Below the pieces are notes generated by a model that was not told where the DNA came from, searched no databases, and saw nothing but the letters and a program-made list of their open reading frames with translations. DNA of 49,482 nt from Pseudomonas sp. GM78. Lineage in GTDB: Bacteria > Pseudomonadota > Gammaproteobacteria > Pseudomonadales > Pseudomonadaceae. Shown here one piece after another: positions 1 to 49,482 of the stretch; the stretch's first letter is position 1; every line of letters starts with the position of its first letter. A program made the position numbers and the translations under genes. The stretch is taken from NCBI RefSeq assembly GCF_000282475.1, contig NZ_AKJF01000013.1, positions 1 through 49,482 on the forward strand, given 5' to 3'.

Positions 1-155
1 GCGTCGAGATTGTCGGGCCCCAGCCACGGCCGGTGTGTTTCCACGGTCTCGTTGTTCCACAGTGGAAGCAGGGCATTGGGCGAGAAGTCGTCGAACAGCT
101 TTTCCGGGACCCGGGTGATGCTCGTCGTTCCCAGTGTGTAGTAACGGTCAGTCAT
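1..155 (-). CDS. MBL-fold hydrolase, N-terminal fragment (cut by window edge)
   Basis: Reading leftward from the ATG at 155, 51 codons stay open to the window edge. The fragment begins MTDRYYTLGT and contains a WLGPDNLD stretch. I associate this N-terminus with metallo-beta-lactamase-fold hydrolases that often lie beside TetR regulators. The metal-binding HxHxDH motif would lie beyond the edge, so the fold assignment is inferred from the N-terminus and the neighbourhood only. The gene diverges from the TetR gene at 224, and the 68-bp gap holds two operator-like palindromes. This makes it the probable target of that repressor. Confidence 0.55.
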   Translation of the reverse strand, partial: MTDRYYTLGTTSITRVPEKLFDDFSPNALLPLWNNETVETHRPWLGPDNLD

Positions 156-167
156 GTTAAAGTCTCG

Positions 168-208
168 ATGATACTGGTCGGTATCAGAATGATACCGATC
201 GGTATCAT
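168..208. promoter_or_regulatory. Tandem TetR operator palindromes
   Basis: Positions 189-208 are a perfect 20-bp palindrome, ATGATACCGATCGGTATCAT. A second, imperfect copy lies at 168-187 with core GATACTGGTCGGTATC, which differs from the perfect core at two positions. The two centres are 21 bp apart, two helical turns, as expected for cooperative binding of two TetR dimers on one DNA face. They fill the gap between the divergent MBL-fold gene and tetR, so the regulator probably represses both. Confidence 0.8.
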
Positions 209-223
209 CGTCAAGAGGAGCCT

Positions 224-793
224 ATGCCAAAAGACCTTCCCAAGTTGCCGCCACGCGAGCGAATCCTGGCCGCCGCCGATGAACTTTTTTATCGGGACGG
301 TATTCGCGGTGTCGGTGTTGAAGCCATTGCTGCCCATGCAGGCACCACCAAAATGGGCATTTATCGGCATTTTGCGAACAAGGATGCGTTGGTCGCAGAG
401 TGGTTGCGGCTGGAGTCGCAGGCCTATTCGGATGTGCTGGATCGCCTCGAGTCACAGCATCCAGAGGACGCCAAGGCGCAGTTGCTGGGGTGGGCGCAGT
501 TCATTGCCAGTCGGTTGGCGATCGAGGCGGATCGCGGTTGTTGTTTCGCCAATTCGGTGGCTGAGCTGCCGGACCGGGCTCACCCGGCCTGGGTGGTGAT
601 CGAGGCGCATTCCCGCGACCTGAGCGAGCGCTTGATTGACCTGTGTACGCAGGCCGGGCTGGCTGAGCCCGAGCACGTCGCCAGCGAAATCATCTTTATT
701 CTCGATGGTGCTCAACTGGCGGCCCAGAGCCGCGGTGATGCGCAAAAAGTCGGTGAGCGCCTGGTGAGTATCGTCAGGCGCCTGGTGCAATAG
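224..793 (+). CDS. TetR-family transcriptional regulator
   Basis: This 189-residue protein has the usual TetR size and layout. An N-terminal helix-turn-helix occupies roughly residues 12-60; it includes RILAAADELFYRDGIRGVGV and, further on, a GTTKMGIYRHFANKD recognition region. A helical ligand-binding domain of unknown specificity follows. An AGAGGAG ribosome site ends a few bases before the ATG. The gene diverges from an MBL-fold hydrolase gene, and two palindromic operators in the gap indicate autoregulation plus control of that neighbour. The ligand cannot be predicted. Confidence 0.93.
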   Translation: MPKDLPKLPPRERILAAADELFYRDGIRGVGVEAIAAHAGTTKMGIYRHFANKDALVAEWLRLESQAYSDVLDRLESQHPEDAKAQLLGWAQFIASRLAIEADRGCCFANSVAELPDRAHPAWVVIEAHSRDLSERLIDLCTQAGLAEPEHVASEIIFILDGAQLAAQSRGDAQKVGERLVSIVRRLVQ

Positions 794-802
794 GTGCTGA
801 TT

Positions 803-2182
803 CTATAGCGCTATCGAATAGCTCAGGATCAAGCGGTTCTGATCCACGCCGCTGACGACTTCGCTGCGAAAGGCGGCGTTCTTCCAGGTCACACCCAACC
901 CCTTCAACGGCCCGCTCTGGGTGACATAGCTCAGGGCGAAGTCGCGCTCCCACTCACTCAGTTCACCATTGGCGGACTGCACATCGGTTCCCTTCAAATA
1001 CGCCAGGCTGGCCGTCAGCCCTGGCACGCCAATGCTGACGAAGTCATAGTCATACTGCGCCAGCCAGGTCCGTTCGCCGGCGCGGCTGAAGTTGGCCAGT
1101 TGGCGGTCGGTGATCAGGTAGGTCAGTGCACCGCTGGAGCCTGGGTGCACGTCGCCCTGGTTGATGAACGGGAAGTTACTGTTGCCCTCGACCGCCTGGT
1201 AACCCAGGCCCAGGGAATGCCCGCCGAGGCTGTAGGTGAACAGCGCGCTCCAGGTCCGGTTGTCCACTTCGCCACGGGTCAGTGCCGCGCCTGCAGCGTT
1301 TTCTCCGTAATAACCGGCGGCCAGGTAACCCTCGTCACGACCTTGGGCACTGGCATTCTTGCCATCGGCATCGCTGTACCAATAGCGCAAGTCGGACTTG
1401 AGGCTGCCCGGGCCCAGCACCCACTTGTGAGTCAGGCCGAGGAAGTGCTGATCGTAGAAATCGTCTAGGTTGCCAAAGTAATACTGGGCCAGCAGGTCTT
1501 TGCTCAATTGGTAGTCAAGACCTGCGAAGTTGAAGGCTTGAGTGTCCGCATTTTTCTGCGCGCCGCCCATGCTCAGTGCGGTCTTGTCGCTGGAGGCCCG
1601 GCCTTTGGCGCGGTTCAACTGGCCCGCGGTCAGCGACAGGTTGTCGAACTCTTTCGAGGTGACCTGAGCGCCCTCGAAGGTTTGAGGCAGTAACCGGCCG
1701 TCGTTGTACATCACCACGGGCAGCCGTGGCTGCAAGGTGCCCAGCCGCGCCTCGGTCTTCGAAACACGCAGCTTGGCGGTCAGGCCAAGACTGCTGAACT
1801 GGTCCACGGCGGCGTTATCACTGTCTACCGGAAACATATTGCCCTGGCCAGCGCGGGCGCTTGGGTTGCGAGTCACGCCACTGGCGTTGTCGCCGGCCCG
1901 TCCACCGCCATCCAGTCGCACACCCAGCAACGCCAGGGCATCGACTCCGAACCCGACGGTACCGCTGGTGAATCCGGACTGCAGGTTCAGGTTAAATCCC
2001 TGGCCCCATTCTTCCTGGCGCGGGGCTGAACCACTGCCGCGGTTGTCGCTGTTGTAGTAGAGGTTGCGCAGGGACAGTTTCGCCTGGGCGTCGTCGACAA
2101 AACCTTCGGCATGCGCCTGGGCTACTGCTCCGAGGCTCAACGCGATCGCGCAGCCGGTCAGGATCCGTAGGGATATGTTCAT
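803..2182 (-). CDS. OprD-family outer-membrane porin
   Basis: This 459-residue protein is a substrate-selective porin of the OprD family, normally an 18-strand outer-membrane barrel for amino acids, peptides or organic acids. I chose the ATG at 2182 because it starts a clear signal peptide (MNISLRILTG, hydrophobic core, AHA cleavage before EGF) with GGGAG upstream. The longer open frame upstream has no signal sequence at its start. The mature N-terminus (FVDDAQAKLSLRNLYYN) and the C-terminal DQNRLILSYSIAL are typical OprD signatures, ending in an alternating strand. It is the last gene of the minus-strand deacylase/MFS/RidA group, which suggests that it imports that group's substrate. Specificity cannot be read from sequence. 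Confidence 0.9.
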   Translation of the reverse strand: MNISLRILTGCAIALSLGAVAQAHAEGFVDDAQAKLSLRNLYYNSDNRGSGSAPRQEEWGQGFNLNLQSGFTSGTVGFGVDALALLGVRLDGGGRAGDNASGVTRNPSARAGQGNMFPVDSDNAAVDQFSSLGLTAKLRVSKTEARLGTLQPRLPVVMYNDGRLLPQTFEGAQVTSKEFDNLSLTAGQLNRAKGRASSDKTALSMGGAQKNADTQAFNFAGLDYQLSKDLLAQYYFGNLDDFYDQHFLGLTHKWVLGPGSLKSDLRYWYSDADGKNASAQGRDEGYLAAGYYGENAAGAALTRGEVDNRTWSALFTYSLGGHSLGLGYQAVEGNSNFPFINQGDVHPGSSGALTYLITDRQLANFSRAGERTWLAQYDYDFVSIGVPGLTASLAYLKGTDVQSANGELSEWERDFALSYVTQSGPLKGLGVTWKNAAFRSEVVSGVDQNRLILSYSIAL

Positions 2183-2320
2183 GGTTGGATGCTCCCGTAT
2201 TGTTATTGGCTCGGCCACGGTCGAGCCGCCGGGCGCATGCCGGCGGTCAACCGTGACTGGATTCAAGGGCAGTTAAAAAGGCTTCAAGTGCAGCGCTGTA
2301 ATTGTTGGAGGTTCAAGCCT

Positions 2321-2671
2321 TCAGCTCGCCACGCCAGCGATGACCTGAATCTCGACCCGGTAGGCAGGGTTGGGAAAGTTGGCTTGCACACAGGCACGAG
2401 CCGGTGGCTCGAAACCGCCTACCCAAGCGTCCCAGACGCTATTCATGGCGGCAAAATCCTCTACGTCCGCCAGCCAAATCTGTACTGACAACAGGTGTTT
2501 CCGACCCGAGCCGACAGACTCGAGCAGCGCATCGATCTTGCCGAGAATGTCCCGGGTCTGAGCTTCGATACCTTCCTTGAATTGTGAGGTTTGCCCAGAG
2601 AGATACACAGTGTTCTGGTGCACGACGGCTTGGGTCAGGCGCGCGCCGATGCCCACTCGTTGAATGTTCAT
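2321..2671 (-). CDS. RidA/YjgF-family protein
   Basis: This 116-residue protein belongs to the RidA/YER057c family of small trimeric proteins. Characterised members hydrolyse reactive enamine/imine intermediates released by PLP enzymes; other subgroups act in catabolic pathways. The family pattern is visible in TVYLSGQTSQ, DILGKIDALLESVGS and the C-terminal VEIQVIAGVAS. The RidA-subfamily arginine (RxxxEI.VIA) appears as YRVEIQVIA. I chose the ATG at 2671; an alternative TTG lies eight codons upstream. The gene follows the MFS transporter in the same orientation. It may clear an imine or enamine formed after deacylation of an N-acyl amino acid, but that is inference. Confidence 0.85.
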   Translation of the reverse strand: MNIQRVGIGARLTQAVVHQNTVYLSGQTSQFKEGIEAQTRDILGKIDALLESVGSGRKHLLSVQIWLADVEDFAAMNSVWDAWVGGFEPPARACVQANFPNPAYRVEIQVIAGVAS

Positions 2672-2709
2672 GCTAGGGGTTTCCGTTTGCTGCAAGAGTT
2701 AAAGGGAAC

Positions 2710-4044
2710 TCAAGCCTGGGCCCGGCGGGCGGCCATGAAATAGAGCAGGGTGCTGAGCAGGGCGGCCGTCACGCCGACACCGCTGAGGGCGATCCCCAGG
2801 CTGTTTTCGACACCCGGCATGGACTGGGTGAGATAACCCACGGCGAAGGGGCCGATGCCGCCACCGACGATATTGGTCAGGAACACCAACAGCGCAATGG
2901 ACCGGCCACGCATGCGATTGGGGATGGCGACCTGCACCGGGATCGGCGCCAGCGCCATGACGATACTGGCCGAGAAGGCACAGAGTGCGTAGGCGCCAAT
3001 GTTCCAGCCAAACGTGGGGAGCAAGGGTGCGAACAACGCCAGGGGGATCAGCGCGCAGGAGGCGAGGGCAGACGTCTTGAGGGCTTTGGGCACGGTTTGC
3101 TGGTCGCTCATCCGGCTGCCCAGATAACGCGCGAACATCACACCGCAAATCCCGCCGAGCATGTACAAGGGCCCTGCGAGTTTGCCCACTTGACTGGCTT
3201 CCATCGCATACTTGCGAATCAGCAGGGTGGCGAACCAGGCTGTGTGGGAATAGAACAGCGTGATCAGGCTCATGTAGGCCAGGAAATACAGCGTACAAAA
3301 GCGATTGCGAACAAACAGCTCCTTGAGTACCTCCATCATCGGCGGCGCTTGTTCCGCCACCTCGGCGCTCGCCAGGGCCCTGGTTTCGGTACGCGCCGGT
3401 TCGCGCACGCTGAACGCCACCAGAAACGCCAGCGGCAGGCCCGCAAGGCCCACGGTCAGAAAGATGAACTGCCACGGATGCAGGGCGACGCCCAGCACAC
3501 TGATCACACCCTCGGTATGCGACAGCCAGCCCAGCAGCAAGCCACCACCTGCCAATGCCACGCCGCTGCCGATGTAAGGGCCGAGCATGAAGATGCTGGT
3601 GGGGCGCGAGACTTTGCGCGGCGAGTACAGGTCGGCGAAAATCGACAGCACCGCCGGGCTCAAGCCCGCTTCGGCAATCGCGGTACCGGCGCGCCAGAAC
3701 AGCAGTTCGCTGAAACTGTCCGCGGTCGCGCACAGGGCCGTGCACAGTGCCCAGATGGCCACACAGACCGCGATCAGTCGAACTCGATGGGTACGGTCAA
3801 CCAGTCGGGCCACCACGACACCCGCGGTGGCGTAGCACAAGGTGAAGGCAAAGCCCTGCAGCAGGCCGATCTGGGTATCGCTCAAGGCCAGCGTGGCTTT
3901 GATCGGCTGCACCAGGATGCTGACGATCTGCCGGTCAATATAGGAAAACACGAAACACAGGAAGAACAGGCCGACGGTGTAACCATTGCGCAGGGCGCTG
4001 GCTGAACGCGCATTGTCGACGTCGAGCGTTTGGGTAATGGACAT
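2710..4044 (-). CDS. MFS transporter, spinster-like subgroup
   Basis: This 444-residue inner-membrane protein shows about 12 hydrophobic segments in two halves. It has the MFS motif A region (ARLVDRTHRVR) after the second segment and an early FSYIDRQIVSILVQPI stretch, typical of the spinster-like/hexuronate-like branch. Two ATGs lie 6 bp apart. The one at 4044 has GGAG seven bases upstream, so I prefer it over 4050. The gene sits between the zinc deacylase and the RidA-like gene on one strand, in a probable operon with an OprD porin further on. The likely job is inner-membrane uptake of the compound that the porin admits and the deacylase cleaves. Confidence 0.88.
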   Translation of the reverse strand: MSITQTLDVDNARSASALRNGYTVGLFFLCFVFSYIDRQIVSILVQPIKATLALSDTQIGLLQGFAFTLCYATAGVVVARLVDRTHRVRLIAVCVAIWALCTALCATADSFSELLFWRAGTAIAEAGLSPAVLSIFADLYSPRKVSRPTSIFMLGPYIGSGVALAGGGLLLGWLSHTEGVISVLGVALHPWQFIFLTVGLAGLPLAFLVAFSVREPARTETRALASAEVAEQAPPMMEVLKELFVRNRFCTLYFLAYMSLITLFYSHTAWFATLLIRKYAMEASQVGKLAGPLYMLGGICGVMFARYLGSRMSDQQTVPKALKTSALASCALIPLALFAPLLPTFGWNIGAYALCAFSASIVMALAPIPVQVAIPNRMRGRSIALLVFLTNIVGGGIGPFAVGYLTQSMPGVENSLGIALSGVGVTAALLSTLLYFMAARRAQA

Positions 4045-4078
4045 GATCATGCTCCAGGCTCAAGGACGGTCGGCAGGC

Positions 4079-5086
4079 TCACTGCCATTGCGACGGGGCG
4101 GCGAGGACAGCAATGCAATCGCCGTGTTCGACCTTGGCGAAGGTGCGTGTGCACACCACCTGGCCGGCCTTTTTGAAGTGCAACTGCAGCGGCGCCTCCC
4201 AGGGCGCGTGAGGGTCGAATAGTCGTCCGGCCAATTGCCCTGTCTGCACGTGCTCGCCCAGTTTGAAGCAAGGCTCGAACACCCCGGCGCGGGTAGCGAA
4301 CAGGTAATGCTCTGGGCCTTCGACCCTTATCAGGCGTGTGGGCGTAGGCGCTGGTGCGGGCTCATCGATCACGCCGAGGCTGCGCAGTACCCGCGCCAAG
4401 CCGTCCTCGACAATCCGCAATCCCTCGGGATCGCAACTGCCGCCACCGCCGAACTCCCCGCACAAAAACAATTTGCCCTGGCGCTCGGCGGCTGCACCGT
4501 AGGTGCGGTCTTCGCCCAGCAGGTTCATGATCATTGTGGTAGGCGCGGCAAAAGCGTTCACCAGGCGCAGGTATTGATCGTGCTGGGCGGGATCTTGTGG
4601 CAAGGCCGCGAGCAGCGTCGGGTAATGCTGGAAAGAAGCGCCCCCTGCGTGCAAGTCGAGGATCACATCGGCGCGGGGGAAGAGCTCGGTGTCGACGTAG
4701 TGGGCGATCATTTCAGTGATGCTGCCGTTGCGCTGGCCGGGAAACATCCGGTTCAAGTTGCCCTTGTCGATGGGCGAGGTGCGCGAGGCATTGAGAAAGG
4801 CCGGAAAATTCAGCCCCGGCACCACGATCAGCCGGCCCTGGATCTGCATCGTCGGCAAGCGCTGCAGCAGTTTCATCAGGGCTACGGGCCCTTCGTACTC
4901 ATCGCCGTGGTTGCCGCCGGTGAGCAGCACCGTGGGGCCGGTACCCTGTTTAAGTACGGCAATGGGAATCAGGATGCGGCCATAGGCTGATCGGTCATGG
5001 GAGTAAGGGACTTTCAGGCTGCCGGTTTGAAAGCCTTCCTGGTCGAAGTCGATATCGGTGCTGATCAGTGATCGAGGAATGTTCAT
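4079..5086 (-). CDS. Zinc-dependent deacylase, succinylglutamate desuccinylase/aspartoacylase (DoeB-like) family
   Basis: This 335-residue protein belongs to the M14-related AstE/AspA carboxypeptidase-like family, which removes an acyl group from N-acylated amino acids. The zinc site is visible: GGNHGDEYEG supplies His60 and Glu63, and DLHAGG supplies His146. The overall N-terminus (TGSLKVPYSHDRSAYGRI) resembles DoeB, the N-acetyl-diaminobutyrate deacetylase of ectoine catabolism. No ectoine hydrolase is nearby, so the substrate may be another N-acyl amino acid. I chose the ATG at 5086, with AGGTGAG upstream; a GTG at 5098 is the alternative. Next to it are a LysR regulator upstream and MFS, RidA and OprD genes downstream, which together suggest import and hydrolysis of an N-acyl amino acid. 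Confidence 0.85.
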   Translation of the reverse strand: MNIPRSLISTDIDFDQEGFQTGSLKVPYSHDRSAYGRILIPIAVLKQGTGPTVLLTGGNHGDEYEGPVALMKLLQRLPTMQIQGRLIVVPGLNFPAFLNASRTSPIDKGNLNRMFPGQRNGSITEMIAHYVDTELFPRADVILDLHAGGASFQHYPTLLAALPQDPAQHDQYLRLVNAFAAPTTMIMNLLGEDRTYGAAAERQGKLFLCGEFGGGGSCDPEGLRIVEDGLARVLRSLGVIDEPAPAPTPTRLIRVEGPEHYLFATRAGVFEPCFKLGEHVQTGQLAGRLFDPHAPWEAPLQLHFKKAGQVVCTRTFAKVEHGDCIAVLAAPSQWQ

Positions 5087-5197
5087 GAGTGGGCTCACCT
5101 GCTTTTTATTCTGGGCGGTTTGGGCGCTGTCGGCGCGCCTTCGGGACCATCATTGCGCAAGTGTCGATGTAGCGATAATGCCGATGTCTTGCACGAC

Positions 5198-5216
5198 CGA
5201 TGCCTTAAAGGCATCG
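5198..5216. promoter_or_regulatory. LysR-type box (T-N11-A palindrome)
   Basis: CGATGCCTTAAAGGCATCG is a palindrome with perfect 9-bp arms around a single central base. It contains a T-N11-A core, T5201 to A5213, the signature of LysR-type operators. It lies between the lysR stop codon and the deacylase start, about 112 bp upstream of the latter. That is a normal position for activation of the minus-strand deacylase-MFS-RidA-OprD unit by the adjacent LysR protein. It is also close to the end of lysR, so a weak role in transcript ending cannot be excluded. Confidence 0.6.
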
Positions 5217-5236
5217 TTATGCAGGTCAGCCGGCGG

Positions 5237-6127
5237 CTAGGTTTGCTTGATCATCTGCTGCAATTTTTCCAGGAAGTGTTGCAGCAGCGGGTTCTGGTTG
5301 CTGGCCTGCCAGGCAAACGACAAGGGCATCGAGATGGAAAAATTCTTCAGCCGGATAAACCGCACCAACGCAGGCGGCCGTCCGGCATTGGCCGAATTGA
5401 CGATGGCCGCGCCCACGCCGGAAGACACCAACGCCAGGATCGCCGACTCGGTCTGTTCCTGCTGAACGATACGCAGGCTTACCCCGGCCTGATGGCAGGC
5501 GCTGAGCAGGCAATCGTAGTAAGCGGGGTAGACATGACGGGGAAAGGTCACGAAAGGCAGATGTGCGACCTGTTTGAGCTCGATGACGTCATCAGGCAGT
5601 TGCCAACTGCTGGGGACCGCCAGCACCACATCGTGGTTGACCAGCGTCAGCACCTGGCAAGGCGTCATCAGTGGGGCAAAGGCATAGATGAAGCCACCGT
5701 CCAGCGTGCCCTGTTCGATGGCTTGCAACTGTAGCGGGCTGTTGACCGGCATCAGCTCGATGCTGGCTTCGGGTAGTTCGTCCTGGAACGCGCGCAAGGC
5801 GCTTGGCATGAAACCATCCCAGCCAGCATTTTCGACAAAACCCAGGCGCAGATGCCCCAACCTGCCGCCCGCTACGCGCTTGGCGCTCAGCACGGCGTTG
5901 TCCAGGTCGTCGAGGATTTTTTGCACCGAGGCGTGAAAGTACTCACCCGCCTTGGTAAGTTTCAAGCCTCTGGGCAAGCGTTCGAAAAGACTGAAACCCA
6001 GCTCTTGCTCAAGGTCCAGCAGTTGCCTGGAAATGGCGGGCTGAGTGATGAAGATGCGCTCGGCTGCCAAGCGGATGCTTTTGTATTCGGCAACGGCCAT
6101 GAAGTAACGCAGGTGGCGCAGTTCCAT
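5237..6127 (-). CDS. LysR-family transcriptional regulator
   Basis: This 296-residue protein has the LysR layout. A winged helix-turn-helix lies at about residues 1-60 (MELRHLRYFMAVAEYKSI, then AAERIFITQPAISRQL). A two-lobed effector domain follows from about residue 90. I chose the ATG at 6127 because MELRHLRYF is the family-typical start; the open frame extends only six codons further up. Its orientation is the same as the downstream deacylase operon, and a T-N11-A palindrome lies in the gap between them. It is the likely activator of that operon in response to the pathway substrate or product, which is not identifiable. Confidence 0.92.
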   Translation of the reverse strand: MELRHLRYFMAVAEYKSIRLAAERIFITQPAISRQLLDLEQELGFSLFERLPRGLKLTKAGEYFHASVQKILDDLDNAVLSAKRVAGGRLGHLRLGFVENAGWDGFMPSALRAFQDELPEASIELMPVNSPLQLQAIEQGTLDGGFIYAFAPLMTPCQVLTLVNHDVVLAVPSSWQLPDDVIELKQVAHLPFVTFPRHVYPAYYDCLLSACHQAGVSLRIVQQEQTESAILALVSSGVGAAIVNSANAGRPPALVRFIRLKNFSISMPLSFAWQASNQNPLLQHFLEKLQQMIKQT

Positions 6128-6625
6128 AACGGCTCTCACAGACACGGACTTTTAAGCCTGCGACTTTGCACGTGGATGGAGATGGCGTCGAGTGGCCCGG
6201 GGTAGAATTCAGCAGCAACTTGAAGTTGTCCATTTGAGCGTCATCCGAAGTTCACCGACTGCTTTTGGCCGATTCTGTTGAAAAAGTCGGCCATGGTTTC
6301 CACGACAGAAAAGTACGCGCTTGAGATTGAAAATCTTTGCTTTGAGCATGGGATTCGGGGCTCAGATTTCGCGTAGCAACGCGCAAAAAGACGTTTTCAG
6401 CGCTCAGTATGGGGGGCTGTCTGGAAGAATCGACTTTTTCAACAGAATCGGCCGTTTTCCGACTGTCGTGACGGGCCGAAATCGACCCAAAGCTGCCCGT
6501 GGCTTGAGGCGGCAACCGGTCAAAAGCGGATTTACGCCGACGACCCCGAGGAGGCTAACTGGCGACACTGGTAGTATGGTGGCGCTTTGGCTTAATCATC
6601 TGAAAATAGACAGTGAGGCTGTACG
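6128..6625. other. Intergenic region left of the accessory island
   Basis: There is no convincing gene in these 498 bases. They contain the probable lysR leader (6128-6250), repeat copy A (6267-6453), and about 170 bases of flanking repeat and leader before the ATPase gene. Bases 6454-6500 match the sequence right of repeat copy B (CTGTCGTGACGGGC and following), so the shared repeat is larger than the palindrome-ended core. Open frames crossing this stretch are translations of the repeat. Confidence 0.7.
6267..6453 (+). repeat. MITE-like repeat copy A
   Basis: A 179-bp core (6271-6449) has terminal inverted repeats GATTCTGTTGAAAAAGTCG; the right end matches as the reverse complement. A direct GGCC lies immediately outside each end (6267-6270 and 6450-6453), resembling a 4-bp target duplication. 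The interior has no credible gene. It matches copies B and C over most of its length and is inverted relative to both. The lack of a transposase with conserved ends fits a miniature element mobilised in trans. Confidence 0.75.
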
Positions 6626-8113
6626 ATGGAGCGTAGTGAAATCAGAGAGTCGAGAAAGCTCGCCTTGCTTAAGAAAGTCCGTGAGCACGACTATGGAAAG
6701 TACTTGCATAAAGCGAGTATCCAGCGGATTAGAGGGTTTTCCGGTGAGGACATTACTTTTGAATTTCCAGTTACGGCACTCATCGGGCCTAACGGTAGCG
6801 GAAAGTCTTCCGTTTTAGGAGTCGCAGGTTGTGCATACAAGCCCATCAAGCCTGGATATTTTTTTCCTAAAAGTGCCGTTGGTGATGAGTCTATGTCTGG
6901 ATGGCGAGTCGAGTATGAACTCGTAGACAAAGCACTCAACCCCCGCCAACTGGTCAAAAGAAGTAGCAATTTCAGACAAGCGAAATGGGTTCGGGGGGAA
7001 GTAGCGGATCGAGTTGTTCTATTCTTCGGAATTGAGCGCACCGTACCTGCGGGAGAAAAAACTCGGTTCAAAAAGCTGACAAAGTCGTCTTATGTACACC
7101 AAGGTGCACTTTTGTCTCTTGACGCGGAAGTCGCGACTCAAGTCGAACACGTTCTTGGAAAAGCCGTAACTGAATTCCGTGTTACCGATGTGGGCCAAGA
7201 CGAACTTTTCTTAATCGGAAAAAATGGCGACCAGCATTACTCTGAGTTTCATTTTGGAGCTGGCGAGTCCTCCATCATCAGAATGATTAGTGAGATCGAG
7301 CAAGCTCCCCCAAATTCTCTCATCATCATTGAGGAAATTGAGAACGGTCTCCATCCAATCGCTACACGCCGCATGGTCGAGTACCTCATTGATGTTGCTG
7401 AGCGGAAAAACGTGCAAACAGTGTTCACAACGCACAGTGACTATGCTCTTTCCCCTTTGCCTAATGAGGCTATCTGGGCTTGCATCTCAGGCAAGCTTAA
7501 GCAGGGTAAGCTATCGGTTCAGGCTTTGAGAGCTGTATCAGGCCGTGTTGATAGAAAGCTCGCCGTTTTTGTTGAGGATGATTTTGCAAAAAGTTGGGTC
7601 GAGGCGATCCTTCGAGAAAAGCTTGGCGCTGAATTTGAGCAAGTGGAAATTCATGCGGTTGCTGGGGATGGTACAGCCGTCAGTACGCACAGAAGCCATG
7701 TACGTAACCCTGCAATTTTGTTCAAGTCACTTTGCATTATCGATGGCGACTCTGAGCAGCAGGGTGATGACGACCCCGAAAGTGGCATTATCCGGCTACC
7801 TGGTGATCAACCTGAGATAAGTGTTTACGACGATATTTTGTCTAACATCGAACGAGATATCGCGGTCCTAACAGTATCCTGCCAGCGCCCTCCGGAAGCG
7901 CAAGCGGAAGTCAGATCAGCCATGGAGGAGGTTGTGAGAACCAATAGAGACCCATACTTACTCTACGTCCAATTGGGACTGAAAATTGGTTTCGTATCAG
8001 AAGTTATTGTCCGAGGGGCGTTCTTCGCCCTTTGGGTGAGAAATAATCCTGAATTTTGCAACGCGTTAGCGACACGAATCCGTGAGCTAATTCAAGAGTC
8101 GGAGGCCGCATAG
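6626..8113 (+). CDS. AAA ATPase with TOPRIM-like C-terminus (OLD-like; candidate anti-phage protein)
   Basis: This 495-residue protein combines an ABC/SMC-like ATPase with a TOPRIM-type nuclease domain. The ATPase shows Walker A GPNGSGKS (residues 54-61), a signature-like FGAGESS (210-216), Walker B LIIIEEIENGLHP (from about 232) and an H-loop TTHSD with His270. The C-terminal part shows the TOPRIM pattern: a Glu in FVEDD (Glu317) and a DxD in IIDGDS (Asp373/Asp375). This is the organisation of OLD-family nucleases, many of which act in phage defence (GajA-like, retron- or PARIS-associated). No classic partner (UvrD-like helicase, reverse transcriptase, DUF4435) is adjacent. GAGG lies eight bases before the ATG. 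Base composition is clearly AT-richer than the flanks, a sign of transfer. The specific defence role is inference. Confidence 0.85.
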   Translation: MERSEIRESRKLALLKKVREHDYGKYLHKASIQRIRGFSGEDITFEFPVTALIGPNGSGKSSVLGVAGCAYKPIKPGYFFPKSAVGDESMSGWRVEYELVDKALNPRQLVKRSSNFRQAKWVRGEVADRVVLFFGIERTVPAGEKTRFKKLTKSSYVHQGALLSLDAEVATQVEHVLGKAVTEFRVTDVGQDELFLIGKNGDQHYSEFHFGAGESSIIRMISEIEQAPPNSLIIIEEIENGLHPIATRRMVEYLIDVAERKNVQTVFTTHSDYALSPLPNEAIWACISGKLKQGKLSVQALRAVSGRVDRKLAVFVEDDFAKSWVEAILREKLGAEFEQVEIHAVAGDGTAVSTHRSHVRNPAILFKSLCIIDGDSEQQGDDDPESGIIRLPGDQPEISVYDDILSNIERDIAVLTVSCQRPPEAQAEVRSAMEEVVRTNRDPYLLYVQLGLKIGFVSEVIVRGAFFALWVRNNPEFCNALATRIRELIQESEAA

Positions 8114-8150
8114 CACCTCTTTTAACTTAGAAAATAAGCCCACCTGTACA

Positions 8151-8172
8151 ACGCCGCTCATGATGGCGGCGT
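8151..8172 (+). terminator. Hairpin after the ATPase gene
   Basis: Arms ACGCCGC and GCGGCGT are perfectly complementary around an 8-base loop. The hairpin lies 38 bases after the ATPase stop codon and before the convergent TIR-like gene. A T-rich stretch follows only loosely, so termination is probable rather than certain. Confidence 0.45.
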
Positions 8173-8215
8173 GTGTATTTCTGGCGACCGAACAGCGTGC
8201 CATTAAACGTCTTGA

Positions 8216-8268
8216 CGTCCGTTTTTGGCCGGTTGTTGCCTGTCGTGAAGGGCAGCAAACGGATCCAG
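8216..8268 (+). repeat. Uninterrupted host repeat (apparent empty insertion site)
   Basis: The string around GTTTTTGGCCGGTTGTTGCC followed by TGTCGTGAAGGGCAGCAA is continuous here. At copies A, B and C the matching left part (cttttGGCC) and right part (GGCC..tctgcctgtcgtgacggg) are separated by the ~178-bp palindrome-ended core. GGCC occurs once here and twice at the filled copies. This is what an unoccupied target would look like. The segment ends close to the stop codon of the TIR-like gene. Confidence 0.6.
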
Positions 8269-8273
8269 GGCAG

Positions 8274-9797
8274 TCAATCCTGGGGGGGATTAGTCAGCAG
8301 CAAGCTACTCAATAGGCCACGCGGGGCATTGGTCTCTGTAGTCGATGGGTTGAGAACCTTAGTTACCGCTTCACGCACTCGGCGTTTTCCTTCGGTGCAT
8401 TTCTTCTGGAACTCTTTAGCCTCGGACGCCTTCTTTCTTAAAGCAGAAGCTAGTCTTTCATGGGCGTACTCAGAGTGAGACTCAAGTTTGACCGCGCGCT
8501 CCAAGTATTCACATGCTTCAGTTGGAAAGTCTTTATTAATTAGTAAGTTGCCTATGTTGGCGGTTATCCATTGTGAGGAATCCTCTGCCTTCATTAGCTT
8601 CTCTGCTCTGCGATAGGAGTATAGCGCTTGATCGTATAAGTCGAGCTGAAGACAGGAGTTTCCAAGATATCCCCAGTATTCAAGTGAGTTAGGATCGTCG
8701 TACGTCAGTCGATCCAATAAGTAAGTCGCTATATGATCTTGGCCAAGCTCCTGAGCCAAGCGTGCGTACTTGAATCGTAGCCCCTTGTGGCTTGGATGCT
8801 TCGCGTAGCAACGCTGAACGACTGATAGAGCATCTCTCGTGTTTTCATCTCGTTCAAGGGTCTCAGCCAAACGGATGGCAACTTCCGGAAAATCATCCGG
8901 TCCGACACGCTGAAGTTCCGCGATTGCGCTAGCACTGTCTGTTCCATCTGAATGACACAGTGCAAGCGCCATCGCAATTTCAGCATCCTTCGGTCTTTTT
9001 TCCTGGACGGCAGTCAAGAGTTCGATTGCTTCGCTAACATAGCCTTCCAAGCGAAGGAATGTTGCAATGATGGATTGAACACCTGAAAATTCAAAGTGCT
9101 CATTGGCATATTTTATTAACTCTTCGATGTTGCCATCATTTCGTAGTTTGAGCTCGCAATAGAGAATCCAAGCTTTCCTAGTGAGCGCAACTTCACCGGA
9201 CAAGCTCTCTATTTCGCTCTGAAGCGAAGCCTTGGCTTGGTCATATTTTTCATCTATAAAATCAAATAACCAATCGCGTCTTCCCGAGTCTTCTGCAATG
9301 CCCCCTTCTGTGCTTTCCTCTACGCCAATTCGACCGGGAGCAATACCGAGTTTTTTCATCTGCAGTCGAATTTGGTAGCACACAGAGCCGGTTGCCGCTT
9401 GCATGCTGCCATCATCACGTGTTGACTCATATCTGCCAGGCGTTACTCCTAGAAGGTCAGTAGGGATATGTAAGTCACCATCAGATGGCAGTATGAAGAA
9501 TACTCGCTCTCGCCCTAGTTTGCCGATGAACAGCCCGAACTCAAAAAGCACATTATCCCTAATTGCAGGTGCAGTTATATTACGAATCCGAACCAAATCG
9601 TCTGGGGAGAATACGAATATAGCGAAGTCGCTTTCGGAGAGAGTTTTAGTCAGGCTCTCCATCGTAGTCCGAGACAACTCAAAAACGCCTTGGTCCCAGA
9701 TAGTAACTTCCGCTTCGTGTAGTAGGTGCTGCTGTACAGGATAAGCAACACTGAGCCCCTCAACGGATGAGCCGATGAAGACACGTGGTTTTGGCAT
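8274..9797 (-). CDS. TIR-like nucleotide-binding domain protein with TPR repeats (candidate defence effector)
   Basis: This protein has 507 residues. The first ~150 match the TIR-like nucleotide-binding domain seen in CBASS (Cap12) and Pycsar effectors: PRVFIGSS at the start, then ESDFAIFVFSPDD, and RDNVLFEFGLFIGKLGRER with the probable catalytic Glu86. Such domains usually cleave NAD+ when activated. From about residue 210 to 480 the protein consists of helical TPR-like repeats (e.g. LEYWGYLGNSCLQLDLYDQA, then PTEACEYLERAVKLES), a likely sensor or partner-binding part. No cyclase or STING domain is present. AGGAG precedes the ATG at 9797. The gene is convergent with the ATPase-TOPRIM gene and equally AT-rich; both lie between inverted repeat copies A and B. 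Confidence 0.85.
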   Translation of the reverse strand: MPKPRVFIGSSVEGLSVAYPVQQHLLHEAEVTIWDQGVFELSRTTMESLTKTLSESDFAIFVFSPDDLVRIRNITAPAIRDNVLFEFGLFIGKLGRERVFFILPSDGDLHIPTDLLGVTPGRYESTRDDGSMQAATGSVCYQIRLQMKKLGIAPGRIGVEESTEGGIAEDSGRRDWLFDFIDEKYDQAKASLQSEIESLSGEVALTRKAWILYCELKLRNDGNIEELIKYANEHFEFSGVQSIIATFLRLEGYVSEAIELLTAVQEKRPKDAEIAMALALCHSDGTDSASAIAELQRVGPDDFPEVAIRLAETLERDENTRDALSVVQRCYAKHPSHKGLRFKYARLAQELGQDHIATYLLDRLTYDDPNSLEYWGYLGNSCLQLDLYDQALYSYRRAEKLMKAEDSSQWITANIGNLLINKDFPTEACEYLERAVKLESHSEYAHERLASALRKKASEAKEFQKKCTEGKRRVREAVTKVLNPSTTETNAPRGLLSSLLLTNPPQD

Positions 9798-10318
9798 TGT
9801 TGCTCCTATGGATAAAAATCAATCGAATGCTGGGTTCTGCGTGAGCTCAGAGTATCGCGACGGGAAGGAAAAACAATCCGGAAGCTGGTACGGATGTAGG
9901 TTGCGAAGTGAGCGCGTCACGATCCTACTTCAGTCCTTGAACGAAGAAGCCGTCTCCAGCGTCCGCTCTTGGCCGATTCTGTTGAAAAAGTCGGTTCTCC
10001 CAGACTGCCCCCATACTGACCGCTGAAAACGTCTTTTTTGCGCGTCCATACGCGAAATCTGAGCCCCGAATCCCATGCTCAAAGTAAAGATTTCAATCTC
10101 AAGCGCGTACTTTTCTGTCGTGGAAACCATGGCCGACTTTTTCAACAGAATCGGCCGATTTCTGCCTGTCGTGACGGGCTGCAATCGACCGTAGCTGTGT
10201 AAAAACGTAGCCACTGCTTGAAGTCTGAGTCGCTACGTAAAATCTGCCAATCGCCGCTGCTCAGTAGTGCCGTTCGCATATGCCCGTTTGGAGATCAGGT
10301 CATGCGCGCCGGCGCGAT
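9798..10318. other. Intergenic region with repeat copy B
   Basis: There is no gene with convincing features in these 521 bases. The TIR-gene leader occupies 9798 to about 9960, repeat copy B lies at 9971-10156, and flanking host-repeat sequence follows to about 10205. Minus-strand frame 10376-10233 is open for 47 codons without a start codon and overlaps the abrB-like gene end; it may be a gene remnant. Confidence 0.6.
9971..10156 (-). repeat. MITE-like repeat copy B
   Basis: The 178-bp core (9975-10152) has the same GATTCTGTTGAAAAAGTCG terminal inverted repeats and is flanked by GGCC on both sides. The interior is the reverse complement of copy A with scattered differences. Copies A and B bracket the ATPase-TOPRIM and TIR-TPR genes as an inverted pair. 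The outer host sequence right of B matches that right of A, so the core is turned around relative to its host repeat. Confidence 0.75.
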
Positions 10319-10507
10319 TCAGGGTGTAGCTAAGTCGCTCGACTTCGGCGTCAGAACTATCGCGCCGTCGATCACTTCAAGGGTCAGTACGTCGCCGATG
10401 CTCAATCCCAAACTGGCGAGTAGGTCAGGCGGCAAGTCAATGATGACGTCACCGCTTCCATCCGCAGGATCTTGGCATTTCACTGTCCAGCGCTGGGCTT
10501 CGGTCAT
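10319..10507 (-). CDS. AbrB/MazE/SpoVT-fold small DNA-binding protein
   Basis: This 62-residue protein shows the swapped-hairpin AbrB pattern: DVIIDLPPDLLASLGLSIGD followed by VLTLEVIDGAIVLTPK. Proteins of this fold are antitoxins (MazE type) or transition-state regulators that bind operator DNA as dimers. I chose the ATG at 10507. An in-frame ATG 13 codons upstream (10546) gives a longer form, and neither has a strong ribosome site. No toxin gene follows. A start-less 47-codon frame overlapping its 3' end could be the remnant of a partner. The gene lies between repeat copies B and C, so it is part of the mobile-looking island. Confidence 0.72.
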   Translation of the reverse strand: MTEAQRWTVKCQDPADGSGDVIIDLPPDLLASLGLSIGDVLTLEVIDGAIVLTPKSSDLATP

Positions 10508-10638
10508 GATGTTACTCACACTTTGGTCTTGGCGGGGATGATTCATTATGATCGCAATGTCTTCGCCAGTTGAAGCGTGATGCTGACTGCTGATGACTTC
10601 TTCTGCTCGATTGTGGCCCTTGGCGACAGGCAGAACCC

Positions 10639-10823
10639 GGCCGATTGTGTTGAAAAAGTCGGTCCTTCCAGACTGCCCGCGGGCTGACTGCTCAAAACGC
10701 CTTTTTTGCGCGCAACTACGCGAAATCTGAGCCCGGAATCCTCTGTTCAAAGTAAAGATTTCAATCTCAAGTGCGAACTTTTTGCCGTGGAGACCATGGC
10801 CGACTTTTTCAACAGAATCGGCC
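10639..10823 (-). repeat. MITE-like repeat copy C
   Basis: The 177-bp core (10643-10819) starts GATTGTGTTGAAAAAGTCG, one base different from A and B, and ends with the standard inverted end. GGCC flanks both sides. It has the same orientation as copy B. Its interior differs from A and B at several positions, so it is a diverged rather than a recent copy. Confidence 0.75.
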
Positions 10824-10857
10824 AAAAGCGGACGTTCATGAGCGACGGCTTCCGACC

Positions 10858-10876
10858 GATTGTGTTGAAAAAGTCG
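10858..10876 (+). repeat. Solo terminal repeat of the MITE-like family
   Basis: GATTGTGTTGAAAAAGTCG here is identical to the left end of copy C, but no matching second end or interior follows. It lies 34 bases after copy C and looks like a truncated copy or a recombination product. Confidence 0.65.
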
Positions 10877-11064
10877 ATGTTCATATCCTCAACCATTCTG
10901 GTGGATTGGTTCTGGATAGATGCTCATGTTGACTGGCTTGAATCATTTTACGTTGGCGGTTGTGAACCTCTCTCGCAGCATTGAGTTTTATGTGGCTCTA
11001 CCCGGCTTTAGATTGGCTGCCCGCTGGGAGACGGGGGCTTATCTTTCCCTTGGTGATCTCTGGC

Positions 11065-11217
11065 TGTTGACGCCGACGCCGAATTGACCCCCCTGCCGAT
11101 GTAAGACTCACCCCACCTCAAATAGCACCTATGTAGAGCAGGCAATGGTTTGTGAGGAGTCAGAGACTGGGGCCGTGACATTTCGGCAACTAGGTCAATT
11201 CGGCGTCGGCGCCAACA
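11065..11217. repeat. 153-bp inverted-repeat element, possibly related to IS21-type ends
   Basis: Positions 11065-11089 and 11193-11217 form 25-bp terminal inverted repeats with one mismatch. The left end begins TGTTGACGCCGACGCCG and the right end closes with CAACA. The interior (about 103 bp) encodes nothing. TG...CA termini and a GACGCCGAATTGACC-like end are reminiscent of IS21-family ends, but I cannot confirm the family. No target duplication is obvious. The element ends nine bases before the acyltransferase stop codon at 11226-11228. Confidence 0.6.
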
Positions 11218-11225
11218 ATTGTGAT

Positions 11226-12815
11226 TTATCCAGCATTATCGACGACGGTTACCAGGGCGCGGAGAGGCGTCTCAATCACTCCAGTACTTGCTGCCCTGGT
11301 GACTGGCATGCGGGCTTGCCGAGCCTTGTCCATCCTCGGCTTGCGACGCTTGCCCGGCACCGGGGCCGTCGTCACCGGTTGGCAAATCTGGTGGGCGACG
11401 TCACGCATTTCCTCGTAGGAGTCCAGCAGGCAGCGCGCCAGGAAATCAGGATCAGGAACAATGTTCGGCGAGCTGGTCAGTGAAATGAACATCTTTCCGC
11501 AATAGCTGGTCGGGTTCCAGATCAGTGACATGCCATCGGCCAGCGGACCCATGCCCCCCCAGTGCACGAGCTTCGCCCCGAGTAGATAGAGCGGCTCATT
11601 CGGACCGGGGACGTTGGTCACCATGCAGTTGTGCAGCAAGACCGGTCCCTTGCCACCCCCGCCGGTCAGTGTCGCCAGTCGGCCGGCAAGGCCCAGCGTC
11701 GCCGGTGGGGTGAACTTCTGCAGGTTCGTCAATTCATGAGCGCCAATCGCACTCTGGATCGCCTTGCATTCCGCCGTTGCGAGTTGTACCGCCTGAAGCC
11801 GCTCAAGCGGGTCATCGATGTGAGTGCCCAATGGGAATCTCAGGATTGAAATCGTATTGGTCGTACGCTCGGCGCCCTCTTGGCGCGTATTGACGGGCGC
11901 CATGCTCACCAGCGATTTTTCCGGCAGTTCGTCCTTTGCCTGCAAGTAGCGGCGCATCGCGCCTCCGATCATGGCAAGCACCGCGTCGTTGATCGTCGCG
12001 CCCGGTACCAGGCCTTTGATCTGCTTCACGGTGGCCAAATCCAGTGTCACCGAGTCCCAGACCCGTTTGGCCGACACATTCGCGTTGAATCGCGTGCGCG
12101 GTACGCCACCGTCCGACGACCTCAACGACTGGGCCAGCCTGCGCAAGCCGAACGTGGCGAGTTTGGGCAGTACGCGCCGCAGCGGTGCGGCCATGCGTGC
12201 GGAAGCCGAGATATTGTCGATGACCATGCGGGTGAGGGTGTCGGTGATCCGCCGCGAATGGCACGGGGGGTGCGCCGGTTGCGGTTTCGGCGTGATTGCG
12301 CCGGGTTTGCCCGGTGCGCCGGCCAGGTCGTGCATTGCCCAGGTAAATTCCGCCGCCGCGGTGCCGTCCATCGCGGCATGGTGAGTCTTGGTGATGATTG
12401 CGAAGCTGCCTTTCGGTATCCCTTCGATGTTGTCGAGCCCCTCGATCACGTACATCTCCCAGGGCGAGCGGGACAGATCCACCGACCGGGCATGAATGCG
12501 CGATAACAGTATGCAGAACTGCCGCCAGTCCCCGGGCTTGGGCAGGGCGAAATGGCGAACATGAAAATCGATGTCGAACAGGTCGTCTTCGACCCAATAC
12601 GGGTACCCAAGCCCGAACGGCACCTGCACGATCTTGCGTCGCTGCACGTACATCGGGTCGAGTCGACTTTCGATGTGGTGGACTATTTCCCGAAATCCCA
12701 GGCGTTGCCCGTTCAAGGTCGTTTGGTCGTAGATATAAATCATCGTGCCGTGGGATGACGCATGCGGACGATCAACATGCAGAAACAGGGCGTCTTGGCC
12801 GCTCAGCTTGTTCAT
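11226..12815 (-). CDS. Wax ester synthase/diacylglycerol acyltransferase-type O-acyltransferase
   Basis: This 529-residue protein is a WS/DGAT family member. These enzymes transfer an acyl group from acyl-CoA to a long-chain alcohol or diacylglycerol. The catalytic HHxxxDG motif is HHAAMDG at residues 145-151; a SPWEMYVIEG region precedes it, and GATINDAVLAMIGGAMRRYL is the conserved ND region of the C-terminal half. I chose the ATG at 12815 because MNKLSGQDALFLHVDRPHAS is the family-typical start. The open frame upstream (to 12926) adds unrelated residues. It diverges from an alpha/beta hydrolase gene and neighbours a fatty-acid/alcohol cluster, so storage or turnover of wax-like esters is plausible. 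A repeat element touches its 3' end, so the last residues may be altered. Confidence 0.88.
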   Translation of the reverse strand: MNKLSGQDALFLHVDRPHASSHGTMIYIYDQTTLNGQRLGFREIVHHIESRLDPMYVQRRKIVQVPFGLGYPYWVEDDLFDIDFHVRHFALPKPGDWRQFCILLSRIHARSVDLSRSPWEMYVIEGLDNIEGIPKGSFAIITKTHHAAMDGTAAAEFTWAMHDLAGAPGKPGAITPKPQPAHPPCHSRRITDTLTRMVIDNISASARMAAPLRRVLPKLATFGLRRLAQSLRSSDGGVPRTRFNANVSAKRVWDSVTLDLATVKQIKGLVPGATINDAVLAMIGGAMRRYLQAKDELPEKSLVSMAPVNTRQEGAERTTNTISILRFPLGTHIDDPLERLQAVQLATAECKAIQSAIGAHELTNLQKFTPPATLGLAGRLATLTGGGGKGPVLLHNCMVTNVPGPNEPLYLLGAKLVHWGGMGPLADGMSLIWNPTSYCGKMFISLTSSPNIVPDPDFLARCLLDSYEEMRDVAHQICQPVTTAPVPGKRRKPRMDKARQARMPVTRAASTGVIETPLRALVTVVDNAG

Positions 12816-12943
12816 TCTTGAGACTCTCGCAAGGTTGTGCACTCCATTGAATAACTTGCCGTTCCGCTCGACCACGCGACCGGCAATTGTAAATACGACC
12901 AAAGTAGGGTGCTGACAATTGGCCATGAGAGATGCATTTCCAA

Positions 12944-12960
12944 CCCCTCCAAATAGGGGG
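12944..12960. promoter_or_regulatory. C-run/G-run inverted repeat between divergent genes (weak operator candidate)
   Basis: CCCCTCCAAATAGGGGG lies between the divergent acyltransferase (start 12815) and hydrolase (start 13071) genes. It resembles the CCCCTC-N5-GAGGGG sites of the cluster to the right, but its spacer is 6 and I find no CTATCGT-like -10 at the usual distance on either strand. It may bind the same or a related regulator. Confidence 0.35.
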
Positions 12961-13070
12961 TAACACCGGGTCGTGTTCCTGAGGTTTTATGCGCCTACCT
13001 GGCATGCGTTGCTCCACAGGCTGCGCACCTTGCCTTTCTCAAGGAAATTGTCCCGTGCATAGGCGTCGTT

Positions 13071-14255
13071 ATGGAAAGTGAACTGCATGCCCCCTGGTGG
13101 GAACAACTGCCCGAGGATTTCTGGCAGCAGGCCAATGGTACGGAGCTCGATGCCAACCATCGGTTGAAAGTGCACGGCACTGCTGCCGTCGAGCGGGTCC
13201 TGCGCACATCGTTGTCTGCCACGGTGGCGGCTGCCATGCTCACCTCGCTGTACAAGGGCGGCGACACGCGGCGCGAGTTTGACGCGCTGCGTTTCTATGA
13301 GCCGCTGGCGCGCGCGGGTGATGCCGGGCGGGTGTTTTTGGCACCGCCCAAGGGTATCGCCATCGAGGTGAGCCCGGCGACCGGCTGTTCGGCGGGTTTG
13401 CGCGGTATCCAGCGCTTTCAGTTGCGTTTCGACAGCCCGTTCAAACCCCTCAATCCGGCGGCGCAGGCGCAGTTCGAGAACATGCAGAACAATGCGCAGG
13501 CGCATGCCCAGCACTGGTGTCATGGCGATCGGCCGCGCCCGACACTGATCGTGATCCACGGCTTCGCCGCCGACGCGCCGTTTTTGAACGCCCAGGCCCT
13601 GTCACTGGCAAGCTTTTACCATCAGGGCTACGACATTCTGCTGTTCACCTACCCACACCATGGGCTACGGGCCGAGCGCGGCGACCTGTTCAGCGGTGTC
13701 GGTCTGTTCGGGCGCGGCCTGCTCTCGTTCACGGAGTCACCGCTGCATGCCATTCACGATCTGCGGGTGTTCATTGACTATTTGCAAGGTCGCGGAGTCG
13801 AGCACATCGGCGTCACCGGGATTTCCCTTGGCGGTTATACGGCCTCGCTGCTGGCGACGGTCGACGACCGTTTGTCCTTCTGCGTTCCCATCGTGCCTGC
13901 GGTGAGTCCGATTGACTTGTTTCTCGAATGGTGGCCCACGAGCATCCTGCTGCCGCGGTTGATGCGTAGCCAAGGCGTGAATGTCGCGCAGATGCGCGGT
14001 TTGACCGCGGTGCACAACCCCCTGACCTACAAGCCATGCATAGATGGCGAGCGCGTGCTAATCATCGGCGGTGCGGGCGACCGGTTCAGCGTGCCGCGTC
14101 AACTGCGCCTGCTGCAACAACACTGGCCGGACAGCCAGTTGCATTGGTTCCCCGGCAGTCACTTGATGCACCTGGGACGTGGTGAATATTTACAGCGTAT
14201 GCGCGGGTTTATCGATCAGTGGTGCGAAAATACCAGCGGTCAATCTTCGGATTGA
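13071..14255 (+). CDS. Alpha/beta-hydrolase-fold protein
   Basis: This 394-residue serine-hydrolase-like protein has an N-terminal extension of about 150 residues before the fold. The fold begins with LIVIHGFAAD (oxyanion region). The nucleophile elbow GISLGG supplies the Ser, GGAGDRFS the probable Asp, and the GSHLMH region the His. No signal peptide is apparent, so it is probably cytoplasmic. The start is uncertain: the frame is open upstream of the ATG, and the ribosome site is weak. It diverges from the WS/DGAT gene across 255 bp. The pairing suggests ester synthesis and ester hydrolysis under related control. Its substrate is unknown; a lipase/esterase role is the simplest reading. Confidence 0.75.
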   Translation: MESELHAPWWEQLPEDFWQQANGTELDANHRLKVHGTAAVERVLRTSLSATVAAAMLTSLYKGGDTRREFDALRFYEPLARAGDAGRVFLAPPKGIAIEVSPATGCSAGLRGIQRFQLRFDSPFKPLNPAAQAQFENMQNNAQAHAQHWCHGDRPRPTLIVIHGFAADAPFLNAQALSLASFYHQGYDILLFTYPHHGLRAERGDLFSGVGLFGRGLLSFTESPLHAIHDLRVFIDYLQGRGVEHIGVTGISLGGYTASLLATVDDRLSFCVPIVPAVSPIDLFLEWWPTSILLPRLMRSQGVNVAQMRGLTAVHNPLTYKPCIDGERVLIIGGAGDRFSVPRQLRLLQQHWPDSQLHWFPGSHLMHLGRGEYLQRMRGFIDQWCENTSGQSSD

Positions 14256-14590
14256 TTGCAAGCCAGATCAAAAGATCGCAGTCTGAGACAGATCCGCAGG
14301 GAATAGGGCTGCCGGCGCCATCAATCAACCGTCGCATGAAGAACGGTCGATCACGCAGCTATCATTGTTGAAAGAGACAAGAGGGCTCTGAGCTGGCAGC
14401 CCCCCCCCCAAAGGAGGGGGGGAGTAGGGATGGCTTGCCCTCACTATCGCCGCATTCAATTTGGAGTGCGCCCATTCCTGCCCATTCTTTCGAGTTAACG
14501 GCTGGATGGATCATTACACCGGCGCCGTTTTCAACAATGTTACGTCCTGTTCGGATCTTCCTCAGACGAGCAGGGGATCGGAGATTCGGT
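14256..14590. other. Leader of the LAL regulator gene
   Basis: This gap of 335 bases holds a common Pseudomonas-type intergenic fragment (AGATCAAAAGATCGCAG near 14269), then a run of ten C (14400-14409) facing G-runs, and a CTATCG at 14444-14449. Together these form the proposed autoregulatory promoter of the LAL gene. The frame is open from 14435 into the gene, but no good start exists before 14591. Confidence 0.6.
14400..14449 (+). promoter_or_regulatory. LAL-type operator and -10, site 1 (regulator's own promoter)
   Basis: A ten-C run is followed by AAAGGAGGGGGGGAG, giving a C/G inverted repeat centred near 14412. CTATCG starts at 14444, 32 bases further on. This matches the arrangement of the other sites in the cluster, implying autoregulation. 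The homopolymeric C tract could vary in length by slippage. Confidence 0.55.
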
Positions 14591-17284
14591 TTGCAAATTA
14601 ATACCGACAAACTGCTGGTTTCGACCAAGTTCGCCCCTCCGCGAATCGGCACCCAATCGATTCCCCGCAGCAGGCTGATAGAAGAACTGCAGCGAATCGA
14701 GCACTGTACCGTCGGCCTTGTCATCGGCAGTCCGGGATTCGGCAAGACCACCTTGCTGGTGCAGTGGCGCCAGACCATGATGCGCGCTGGCGCCGAAGTC
14801 GCCTGGTTGTCACTGAGCGCCGACGACAAGCATCTCTCGACTTTTTTTGCCTATTTGCGCGGTGCATTGCAGCGCCTCGGTGTGACCATCGACACGGGCA
14901 CTCCGCTGGAGGGTGCCAGCAGTGAGTCGATTGACGAAATCGTCGCCGCCATCGTCGATGCGGCTTCCAATGTGAACAAAGAGCTGTACCTGGTGCTCGA
15001 CGATTACCAGCATGTCGCGGATCCGCGCTCGCACCGATTGATGCAAAAACTGTTCGATCACAGCCCTGAGAACCTGCATTTCGTGATTGCTGCGCGCGTT
15101 CAACCACCCTTGAGTCTCAGTCGGCTGCGACTGATGGGGCAGGTGGTGGAACTTGACTGTGCAGCGTTGCCGTTCGATTTGACGGAAACCCGCGCCTTCC
15201 TTGAATTGAATCTGGCAGCGCTGAAACTCCACGAGGAGGAAATCCACCTGACCCACGAGCTCACCAGCGGTTGGCCTGCCAGCCTGCAGTTGATCGTGAT
15301 CCTGCTGCGCAGCAACCCTGGAGCGCGGGCGAGCCTGCATGAACTGGGCTGGAAATCGGATGACCTGCAAAGCTATCTGGCTGAGGATGTGATGGCGCAT
15401 CTACCGGAGGCGTTGGCGGACTTCATGGAGGCGGTCAGTATTTGCCGACGCTTCAATGCCTCCCTGGCAGAGGCAGTGACAGGCAACGCCAGTGCCGCGC
15501 AGATGCTCAACCGGCTTGAAGAAGAAAACCTGCTGATCTTCCGTGTCGAAGCCGATGATCGCTTGCCCTGGTATCGCTTCCATCCGCTGTTCAGTGAATT
15601 TCTTGCCACACGTCTGATTCGGCGCAATTCGCAGAATGTCGCGCAATTGCATCAGCGTGCGGCGCATTGGTTCGCTGAACGCAAACTGCTGGCCGAGGCC
15701 ATGCGTCATGCCACGTCGGGCGGGGATCTGGGGTTCGCCGTTGAAGTCATCGAGCGGGCGGCGCCGACCACTTGGGGCCTGGATCAACTGAGTCCGCTTC
15801 TGCGCTTGCTCGACCGACTGCCGCAGGAGGTTTTGTTCTCCAGGCCCCGGTTGTTTTTCCTCGGCTGCCTGGCCTATGCCTTGACGGCACGGCCGGCGAA
15901 GGCTGAGGCGTGGCTTGAGCAATTCAAGCGAAGTGGCGCTGCGCAGCACGAAGACGTGGCGTTCCGCCTGCCGCTGGTGCAGGCGGTCATCCACGTTCAG
16001 CGCGATCGTACCGAGCCGGTCATTGCCTTGCTCGAAGGATTCCAGCCGCTGATCGACGATTACTCGATCATGCGCTACGGCCCACCGACCATGTTGGCAC
16101 TGGCCTATTCCGCGGCGGGACGGCACGCCGATGCGCTGCGTTGTCTCGACGACCACCCGATTCCCGAGGTCGATCGCAACGACGAGATGGCGCTGCTTGC
16201 AGAAGGTACCCGGACCCTGTGTTGCCTGATGGAAGGCAAGATGCTCGAAGCCGAACGCAGAGGCCTGGCGCAATTGACCCGCGCCGTGACCGCGCACGGA
16301 CATCGTTCGGCCAGTGCCTACACCGGAGCCTCCGCCCTGGCTGAGATTTATTGTGAACTGGACCGGATCGACGAGGCACGTGAAGTCCTGGCCAATCGCA
16401 ATGGGCTGCTGCAGTGGACAATGCCCGACTCAATGATGCGCGCCAGTATTTGCCGTGCCCGTCTGGATCTTTTGCAAGAGTCTGCGGCCACGGCGCTGGC
16501 CTTCCTCGAACGCCAGGAACGGCACTTTCGCAGTATCGGTCAGGATCGCGCTCTGGTGCATTGTCTCGCCGAGCAGGTGCGCATTGAATTGCTCGAGGGT
16601 GATCGCGCTAACGCGGGCGTGCATGTCGCGCAGCTCGATGTGCTTGGCCAGGCACATCAAGGGGCGGACGGGTTCCAGGCAGAAATTCCGGCGATGGTCG
16701 CCCTGGCCAAGGCACGGCTGCTTCTGGCGACCAACTATCCGGACAATGCTTTGCTGGAACTGCAGCACGTTCGTCGTTATGCCCAACACTATCATCGTGG
16801 CCAATTGGGGGTGACCGCATTGCTGCTGATGGGCATTGCTCATGCAGACCTGCGACAGCAGGACGCCGCCGACGATTTACTGATCCAGGCATTGGAAACC
16901 GGGCAGCGACTGGGCCTGGTACGCACTTTTCTCGACGAGAGTGCGGCGCTGTATCCAATGCTGGCGCCGCTGGCCGACAGGATCGCCCCTGGCAGTTCGT
17001 TGACGGTTTTTCTGCAAGACCTGCTGCCGCGTTTCGAGCAGGGCAAGTCAGGTGCGCACTCGGGCGATGGCAGCGCTTCGGCGGGTCAGAAGACCTTGAC
17101 CCCACGCGAGCTGGCGATCCTGCAATTGATCAGCCAGGCCATGTCGAACAAACGGGTGGCGTTGACGTTGAGTATTTCGCTGGAAACGGTGAAATGGAAC
17201 CTGAAGAACGTGTTCTTGAAACTCGGTGTTTCCAGTCGTTACGACGCTGTCTCCTGGGCGCGCAAGCACGGCTTGATTCCCTGA
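14591..17284 (+). CDS. MalT-like LuxR-family (LAL) ATP-dependent transcriptional activator
   Basis: This 897-residue protein has the large MalT/LAL layout. The N-terminal ATPase has Walker A GSPGFGKT (residues 46-53). A long helical, TPR-like sensor region spans roughly residues 350-800. The C-terminal LuxR helix-turn-helix occupies the last ~60 residues (LTPRELAILQLISQAMSNKR, SLETVKWNLKNVFLKLGV). I chose the TTG at 14591: it has GGAG seven bases upstream, and conserved homology starts right after it (LLVSTKFAPPR). Upstream candidates lack ribosome sites. LAL proteins bind an inducer and ATP, then activate promoters through G-rich boxes. The G/C-run inverted repeats at six cluster promoters are its likely targets. 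It is the probable master regulator of 17572-43757. Confidence 0.9.
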   Translation: MQINTDKLLVSTKFAPPRIGTQSIPRSRLIEELQRIEHCTVGLVIGSPGFGKTTLLVQWRQTMMRAGAEVAWLSLSADDKHLSTFFAYLRGALQRLGVTIDTGTPLEGASSESIDEIVAAIVDAASNVNKELYLVLDDYQHVADPRSHRLMQKLFDHSPENLHFVIAARVQPPLSLSRLRLMGQVVELDCAALPFDLTETRAFLELNLAALKLHEEEIHLTHELTSGWPASLQLIVILLRSNPGARASLHELGWKSDDLQSYLAEDVMAHLPEALADFMEAVSICRRFNASLAEAVTGNASAAQMLNRLEEENLLIFRVEADDRLPWYRFHPLFSEFLATRLIRRNSQNVAQLHQRAAHWFAERKLLAEAMRHATSGGDLGFAVEVIERAAPTTWGLDQLSPLLRLLDRLPQEVLFSRPRLFFLGCLAYALTARPAKAEAWLEQFKRSGAAQHEDVAFRLPLVQAVIHVQRDRTEPVIALLEGFQPLIDDYSIMRYGPPTMLALAYSAAGRHADALRCLDDHPIPEVDRNDEMALLAEGTRTLCCLMEGKMLEAERRGLAQLTRAVTAHGHRSASAYTGASALAEIYCELDRIDEAREVLANRNGLLQWTMPDSMMRASICRARLDLLQESAATALAFLERQERHFRSIGQDRALVHCLAEQVRIELLEGDRANAGVHVAQLDVLGQAHQGADGFQAEIPAMVALAKARLLLATNYPDNALLELQHVRRYAQHYHRGQLGVTALLLMGIAHADLRQQDAADDLLIQALETGQRLGLVRTFLDESAALYPMLAPLADRIAPGSSLTVFLQDLLPRFEQGKSGAHSGDGSASAGQKTLTPRELAILQLISQAMSNKRVALTLSISLETVKWNLKNVFLKLGVSSRYDAVSWARKHGLIP

Positions 17285-17287
17285 AGC

Positions 17288-17343
17288 CCTGCGGTCGACG
17301 CCGCCCATGTAGTTGCGTGGACTGCATGGGCGGGCGTCCGCAG
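17288..17343 (+). terminator. Long hairpin after the LAL gene
   Basis: CCTGCGG and CGCCCATG on the left pair with CATGGGCG and CCGCAGG on the right, with small internal mismatches. The hairpin starts just after the stop codon. There is no clear T-run, so the terminator assignment rests on the stem. A further CCTCCC/GGGAGG repeat at 17386-17404 may be part of the next promoter region. Confidence 0.45.
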
Positions 17344-17468
17344 GTGTGCAACAGCCGCAGCTTAAGGTTTTCGCCGAATACCGGGCCTCCCCGTTTCAGG
17401 GAGGTCCACACCATTCCCCTGCAGCCTGCGGCAGTTCCTTCAGGGGGGTGCAGGTTTCGATCGATTCC

Positions 17469-17513
17469 CCCCTCTCCCTGAGGGGTACAGCAGGCAGGGT
17501 GCATTTCCTATCG
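17469..17513 (+). promoter_or_regulatory. LAL-type operator and -10, site 2 (beta-oxidation operon 1)
   Basis: CCCCTC-N5-GAGGGG at 17469-17485 is a perfect inverted repeat centred at 17477, and CTATCGTGG starts at 17508, 31 bases on. If CTATCGT covers the -10, the repeat centre falls near -42, the class II activator position. The operator CCCCTCTCCCTGAGGGG and the 16-mer GCATTTCCTATCGTGG are identical to those at site 5, before the paralogous acyl-CoA dehydrogenase. Translation starts 64 bases downstream. Confidence 0.7.
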
Positions 17514-17571
17514 TGGTATCGACAAAGCCGGTTTGAACCGGCGCGTAGATCCAGCCCTTAGGAGATGCTTC

Positions 17572-18714
<1,143 letters not shown>

Positions 18715-18739
18715 TCACCGCGCAATCGAGGAATTTGCC

Positions 18740-19891
18740 ATGGAATATCTGATCCCCCGGACCTTGTTCAGCTCCGAACACGAAGATTACCGCCGCCTTA
18801 CCCAGCGTTTCCTGGCAGACGAAGTACTGCCGTTTCACGCACAGTGGGAAAAGGAAAAACGCGTGCCTCGCGAAATCTGGCGTCGCGCCGGTGAGCTGGG
18901 CCTGCTACTGCCGTGCATTCCGGAAGAATACGGTGGCTACGGCGCAGACCGCCTGTACTCGATGGTCATCGGCGAGGAGTACATGGGCTCCGGCGCTTCC
19001 GGCCTGGGCATCGGCTTCGGCGTGCACGCACTGGTGGCCGGTTACATCCTGCATTACGGCAGTGAGCAACAGAAACAGACCTGGTTGCCGAAGATGGTCT
19101 CCGGTGAAGCCATCGGTTCGATCGCGATGACGGAACCCAACACCGGCTCCGACCTGCAAGCGGTCAAGACCCGCGCTGTGCGCGACGGCGACGACTACGT
19201 CATTACGGGTTCCAAGACCTTCATTTCCAACGGCGTGCAGTCGGATCTGGTAGTGGTCGTCTGCAAGACCGGCACCACTGGCACCGCCAGGGACATCTCG
19301 CTGATCATCGTCGAGAGCGGTCGCGACGGTTATGCCAAATCGCAGCCTCTGGAAAAGATCGGCCTGCATGCGCAGGACACCTGCATGTTGTTCTTCGACA
19401 ACGTGCGTGTGCCGTGCAGCAATCTGCTGGGCCCGGAGGAGGGCAAGGGCTTCGGTCAGCTGATGCGCGACCTCGCCTGGGAGCGTATCAGCGGTGCCAT
19501 CGGCTTCCAGGCCCAGGCCGAAGCTGCGCTGCGCCACACCGTCGACTACACCAAAGGCCGCACGGTTTTCGGCAAGCCGGTCTTCGATTTCCAGAACTCG
19601 CGTTTCAAGCTCGCTGAATTGAAGACTGAAATCCAGATCGGCCGATCCTGGGTCGACAGCTGCATGGAACTGGCCCTGCGCAACGAGCTGACACCCGAAG
19701 CCGCAGCCATGGCCAAGCACTGGACCGCCGAGTTGAGCCTGCGCGTGGTCGAGGAATGCCTGCAGTTGCACGGCGGCAACGGCTACATGACCGAATACCC
19801 GATCGCACGCCTGTTCCTCGATACCCGTGGTAACCGCATCTGGGGCGGCAGCCGCGAAGTCATGAAAGAAATCATCGCTCGCACCCTGTAG
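18740..19891 (+). CDS. Acyl-CoA dehydrogenase (paralogue 2)
   Basis: This 383-residue acyl-CoA dehydrogenase is related to but distinct from its upstream neighbour. It shows SIAMTEPNTGSD, GSKTFISNGVQSD, DTCMLFFDNVRVP and QLHGGNGYMTEYPIARLFLD. As in the neighbour, the C-terminal Glu position is replaced (RIWGGSREVMKE), and the AWER segment probably supplies the base. GAGGAA lies seven bases before the ATG. It starts 25 bases after the first enzyme, so the two are cotranscribed. They may form a heteromer, as described for some steroid side-chain dehydrogenases, or act on successive chain lengths; sequence alone does not decide. Confidence 0.92.
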   Translation: MEYLIPRTLFSSEHEDYRRLTQRFLADEVLPFHAQWEKEKRVPREIWRRAGELGLLLPCIPEEYGGYGADRLYSMVIGEEYMGSGASGLGIGFGVHALVAGYILHYGSEQQKQTWLPKMVSGEAIGSIAMTEPNTGSDLQAVKTRAVRDGDDYVITGSKTFISNGVQSDLVVVVCKTGTTGTARDISLIIVESGRDGYAKSQPLEKIGLHAQDTCMLFFDNVRVPCSNLLGPEEGKGFGQLMRDLAWERISGAIGFQAQAEAALRHTVDYTKGRTVFGKPVFDFQNSRFKLAELKTEIQIGRSWVDSCMELALRNELTPEAAAMAKHWTAELSLRVVEECLQLHGGNGYMTEYPIARLFLDTRGNRIWGGSREVMKEIIARTL

Positions 19892-19947
19892 GGGCGGGCA
19901 GCGCAGTCTCGCTGCGCAATCCAATTACCTGAATGTGCTGTCTGCGG

Positions 19948-19971
19948 TGCCCGACTCCGGGGAGTCGGGCA
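19948..19971 (+). terminator. Intra-operon hairpin
   Basis: Arms TGCCCGACTCC and GGAGTCGGGCA (11 bp each) surround two bases, with no following T-run. The hairpin lies between the second acyl-CoA dehydrogenase and the MFE-2-like gene and may stabilise or process the operon mRNA. Confidence 0.4.
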
Positions 19972-20013
19972 GCCGGTAACCAACAACAATACCCATTGGG
20001 AAGGAGAGTCACC

Positions 20014-22254
20014 GTGTCACAAGAACTTCGTTTTGACGGCAAAGTAGCCATTGTCACCGGTGCCGGTAACGGCCTGGGCCGTGCCCACGCACTGCTGCTG
20101 GGCTCGCGTGGCGCCAAGGTCGTGGTCAACGACCTGGGTGTGAACCTGCAGGGCGTAGGCGTTTCGTCTGCCGCTGCCGACGCCGTGGTTGCCGAGATCA
20201 AGGCCATGGGCGGCGAAGCCGTCGCCGACTACAACTCGGTTGCCGAAGGCGAGAAAATCGTCGCCACCGCGCTGGAAGCCTTCGGCACCGTTGATATCCT
20301 GATCAACAACGCCGGTATCCTGCGCGACGTGTCGTTCGCCAAAATGACTGAAGAACAGTGGGACCTGATTCAGGAAATCCACGTCAAGGGCGCGTTCAAA
20401 CTGACCCACGCCGTGTGGCCGATCATGCGTGAAAAGGGCTACGGCCGCATCATCATGACCGCTTCCGGTGCCGGCATTTTCGGCAACTTCGGTCAGTGCA
20501 ACTACTCCACCGCCAAATCCGGGCTGATCGGCTTCGCCAAGTCCCTGGCCTTCGAAGGCGCTTCGAAGAATATTCGCGTCAACACCATTGCCCCGATTGC
20601 GGCGTCCCGCCTGGTGATCGCCAGCGGCATCCTGCCGGAAGACGTTCACGCCAAACTGGCTTCCGAGCACGTCGCGCCGCTGGTCAGCTGGTTGTGCCAC
20701 GAAGAGTGCCCGGAAACCGGCGGCCTGTTCGAAGTCGGTGGCGGCTTCCACGCCAAGTACCGTTGGGAACGGTCCCAGGGCCGAGTGCTGCACACCGACA
20801 CCCTGAGCCCGGAGCTGGTGCGTGAAAACTGGGAGCGCATCACCCAGTTCGACGAACACAGCGTGCACCAGTCCAATGGCGGCGAAGGCTTCCAGGAGCT
20901 GTTCTCGCGCCTGGATTCGCCAGCCAAGGGTGGCAACCAGTATGTGGACATGGAAGTGGCAAGCAATGCCGTGTCGACCCTGGAAACCGAGTACAACCAG
21001 ACCGACGCCGCACTTTACGCATTGGCCGTGGGCGCTGCGAAAGACCCTCTGGACGAGACCGAACTGTTGTACATCAACGAGTTCAAGGACGAAGAGTTCC
21101 GCGTACTGCCAACCATGGCCGTGCTGCCGGCGACCCAGGTCTTCCTGCAAGCCATCAAGTCCGGCAAGCCGAGCCTGGAAGGCCTGGAGCTGCCGTTCGC
21201 CAATGGCCTGCATGGCGAGCAGTACACCGAGATGTACCGCCCGTTGCCACCGGCCGCCAAGCTCAAGCACACCATGCGTCTGAAGCAGGCGATCGACAAG
21301 GGACGCAGCTCCGTTTCGATCCTTGCGGTGGAGACCACTGACGAGAACGGCGTACCGCTGTACTACAACGAAATCACCAGCTTCTACGCCGGTGTGCCGG
21401 GCGCCGGTCTGGAAAAAGTGCCTAGCGTTGCGCTGCCCGAACTGCCGGCGCGCGCACCGGATGCGGTGATCGCCGAACAAACCGATATCAACCAGGCCTT
21501 GTTGTATCGCCTGTGCGGTGACTGGAACCCGATGCACGTCGATCCGGATTACGCCAAGGCTGCTGGCTACGACAAACCGTTCCTGCACGGTCTGTGCACC
21601 TTCGGTTATGCCGGTCGTCATGTGATCAAGGCGTTCTGCAACAACGATTCGCGCCTGTTCAAGAGCATCCGCGTGCGTTTCGCTTCCATCGTCATGCCGG
21701 GCGATACCCTGGAAACCCGCATGTGGCGCGAGACGCCGACCCGCGTGGTGTTCGAGATGCGTGCGGTTGAGCGTGACGTGGTGGTGCTCAAGGGCGGCGT
21801 CGTGGAAATCTTCGACAAAGTCCCGGACCTCGCGTCCCTGACCAACGCTTCCAAGGAAGAGCCGAAGACCCTGACCGCCCACGACGTGTTCAGCGTGTAC
21901 AAGGCGCACCTGCAGGCTCACCCGGAAATCGCCGCCGAAGCGCAGATGATCATGCAGTTTGTGGTCAAGAACCGCGAGTCCAACTGGGTACTCGACCTGA
22001 AGAACGGCAAGGGCGACCTGTATGAAGGCGTTGCGGACAACGCGGACGTGACCATGACCATCCAGGAAGCGAACATGCCGGAGCTGGCTTCGGGCGAGGA
22101 ACCGCAACTGCAGAAGCTGTTCTTCGGCGGCAAGCTGAAGTTGACCGGTGACACCATGGCTTCGAAGAAGCTGGAAGCGTTCGCCAGTATCGACAAGCAG
22201 CTGTACGCCGCTGCGACTGCCGAGCGTCTTGCCAAGGCGGTAACTTCGGCGTGA
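20014..22254 (+). CDS. MFE-2-like trifunctional protein: SDR dehydrogenase, hot-dog hydratase, SCP-2
   Basis: This 746-residue fusion has the order found in eukaryotic peroxisomal multifunctional enzyme 2. Residues 1-300 are an SDR 3-hydroxyacyl-CoA dehydrogenase (TGAGNGLG at 15-22; Ser151, Tyr164, Lys168). Residues about 325-600 form a double hot-dog 2-enoyl-CoA hydratase 2 with the catalytic pair in GDWNPMHVD (Asp503, His508). Residues about 625-735 are an SCP-2 sterol/lipid-binding domain (FFGGKLKLTGD). It would carry out hydration and (3R)-hydroxyacyl dehydrogenation of bulky or branched enoyl-CoAs. I chose the GTG at 20014, with GGAGAG upstream; the open frame before it is unrelated. It follows two acyl-CoA dehydrogenases in the same operon and supplies the next two beta-oxidation steps. 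Confidence 0.92.
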   Translation: MSQELRFDGKVAIVTGAGNGLGRAHALLLGSRGAKVVVNDLGVNLQGVGVSSAAADAVVAEIKAMGGEAVADYNSVAEGEKIVATALEAFGTVDILINNAGILRDVSFAKMTEEQWDLIQEIHVKGAFKLTHAVWPIMREKGYGRIIMTASGAGIFGNFGQCNYSTAKSGLIGFAKSLAFEGASKNIRVNTIAPIAASRLVIASGILPEDVHAKLASEHVAPLVSWLCHEECPETGGLFEVGGGFHAKYRWERSQGRVLHTDTLSPELVRENWERITQFDEHSVHQSNGGEGFQELFSRLDSPAKGGNQYVDMEVASNAVSTLETEYNQTDAALYALAVGAAKDPLDETELLYINEFKDEEFRVLPTMAVLPATQVFLQAIKSGKPSLEGLELPFANGLHGEQYTEMYRPLPPAAKLKHTMRLKQAIDKGRSSVSILAVETTDENGVPLYYNEITSFYAGVPGAGLEKVPSVALPELPARAPDAVIAEQTDINQALLYRLCGDWNPMHVDPDYAKAAGYDKPFLHGLCTFGYAGRHVIKAFCNNDSRLFKSIRVRFASIVMPGDTLETRMWRETPTRVVFEMRAVERDVVVLKGGVVEIFDKVPDLASLTNASKEEPKTLTAHDVFSVYKAHLQAHPEIAAEAQMIMQFVVKNRESNWVLDLKNGKGDLYEGVADNADVTMTIQEANMPELASGEEPQLQKLFFGGKLKLTGDTMASKKLEAFASIDKQLYAAATAERLAKAVTSA

Positions 22255-22302
22255 GAAAAGCTGCCTCGCCAATCAATTCAGGTTGATCGGTGAGGCCACG
22301 AC

Positions 22303-22343
22303 GCTGCCGCTGGTGCTTCGGTGCTGGCGGCAGCCTTTTGTTT
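22303..22343 (+). terminator. Terminator-like hairpin between MFE-2-like and thiolase-like genes
   Basis: Arms GCTGCCGC (22303-22310) and GCGGCAGC (22327-22334) are followed by CTTTTGTTT. A second imperfect stem (CCTCGCCAATCAA with TTGATCGGTGAGG) lies just upstream. The hairpin would reduce expression of the downstream thiolase-like gene relative to the dehydrogenases. Confidence 0.6.
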
Positions 22344-22358
22344 CGGGAGAACCACTAC

Positions 22359-23534
22359 ATGAATCGTCGCGTCAATGTGATTGGCGTAGGCATGACTCCG
22401 TTCATCGCGCCGGGTGCCGGTGGTCGTTATTACGATCTCGCCGCCGAGGCGGGCCGCCTGGCGTTGCAGGACGCCGGCATCGAATATCGCAGGGTCGAAG
22501 CGGCCTATGCCGGTTTCGTCTACGGCGATTCCCTTTCCGGCCAGCGCGGCGTTACCGAGCTGGGTTTGACCGGAATTCCGATTATCAATGTCAGCAACCA
22601 TGGTGCCAGTGGTTCGACAGCGCTCTACCTGGCGCGTCAGGCCATTGAACACGGCATCGCCGAATGTGTGCTGGCAGTTGGCTTTGAAGTATCCCCGCCT
22701 GAGTGGTCCCGGCACCGTTGGCAAGATTGCGAGTCGCCCGTGGCCAGGCACGCCCATGGTGGGGCTGACACACTCGTAACCGAAGTTCCGATCGTCACAC
22801 AGTTATTTGCCAGGGCTGCGCGTGAATACATGCAACGGTATGGTGCGCGCAAAGAAACCTTCGCGATGATCGCAGTGAAGTCTCGCGAACACGCCGCACT
22901 CAATCCTTATGCGTTGCACCGTCAGCCTTTGAGCCTGGAAACAGTGCTGGAAGATGAGGTCTGCACACCTTTGACGCGATTGCAGTACTGTCTGCCGGCC
23001 TCAGGCGCAGCGGCGGTGGTGTTGTGCTCCGATGAGTTCGCCAGGAAACACGGGATCAACGATCCGGTTTACATTGCGGCGCAGGCCATGACCACCGATT
23101 TGCCCGGCAGCTTCAGCGAGGGTTCTGCTATCCGTGCGATGGGTTACGAGCTCGGTTTCGCCGCAGCACGCGACGTTTATGAACGGGCAGGGATCGGTCC
23201 GGAAGAGGTCGATGTGTGCGAACTGCACGACGGCTCTACCGCCAGTGAAATCCTGCTGTACGAAGCACTGGGATTGTGTCGGGAAGGTGATGCCGAAAAG
23301 CTTGTCGAAGATGGCGACAATACCTATGGCGGCAACCGGGTCATCAACCCCTCGGGCGGATTGTTGTCCATGGGGCATCCACTCGGTGCGACCGGCATTG
23401 CCCAATGTGCCGAACTGGTCTGGCAGCTGCGCGGGACAGCGGCCAATCGTCAGGTTCCCTATGCCCGTATCGCCCTGCAACACAACATCAGCATAGGCGG
23501 CGCCTGTGTAGTGACCATGTATCGCTGCGATTAG
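22359..23534 (+). CDS. Thiolase-superfamily (SCP-x type) protein lacking the catalytic cysteine
   Basis: This 391-residue protein aligns throughout with the SCP-x/acetyl-CoA acetyltransferase at 37239. The nucleophile motif NNNCGSGSTAL of that protein reads SNHGASGSTAL here, with Gly82 in place of Cys82. The second active-site motif HDCFAQNE reads HDGSTASE. His340 (GHPLGATG) and the HNISIGGA tail are kept. Normal thiolysis through an acyl-cysteine is therefore unlikely. It may be a thiolase-fold aldolase (Ltp2-like retro-aldol enzymes are known in steroid side-chain breakdown), a regulatory subunit, or inactive. I chose the ATG at 22359, with GGGAGA upstream. It sits between the MFE-2-like and ligase genes in the same operon. 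Confidence 0.88.
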   Translation: MNRRVNVIGVGMTPFIAPGAGGRYYDLAAEAGRLALQDAGIEYRRVEAAYAGFVYGDSLSGQRGVTELGLTGIPIINVSNHGASGSTALYLARQAIEHGIAECVLAVGFEVSPPEWSRHRWQDCESPVARHAHGGADTLVTEVPIVTQLFARAAREYMQRYGARKETFAMIAVKSREHAALNPYALHRQPLSLETVLEDEVCTPLTRLQYCLPASGAAAVVLCSDEFARKHGINDPVYIAAQAMTTDLPGSFSEGSAIRAMGYELGFAAARDVYERAGIGPEEVDVCELHDGSTASEILLYEALGLCREGDAEKLVEDGDNTYGGNRVINPSGGLLSMGHPLGATGIAQCAELVWQLRGTAANRQVPYARIALQHNISIGGACVVTMYRCD

Positions 23535-23592
23535 CCTTGAGGCAAATAGCCTTGCGCACGATACGGCATGCGACAACCCGATTAAAATAATC

Positions 23593-23609
23593 AGGCGGCT
23601 ACACCGCCT
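23593..23609 (+). terminator. Short hairpin before the ligase gene
   Basis: AGGCGG-N5-CCGCCT followed by TCAAAA lies 20 bases before the ligase start. It is small, so attenuation rather than full termination is likely. Confidence 0.35.
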
Positions 23610-23629
23610 TCAAAATCGTAGGACCTGTC

Positions 23630-25330
23630 ATGACTGAACAACAAGAGCAAATGACACTGCTGCACTGGTTTGAACATTGGGAACGCACCACGCCTGATTC
23701 GGTGTACCTGACCCAACCTTGCCCCAATGGCATGGTGTTCGATTACAGCTGGCGCGAGGTCGGCGATCAGGCCCGGCGCATGGCCGCCTACCTGCAATCG
23801 TTGAACCTGCCTGCACGTTCGACGATTGCCATCCTGGGCAAGAACAGCGCCCATTGGATCATCGCCGACCTGGCTATCTGGATGAGTGGGCACATCAGCG
23901 TACCGCTGTACTCGACGGCGAGCGCCGACACCGTGGCCTATGTGCTCAAGCATGCCGAGTCGCGCTTGCTGTTCGTGGGCCGGCTCGATGGCGATGAACC
24001 CGCGTGGCAGGCTGCCAGTAAGGGAGTTCCGGCAGACATGCCGGTCATCAGCCTGCCGCTTTCGGCTCGTACCGAGGGCGATCAGTGGCTGGACATCGTC
24101 GCCGAGTCGGTCCCTCTTGCCCGGATCGCATTGCCGGAGCCGGGAGATCTGGCCACCGTCATTTACACCTCAGGCAGCACCGGTCATCCGAAGGGCGTGA
24201 TGCACAGTTTCGGGACCATGTGCAAAGTCGCGCAGATCAATGCTTCGGCCCTCTATAACAGTAAAGGCGGCCCTGGTCCCCAGGAGCGCCTGCTGTCGTA
24301 CCTGCCGCTGGCCCATGGTGCCGAGCGACAAGGCGTCGAGTCGACCTCGTTGCGCTACGGCATGCACGTGTTCTTCAACGATTGCCTGCAAACCTTCGGT
24401 GCGGACCTGCGTCGCGCACAACCTACGGTGTTCTTTTCGGTGCCGCGGTTATGGGCCAAGTTCTATCAAGGGATTAACGCACAGATACCCACCGACGAGC
24501 AGGAGGCTGCCTTCGCCGATCCCGTTGAAGCCGGGCGAATGAAAGAGAAAATCCTTGGTGCGCTAGGCCTCAACCATGTTCACACCGCGTTCACCGGTTC
24601 AGCGCCATTGCCAGTGCCGATCATCAACTGGTATCGCCAGCTCGGCCTTGAATTGCTCGACGGATATGGCATGTCGGAAAACTTTGCCTGTTCGCACTTC
24701 AGTCGTGCCGGTCGGGTGCGGCTGGGGTATGTCGGCGAGTGTTTGCCTGGCGTTGAGTGCCGAATTGCCGAAGACGGCGAAATTCTGGTCAAGAGTCCCG
24801 GGCAAATGCTGGGCTATTACAAGCAACCGGAGCTCACCGCCGAGAGCTATCTGCCTGATGGTTACTTCAAGACTGGCGACCGTGGCGAGCTCGATGAAAT
24901 GGGACGGCTGCGCATTACCGGCCGGGTCAAGGAGCTGTTCAAGACGGCCAAGGGCAAGTACGTCGCACCGGTGCCGATCGAGGCGAAACTGGGCGGCCAT
25001 CCACGCTTGAGCGAAGTGTGCGTGACGGGGCTGGGGCTGCCGCAGCCGTTTGCCCTGATCACGTTGTCCGAGGAAACACGCCTGGCGCTGGCATGCGGAG
25101 TGCAGCGCAGTGACCTGACCATCGAGCTGGAAGCACTGCTCGATCAGGTCAATGCGCAATTGGAGGATCATGAACGGCTGGACTGCCTAGTGGTGGTCAA
25201 GGACCCCTGGACGATCGACGACGGGCTGCTGACCCCGACCATGAAGATCCGCCGTACGCCGATCGAAACACGCTATGCCGATCGCGCCGAAGCCTGGTGC
25301 GGCAGTCGACAAAAAGTCATTTTCGAGTAA
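23630..25330 (+). CDS. AMP-forming long-chain acyl-CoA ligase-like protein
   Basis: This 566-residue adenylate-forming enzyme activates a carboxylic acid to its CoA thioester via an acyl-AMP. Motifs are the P-loop VIYTSGSTGHPKG (about residue 180), the LPLAH region, DGYGMSE (about 345), FKTGDRGELD (about 410) and a C-terminal TPTMKIRR bearing the catalytic Lys. Length and LYSTASADT/KTAKGKYVAP features fit the FadD15-like long-chain group. AGGA precedes the ATG. It lies downstream of beta-oxidation genes and upstream of a thioesterase in one plus-strand unit, so it probably feeds the pathway with activated substrate. Confidence 0.9.
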   Translation: MTEQQEQMTLLHWFEHWERTTPDSVYLTQPCPNGMVFDYSWREVGDQARRMAAYLQSLNLPARSTIAILGKNSAHWIIADLAIWMSGHISVPLYSTASADTVAYVLKHAESRLLFVGRLDGDEPAWQAASKGVPADMPVISLPLSARTEGDQWLDIVAESVPLARIALPEPGDLATVIYTSGSTGHPKGVMHSFGTMCKVAQINASALYNSKGGPGPQERLLSYLPLAHGAERQGVESTSLRYGMHVFFNDCLQTFGADLRRAQPTVFFSVPRLWAKFYQGINAQIPTDEQEAAFADPVEAGRMKEKILGALGLNHVHTAFTGSAPLPVPIINWYRQLGLELLDGYGMSENFACSHFSRAGRVRLGYVGECLPGVECRIAEDGEILVKSPGQMLGYYKQPELTAESYLPDGYFKTGDRGELDEMGRLRITGRVKELFKTAKGKYVAPVPIEAKLGGHPRLSEVCVTGLGLPQPFALITLSEETRLALACGVQRSDLTIELEALLDQVNAQLEDHERLDCLVVVKDPWTIDDGLLTPTMKIRRTPIETRYADRAEAWCGSRQKVIFE

Positions 25331-25406
25331 CTCGGGCCATGACGCACGTGGCTTCGGCTACGTGCGTACTTTTCAAACCGAGCCATTTCCTTGCAGGCCA
25401 TTCCCC

Positions 25407-25850
25407 ATGTCCAAACCTGTTGCCCATACGCGTGAGGCGTATCGTTATTTCCGTCCGATCCAGACGCGCTGGATGGACAACGACGTTTACGGCCATATCA
25501 ATAACGTCAACTACTACAGCTACTTCGATACGGTTGTGAACGGCTTTTTGCTGAGTGAAGGCCTGCTCGATTATGAGCGTGGCGAGACCATCGGCCTGGT
25601 GGTCGAAACCCAGTGCAACTACTTTGCCCCGATTTCGTTCCCCGATGTCATCGATGCAGCGGTGCGAGTCACCCAGATCGGTGGTTCGAGCGTGCGCTAT
25701 GAAGTTGGGTTGTTCCGTGAAGGCGAGCCGTCAGCGGCTGCGCAGGGGCACTTCGTGCATGTCTATGTGGGGCGCGAATCGCGTCGTCCGGTAGCTCTAT
25801 CAGACGCGATGCGCACAGCACTTGACCGTCTTGTCGTTGATGCGCAATGA
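25407..25850 (+). CDS. Acyl-CoA thioesterase, 4HBT hot-dog family
   Basis: This 147-residue single hot-dog protein has the 4-hydroxybenzoyl-CoA thioesterase-type motif RWMDNDVYGHINNVNYYSYF, with the catalytic Asp in DNDVYGH, and VVETQCNYFAPISFPD in the next strand. Such enzymes hydrolyse acyl-CoAs and often relieve CoA sequestration in degradation operons. I chose the ATG at 25407 because the family homology starts right after it. The frame upstream overlaps the end of the ligase gene. It ends the first plus-strand operon, with a hairpin following. Confidence 0.86.
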   Translation: MSKPVAHTREAYRYFRPIQTRWMDNDVYGHINNVNYYSYFDTVVNGFLLSEGLLDYERGETIGLVVETQCNYFAPISFPDVIDAAVRVTQIGGSSVRYEVGLFREGEPSAAAQGHFVHVYVGRESRRPVALSDAMRTALDRLVVDAQ

Positions 25851-25853
25851 ACC

Positions 25854-25880
25854 AAGGGTGGCTGATGCCGCCCTTGTTCT
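25854..25880. terminator. Bidirectional hairpin between convergent operons
   Basis: AAGGGTGGC-TGAT-GCCGCCCTT (one T-G pair) is followed by GTTCT. It lies in the 38-bp gap between the thioesterase stop and the convergent MFS transporter stop. Confidence 0.6.
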
Positions 25881-25888
25881 GATACCTG

Positions 25889-27217
25889 TTACCGGCCGTT
25901 GCGTCGCTCATTCAAACTGTGCGCCGGAATGCCGATCAGCAAGGCCAGTGCGCCGAGCACAAGCACGGCGGCGATGAGGTCGAAGGCCAAGTACAGGTTA
26001 CCGGTTGCGGTCTTGATCGCACCAACCGCCGTCTGGCTGACGACGCCGGCCAGGTGCCCAAGGCTGCTGATGACCGCGATGCCGCCGGCAGCGCTGGCTG
26101 CATTGAGAAACGCCGGAGGAATGGTCCAGAACAGCGGCATGGAGGACAGGGCCGCCGCGGCGCCTAGCGTCATAAGGGTTATCGAGAGCACGGCGTGACC
26201 CTGGGTAAATCCAAGCAGGGCGAAACTGCAGGCGCTTACCAGCATGGTCAGGCCCAGGTGCCAGCGCCGCTCCAGATGACGATCGGAACTACGTCCAAGC
26301 AGGTACATGCCTGCCAATGCGCCCAGGTAGGGCAGGGTCGCAACCGTTCCGATGGTTGTCAGGTCGTCCAGGCCAAAGTCGCGAATCAACGTTGGCATCC
26401 AGTAGGACACGGTGATCGAACCGCTGTAGATGCAGAAGTACGCCAGCCCTGCGACGTACAACCGAGGATCGCGCAGCACTTGGGCGAAACCGCCATGTGA
26501 CTTGTCCCGTTCGGTCGCCAGCACAGCGGCCAGCGCCTGTTTTTGCTCAGGACTGAGCCAGGCAGCCTGCGCCGGTTTGTCGGTCAGCCAGAACCAGCCG
26601 AATATCCCCAACACGATGGCCGGGACACCCGTCAGCACAAACAGCACCTGCCAGTCATGTAACCCTAGCCAGCCGTGGAGGTGGCTCATGATCACACCGG
26701 CCAGCGGACCGCAAATGACGCCAGCGATAACTCCCGACATCATGAACGCCGCCGTGATACGCCCGCGCAAGGCAGCGGGAAACCAGTAGGTCAAGTACAG
26801 GATCACACCGGGAAAGAACCCGGCCTCGGCCATGCCGAGCAGAAAGCGCGCCGCAATCAACTGGTTGGCCGTGGTGACGAAGGCAGTCGCCACGGTCACC
26901 GCACCCCAGAGCACCATGATCCGGGTGAGGGTGGCGCGCGCGCCGACACGTTGCATGTACAGGTTGCTGGGGACTTCGAAGAGGATGTAGCCGAAGTAGA
27001 AGATACCGGCACCGATGCCATAGGCCGCATCGCTCAACACAATGTCCTCGGCCATGCGTAGCTTGGCGAAGGAAATATTGATGCGGTCGATGGCGTTGAT
27101 GATGAAGGCGATCAACAGAAAGGGCATCAGGCGCCAGATGATCCGGCGATAGGTGCTTGCCAGGTCGGTGCAGGGAATTGCCCCGGCGAGGGGTACGGAT
27201 TGTTCGATTGGTGTCAT
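25889..27217 (-). CDS. MFS transporter, anion:cation symporter-like
   Basis: This 442-residue inner-membrane protein has about 12 hydrophobic segments. NAIDRINISFAKLRMAEDIVL in segment 1 and VLWGAVTVATAFVT with FLLGMAEAGFFPG are typical of the ACS (GudP/tartrate-like) branch that imports organic acids with protons. AGGAAAAGAC precedes the ATG. It is the last gene of the minus-strand LuxE-LuxC-ADH unit, 85 bases after the alcohol dehydrogenase. It may import or export a carboxylate linked to that aldehyde chemistry; the substrate is unknown. Confidence 0.85.
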   Translation of the reverse strand: MTPIEQSVPLAGAIPCTDLASTYRRIIWRLMPFLLIAFIINAIDRINISFAKLRMAEDIVLSDAAYGIGAGIFYFGYILFEVPSNLYMQRVGARATLTRIMVLWGAVTVATAFVTTANQLIAARFLLGMAEAGFFPGVILYLTYWFPAALRGRITAAFMMSGVIAGVICGPLAGVIMSHLHGWLGLHDWQVLFVLTGVPAIVLGIFGWFWLTDKPAQAAWLSPEQKQALAAVLATERDKSHGGFAQVLRDPRLYVAGLAYFCIYSGSITVSYWMPTLIRDFGLDDLTTIGTVATLPYLGALAGMYLLGRSSDRHLERRWHLGLTMLVSACSFALLGFTQGHAVLSITLMTLGAAAALSSMPLFWTIPPAFLNAASAAGGIAVISSLGHLAGVVSQTAVGAIKTATGNLYLAFDLIAAVLVLGALALLIGIPAHSLNERRNGR

Positions 27218-27302
27218 GTCTTTTCCTGCGCGGGTAACCGGTTATTGTTGTTGTCTGGTTCGCAAGCGGGCGCTGCGGTGGCGGTCACCGCAGCGCAGGG
27301 CA

Positions 27303-28364
27303 TCACTGCTGCTTCACGTCACGCAAGGTGGACATGTCGATGACGAAGCGGTACTTGACATCGTTGGTCTGCAGGCGGGTAAAGGCCGTGTTGATGTCCT
27401 GGATATCGATCATTTCGCAGCTCGGCATCACCTGGTGTTCGGCGCAGAAGTCCAGCAGCTCCTGGGTGGGTTGCACGCCACCGATGATCGATCCGGCGAG
27501 GGTGCGGTTATTGCGCATCAGCAAGCCACCGTGGATCGGCTCCAGCGGTTCGATCGCCCCGACCAGCACCATCACGCCCTCGCGCCCCAGCAGCATCAAA
27601 TACGGGTTGACGTTGTGGCGGCTTGGAATGGTGTCGAGGATAAAGTCGTAGGCATTGGTCGCAGCGAGCATTGCTTGCTGATCGTTCGACAGCAGCACAT
27701 GGTTGGCGCCCAGGGCGCGGGCATCGTCGGCCTTGCCGGGTGAGGTGGTGATCACGGTGACTTCGGCACCGAGGGCGACGGCCAGTTTCACCGCCATGTG
27801 GCCCAGCCCGCCAAGGCCGACCACCGCGACTTTCGTGCCCTGACCGACGCCGTAACGGCGCATCGGGTTCCACACGGTGATACCGGCGCACAGCAGTGGC
27901 GCGGCGAAGCGCGGGTCGAGGCTTTCCGGCATGCGCAGGACGAACTGTTCGCGTACCACGATATGGTCGGAATAACCGCCATACGTGTTGTCGCCGGTCA
28001 CCCGATCCTTGCCGTTATAGGTCGGCGTCGGGCCGTGGGTGCAAAGCTGTTCCTGATGCTCCTGGCAGGGCGTGCACTGCTGGCAGCTATCGACCAGGCA
28101 ACCGACGGCCACCCGATCACCGATCCGGAATCGGCTCACACTGCTGCCGACGGCGGTCACATGGCCGACGATCTCGTGACCAGGCACGCAAGGGTAAACG
28201 GTGTTGTTCCAGTCGTTGTGCACCTGATGGGCGTCTGAGTGGCAGACACCGCAGTAGGTGATATCGATGGCGACGTCATCGGCACGCAGGGCGCGGCGTT
28301 CGAAACGAATCGGTGTCAAGGCGCCGTGGGCCTCGTGGGCGGCAAATCCAAAACAAGTAGACAC
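27303..28364 (-). CDS. Zinc alcohol dehydrogenase, NADP-dependent YahK/CAD-like
   Basis: This 353-residue medium-chain dehydrogenase has the catalytic zinc ligands Cys41 (GVCHSD), His63 (PGHE) and the Cys of LLCAG, plus the structural zinc cysteines 94, 97, 100 and 108. The nucleotide fold shows VGLGGLGHMAVK. It belongs to the YahK/cinnamyl-alcohol dehydrogenase group, which usually prefers NADP(H) and reduces or oxidises medium to long aldehydes and alcohols. I chose the GTG at 28364: AAGGAG lies about seven bases upstream and the family start follows. The gene lies 56 bases after luxC-like, consistent with interconverting the aldehyde made or used by LuxC/LuxE. Confidence 0.9.
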   Translation of the reverse strand: MSTCFGFAAHEAHGALTPIRFERRALRADDVAIDITYCGVCHSDAHQVHNDWNNTVYPCVPGHEIVGHVTAVGSSVSRFRIGDRVAVGCLVDSCQQCTPCQEHQEQLCTHGPTPTYNGKDRVTGDNTYGGYSDHIVVREQFVLRMPESLDPRFAAPLLCAGITVWNPMRRYGVGQGTKVAVVGLGGLGHMAVKLAVALGAEVTVITTSPGKADDARALGANHVLLSNDQQAMLAATNAYDFILDTIPSRHNVNPYLMLLGREGVMVLVGAIEPLEPIHGGLLMRNNRTLAGSIIGGVQPTQELLDFCAEHQVMPSCEMIDIQDINTAFTRLQTNDVKYRFVIDMSTLRDVKQQ

Positions 28365-28420
28365 GGGAAACTCCTTATGGGGAAACGCGTGCCCCGACAG
28401 ACGTCGGGGCACAGGAAAGG

Positions 28421-29878
28421 TCAGATCGATGGGCGCAACCATGGCGCCGGTGAGGTTTCTGGCGAGGCGATCTGGTTGGAAATCCACTTGCCCATGCGCC
28501 GCAGCGGCTCGATGGAATCCTGCGGAGCCGCCCACTTCATCGCCGCTGCATAGCCCAGCGAGACGATGCGTTGCGCGCCATACAGCGGCAGGACGTCCTT
28601 GAGCTCATCCTTGATGCTTTCCGGATAGATGCCGACGGTCTGGGTGTAGGAATCCACTGCCTCCATGACTTCGCTCAACTCGTCGACCGGCACCAGGTTG
28701 GCGGTGCGGTCGTCGAGCAGGGTGGCAAAGGACACCGGTTCCGGAATCTGCGAACAGATGATTGCGCCTTCGCCGTCCTGGCCGCCGATCACCTGGTACC
28801 ACTCGTCATCAAGACGCAGTGCGTCGACGTGGGCCTTGAGGTTCTGGTCGTAACGCTTGGGCACGGTGCTGAGAGTGTTCGGCAGGGTGTGCATGGCGTC
28901 GTAGACGTAGCGGCCGAAGGTATTCAACTGCGCCAGGCCCGCCTCGTCGGTGCCGCTCTGCACGTAGACCACCCGCGCGCACACGCAGCCTTTCTGGTTC
29001 AGCGCACCGATGTCCATGGCCAGGCGCACAGCGGCTTCGCGCATGGTCGCTTCAGTGGCGAATGTGCCCTTGCCGATGATGCTGGCGCTGCGTTTCGGAT
29101 CGAGGGAGATCAGCTCCAGCCCCGGCTGGATGTACTGAGTCACATGTTTCATCGAGGCATAACCGCCCCAGGCAACGATCTTCTCCAGGTTCTGCGGCTG
29201 GTACAGCCGTTGCTCGAACGCCTGGTCGCCACCTTTCCAGTAAGCCACGCTGAGGTGTTTGGTCAGCGGATGCTCCGGTGCCATATCGACCATGGTGCGG
29301 GCGATGGCCAGGGCGGTGAACGGATCGTTCGACGGTGCCTTGATGATCGCATCGCTGCGCAGCACCATGTTGCGGATGATCGTCAGCAATGACAGCGAGG
29401 TCGCGTTGCCGGCGACGATGTGCAGGGTGCGCGCGCCGAAGCAGCGGGTTTCCAGTTCAGTGCCGTCGATCAACTGCTGTTTGACCCAGCCTTCCAGGTA
29501 CTTGATGCCCACCGTGCTATCCACCGCTTCGGTGATCGCCTCGCGGGTCAGCATGTGGCGCAGCCCCATGTAACTGCCTTTGACCATGGTCGGCGTGGTG
29601 GGCGCGGTCAGGTAGGACAGTTCGCAGGCTTCCTGCAGGTAGGGATTGCTGGCGAAGTCGAGGCGTTCGCCGAGGGCCTGCGCATAGTCGAGGATATCCT
29701 CGAAACTGAGCGTGTACAGGTCCGCCAGCTTCGCCGGATTACCCAGCGGCAGCTTGTCGATGTACTTGTGCGCATCGGGGGTGAGGAAGGCGAGGTCACC
29801 GCCACGGCCGCCCACTTCGATGAGATTGTCGATGATGACTTGGCCGCGGATGATCATCGGCGCGATAGGTTGGGTCAT
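28421..29878 (-). CDS. LuxC-like acyl-CoA reductase
   Basis: This 485-residue protein belongs to the LuxC fatty-acyl reductase family, part of the aldehyde dehydrogenase superfamily, which reduces an enzyme-bound acyl group to a fatty aldehyde with NADPH. The conserved nucleophile lies in NQKGCVCARVVYV (Cys298 by position, Cys300 as alternative). HIVAGNATSLSLLTIIRNM corresponds to the cofactor-binding region. No luciferase genes (luxAB) are present, so the role is metabolic, not light production. It starts 5 bases after the LuxE-like stop codon, implying translational coupling. Together they would convert a fatty acid to aldehyde, or run in the oxidative direction. Confidence 0.87.
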   Translation of the reverse strand: MTQPIAPMIIRGQVIIDNLIEVGGRGGDLAFLTPDAHKYIDKLPLGNPAKLADLYTLSFEDILDYAQALGERLDFASNPYLQEACELSYLTAPTTPTMVKGSYMGLRHMLTREAITEAVDSTVGIKYLEGWVKQQLIDGTELETRCFGARTLHIVAGNATSLSLLTIIRNMVLRSDAIIKAPSNDPFTALAIARTMVDMAPEHPLTKHLSVAYWKGGDQAFEQRLYQPQNLEKIVAWGGYASMKHVTQYIQPGLELISLDPKRSASIIGKGTFATEATMREAAVRLAMDIGALNQKGCVCARVVYVQSGTDEAGLAQLNTFGRYVYDAMHTLPNTLSTVPKRYDQNLKAHVDALRLDDEWYQVIGGQDGEGAIICSQIPEPVSFATLLDDRTANLVPVDELSEVMEAVDSYTQTVGIYPESIKDELKDVLPLYGAQRIVSLGYAAAMKWAAPQDSIEPLRRMGKWISNQIASPETSPAPWLRPSI

Positions 29879-29882
29879 GGTT

Positions 29883-31322
29883 TCAGCCTTCGAAAGTGTT
29901 CAGGAAATCCATCGCTTCGCGGTGGGAGTCTTCAGTGGCGGCGCAGGTGATTTTGTCGTCGCCGCCGTTCTTTTCGCTGTAGCGCTGGATAGGGCCGACG
30001 ACGTATTGGCTCGGGCGACCGCAGGCGCAGGGTGTGTCCCATTCGATGGTGATTTCGTCGCCGGTGATGAAACCACCCCAGCGCACCTCCGCCCCCAGAT
30101 CGAAGAACGCGGCACGCCCGGTGACCCGGCCTTCGCGCGGCAGCGGTTTGCTGGTATCGGGGTCGAGCAGGTAGGCGATGACGGTGGGCGCTAGGTGGAA
30201 GTGCCCATGCTCACAGCGGGCATGGGAGCCGCCGATCACTTCCGACATGGCATAGGTTTCGTGTAACGCTTTGGCGCCGGTAAAGCGCAATACGTCCTCA
30301 CGCCAGCCTTCGGGTTGCACAACGCCCTTGGCGCCACCCGTGGTGCTGATATAGGAATCGGCGTGGAAAACATTTTCCAGGCCGCACTCCAGGCCGGCCT
30401 TGGCCATGTTGTGCAACAGGTTCCAGGTCGCGCCGATGTAGACCTGCTTGCCCTTGAGCTCATTGGCCATCTGCGCGAAGAACGTCGCCAAGTGCTGTGG
30501 CGCTTCCAGTTGCAACTCATCGAACTGTTTCTTGCGGGCCAGCAAATCCGCGCTGATGTCGAGGCGATCGAGGGTGCCCTTGGCGTCCGCCGCGCGAATC
30601 TTCGCGCCCAGGTGCAGCATGTCGCTGGACAGCGTGGACGGATAGGCGGCATGGAAGTGGGATTCGGCCGGCAGCAGCACCTTGATCATGAATTCGTTGG
30701 CGCGCACATGGCTCAGATAACCCTTGCGGTAGTAAGGGTAGGCGGTGTGCAACTCGGGCTTCGGCGTGTCCGGGCCGTCCATGTTCCAGGCGAACAGGCG
30801 GCGGATCTCGAAGGTTTTCTCGAACTCGCGGACCCCGTGCGGCAGGAATGACAGGGTGCCGGAAGTCCCCGAGGTATGGCTGATGCGCAGGTCCGGCACC
30901 TCCTTGTCCATGGTCTCGAACCAGTCGTCCAGACCCTGGCAGGCACTGACGTCGGCCGCCATGATGGCTTCGCCCACGGCTGGCGTGACCAGTTTGGCCA
31001 ACCACTTGTTGATCTGGCTGAAGCTGCGCTTGGCCAGCAGTGATGGCGGGTAGGACTTGTAGACGGTGTGCTCGAACAGCAAAGGCACGGCATCGTTGAG
31101 GTGCTCGATGGCCTCGATGCCTTCGACGTCGGCCAGTTTCTTCAGCACCGGGATGCGCTCGCGCAGTTCAGCGAAGCGTTTCTTCAGGCCGCAGAGCTGC
31201 ATCGCTGCAACGTCTGCGCGAGGCAACTGCTGCCAGGCCAGCTGGGAATAGTTGACCAGTTTTGCAGGGTTGGTCAGCAGGAGCTGGGTTTTTTGTTCTA
31301 TTGACTGTTGCGCGGTTGGCAT
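29883..31322 (-). CDS. LuxE-like acyl-protein synthetase / PaaK-related adenylating enzyme
   Basis: This 479-residue adenylate-forming protein has the short phosphate loop HTSGTSGTLSF, a PaaK/LuxE-type mid-region (STTGGAKG, ETYAMSEVIGG) and a C-terminal ITGDEITIEWD with CACGRPS. LuxE proteins activate a fatty acid to acyl-AMP and transfer it to their own Cys, then to LuxC. The usual C-terminal acyl-accepting Cys cannot be assigned with certainty here. This protein is longer than Vibrio LuxE (about 370), so a variant CoA ligase is the alternative. It leads the minus-strand unit and is coupled to the LuxC-like gene. Confidence 0.75.
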   Translation of the reverse strand: MPTAQQSIEQKTQLLLTNPAKLVNYSQLAWQQLPRADVAAMQLCGLKKRFAELRERIPVLKKLADVEGIEAIEHLNDAVPLLFEHTVYKSYPPSLLAKRSFSQINKWLAKLVTPAVGEAIMAADVSACQGLDDWFETMDKEVPDLRISHTSGTSGTLSFLPHGVREFEKTFEIRRLFAWNMDGPDTPKPELHTAYPYYRKGYLSHVRANEFMIKVLLPAESHFHAAYPSTLSSDMLHLGAKIRAADAKGTLDRLDISADLLARKKQFDELQLEAPQHLATFFAQMANELKGKQVYIGATWNLLHNMAKAGLECGLENVFHADSYISTTGGAKGVVQPEGWREDVLRFTGAKALHETYAMSEVIGGSHARCEHGHFHLAPTVIAYLLDPDTSKPLPREGRVTGRAAFFDLGAEVRWGGFITGDEITIEWDTPCACGRPSQYVVGPIQRYSEKNGGDDKITCAATEDSHREAMDFLNTFEG

Positions 31323-31639
31323 TGTCAGGCTCTCTACTCGCAGGTGAAAAAACCGGCCGGGGCCGGGTAGGGCAGGGATCGAGTATGGGGACGATGGGCG
31401 GGGATTTGTTCCGGATTCGGGTGTTTAGTGATTGAACTCAAGTGATTGAAAAACATCATAAAACCGGTTCTGTTCGGGGTTCCTCATCGGATTGCTCTGT
31501 GTTTTCCGCATCGATGGCTCCCCACCCCGAACGAGGGGACCTGCGAGCCGGCCGACTCTCTATCGTGAGAAGTTTCCGGAAGGCATGGGCAGTCAGCACT
31601 TGCCAGTCCTCCGGCCACCCAGGAACTCGCGAGGTTTTC
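31323..31639. other. Divergent promoter region, LuxE-like / iron alcohol dehydrogenase
   Basis: These 317 bases between divergent genes contain LAL site 3 (31520-31565) directed at the iron alcohol dehydrogenase. I find no equally good copy facing the LuxE-like gene. The stretch from 31323 to 31500 is G-rich near 31356-31400 and AT-rich near 31425-31465, where a minus-strand promoter could lie. There is no credible small gene: the open frame extending the dehydrogenase upstream lacks family homology. Confidence 0.6.
31520..31565 (+). promoter_or_regulatory. LAL-type operator and -10, site 3 (iron alcohol dehydrogenase)
   Basis: CCCCAC-N7-GAGGGG at 31520-31538 is centred at 31529, and CTATCGTGA starts at 31560, 31 bases on. 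The left arm is imperfect compared with sites 2, 4 and 5. Translation of the dehydrogenase begins 80 bases downstream. Confidence 0.6.
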
Positions 31640-32791
31640 ATGCTGAAAATGACATTCCAGACCACCCCATCAATCGTCATTGAATCGGGTGCTACGACCC
31701 GGCTCGCTTCGCAAGTGAAAGCCAAGGGATGTGCCTCGGTGTTGCTGGTCACCGATGTGGGCGTCATTGCCGCGCGCTTGCTCGAAGGGGTGCTTGACGC
31801 ACTGGTGCGCGAAAACATCGCCGTCACGGTGTTTTCCCAGGTGCAGGCCGATCCGCCCGAGTCGGTGATTCTGGCCGCGGTGGACGCAGCGAAGGCCTGT
31901 GCTGCCGATTGCGTGGTGGGCTTGGGTGGCGGCAGCTCGCTCGATGCGGCCAAGCTGACAGCGTTGTTGGCGTGCAGTCATGAATCGCTCGGCGAGGTAT
32001 ATGGCATCAACCAGGCCAAGGGGCCGCGCCTGCCGCTGATCCTGGTGCCGACCACCGCGGGGACTGGCTCGGAGGTGACCGCAGTCTCGGTGGTGACTAC
32101 CGGTGCGGGCGAAAAGAATGTGGTTATTTCGCCTTTGCTGCTGCCTGATCTGGCTGTTCTGGATGCAGAACTGACCCTTGGTTTGCCTGCGCATGTCACG
32201 GCGGCGACCGGGATCGATGCCATGGTCCATGCCATTGAGGCCTACACCAGCAAGCACTTGAAGAACCCGATTTCCGATTGCCTGGCGCGTGAGGCGCTGC
32301 GCCTGTTGTCCGGCAGTCTGTTCCAGGCCTGTAATGACGGCACGAACCTCAAGGCGCGGGAAAACATGCTGCTCGGTGCCTGTCTGGCGGGCATGGCGTT
32401 CGCCAATGCGCCAGTGGCGGCGGTGCATGCTCTGGCCTATCCGATCGGTGCACGTTTCCATGTCCCGCATGGGGTATCGAATGCGTTGGTGCTGGGGCCG
32501 GTGATGCGCTTCAACCTTGACGCAGTGACGCCGCTGTACGCGCAATTGGCGGAAATCGTCTTGCCGGACATCGATGGCAGCGACCTGCACAAGGCTCACG
32601 CACTGGCCGAGTACATGGGCAACCTGGCTGAAGAACTGTGCCTGACCAGCCGTTTGCGTGACGCTGGTATCGGCGAGTCTGACCTGGAGATGTTGGCGGT
32701 CGATGCCATGAAGCAGACGCGCCTGCTCGGCAACAATCCACGGCAAGTCAGTTTCGAAGACGTGCTCGCGATCTACCGGGAAATCCTATGA
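31640..32791 (+). CDS. Iron-containing alcohol dehydrogenase
   Basis: This 383-residue group III alcohol dehydrogenase has the NAD-binding GGGSSLDAAK motif (VVGLGGGSSLDAAKL) and the metal-binding signature GIDAMVHAIEAY with further His residues in HALAYPIGARFHVPHG. It oxidises an alcohol or reduces an aldehyde with NAD(P). I chose the ATG at 31640 because homology starts there and GAGG lies upstream; a second Met three codons on is possible. LAL site 3 precedes it. Its stop codon overlaps the start of the TetR gene by 4 bases (ATGA), so the two are translationally coupled. Confidence 0.9.
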   Translation: MLKMTFQTTPSIVIESGATTRLASQVKAKGCASVLLVTDVGVIAARLLEGVLDALVRENIAVTVFSQVQADPPESVILAAVDAAKACAADCVVGLGGGSSLDAAKLTALLACSHESLGEVYGINQAKGPRLPLILVPTTAGTGSEVTAVSVVTTGAGEKNVVISPLLLPDLAVLDAELTLGLPAHVTAATGIDAMVHAIEAYTSKHLKNPISDCLAREALRLLSGSLFQACNDGTNLKARENMLLGACLAGMAFANAPVAAVHALAYPIGARFHVPHGVSNALVLGPVMRFNLDAVTPLYAQLAEIVLPDIDGSDLHKAHALAEYMGNLAEELCLTSRLRDAGIGESDLEMLAVDAMKQTRLLGNNPRQVSFEDVLAIYREIL

Positions 32792-33459
32792 GCGACAAAC
32801 GCACTGCAGATAACGGCGTCCTTCAGGTCGAGGTGCCGGCCCAGCCACGCAAGGCACCTCGGCAGGCGCGATCCATCGCCCTGGTTTCGGCGCTGAAGCA
32901 AACCGCTCGGCAGATTCTCGAAAGCGAAGGGCGCCAAGCGTTGTCAGCCCTGCGCCTGGCCGAAGATTCCGGCGTGGCGATCAGCTCGATCTACGAGTAT
33001 TTCCCGACGATGGAAGCGCTGGTTGCAGCGATCTTCGAGGACTACCGTGCCGAGGTCCACGGTGAGTTGCTGGCGGGCATCGGCGCCTTGCCGGCCAGCG
33101 CTACGCTGTTCGACGGGATTGTCCTGACCTTGCGCATTGGTCTGGCGGCTCACTACAGGAAAACCCTGTTCGATCCAGTATTCAGTGTCCGCTCCACGCA
33201 CTATGACGAACTGGTGCGCCTTGATTTGATCAAGGCCCGCCAGATCTGGGACACCACCGCGACGGCAACGCTGATGCAGCGTTTTGCCAGTGAAGTGGTG
33301 GTCAAGGATCGGGAGAAAGCCGAGTTCCTGGTTTACCAGACATTGCTGGCACTGCCTCGGGCGATGCTGTTGGAAAAACCGGGATACCTGACCGACCAGG
33401 ACACCCCTTTGATGATCGCGCGCATGTTGCATGCGCTGTTGACGACGCCCGGCCAGTAA
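32788..33459 (+). CDS. TetR-family transcriptional regulator
   Basis: This 223-residue protein has a ~25-residue basic N-terminal tail before a TetR helix-turn-helix (ALVSALKQTARQILESEGRQ, GVAISSIYEYFPTMEALVAA). A helical effector domain follows. It is coupled to the iron alcohol dehydrogenase by an ATGA overlap, a common arrangement for a repressor sensing a pathway aldehyde or acyl-CoA. No clear operator palindrome was found in the immediate upstream sequence, so its target is uncertain; it may fine-tune the LAL-controlled cluster. Confidence 0.9.
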   Translation: MSDKRTADNGVLQVEVPAQPRKAPRQARSIALVSALKQTARQILESEGRQALSALRLAEDSGVAISSIYEYFPTMEALVAAIFEDYRAEVHGELLAGIGALPASATLFDGIVLTLRIGLAAHYRKTLFDPVFSVRSTHYDELVRLDLIKARQIWDTTATATLMQRFASEVVVKDREKAEFLVYQTLLALPRAMLLEKPGYLTDQDTPLMIARMLHALLTTPGQ

Positions 33460-33467
33460 ACGACATG

Positions 33468-33555
33468 TGTAGGATCGAGCCTGCTCGCGATGGACGTCAA
33501 CGATAACGCGTGTCTCCTGGATAAACGCGTCATCGCGAGCGGGCTCGCTCCTGCA
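33468..33555. repeat. REPIN-like inverted pair of REP sequences
   Basis: The left half (AGGATCGAGCCTGCTCGCGA) and right half (TCGCGAGCGGGCTCGCTCCT) are inverted copies of the Pseudomonas GAGC..GCTCGCGA repeat, about 88 bp overall, with an ACGCG/CGCGT inner stem. It fills the gap between the convergent TetR and DUF1329 genes and can act as a transcription barrier for both. Confidence 0.8.
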
Positions 33556-33558
33556 CGA

Positions 33559-34926
33559 TCAGCGTACGCCGGCGTTACGCAGGGCCGATGGGGTGAAGTC
33601 CGCCAGTTTGTAGCTGACGTCGTAGTTCGGGCCTTTTCCGGTCTCGTTCATCATGCCGAACGCTACGTAGCGGCCAGCGACCAGGTCGGCAATGCTTTGC
33701 ATGGCGTAGCCGGTAATGCCGTTCACGTAGTCACTGAACACGTAGCCTTCGGCGACGCGCCATAGTTGGCCGCGACCGTCGTAGTGGTCGGCTTCGACCA
33801 GGGTCCATGAGTCTTCGTCGAAATACATGTCACGTTTGGCATAGATGTGGCGCTGGCTCGGCTTCAACGTCGCCTCGACATGCCAGACCCGATGCAGCTC
33901 ATAGCGCGCGAGGTCCTGATTGATATGCCCGGGCTTGAGAATGTCGGCATATTTCACATCCGGCGATTGCAGCTTGTAGTTGTTGTAGGGGATGTAGATT
34001 TCCTTCTTGCCGACCAGCTTCCAGTCATAACGGTCCGGAGCGCCGTTGAACATGTCCGCGTTGTCCGATGTGCGCATGCCGTCGGAGGCAGAGCCCGGGC
34101 CATCGTAGGCCAGTTGCGGCGCACGGCGTACACGGCGTTGCCCGGCGTTGTAGACCCAGGCCTGGCGGGGGTCCTTGATCTGGTCGATGGTTTCATGGAT
34201 CAGCGATACCGTACCGGCCAGTCGCGCCGGCCCGGTAATGGTGTTCTTGTAGTAATACAAAACGTTGGCCGCTGCTGCCGGGTCAACGCCCTGCATCTTT
34301 TCCGGGTAGCCCATTTCCTCGTCAATCTGCACGATGATGTAGGAACCGTCGGGCTGAGGCACGGCCTGGGCGGTTGCGCGGGTGAAGCTGCCCCCGCGGT
34401 AACGGGTCGCATGGTTGAAATAGACCTCTACGCCAGACTTGGGGATGGGAAAGGCGAAGTAGTGCGCATCACCGAAGTTGGCCACGCCGTTGCCTTCATT
34501 GATCAACTGCGTAGACACCGCGTTTTTCTTCACGATGTCGTAGATTTTTTGCGACCAGGAGCTGGTGCGGTGGGTTGTGTATACCGGGATTTTGTAACTG
34601 TTGGGGTAGCGTTTGAACATGGCCAGCTGGCCTGGAGTCAGCTTGTCTTTGTGCTGTTCGGCGTTTGCCGCTGTGATCACCAGCAAGGGTTTCTCGTTGG
34701 CGAACGGGTTGCCGATGAACCCGTTGGTCACCGGTGCGGCATTGGGTTTCAGGCCACCGGTCCAGGCGGGGATGGTGCCGTTGGCATTGCCTTCCTTTAG
34801 CGCCCCCAACGGGGTCAGCGTCGTGCCCAGTTGGGCGGCTTCTTCAGGGGAGACGGCAGCCATTACACTGGTGGCCAACAGACTCAGCGCCAAAGCACTT
34901 GCTCGCATCATGGTTTTTGTTTTCAT
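33559..34926 (-). CDS. DUF1329-family envelope protein
   Basis: This 455-residue protein with a signal peptide (MKTKTMMRASALALSLLATS, then VMAAVSPEE) belongs to DUF1329, a family of exported proteins with a LolA/LppX-like lipid-binding fold. It is almost always encoded beside DUF1302. Family features include the early GTIPAWTGGL segment and the GKKEIYIPYNNYKL and RHIYAKRDMYFDEDSW segments. GAGG lies about nine bases before the ATG. The family is proposed to handle hydrophobic substrates or lipids in the envelope, but biochemical function is not established. It ends the minus-strand pair with DUF1302, 26 bases downstream of it. Confidence 0.9.
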   Translation of the reverse strand: MKTKTMMRASALALSLLATSVMAAVSPEEAAQLGTTLTPLGALKEGNANGTIPAWTGGLKPNAAPVTNGFIGNPFANEKPLLVITAANAEQHKDKLTPGQLAMFKRYPNSYKIPVYTTHRTSSWSQKIYDIVKKNAVSTQLINEGNGVANFGDAHYFAFPIPKSGVEVYFNHATRYRGGSFTRATAQAVPQPDGSYIIVQIDEEMGYPEKMQGVDPAAAANVLYYYKNTITGPARLAGTVSLIHETIDQIKDPRQAWVYNAGQRRVRRAPQLAYDGPGSASDGMRTSDNADMFNGAPDRYDWKLVGKKEIYIPYNNYKLQSPDVKYADILKPGHINQDLARYELHRVWHVEATLKPSQRHIYAKRDMYFDEDSWTLVEADHYDGRGQLWRVAEGYVFSDYVNGITGYAMQSIADLVAGRYVAFGMMNETGKGPNYDVSYKLADFTPSALRNAGVR

Positions 34927-34952
34927 GCTGTTTTTCCTCTGTCTGACGCTGG

Positions 34953-36803
34953 TTAGAAGTTCACGCCGAAGCTGAGCGAAAGGAAGTCGCGATCAATCTG
35001 GGTATTGAATTCACCGTCGAAAAAGTTGGTGTAGTTCAGGCTTGCGGTGTAGGTGCTCTGGTAATCCGCATCCAGACCGACACTGATTGCCTTGGCGCCT
35101 TCCTCGAAGGTCGGGCTGCGGCCATCGACGTCATGCGACCAGGCCAGGTTCGGCGTCAGGTTGACGCCGGCGATGGCGTTCGGATAGTTCAGACTGGCGC
35201 GAGCGCGGTAACCCCAGGAGCTGGAGGTGTAGAAGCCCTTGCTGTTGCATTCCTGTTGCGGATTGCTCGGTCGGGTCGTACCGACGGGCGCGCCGGGAAC
35301 CTGGGTTGGGCTGCCGGCGCAGGTCGCCGCTCCAGCCGCTCCGGGCAAGATACCGGCACCGTAGGTGGTGCTGCGGCCGAAGCGCAGGTCGGTGCCATCG
35401 GTTTCACCCAGGCCACCGATGTGCGTGTAGCCCACTTCGCCAATCAGCGTCAGGCGCTCGCCGCCCAGCACCTGGTTGAAGAACTTGGTGGCGGTCATTT
35501 GCGCCTGGGTCACCGGCATCCGCTTGTAGCCAGGCAGGTAGGCACCGGCGGATCGGCTGGCAAAACCAGTGGTCAGGACCGGCGTCAGCGGCGAGACGCC
35601 GGTGGCGGCATAGTTGAGATCGGCACCGTTGATGCCCAAGGGCATGTTCGGGCGGAAGCTGACTTCGCCACCGAGCGCGACACCTTCGAAGTTGGTGGCG
35701 AAACTCAAGCCATACAGGCGGATATCTTCGGGGTACTCGACGAAGTAGCGGGTAGCGCGAACCTGTTGGGCCAGGCCGGGCACGGTCGAAGTGTTCTGCG
35801 TGAAGCTGACCGAAGGGCTGCGGCTGTGATAGTTCATGGCGTAGGCGCCGAACTCGGTGTCGTTCAGCTCCGGTACGTTCCAGCGCAGGGCCAGGCCGAA
35901 CTGGCCGCCATCGCGGGCATCCTTGTCCTTGGAACGCGGCAGATAGACATCGTCCAGCGCCCCGGCGTTGATTTGGGCGAGGGTCGCCGTGTTGCTCGCC
36001 ACACCTGGCGCTAGGTCGAGGCCGGCCAGTACGTTGCGATCGTTACAGCCCTTGGCGACCGGGTCGATGCTGAAGAAGGTTCCGCAGTTATCGACCACCG
36101 ACTTTTTCCACTCCAGCTGATAGAACGCCTCGGCGTTGAGGTTCTCGCTCAGGCTTTGCGACACGTACAGCAAATTCACCGGGATCAGGCCTTCCTTGAC
36201 CTCGGCGCCCGGACGACGCAGCGCCGTCACGTCGACCGGGTTGATCGCGTTGATGCCGTTGCTGATAAAAGTACTCTCACCCCAGCTGACCACCTGCTTG
36301 CCCAGCCGTGCGTTGCCCGCCAGATCGCCAATCGTGTAGTTGTGGTAGATAAAACTGTCGAGAAACATCGCGCCTGAGGACTTGGCGGCACGATCGCGGC
36401 CATGGTCGTCGATGTCGTAGAACGCTTGGTGCTCATCCATGAGCTCGAAGTCGTACCAGTACTTGCCGCGCACGAAAGCACCACTCTCGCCGTACTTCAG
36501 CTCCAGGTCATGTACGCCTTTGAAGATTTTCGAGAAGGTGTCGCCTTTCTTGAAATTGAGCCGGCCGTCGTCGGCATTGCGCGCCGACGAGTCACCGTTC
36601 GCACCCACCGAATTGAAGTTGGACACAAACTTCGGATTCGGATCGGCAGCAGCCCAGCTGGCGCCAATCGAAAGCGATGAATCGAATTGCCCCTCAATTT
36701 CCCCGATCTTGAAATCAATGGCCTGTGCCTGGGCACTGATGCCAAGCGCAACCGCCATGGCTAGCAGTTGCGGCTGGAAAGCTTGGTTATTTCTTATTGT
36801 CAT
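34953..36803 (-). CDS. DUF1302-family outer-membrane protein
   Basis: This 616-residue DUF1302 member has a signal peptide (MTIRNNQAFQ, hydrophobic core, AQAQA before IDFK). Its long series of alternating segments ends in DRDFLSLSFGVNF, a beta-barrel-type C-terminus with terminal Phe. It is probably an outer-membrane barrel for hydrophobic substrate uptake. I chose the ATG at 36803 (GGAG eight bases upstream); the frame extends six codons up to a TTG. It is paired with DUF1329 and preceded by a minus-strand LAL-type site (site 6), tying substrate uptake to the catabolic genes. Confidence 0.88.
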   Translation of the reverse strand: MTIRNNQAFQPQLLAMAVALGISAQAQAIDFKIGEIEGQFDSSLSIGASWAAADPNPKFVSNFNSVGANGDSSARNADDGRLNFKKGDTFSKIFKGVHDLELKYGESGAFVRGKYWYDFELMDEHQAFYDIDDHGRDRAAKSSGAMFLDSFIYHNYTIGDLAGNARLGKQVVSWGESTFISNGINAINPVDVTALRRPGAEVKEGLIPVNLLYVSQSLSENLNAEAFYQLEWKKSVVDNCGTFFSIDPVAKGCNDRNVLAGLDLAPGVASNTATLAQINAGALDDVYLPRSKDKDARDGGQFGLALRWNVPELNDTEFGAYAMNYHSRSPSVSFTQNTSTVPGLAQQVRATRYFVEYPEDIRLYGLSFATNFEGVALGGEVSFRPNMPLGINGADLNYAATGVSPLTPVLTTGFASRSAGAYLPGYKRMPVTQAQMTATKFFNQVLGGERLTLIGEVGYTHIGGLGETDGTDLRFGRSTTYGAGILPGAAGAATCAGSPTQVPGAPVGTTRPSNPQQECNSKGFYTSSSWGYRARASLNYPNAIAGVNLTPNLAWSHDVDGRSPTFEEGAKAISVGLDADYQSTYTASLNYTNFFDGEFNTQIDRDFLSLSFGVNF

Positions 36804-36993
36804 GAGGCGCTCCAATTGCAAAATTCAGAACGACGGGAAGTCAGTCAAGGTGACCGGGATGTTCGCGGCGGTTGAGCGGACGAGAGCAGCAGCGCATGGC
36901 TGTGGCGGAGTTGGATGTGATGCAGTGCGGACGAGAGTCACGTTGCGGCTACCTGTGAGATTTTTGTTTTTGTTTTTGGTCGAGCTGGGGGCA

Positions 36994-37040
36994 ACGCTAA
37001 TCGCAATGCACGCAAACGCTGCCCCCTCGGGGAGAGGGGG
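36994..37040 (-). promoter_or_regulatory. LAL-type operator and -10, site 6 (DUF1302-DUF1329)
   Basis: CCCCCTC-N5-GAGGGGG at 37022-37040 is a perfect inverted repeat centred at 37031. Reading the minus strand, TTAGCGT (five of seven matches to CTATCGT) begins at 37000, exactly 31 bases from the centre. The inferred transcript would run 36803-ward with a leader of about 185 bases. Confidence 0.5.
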
Positions 37041-37116
37041 GGCGACACGTGGCGGGGAGGGGGGGGCTGCAGCACTTTTCCGGCGTGCAGCCCGCAAGGG
37101 GGGCGCTTCGACCCAT

Positions 37117-37165
37117 CCCCCTCGACAGGAGGGGGCAGGATTCAGGCCGGTTTACGTGACTATCG
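37117..37165 (+). promoter_or_regulatory. LAL-type operator and -10, site 4 (thiolase operon)
   Basis: CCCCCTC-N5-GAGGGGG at 37117-37135 is a perfect 7-bp-arm inverted repeat centred at 37126. CTATCG starts at 37160, 34 bases on, slightly longer than at the other sites. The thiolase start codon lies 79 bases downstream. Confidence 0.62.
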
Positions 37166-37238
37166 ATCCAGGGGTTGCTGTGATCGCCGCCAGACCAACG
37201 CGACGAGCGGAGCCTTTCAACTGACCTTGGAGAAAATG

Positions 37239-38426
37239 ATGTCGCAGAAAACTTACGTAGCCGGCGTCGGCATGATTCAGTTCACCAAGCCTGGTGCCAG
37301 CCTCAGCTATATCGAGATGGGCGCGCAGGCCATTCGCCTGGCCCTCAAAGATGCAGGCGTTGATTACAACCTGGTGCAGCAGGCCTATGCCGGCTATGTG
37401 TACGGCGACTCCACCAGTGGCCAGTCGGCGCTGTACGAAGTGGGCTTGAGCGGTATCCCGGTGGTCAACGTCAACAACAACTGCGGCAGCGGTTCGACCG
37501 CCCTGTACCTGGCTCGCCAGGCTGTGGAAAGCGGCGCCGTCGATTGCGCCCTCGCGTTCGGTTTCGAGCAGATGCAGCCGGGCGCGCTGAAGGATCACTG
37601 GCTGGACCGTCCAGGCACTTACGGCAAGGGCATGGCTGTGTCGAGCCAGATCTTCCCGGAGGGCGATGCCATGCCGAACGCGCTGCGCCTGTTCGGCGGC
37701 GCCGGCAAAGAGCACATGGAAAAGTACGGCACCAAGATGGAGACCTTCGCGGCGATTCGCGCCAAGGCCAGCCGTCACGCCGCCAACAATCCGCTGGCGG
37801 TGTTCAAGAAAGTCATCACCACTGAAGACGTGATGGCCGACCAGGTGATTTTCCCGGGTGTGATGACTCGCCTGATGGCTTGCCCGCCGACCTGTGGCGG
37901 TGCTGCGGCGATTATCGTTTCCGAGCGCTTCGCCAAGAAACATGGCCTGCGCACCGACGTGACCATCCTCGCCCAGTCGCTGGTCACCGATAAGCCGGAC
38001 GCGTTCGATCCGCCGTCGATGATCAGCATCGTCGGTGTCGGCATGACTCAGCGCGCCTCGCAGGAAGTCTACGAAAAAGCCGGTGTCGGTCCGGAAGACA
38101 TTCGTGTTTGCGAAATGCACGACTGCTTCGCCCAGAACGAACTGCTGACCTACGAAGGCCTGGGTTTCTGCCCCGAAGGCGGCGCCGAGAAATTCGTGAT
38201 GGACGGCGACAACACCTACGGCGGCCAGGTCGTGGTCAACCCGTCGGGCGGCCTGCTGTCCAAGGGCCACCCACTGGGCGCCACCGGTCTTGCACAGTGC
38301 TATGAGCTGACCCACCAGCTGCGCGGTAGCGCCGGCGACCGTCAGGTCGAAGGTCTGCAACACGCATTGCAACACAACCTGGGTCTGGGCGGCGCAGGCA
38401 TCGTGACCCTGTTCGGTCGCGGCTGA
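37239..38426 (+). CDS. Thiolase (SCP-x-type acetyl-CoA acyltransferase)
   Basis: This 395-residue thiolase-superfamily enzyme has an intact active site. The nucleophile is Cys82 in NNNCGSGSTAL, with HDCFAQNE, GHPLGATG and the C-terminal HNLGLGGAG also present. It should cleave 3-ketoacyl-CoA with CoA, the last beta-oxidation step, and the SCP-x type often accepts branched substrates. Two ATGs are adjacent. The second (37239) has GGAG six bases upstream, so I use it. It begins the second plus-strand operon behind LAL site 4. It is the intact homologue of the Cys-less protein at 22359 and may do the thiolysis that the latter cannot. Confidence 0.92.
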   Translation: MSQKTYVAGVGMIQFTKPGASLSYIEMGAQAIRLALKDAGVDYNLVQQAYAGYVYGDSTSGQSALYEVGLSGIPVVNVNNNCGSGSTALYLARQAVESGAVDCALAFGFEQMQPGALKDHWLDRPGTYGKGMAVSSQIFPEGDAMPNALRLFGGAGKEHMEKYGTKMETFAAIRAKASRHAANNPLAVFKKVITTEDVMADQVIFPGVMTRLMACPPTCGGAAAIIVSERFAKKHGLRTDVTILAQSLVTDKPDAFDPPSMISIVGVGMTQRASQEVYEKAGVGPEDIRVCEMHDCFAQNELLTYEGLGFCPEGGAEKFVMDGDNTYGGQVVVNPSGGLLSKGHPLGATGLAQCYELTHQLRGSAGDRQVEGLQHALQHNLGLGGAGIVTLFGRG

Positions 38427-38434
38427 TCAGCTGT

Positions 38435-38462
38435 ACGCGCGCTCGCTTCGAGCGCGCGTTTT
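38435..38462 (+). terminator. Terminator-like hairpin after the thiolase gene
   Basis: ACGCGCGCTCG-CTT-CGAGCGCGCGT is a perfect 11-bp stem followed by TTTCCC. It starts nine bases after the stop codon and 29 bases before the next start, so it probably sets a higher thiolase level than the downstream genes receive. Confidence 0.65.
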
Positions 38463-38490
38463 CCCAATCACCTGCAAGGAACCCAGTGCA

Positions 38491-38931
38491 ATGGCAGACA
38501 TCAGTCTGATCGGCCGTTCGCTCGGCGTGACCACTGCCGAGCTGGAGAAGGGGCGCCTGCGTTTCTTCGCCAAATCCATCGGCGAAACCGATCCTGTCTA
38601 TACCGACGAAGCGGCGGCCAGGGCGGCGGGGCACAAATCCCTGCCGATGCCGCCGACGTTCCTGTTTTGCCTCGAACGCGAAGGCCGCGATACCGACCAC
38701 ATCATCGAAGGCATCATGGGTTTCGACCTCGGTCGCATCCTGCATGCCGAGCAAAGCTTCACCTATCACCGGATGGCGTACGCCGGCGACGTGCTGACGT
38801 TCGATTGCCGCGTGGTCGACGTCTACGACAAGAAGAACGGCGCGCTGCAATTCGTGGTCAGCGAGACCCGCGTGACCAACCAGCTGGGTGAGCACATCGC
38901 CGACGTTCGTTCGTCGGTGGTGCAGCGCTGA
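38491..38931 (+). CDS. Hot-dog dehydratase subunit, FAS1-like/MaoC N-terminal type
   Basis: This 146-residue single hot-dog protein resembles the non-catalytic half of two-part (R)-hydratases (HadA- or ChsH-like). The conserved region reads SIGETDPVYTDEAAARAAG. The Asp-x4-His catalytic pair is not present: the His position is occupied by Tyr (DPVY). The next gene encodes the MaoC half with Asp37 and His42 intact, 10 bases on. The two probably form a heterodimeric enoyl-CoA hydratase/dehydratase in which this subunit shapes the acyl pocket. A ribosome site AAGGA precedes the ATG. Confidence 0.85.
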   Translation: MADISLIGRSLGVTTAELEKGRLRFFAKSIGETDPVYTDEAAARAAGHKSLPMPPTFLFCLEREGRDTDHIIEGIMGFDLGRILHAEQSFTYHRMAYAGDVLTFDCRVVDVYDKKNGALQFVVSETRVTNQLGEHIADVRSSVVQR

Positions 38932-38941
38932 GGAGCAGACC

Positions 38942-39361
38942 ATGACGATCCCTCGATACAGCGAACTGCAGGTGGGCGATGCCTTGCCGCCGTTGCAGCT
39001 GCCGCCGATCAATCGCACCACGCTAGCGTTGTATGCCGGCGCCTCCGGCGATCACAACCAGGTGCATATCGATCTCGATTTCGCACGCCGCTCGCGCCAG
39101 CCCGATGTGTTTGCCCACGGCATGCTGTCGGCCGCTTACCTCGGTCGCCTGCTGACCGGCTGGGTGCCGCAAGCGCAAATCCGCTTCTTGTCGATGCGCT
39201 TTGTCGGCATCACCCAGCTTGGGCATATCCCGCACCTGACCGGGCGCATTGTCGAGAAATACGAAGCCAACGGTGAAAAGCGCGTGCGCGTGCAGATCCA
39301 GTGCAACAACCAATACGGCGAACCTCGCCTGACCGGTGACGCCGTCGTCGCCCTGGCGTGA
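38942..39361 (+). CDS. MaoC-like (R)-specific enoyl-CoA hydratase, catalytic subunit
   Basis: This 139-residue MaoC hot-dog protein has the hydratase 2 motif YAGASGDHNQVHIDLDFARR, with catalytic Asp37 and His42, followed by AHGMLSAAYLGRLL. It should add water to a trans-2-enoyl-CoA to give the (3R)-hydroxyacyl-CoA. I chose the ATG at 38942, with GAGGAG upstream; the longer frame overlaps the preceding gene. It is coupled to the FAS1-like subunit and followed by an SDR that could oxidise the (3R)-hydroxyacyl-CoA. This duplicates, in separate proteins, the activities of the MFE-2-like fusion at 20014. Confidence 0.9.
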   Translation: MTIPRYSELQVGDALPPLQLPPINRTTLALYAGASGDHNQVHIDLDFARRSRQPDVFAHGMLSAAYLGRLLTGWVPQAQIRFLSMRFVGITQLGHIPHLTGRIVEKYEANGEKRVRVQIQCNNQYGEPRLTGDAVVALA

Positions 39362-39395
39362 ACTCAATTACAAAAACATTGGCAGGAACCCAACA

Positions 39396-40223
39396 ATGAA
39401 AAAGCTCGAAGGTAAAGTCGCCCTGGTCACCGGCTCCGGCCGTGGGATCGGTCGCAGCGTGGCGCTGAAACTGGCCAGCGAAGGAGCGCGCATCGTGGTC
39501 AACGATCTGGACGCCGCGCCGGCCGAAGAAGTGGTTGCAGAAATACGCGCTGCTGGTGGTGACGCGGTTGCCTGCGTGGGCAGCGTGACGGCCGTTGACT
39601 TCGCCGACCGCCTGGTCAAGACCGCGATGGACAGTTACGGCACCATCGACATCATCGTCAACAACGCCGGTTACACCTGGGACAGCGTGATCCAGAAGAT
39701 GACCGACGAGCAGTGGTACGCGATCATCGATTGCCACATCACCGCGCCGTTCCGCATCCTGCGCGCGGCTCAGCCGATCATCAGTGCGGCGGCCAAGCAA
39801 GAGGCGGCCGAAGGTCGCGTGGTCAATCGCAAGATCGTCAACATCTCCTCGGTATCGGCCGCCGGCAATGCCGGCCAGGTCAACTATTCCACGGCCAAGG
39901 CCGGTGTGTTGGGCATGACCAAGGCACTGTCCAAGGAGTGGGGACGCTACAAGGTCAACGTCAACGCGGTGGCTTTCGGTCACATCGAAACCCGTATGAC
40001 CCTGCCGGTGGAAGGTGATCCGAAGTTCATCAATATCGAGGGTCGGGAAATCAAGGTCGGCATCAGTCCGGCTGTTGTCGAGTCCTCAAAAACCATGATT
40101 CCGCTGGGCCGTCCCGGCAACCCTGACGAAGCGGCCAACGCCGTGTACCTGTTCTGCATTCCGGAATCGGACTACCTGTCGGGCCAGGTATTGGTCTGCG
40201 GTGGCGGCCTGGGTACGGTTTGA
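39396..40223 (+). CDS. SDR-family 3-hydroxyacyl-CoA dehydrogenase-like protein
   Basis: This 275-residue short-chain dehydrogenase has cofactor motif TGSGRGIG (residues 12-19), NNAG (89-92), and catalytic Ser152, Tyr164 and Lys168 in NISSVSAAGNAGQVNYSTAK. A NDLDA acidic residue after strand 2 favours NAD. It resembles the SDR part of the MFE-2-like fusion and FabG-type (3R)-hydroxyacyl dehydrogenases. I chose the ATG at 39396, with AGGAA upstream; family homology starts there. An insertion (AKQEAAEGRVVNRK) before the catalytic strand is a little unusual. It follows the two hydratase subunits and is closed by a strong hairpin. Confidence 0.9.
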   Translation: MKKLEGKVALVTGSGRGIGRSVALKLASEGARIVVNDLDAAPAEEVVAEIRAAGGDAVACVGSVTAVDFADRLVKTAMDSYGTIDIIVNNAGYTWDSVIQKMTDEQWYAIIDCHITAPFRILRAAQPIISAAAKQEAAEGRVVNRKIVNISSVSAAGNAGQVNYSTAKAGVLGMTKALSKEWGRYKVNVNAVAFGHIETRMTLPVEGDPKFINIEGREIKVGISPAVVESSKTMIPLGRPGNPDEAANAVYLFCIPESDYLSGQVLVCGGGLGTV

Positions 40224-40235
40224 TCAGAAAACAAC

Positions 40236-40262
40236 GGCGACCGTGTTGCACGGTCGCCTTTC
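40236..40262 (+). terminator. Terminator-like hairpin after the SDR gene
   Basis: GGCGACCGTG-TTG-CACGGTCGCC is a perfect 10-bp stem followed by TTTCCC. DUF2889 begins 25 bases later with its own ribosome site, so partial read-through is implied unless a promoter is hidden here. Confidence 0.65.
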
Positions 40263-40286
40263 CCGACTCCGGCGCGAGGCTGTTCG

Positions 40287-40871
40287 ATGACCGACGACGA
40301 AGCAACCACTCCTGTGCGGCAACTGCTGCATACCCGCACCGTCACCTGCACCGGCTATTTACGCAGCGACGGCCTGTTCGACATTGAAGGACGCTTACTG
40401 GACATCAAGGGCAGAGAAACCGAAATGCCCTTTGGCACCATTGAGGCCGGCGGGGCGCTGCATCAGATGGTCATCGTGATGACCGTGGACGCCAACCTTG
40501 TGATCCAGCACGTGGAAGCACGCTCCGAAATCACGCCCGCGCCCATGTGCAAGCAGATCAGCCACGCCTACGCGGCATTGAAGGGCTTGAAAATCGGTGC
40601 CGGGTTCAAACAACGGGTGACAGAACGCGTCGGCGGAGAGCGCGGCTGTACGCATCTGACCGAATTGCTTGGCCCCATGGCCACCACCCTGATCCAGACC
40701 ACCGCACCGTTGTTGCGTGAACAGATGCGCCTACGCGAGACCCGCGAGCCTGGTTTCAAACGCCCGAAGCACTGGGTCATCGGCACCTGCCACACCTATC
40801 GCACCGATGGCGAAGCCGTGCGCACGCTGTGGCCGGACCATTACGAGCCCGGTCCATCAGGAAAAGATTGA
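40287..40871 (+). CDS. DUF2889-family protein
   Basis: This 194-residue protein belongs to DUF2889, a small family with no established activity, found repeatedly beside steroid, terpene and fatty-acid degradation genes. Features are the TRTVTCTGYLRSDGLFDIEG start, the GCTHLTELL motif and a GTCHTYRTDGEAV C-terminal segment. Conserved Cys and His residues could bind a metal. GAGG lies eight bases before the ATG. There is no signal peptide, so it is cytoplasmic. Its place between a beta-oxidation SDR and a sulfatase supports a role in this catabolic route, otherwise unknown. Confidence 0.88.
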   Translation: MTDDEATTPVRQLLHTRTVTCTGYLRSDGLFDIEGRLLDIKGRETEMPFGTIEAGGALHQMVIVMTVDANLVIQHVEARSEITPAPMCKQISHAYAALKGLKIGAGFKQRVTERVGGERGCTHLTELLGPMATTLIQTTAPLLREQMRLRETREPGFKRPKHWVIGTCHTYRTDGEAVRTLWPDHYEPGPSGKD

Positions 40872-40938
40872 ACCTGGCCATGTTGTGACATCGAAAACCT
40901 GTGCTGATCCCAACGAATAACAACAATGGAGATGCAAG

Positions 40939-42504
40939 ATGAAGTGCACTAAAACATGGCTGCCTGCTTTACTATTTGCCACTTTGATGTGGGGCTGGGG
41001 TTCTACTGCGCTGGCCGCCGATAAACCGAACATCCTGGTGATCTTCGGCGACGACATCGGTTTCTCCAATCTAAGTGCCTACAACCAGGGCATGATGGGT
41101 TACGAGACGCCGAACATCGATCGCATCGCCAAAGAGGGCGTGCTGTTCACCCATGCCTACGGCGAGCAGTCCTGCACTGCCGGGCGCTCGGCGTTTCTGC
41201 TCGGCGAGCATCCGTTCCGCACCGGTTTGTTGACCATTGGCATGCCCGGCTCCGAGCACGGCATTCCGGATTGGGCACCCACCATTGGCAACGTCATGAA
41301 GCAGCAGGGCTACACGACCGGGCAGTTCGGCAAGAACCATATGGGCGACCGTGACAAGCACCTGCCGACGCAGCATGGTTTCGACGAGTTTTTCGGCAAC
41401 CTCTACCACATGAATGCCGAGGAAGAGCCCGAGACCTACTACTACCCGAAAGACCCTGAGTTCCGGAAAAAATACGGCCCACGCGGGGTGGTCCACTCTT
41501 ATGCCGACGGCAAGATCGAAGACACCGGCCCGTTGACCCGCAAGCGCATGGAAACCATCGACGAGGAATTCGTCCAGGCCACCGAGAACTTCATCGACAA
41601 GGCGCACCAGGCCGATAAACCGTTCTTCGTCTGGTTCAACAGCACCCGCATGCACGTCTGGACCCACCTGAGCAAGGAAGCCGACGGCAAGACCGGCATC
41701 GGCCTGTACCCGGACGGCATGGTCGAACACGACGGGCAGGTCGGTCAGTTGCTGAAGAAGCTCGACGAGCTGGGCATCGCCGACAACACCATCATCATCT
41801 ATACCACCGACAACGGCGCACAGAAGGTCAGTTGGCCAGATGGCGGCACCTCGCCGTTCAATGGCGAGAAGGGCACCACCAACGAAGGCGGGCACCGCGT
41901 GCCGCTGTTGGTGAAATGGCCCGGCGTGATCAAGCCGGGCAGCCATTTCAATAATCTGATCGCCCATAACGACTGGATGCCGACCCTGGCCGCGGCGGCC
42001 GGCCTGCCCAAGCTGCGCGAGGACCTTGCCAAGGGCACGACCCTGAACGGTAAATCGTACAAGGTGCATCTGGATGGATACAATTTCCTGCCTTTCTTCA
42101 AGGGTGAGGCCAAGGAGAGCCCGCGCGAGGAGTATTTCTACTTCGGCATGGGCGGCGAATTGAACGCGGTGCGCTGGCGTGACTGGAAGGTGACTTTCGC
42201 CAGCATGACCGGCTCCTTCGGTTCGGCGACCCGTACGGTCACCAATGTGCCCGTGGTTACCAATCTAAAGGCTGACCCCTTTGAGACAGCACGCCGGGAC
42301 TCGCCCATGTCGGCGCGATGGGCTGGCGATCAGATGTGGCTGTTCGTGCCGATCCAGGACAAGATCCAGGCGTTCATGGCCACCCTTGCGCAGTACCCGT
42401 TCCAGGAAGGTGTGAGCCTCAACGCGGCCAACATCAGCTATCAGAGTCTGGCGGTGAAACAGGCCATGATGAAGCTGCAGAAAATGACGCCACCCGCCAA
42501 CTGA
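40939..42504 (+). CDS. Exported type I sulfatase (arylsulfatase-like)
   Basis: This 521-residue sulfatase has a signal peptide (MKCTKTWLPALLFATLMWGW, then STALA) and an alkaline-phosphatase-like fold. Asp38-Asp39 (FGDDIG) bind the metal. The formylglycine motif is C79-T-A-G-R83, a CxAxR variant of CxPxR, followed by LLG. YTTDNGAQ carries further metal ligands. It should hydrolyse a sulfate ester in the periplasm after Cys79 is converted to formylglycine. No maturation enzyme is encoded in this window. GGAGATG precedes the ATG. Lying inside a lipid-oxidation cluster, it suggests that the natural substrate is or can be sulfated, such as an alkyl or sterol sulfate; this is inference. Confidence 0.9.
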   Translation: MKCTKTWLPALLFATLMWGWGSTALAADKPNILVIFGDDIGFSNLSAYNQGMMGYETPNIDRIAKEGVLFTHAYGEQSCTAGRSAFLLGEHPFRTGLLTIGMPGSEHGIPDWAPTIGNVMKQQGYTTGQFGKNHMGDRDKHLPTQHGFDEFFGNLYHMNAEEEPETYYYPKDPEFRKKYGPRGVVHSYADGKIEDTGPLTRKRMETIDEEFVQATENFIDKAHQADKPFFVWFNSTRMHVWTHLSKEADGKTGIGLYPDGMVEHDGQVGQLLKKLDELGIADNTIIIYTTDNGAQKVSWPDGGTSPFNGEKGTTNEGGHRVPLLVKWPGVIKPGSHFNNLIAHNDWMPTLAAAAGLPKLREDLAKGTTLNGKSYKVHLDGYNFLPFFKGEAKESPREEYFYFGMGGELNAVRWRDWKVTFASMTGSFGSATRTVTNVPVVTNLKADPFETARRDSPMSARWAGDQMWLFVPIQDKIQAFMATLAQYPFQEGVSLNAANISYQSLAVKQAMMKLQKMTPPAN

Positions 42505-42520
42505 GCACAGCGACAATCGT

Positions 42521-42566
42521 CCCCCTCTCCCTGAGGGGGACAGTACCCCCTCCGCATTTCCTATCG
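42521..42566 (+). promoter_or_regulatory. LAL-type operator and -10, site 5 (third acyl-CoA dehydrogenase)
   Basis: CCCCCTC-N5-GAGGGGG at 42521-42539 is a perfect inverted repeat centred at 42530, and CTATCGTGG starts at 42561, 31 bases on. The 17-base operator core and the 16-base GCATTTCCTATCGTGG are identical to site 2. Translation begins 54 bases downstream. It starts only 17 bases after the sulfatase stop. Confidence 0.7.
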
Positions 42567-42614
42567 TGGACACGCCGGCCGGCAATGTCCGGCTCTTGTC
42601 CCTGAGGAAATGTC

Positions 42615-43757
<1,143 letters not shown>

Positions 43758-43762
43758 TGAAA

Positions 43763-43796
43763 AATGCCGCTCTTCCTGCGATCGAAGAGCGGCATT
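43763..43796 (+). terminator. Hairpin after the third acyl-CoA dehydrogenase
   Basis: AATGCCGCTCTTC and GAAGAGCGGCATT form a perfect 13-bp stem with an 8-base loop, starting six bases after the stop codon. No T-run follows, but the stem is long enough to end or protect the transcript. Confidence 0.6.
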
Positions 43797-43893
43797 ATCG
43801 GTGGCGGAGCGACACTTGTCTTGTTGTTGAAATGTCGTCTCGGAGCGCAGCAACCGCAGCGTACTTGCGTCTGGCGGGGGCCGCATGATGGCC

Positions 43894-43939
43894 CCCCCTT
43901 GCTTCGAGGGGGGGGAGAGCGGTGGGGGCGTTTTATTGT
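43894..43939 (+). promoter_or_regulatory. Orphan LAL-type operator and -10, site 7
   Basis: CCCCCTT-N5-GAGGGGG at 43894-43912 is centred at 43903. TTATTGT (five of seven matches to CTATCGT) starts at 43933, 30 bases on. Downstream lies only a 17-codon frame (ATG at 43995, preceded by GAGGAGAG) that runs antisense into the 3' end of gntR. The promoter seems to have lost its gene. Confidence 0.45.
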
Positions 43940-43994
43940 GCCTGCATCCAGCGCAGACCAGGTTCGGTGCGTTGATTGATCCGAGGAGAGATCG

Positions 43995-44048
43995 ATGGTT
44001 TCAGACGTGCAAATATGTGTTCAATCGCTGCGCCGCATTACGTAGATG
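43995..44048 (+). pseudogene. 17-codon frame with a strong ribosome site, possible gene stub
   Basis: GAGGAGAG precedes ATG at 43995. The frame reads MVSDVQICVQSLRRIT and stops at 44048, overlapping the 3' end of the minus-strand gntR gene. The ribosome site and the LAL-type promoter upstream suggest that these are the first codons of a gene whose remainder was replaced. It could equally be a chance frame; no homology is recognised. Confidence 0.3.
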
Positions 44049-44744
44049 CGATTCTGCGGCCGCGCCCGCAGCGTCTGCATCGCCTGCTTCGATGGCACTG
44101 AAAATCGACTGGTGTTCATTTTGAACGTCTTGTATCAGCTCGGCGTAGTTCGTTGCGGTATTACTGCGCGCCTGGCGTATCAGCTTGCGTGCGTGCTGCT
44201 CCAGGAAGTCATTGAGCGCTTTGAAATGCGGATTCTTGGTGGCCTCGACGATGGCGTGGTGGAAGGCGAAATCTTCTTCTTCGCCCAGCTTGTCGTTGAG
44301 GATGGCGTATTCCATGCCGATCAGCGCGCGCTTGATGAATTTCACATCCTCGGGTGTGCGCCGCATCGCCGCATAGCGCGCGGCGGCCGACTCGAAGGTG
44401 ACCAGCAGCTCGATGATGTGTGCCAGGCCTTCGCTGTCTTCCAGCGAAGTGGCTTGCAGGCGGAAAGTCTGGCGAGAGCCAGGTTCGTTCACGAAAACGC
44501 CCCGGCCTTGCTGGGCCTGGACGAGCCCTTCGGACTTGAGCTGCGACAGCGCTTCTCGCACAGCCGAGCGGCCGACGGAAAATTGCGCGCACAACTCGCT
44601 TTCGCTTGGCAGTTTTTCGCCTGGCTTGAGCTGATGCGTCTCGATCTGCTCATTCAGCCAGGCAACAATTTCGCCGGACACGGACTGATGCGCTTGTCCT
44701 GCTGTTTGTTTCTTCTTGCTCGGCGCTTTGTGCAGTCCGCTCAT
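44001..44744 (-). CDS. GntR-family regulator, FadR/FCD subgroup
   Basis: This 247-residue protein has a GntR winged helix at about residues 20-90 (LKPGEKLPSESELCAQFSVG, RSAVREALSQLKSEG) and an FCD helical effector domain beyond (about 100-240) with conserved metal-ligand-like His in EEDFAFHHAIVE and NEHQSIFSAIEAGD. FCD regulators usually repress catabolic genes and release on binding a carboxylate. It follows the SDR gene at 44802 on the minus strand. Palindromic TGTCnGACA-type boxes in the divergent promoter region 45599-45673 are its likely operators, giving autoregulation and control of the plus-strand genes. Confidence 0.92.
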   Translation of the reverse strand: MSGLHKAPSKKKQTAGQAHQSVSGEIVAWLNEQIETHQLKPGEKLPSESELCAQFSVGRSAVREALSQLKSEGLVQAQQGRGVFVNEPGSRQTFRLQATSLEDSEGLAHIIELLVTFESAAARYAAMRRTPEDVKFIKRALIGMEYAILNDKLGEEEDFAFHHAIVEATKNPHFKALNDFLEQHARKLIRQARSNTATNYAELIQDVQNEHQSIFSAIEAGDADAAGAAAESHLRNAAQRLNTYLHV

Positions 44745-44801
44745 TCTGGAAAACCTTGTAGTGGTCGGGGTTGGAGAGCGCCCCGGGGCATGCGGAGCAT
44801 T

Positions 44802-45545
44802 TTATACAATGTACAAGCCTCCGTTGATATGCAGGGTTTCGCCGGTCACGAAACGCGCGAGGGGGGAACAGAGGAATGCAATGCCGCCGGCGACTTCCTG
44901 CGCCGTACCAAAGCGGCGCAGCGGCGTGCTGTCCAGCATGACCTGACCTTTCTGTTTGAGCAGATCGATCGTCATCGGCGTTTCTATGATACCGGGAGAG
45001 ACCACGTTGACCCGGGTTTTTGGCGCCAGTTCGAGCGCCAGGCTTTTGCTGAAACTGCTGACCGCGCCTTTCGATGCCGCGTAGTGAGCGTGGGCAAAGC
45101 TGCCCCGGTGCGCGGCGACGGACGCCAGATTGACGATCGAACTGTCTTCGCCCAGGTACTTGATCACGGCTCGGCAGATATAGAACGTCCCGTCGAGGTT
45201 GATACGCATGAGTCGTTGCCAGTCGGCTGCTTGCATGTCGCTCACCAGCGCCTCTGGGTAGATGCCGGCAGCGTGGATCAGGTGGTCGATCCTGCCGTGG
45301 AAGGCAGCCGCAGCTGCCGCCGTCTGCACGCAAGCGTCTTCATCCGCGATATCGAGACCATGGTAGCTGATGCTTGCACGGATACCGGCCGACTCCAGTT
45401 CGGCTTTCAACTTGGCCAGCGCTTCCTCATTGATATCGCTCAAGGCCAGGGCGGCGCCTGCGCTGCCCATGAGCATGGCGCAAGCCTTGCCGATGCCGCT
45501 GGCGGCGCCGGTAATCAGAACGGTTTTGCCTTCAAACGAAATCAT
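44802..45545 (-). CDS. SDR-family oxidoreductase
   Basis: This 247-residue classical SDR has cofactor motif TGAASGIG (residues 12-19), an acidic SDIN after strand 2 favouring NAD, and catalytic Ser142, Tyr155 and Lys159 in NLASVAAHRGSFAHAHYAASK. The usual NNAG reads HAAG. C-terminal PGIIETPM and INGGLYIV are normal. It heads the minus-strand pair with the GntR gene and diverges from the shikimate-dehydrogenase-like gene. A sugar- or cyclitol-type polyol dehydrogenase role is plausible but not provable. Confidence 0.9.
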   Translation of the reverse strand: MISFEGKTVLITGAASGIGKACAMLMGSAGAALALSDINEEALAKLKAELESAGIRASISYHGLDIADEDACVQTAAAAAAFHGRIDHLIHAAGIYPEALVSDMQAADWQRLMRINLDGTFYICRAVIKYLGEDSSIVNLASVAAHRGSFAHAHYAASKGAVSSFSKSLALELAPKTRVNVVSPGIIETPMTIDLLKQKGQVMLDSTPLRRFGTAQEVAGGIAFLCSPLARFVTGETLHINGGLYIV

Positions 45546-45598
45546 TGTTGTTCCTCAACGGTTCAGTCCAGTTGCGTGTGGTTTTCCGGCTTCAGAAC

Positions 45599-45673
45599 AT
45601 GTCTGACAAGTAATATATGCTTGTTGACATGCTTTCAGGGACGAGAATACTATCCCTCCACCTGTCAGACAAG
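45599..45673. promoter_or_regulatory. GntR-type operators around a sigma-70 promoter
   Basis: ATGTCTGACAAG (45599-45610) and CTGTCAGACAAG (45662-45673) share a TGTC-N-GACA core typical of FCD regulators. A related CTTGTTGACATG lies at 45620-45631. Between them is a plus-strand promoter, TTGACA (45624-45629), 18 bases, TACTAT (45648-45653). The second box begins just after the -10, a repression position. The first box overlaps an AT-rich stretch that could serve the divergent SDR-gntR transcript. Confidence 0.65.
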
Positions 45674-45745
45674 ATGTGTTTACTTGTTGGTAGATGGCTT
45701 GGGTGTCTTGGGAATATCCAGGGCACGACGAATTCAGGGGGATAC

Positions 45746-46537
45746 ATGATCAATGGCAAAACACGGGTCATCGGCATCGTTGCCGACCCCATCGATCACG
45801 TGCGTACGCCGGAGCGCTTCAACGCGTATCTGCAGCGTATTGGCAGCAACGCGGTGCTCGTGCCGTTCCATGTTCGGCCGCAAGACTTCGCCGGTTTCGT
45901 CGCAGGGCTGCCCGCCATTCGTAGCCTGATCGGCATGGTTGTCACGATTCCGTACAAGGAAGCCGTTGTCCGGCACTGCACGGACCTGACCGAGGCAGCG
46001 CAACGCAGTGGAGCCGTCAACATTCTGCGTATCGATCATGAAGCGGGGACGCTGACCGGCAGCAATCTCGATGGCGAAGGGTTCGTTCAGGGGCTGCTGG
46101 GGCAGGGCCATGTCATTGCTGGTCAGCGTGTTTACCTGGCCGGAGCGGGAGGTGCCGCCAAGGCGATTGCGCATGCACTGGCACGCCACGGCGCATTCGC
46201 CATCGCCATCTACAACCGCACTGAAAACCGTGCACGGCAGTTGGTGCAGGAGCTGCGCACGCACTATCCGCAACTCGATGCCGAGGTCGGTGGCGCATCC
46301 CCTGAAAAATGCACGCTGGCGGTAAATGCCACCTCACTGGGGTTGAAACCTGGCGACCTGCTGCCGTTCGAACTCGATCGCTTGCCCGTTGGCACGCTGA
46401 TCGCCGAGGTCGTCATGAACCCGGACATGACGCCGCTGCTGGTCGCGGCCAAGGAACGTGGTCATCCGATTCATCTGGGGCACCACATGGTCGACGCGCA
46501 GATCGAGCAGATGGCGCACTTCCTCGGACTGCTTTGA
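45746..46537 (+). CDS. Shikimate/quinate dehydrogenase-like enzyme with altered substrate motif
   Basis: This 263-residue protein has the AroE fold. The catalytic Lys71 (TIPYK) and Asp109 (NLDGEGF) are kept, as is the nucleotide loop GAGGAA (133-138), with NRT following strand 2. The substrate-carboxylate motif HSKSP of AroE reads HVRTP (18-22), so the first binding Ser is Val and the second Thr. This suggests that it does not serve the aromatic pathway but oxidises a related hydroxy acid or cyclitol acid. I chose the ATG at 45746, with AGGGGG upstream. It starts the plus-strand GntR-controlled unit, followed by an SDR and a 2-oxoacid dehydrogenase E1. Confidence 0.85.
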   Translation: MINGKTRVIGIVADPIDHVRTPERFNAYLQRIGSNAVLVPFHVRPQDFAGFVAGLPAIRSLIGMVVTIPYKEAVVRHCTDLTEAAQRSGAVNILRIDHEAGTLTGSNLDGEGFVQGLLGQGHVIAGQRVYLAGAGGAAKAIAHALARHGAFAIAIYNRTENRARQLVQELRTHYPQLDAEVGGASPEKCTLAVNATSLGLKPGDLLPFELDRLPVGTLIAEVVMNPDMTPLLVAAKERGHPIHLGHHMVDAQIEQMAHFLGLL

Positions 46538-46577
46538 ATCCCTCGCTGACGCAACCCCTCTTTCTGGAAGGAACAGC

Positions 46578-47399
46578 ATGATGCAACAGAACACGCTAAA
46601 GGCACCGGTGTGCAGCTACACACAACGCTACCCGGAGCTGGCAGGCAAGGTAGTCTTCGTGACCGGTGCGGGCAGCGGCATAGGCCTGGCCATGGCCAAG
46701 GCCTTTGCTGCAAATGCGGCACACCTGGTTTTACTCGATATCAATGGCCAGGCGCTTGAGCAGGCCCGCAAGGAGCTGGAGCAGCAACATTCCGGTATCC
46801 AGGTAGAAACGATCGCAGCCTCGATTACTGACGAGCACGCCGTCGAGGCCGCCATGGCGCGGACCGTGGAACGCTTCGGTCGCATCGACGTGGTGCTCAA
46901 CAATGCCGGCATTGCCATGAACCGGCCGACGCTGGAACTGAGCGCCGCAGACTGGCGCCAGGCGATCAACATCAATCTCAACGGCGTCTTCTACTGCGCC
47001 CAGGCGGCGGCGCGGCGCATGGTGGATCAGGGTGGCGGCGTCATCCTCAACACCGCGTCGATGTACGGCCTGACCGCTGCACCTCAGCGTGCCGCGTACT
47101 GCGCCAGCAAGGCTGCGGTGGTCATGTTGACCAAAGTGCTCGCCATCGAATGGGCCCAATCCAACATCCGCGTCAACGCAATCGCGCCCGGCTATGTGCA
47201 GACGGCATTGATCGACAAGTTGGTGAGCGAGGGGCGTATGGACCTCGACGCACTCACCGCGCGCACGCCATCAGGTCGCCTGGCGCAGCCGGAAGAAATT
47301 GCCGGCGTTGCCTTGTTTCTCGCGGCCGACGGCGCTGCATTCATCAATGGCCAGGCTCTCGTCGTCGACGGTGGCTGGACGGCCTACGGCTACATCTGA
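46578..47399 (+). CDS. SDR-family oxidoreductase
   Basis: This 273-residue classical SDR has an extra ~20-residue N-terminus. It shows TGAGSGIG (residues 29-36), LLDIN after strand 2 favouring NAD, NNAG (108-111), and catalytic Ser161, Tyr174 and Lys178 in NTASMYGLTAAPQRAAYCASK. Two adjacent ATGs (46578, 46581) follow GGAAGGAA. It lies 40 bases after the shikimate-dehydrogenase-like gene and 23 bases before the E1 gene. It probably oxidises a hydroxyl of the same substrate or its product; the substrate is unknown. Confidence 0.9.
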   Translation: MMQQNTLKAPVCSYTQRYPELAGKVVFVTGAGSGIGLAMAKAFAANAAHLVLLDINGQALEQARKELEQQHSGIQVETIAASITDEHAVEAAMARTVERFGRIDVVLNNAGIAMNRPTLELSAADWRQAININLNGVFYCAQAAARRMVDQGGGVILNTASMYGLTAAPQRAAYCASKAAVVMLTKVLAIEWAQSNIRVNAIAPGYVQTALIDKLVSEGRMDLDALTARTPSGRLAQPEEIAGVALFLAADGAAFINGQALVVDGGWTAYGYI

Positions 47400-47422
47400 C
47401 CCCTATTTCAGAGATCGACACT

Positions 47423-49482
47423 ATGTCAGAACATATTGCGCTGTCGCCCGCCGCTCCATGGGTGGAGCTGCGCACCACCGAACAGGACTGGAAGGACGCC
47501 GATCCCGCCGTGCTGGGCACGCTGATGGCCCATTTACAGTTGATCCGCGCCTTTGAAGAGTCCGTGCTGGAACTCGCCGCAGAAGGGCTGGTGCATGGCC
47601 CCGCGCATTCGAGCGTCGGCCAGGAGGGCGGCGCGGCCGGCTCGATCGTGGCGCTGACGGGCGTTGACCAGATCAACGGCTCGCACCGTGGTCATCATCA
47701 GTTCCTGTCCAAGGCCCTCGGCTACCTCAACCCGAACGGCATCGATCCGAAGGCTCCGCTGACGGCGGAAGTCGAAAGCCTCTTGCAGCGCACCCTGGCC
47801 GAGATTCTTGGCCTGGCACAAGGCTTCTGCCATGGCCGCGGCGGCTCCATGCACCTTCGTTGGGAGGACGCTGGCGTGCTGGGTACCAACGCAATCGTCG
47901 GCGGCGGCGTGCCACTGGCAGCCGGTGCAGCCTGGGCGCACAAGCATGCGGGTACCGATGCCGTGGCGGTGAGCTACTTCGGCGACGGCGCCATCAACAT
48001 TGGCTCAGTTCTGGAAACCATGAACCTGGCGGCTGCCTGGCAGTTGCCGATGTGTTTCTTCATCGAAAACAACCGCTATGCGGTATCGACGACGGTCGAG
48101 GAGGCGACAGCTGAACCGCGCCTGTCCGCACGCGGAGCCGCCTTCAACATACCCAGCTGGCGCGTCGATGGCATGGACTCGCTGGCGGTGTATCTGGCGA
48201 TGCAGGAAGCGCTGGCGCACATGCGAGCTGGCAAGGGGCCGACCATTATCGAAGCCGACGTGTACCGCTTCTTCCATCAGAACGGTGCGTTTCCCGGCAG
48301 TGCGTTCGGCTACCGCAGCAAGGAAGAGGAACAGACATGGCGTGAGCGCGACCCGATCGACAACCTGGTTAGACGCATGCAGGCGCTTGGACTGATCGAC
48401 GCACAGGGGATCAGCGAATTGCGCGAACGTGCCCAGGCAGCCATGCAGCGTGCCGCGGCGGCGCTCACCGAAGCAGACCCTGCCGGCAAGTCCGGAAAGC
48501 GCCGTGTCCGTGCCGAACTCTGGCCTGGCACGGATTTCTGCAACGTTGGCGTACGCGGCGATCTTGCCGAACTGCGAGGCGCCCGTACCGCCGAAGAGGC
48601 AAGCTTCAGCGGCACATTGCAACCGCGCAAGTTCATCGACGCAGTCGCCGATGTGATGGCCCGCCGAATGGAAACCGACCCGCGCGTGGTGGTGATGGGT
48701 GAGGATATCCATCGGCTCAAGGGTGGCACCAACGGCGCCACTCGCGGCTTGAAAGAACGTTTTCCCGATCGCGTGCTCGGTACGCCGATCAGCGAAAACG
48801 CCTTCGCCGGTTTGGGCGGCGGCCTGGCGATGGATGGCCGCTATCTGCCGGTAGTGGAGTTCATGTATCCCGATTTCATGTGGGTCGCGGCCGACCAGAT
48901 CTTCAACCAGATCGGCAAGGCGCGTCACATGTTCGGCGGCGATATCGAGGTTCCTTTCGTCTTGCGCACCAAGGTTGCGATGGGCACAGGCTACGGTTCG
49001 CAGCACTCGATGGACCCGGCGGGCATCTTCGCCACCAGTCCGGGCTGGCGCATCGTTGCCGCGTCCACCCCATTCGATTACATCGGCCTGATGAACGCGG
49101 CGCTGGCCCTCAAAGACCCGGTTCTGGTGATCGAGCACGTGGACTTGTATGCCACCTCCGGCCTGGTGCCCAGCGAGGATCTGGATTACCAGATTCCGTT
49201 CGGTAAAGCAGCCGTGCGCCGCAGTGGCGGTGAGGTGACGGTGCTGACGTACCTGTCGATGGTCGCCCATTCGCTGGAGGCCGTGGAGCAGAGTGGCATC
49301 GACGCCGAAGTGATCGACCTGCGCTGGCTCGACCGTGCCAGTCTCGACTGGGACACCATTGAGTCCAGCATTCGCAAGACCAACAACGTGCTCATCGTCG
49401 AGCAGGGTGCGGTCGGCACTTCCTATGGCGGCTGGCTGGCCGACGAGATCCAGCGCCGTTGCTTCGACTGGCTGGACCAGCC
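47423..49482 (+). CDS. Fused alpha-beta E1 component of a 2-oxoacid dehydrogenase (cut by window edge)
   Basis: The frame starting at ATG 47423 stays open for 686 codons to the window end. The first ~340 residues are an E1 alpha half with the thiamine-diphosphate motif GDGAINIGS (from residue 187) through IENNRYAV. From about residue 400 (FIDAVADVMARRMETDPRVV) it is an E1 beta half with GEDIHRLKGG, NAFAGLGGGLAM and VLIVEQGAVG. The fusion resembles single-chain E1 of acetoin- or branched-chain-type complexes. It would decarboxylate a 2-oxoacid or alpha-diketone and pass the acyl group to an E2 protein, presumably encoded beyond the window. It is the third plus-strand gene of the GntR-controlled module. 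Confidence 0.88.
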   Translation, partial: MSEHIALSPAAPWVELRTTEQDWKDADPAVLGTLMAHLQLIRAFEESVLELAAEGLVHGPAHSSVGQEGGAAGSIVALTGVDQINGSHRGHHQFLSKALGYLNPNGIDPKAPLTAEVESLLQRTLAEILGLAQGFCHGRGGSMHLRWEDAGVLGTNAIVGGGVPLAAGAAWAHKHAGTDAVAVSYFGDGAINIGSVLETMNLAAAWQLPMCFFIENNRYAVSTTVEEATAEPRLSARGAAFNIPSWRVDGMDSLAVYLAMQEALAHMRAGKGPTIIEADVYRFFHQNGAFPGSAFGYRSKEEEQTWRERDPIDNLVRRMQALGLIDAQGISELRERAQAAMQRAAAALTEADPAGKSGKRRVRAELWPGTDFCNVGVRGDLAELRGARTAEEASFSGTLQPRKFIDAVADVMARRMETDPRVVVMGEDIHRLKGGTNGATRGLKERFPDRVLGTPISENAFAGLGGGLAMDGRYLPVVEFMYPDFMWVAADQIFNQIGKARHMFGGDIEVPFVLRTKVAMGTGYGSQHSMDPAGIFATSPGWRIVAASTPFDYIGLMNAALALKDPVLVIEHVDLYATSGLVPSEDLDYQIPFGKAAVRRSGGEVTVLTYLSMVAHSLEAVEQSGIDAEVIDLRWLDRASLDWDTIESSIRKTNNVLIVEQGAVGTSYGGWLADEIQRRCFDWLDQ

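What the first reader, a model, noticed from the sequence alone, without database searches (positions are those of the whole stretch)
14400..43939. Shared promoter architecture suggests one LAL-controlled regulon across five transcription units
A C-run/G-run inverted repeat (best form CCCCCTC-N5-GAGGGGG) occurs upstream of the LAL gene, acyl-CoA dehydrogenase operon 1, iron alcohol dehydrogenase, DUF1302 (minus strand), thiolase operon and acyl-CoA dehydrogenase 3. A CTATCGT-like hexamer follows, with centre-to-hexamer distances of 32, 31, 31, 31, 34 and 31. Repeat centres near -42 fit class II activation. MalT-family activators are known to bind G-rich boxes. The regulator at 14591 is the only LAL gene in the window, so assignment to it is inference.
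Basis: partly seen in the sequence, partly recalled or inferred. Interest (0 to 1): 0.78.

Follow-up and report, generated by a model that had tools for sequence, protein, structure and literature searches.

The report
A MalT-type regulator's catabolic regulon
A repeated DNA palindrome in front of several fat-breakdown-type operons is very probably the landing site of one large MalT-like activator protein, which appears to switch on two distant gene clusters at once, and the same protein-and-site pairing recurs in many related soil bacteria.

Summary
Seven composite elements lie in the window: a CCCCCTC-N5-GAGGGGG-like palindrome, 20-25 nt, then a TATCGT-like hexamer. A model of the composite gives 14 own-genome hits at E<=0.05: 7 in the window, 6 in a second catabolic cluster (contig C132) without a LAL gene, 1 elsewhere; 9 of the 14 were training sites. 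Sites occur in 32 of 36 loci whose LAL is >=45% identical, 1 of 10 at 36-44%, 2 of 32 below. The 6 of 249 genus genomes with a strong site are all among the 8 carrying such a LAL. Beside 81 palindromes in untrained loci, TANNNT occurs 63 times at 21-23 nt, both flanks counted; background about 0.4 per offset. The palindrome thus ends near -34 of the predicted start, matching the Actinoplanes MalT palindrome TCATCC-N5-GGATGA (PMC7567727, passages read). Best reading: a LAL/STAND activator of a beta-oxidation regulon for an unidentified lipid-like substrate, acting class-II-like. New member of a known kind. No binding, start-site or mutant data exist.

The parts
14402..14420 (+). palindrome upstream of the LAL gene (long C and G runs, register ambiguous by 1-2 nt)
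   Evidence: R1 hit 14401-14452, 33.1 bits, training site
14445..14450 (+). -10-like hexamer TATCGC for the LAL promoter
14591..17284 (+). LAL (MalT-like STAND/LuxR) regulator gene, TTG start taken, 897 aa; proposed regulator of all sites
17468..17486 (+). palindrome of acyl-CoA dehydrogenase operon 1
   Evidence: R1 41.3 bits, training site
17509..17514 (+). -10-like hexamer TATCGT
17572..25850 (+). presumed operon 1: two acyl-CoA dehydrogenases, MFE-2/SCP2 protein, thiolase, AMP-forming ligase, 4HBT thioesterase
   Evidence: operon structure inferred from spacing
31521..31539 (+). palindrome (3 mismatches) upstream of the iron alcohol dehydrogenase-TetR unit
   Evidence: R1 35.6 bits, training site
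31561..31566 (+). -10-like hexamer TATCGT
31640..33459 (+). iron alcohol dehydrogenase and TetR-family regulator genes
33559..36821 (-). DUF1302 and DUF1329 genes
36994..36999 (-). -10-like hexamer TAGCGT for DUF1302-DUF1329
37022..37040 (-). perfect palindrome of the DUF1302 promoter
   Evidence: R1 33.8 bits, training site
37117..37135 (+). perfect palindrome of the thiolase operon promoter, longer spacer
   Evidence: R1 22.5 bits, not a training site
37161..37166 (+). -10-like hexamer TATCGA
37236..42504 (+). presumed thiolase operon: lipid-transfer-protein-type thiolase, two MaoC-type dehydratases, SDR, DUF2889, sulfatase
   Evidence: operon structure inferred
42521..42539 (+). perfect palindrome upstream of acyl-CoA dehydrogenase 3
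   Evidence: R1 39.2 bits, training site
42562..42567 (+). -10-like hexamer TATCGT
42615..43757 (+). acyl-CoA dehydrogenase 3
43894..43939 (+). seventh composite site (palindrome + TATTGT) with no sizeable plus-strand gene behind it; orphan at the cluster edge
   Evidence: R1 36.2 bits, training site

Best explanation
The repeats are operators of the LAL protein encoded at 14591-17284. Inference from the family: on binding an inducer (unknown, probably the substrate or an intermediate) and ATP, the STAND protein oligomerises and its C-terminal LuxR-type HTHs bind the two G-rich half-sites GAGGGGG/CCCCCTC. Shown by sequence: the palindrome's downstream arm ends about 34-35 nt before the start predicted from the TANNNT hexamer, so it occupies the -35 region. 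Inferred: the LAL recruits RNA polymerase as a class-II-like activator. One site lies in front of the LAL gene and faces it (predicted autoregulation). The others would drive operon 1, Fe-ADH-TetR, DUF1302-DUF1329, the thiolase-sulfatase operon, acyl-CoA dehydrogenase 3 and, in trans, units of a second cluster on contig C132 (thiolase, Fe-ADH, alpha/beta hydrolase, LacI-type regulator with a histidinol-dehydrogenase-family gene, metallo-hydrolase; one C132 site has no clear target). The gene set fits uptake, desulfation, alcohol oxidation and beta-oxidation of a hydrophobic alcohol or its sulfate ester; the compound is not identified.
For: Own genome: 14 composite hits at E<=0.05, 13 on two contigs. 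Nine are training rows; C132:37734, 35335 and 48237, C13:37116 and C99:16379 are not. G002, not in training: 7 of 7 hits at E<=10 lie on the contig with its two LAL genes. Genus survey: the 6 of 249 genomes with a hit at E<=1e-3 are all among the 8 of 249 with a LAL at E<=1e-140; without the three training genomes, 3 of 3 among 5 of 246. Named loci: hits at E<=0.05 in 15 of 17 (LAL >=60%), 17 of 19 (45-59%), 1 of 10 (36-44%), 2 of 32 (<36%), i.e. 10.1, 8.5, 0.94 and 0.31 places per 100 kb. The loci include near-duplicates and several per genome, so they are not independent. Tree: 25 of 27 rows of one LAL clade have sites. Untrained loci: 81 palindromes in 718 kb against 4 in 638 kb of low-identity loci; TANNNT counts at offsets 21/22/23 = 39/13/11 over both flanks. 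Caballeronia: in the 38.7-kb stretch looked at, the three palindromes fall in three divergent gaps, one beside the LAL gene. Enterobacterales LALs about 30% identical: a C5-N5..9-G5 palindrome within 320 bp upstream in 6 of 14 loci and none in the other 312,615 bp. Published LAL with the same N5 palindrome ending 34.4+-1.0 nt from the start (PMC7567727).
Against: No binding, start-site or mutant data. The cluster's TetR gene co-occurs in 5 of 7 LAL-bearing genomes tested, so shared history of the whole cluster explains part of the correlation. LAL-positive genomes without strong sites exist (G015 none, G002 best E=0.04). Weak hits are common without a LAL: 50 of 249 genomes have some hit at E<=0.05, about four times what the rough E-values predict. 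Four of 36 loci with LAL >=45% have no hit at E<=0.05: L161 and L182 are short, L168 and L169 are not very short. Autoregulation is patchy: no model hit at E<=1 upstream of the LAL in L039, L042, L044 and L045, and in 11 of the 12 named loci with a site in the LAL's upstream gap the hit faces the neighbour. Paralogues at C94 and C109 (42% and 41%) carry the same TVKWNL(K/R)NI stretch but no model hit at E<=1 within 1.5 kb, so that stretch alone does not predict the operator. No site was found for the minus-strand MFS-ADH-LuxC operon inside the cluster.
Confidence: 0.85

Rival explanations
1. The palindromes are operators of the TetR-family protein encoded at 32788-33459, in the Fe-ADH unit, acting as a repressor.
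For: TetR proteins bind palindromes (established knowledge); a homologue at E<=1e-10 is present in 5 of 7 LAL-bearing genomes, mostly on site-bearing contigs.
Against: G214 and G243 have strong sites (E=1.2e-4 and 7.3e-4) on the LAL's contig and no TetR homologue at E<=1e-10. Of the 32 site-bearing named loci with LAL >=45%, 7 show a TetR homologue in the fetched flanks (E<=1e-20 and half the length). The Enterobacterales palindromes lie at LAL genes with no such TetR homologue in the locus. A fixed place at about -34 to -52 suits an activator better than a repressor (inference).
Confidence: 0.06
2. The regulator is a LAL, but a paralogue (C94, C109 or the truncated C137 copy) rather than, or together with, the one in the window.
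For: Paralogues share the recognition-helix stretch. The truncated C137 LAL has a palindrome about 150 bp upstream. Some 36-44% LAL loci hold scattered related palindromes.
Against: Sites follow the clade of the window LAL rather than the 36-44% LALs. The window LAL has a composite site of its own and lies inside the cluster. The C94 and C109 loci have no model hit at E<=1.
Confidence: 0.15
3. The palindromes are RNA hairpins (terminators or attenuators) or chance GC-rich palindromes.
For: Some genome hits clearly are terminators, e.g. C228:9478 with flanking A and T runs. One training site from G089 has a T-run in the spacer.
Against: The seven window sites have no T-run directly after the palindrome, and TANNNT lies at a fixed distance downstream in untrained loci. 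Palindromes are about 18 times denser in LAL loci than in control loci.
Confidence: 0.02

Closest known systems
MalT regulon of Actinoplanes sp. SE50/110 (ACSP50_3915; PMC7567727, abstract and passages read)
   Same: LAL activator inside the cluster it controls; palindromic operator with N5 spacer overlapping -35 at 17 start sites; 3' end 34.4+-1.0 nt from the start, here about 34-35 nt from the predicted start; many units in one region; palindrome conserved in relatives
   Different: half-site GGATGA there, GAGGGGG here; there start sites and a deletion mutant are known; gene content differs; here a second cluster in trans
E. coli/Klebsiella MalT maltose regulon (MalT box GGGGA(T/G)GAGG as quoted in PMC7567727; the 1991 paper on two sites in direct repeat was seen only as a reference title in PMC8265627)
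   Same: STAND LuxR-type activator with a G-rich box over the -35 region
   Different: MalT sites in direct repeat; here an inverted repeat. The protein is well below NCBI's MalT cut-off (313.8 against 537 bits)
AlkS of Pseudomonas putida GPo1 (PMC3664771, passages read)
   Same: LuxR/MalT-type activator of a hydrocarbon catabolic cluster in Pseudomonas with positive feedback on its own gene
   Different: alkane pathway; its operator sequence was not compared here

Membership tests
LAL / MalT-type STAND regulators | C-terminal LuxR-type HTH | tested here: met
   GerE PF00196, 50.4 bits against cut-off 23.5
LAL / MalT-type STAND regulators | N-terminal STAND ATPase with Walker A | tested here: met
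   aligned to solved E. coli MalT 8bob over residues 9-420, E 3.5e-43, with GxGKTT conserved; AAA_16 just under its cut-off (32.2 against 32.6)
LAL / MalT-type STAND regulators | MalT-like TPR/sensor region, total about 900 aa | tested here: inconclusive
   897 aa; TPR_MalT E 2.2e-8 but below its curated cut-off (34.2 against 45)
MalT proper | NCBIfam MalT equivalog cut-off | tested here: not met
   313.8 against 537 bits
MalT proper | operators as direct repeats of GGGGA(T/G)GAGG | tested here: not met
   the sites are inverted repeats CCCCCTC-N5-GAGGGGG; direct-repeat boxes were not searched for separately
Actinoplanes-type LAL regulon | N5 palindrome ending about 34 nt before the start | tested here: met
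   modal spacer to TANNNT of 21 nt gives -34 if T is at -12; the start itself is predicted, not mapped
Class II activator-dependent promoter | mapped start and activator contact with RNA polymerase | not testable with these tools
   no transcript data

The most novel reading that the evidence does not exclude
A LAL operator that works symmetrically: one palindrome bound by one STAND complex drives two divergent promoters at once. In the 38.7-kb Caballeronia stretch all three palindromes sit in divergent gaps with model hits in both directions (the weakest at E=0.12), and 11 of 101 distinct palindromes have TANNNT at 20-24 nt on both sides. A LAL with this operator would have replaced MalT's direct-repeat logic by a bidirectional switch and would control unlinked catabolic clusters as one regulon.
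Probability: 0.3. Interest if true: 0.55.

Novelty: new member of a known kind. Interest (0 to 1): 0.42.

Why it matters
LAL regulators are numerous, but (as far as I recall) operators have been defined for few of them. Here a specific half-site, spacer and promoter geometry can be tied to one LAL clade in Pseudomonas and Burkholderiales, so regulons of uncharacterised catabolic clusters can be read from sequence and tested with one deletion mutant. It also predicts which unlinked genes (contig C132) belong to the same unknown pathway, which is a handle on its substrate.

Tried and rejected
Palindrome alone at 3 mismatches: too weak by shuffles in the window, so the composite was used. Palindrome-only genome hits that look like something else: a terminator on C228 and a palindrome between convergent genes at C137:3931. 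C124:3823 is doubtful (R1 E=1.46). Identification of the substrate failed: three literature searches for the gene set held no paper; DUF1302 with DUF1329 gave 7 papers, of which I saw only the listing; the half-site with LuxR and MalT gave two papers, listing only; some searches were read as listings too, apart from the papers named above and PMC10427625 (passages). Only the open PMC library was searched. Whether 36-44% LALs use a variant palindrome gave isolated examples, not a rule. The tree was the quick method with long branches flagged; it held the window and 54 of the 78 named loci. Two rows were dropped for stops (L192, with sites, and L196, without). The other 22 were left out beforehand as near-duplicates, short or distant; they include L161 and L182, high-identity LALs without a hit at E<=0.05. 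L198 and L230 are counted, but their LAL did not give one long match. No structure prediction was run.
Full report
Observation. The palindrome family is real. In the window it occurs at 14402, 17468, 31521, 37022, 37117, 42521 and 43894. Each is followed by a TATCGT-like hexamer, on the minus strand for 37022. The palindrome alone is only moderately unusual in this 60% GC window. The composite is highly unusual: 5 strict cases against 0.15 expected.

Genome-wide test. In the 7.29-Mb genome the pattern with up to 2 mismatches occurs at 23 places, against 8 for the reversed control. At up to 1 mismatch there are 9 places: 6 in this contig, 2 on C132, 1 on C124. I aligned 17 composite sites from the window, C132 and two related genomes and built a covariance model, R1. 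R1 finds 14 places at E<=0.05: 7 in the window contig, 6 on C132 and one on C99. Nine of these were training rows; C132:37734, 35335 and 48237, C13:37116 and C99:16379 were not. C132 carries thiolase, sulfatase, MFS, iron alcohol dehydrogenase and hydrolase genes similar in kind to the window's, e.g. Fe-ADH 75% and MFS 70% identical. No LAL match at E<=0.001 was found on C132, so these sites would be controlled in trans.

Which regulator? The window LAL has the LuxR-type HTH, a STAND ATPase half that aligns with solved MalT, and 897 residues. It is not MalT itself. Three comparisons bear on it. First, among 249 genomes of the genus, the 6 with an R1 hit at E<=1e-3 are all among the 8 that have a LAL at E<=1e-140. 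Two of these, G214 and G243, were recognised as LAL carriers only after their sites had been found. Of the two LAL carriers without a strong site, G002 has a best hit at E=0.04 in that survey and G015 has none. In all, 50 of 249 genomes had some hit at E<=0.05, mostly single weak ones; this is about four times what the model's E-values predict, and those E-values are stated to be rough by about a factor of five. Second, in 78 named loci found by LAL similarity the hit rate falls from 32 of 36 to 1 of 10 to 2 of 32 as LAL identity drops below 45% and 36%. Three of the 36 come from training genomes, and several are near-duplicates. Third, on a quick LAL tree the site-bearing loci fall in one clade, 25 of 27 rows (fork support 100); two labelled rows, L207 and L220, lie elsewhere.

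Confounding. Neighbouring genes travel with the LAL, so the TetR gene of the cluster was tested. It is found in 5 of 7 genomes but not in G214 or G243, which have strong sites, and in the fetched flanks of 7 of the 32 site-bearing loci with LAL >=45%. In Enterobacterales, LALs about 30% identical have C5-N5..9-G5 palindromes within 320 bp upstream in 6 of 14 loci, with none elsewhere in 312,615 bp; the 18 other low-identity loci give 1 upstream and 3 elsewhere. Counting a one-mismatch form in Brenneria (L203), palindromes go with 7 of 8 LALs of the HTH type KWHLKQ and 0 of 6 of the other type, KWH(L/I)KN. Those 8 are one clade on the tree, so this may be a single origin, and the split was noticed after looking. 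These loci share little with the Pseudomonas cluster except the LAL and generic SDR genes. This points to the LAL. It does not exclude other LALs of the same genome: paralogues on C94 and C109 share the recognition-helix stretch.

Autoregulation. The window site at 14402 faces the LAL gene. R1 hits facing the LAL also lie upstream of it in G027 (22.7 bits), G204 (14.3 bits) and G089 C125 (11.4 bits), but none lies upstream in L039, L042, L044 or L045. In 12 of 78 named loci a hit at E<=0.05 lies in the LAL's upstream gap; in 11 of them it faces the divergent neighbour (my count). Autoregulation is therefore likely for the window LAL and not general.

Promoter geometry. In loci not used for training, 81 distinct palindromes (<=2 mismatches) were found. 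TANNNT was counted on both flanks: 39 at offset 21, 13 at 22 and 11 at 23, against about 0.4 per offset elsewhere. In 120 composite sites, selected for a near-consensus palindrome and TANNNT, the arms are CCCCCTC and GAGGGGG and the hexamer is preceded by C (62%) and C (52%), with C (54%) as its fourth base; the fixed T, A and T are there by selection. With T at -12 and the modal 21-nt spacer the palindrome ends at -34 and its centre is at about -43. The published Actinoplanes MalT palindrome TCATCC-N5-GGATGA ends 34.4+-1.0 nt before mapped starts at 17 sites, and 42 of 51 genes of the region are less transcribed in a malT deletion (PMC7567727; abstract and passages read). The geometry is the same and the half-site differs.

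Divergent use. In Caballeronia grimmiae plasmid p1 the LAL is 53% identical. In the 38.7 kb looked at, three palindromes fall in three divergent gaps (enoyl-CoA hydratase/LAL; 3-hydroxyacyl-CoA dehydrogenase/acyl-CoA dehydrogenase; SDR/CoA-transferase), with R1 hits in both directions at each, the weakest at E=0.12. Over 101 distinct palindromes 11 have TANNNT on both sides, 63 on one and 27 on neither. Bidirectional use is possible but not the rule.

Function. The units encode three acyl-CoA dehydrogenases, an MFE-2/SCP2 protein, thiolases (one above the NCBIfam cut-off for lipid-transfer proteins), MaoC dehydratases, SDRs, a ligase, a thioesterase, an iron alcohol dehydrogenase, a sulfatase and DUF1302/DUF1329. 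By family knowledge this suggests beta-oxidation of a hydrophobic alcohol or its sulfate. The compound is unknown. For the zinc alcohol dehydrogenase, LuxC-type reductase and MFS operon on the minus strand no site was found.

Verdict. The regulon is wider than stated, and the LAL assignment is now well supported by comparison but lacks any experiment. It is a new member of a known kind, LAL/MalT-type activators with palindromic operators over -35. I did not see this half-site described for a LAL in the searches made, which cover only the open PMC library and were read mostly as listings.

Noticed in passing
own genome contig C137:3961-4896 (locus L019): A truncated LAL (311 aa, TPR and HTH only) whose HTH is nearly identical to that of a full-length LAL of genome G002, with a palindrome about 150 bp upstream. 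It lacks the ATPase half and may be a relic or an uninducible DNA-binding fragment.
   Followed up: partly
window 43894-43995: Strong composite promoter followed by a plausible ribosome-binding site and only a 16-codon reading frame, pointing into the 3' end of a minus-strand GntR gene; perhaps the scar of a lost regulon gene at the cluster edge.
   Followed up: partly
locus L233 (Caballeronia grimmiae plasmid p1), 5790-5867, 17841-17917, 28871-28948: All three palindromes found in this stretch sit in divergent intergenic gaps, with promoter-like hits in both directions.
   Followed up: yes
loci L203, L208, L209, L215, L217, L220, L226: Enterobacterales (Klebsiella, Raoultella, Brenneria) LALs with ACCCCCC-N5-GGGGGGA-like palindromes upstream and TANNNT 21-23 nt away in the divergent direction.
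   Followed up: partly
window 8274-9797 (minus): Gene with a CAP12/Pycsar-effector-type TIR domain followed by TPR repeats, near an AAA ATPase gene (6626-8113); may be a defence-type locus.
   Followed up: no
window 10319-10825 (minus): MazE-type antitoxin domain at the end of a 168-residue frame.
   Followed up: no
window 11226-14255: Wax ester synthase/DGAT and ABHD18-like hydrolase genes whose homologues (74% and 71%) also lie on C132, as if the two clusters share ancestry.
   Followed up: no
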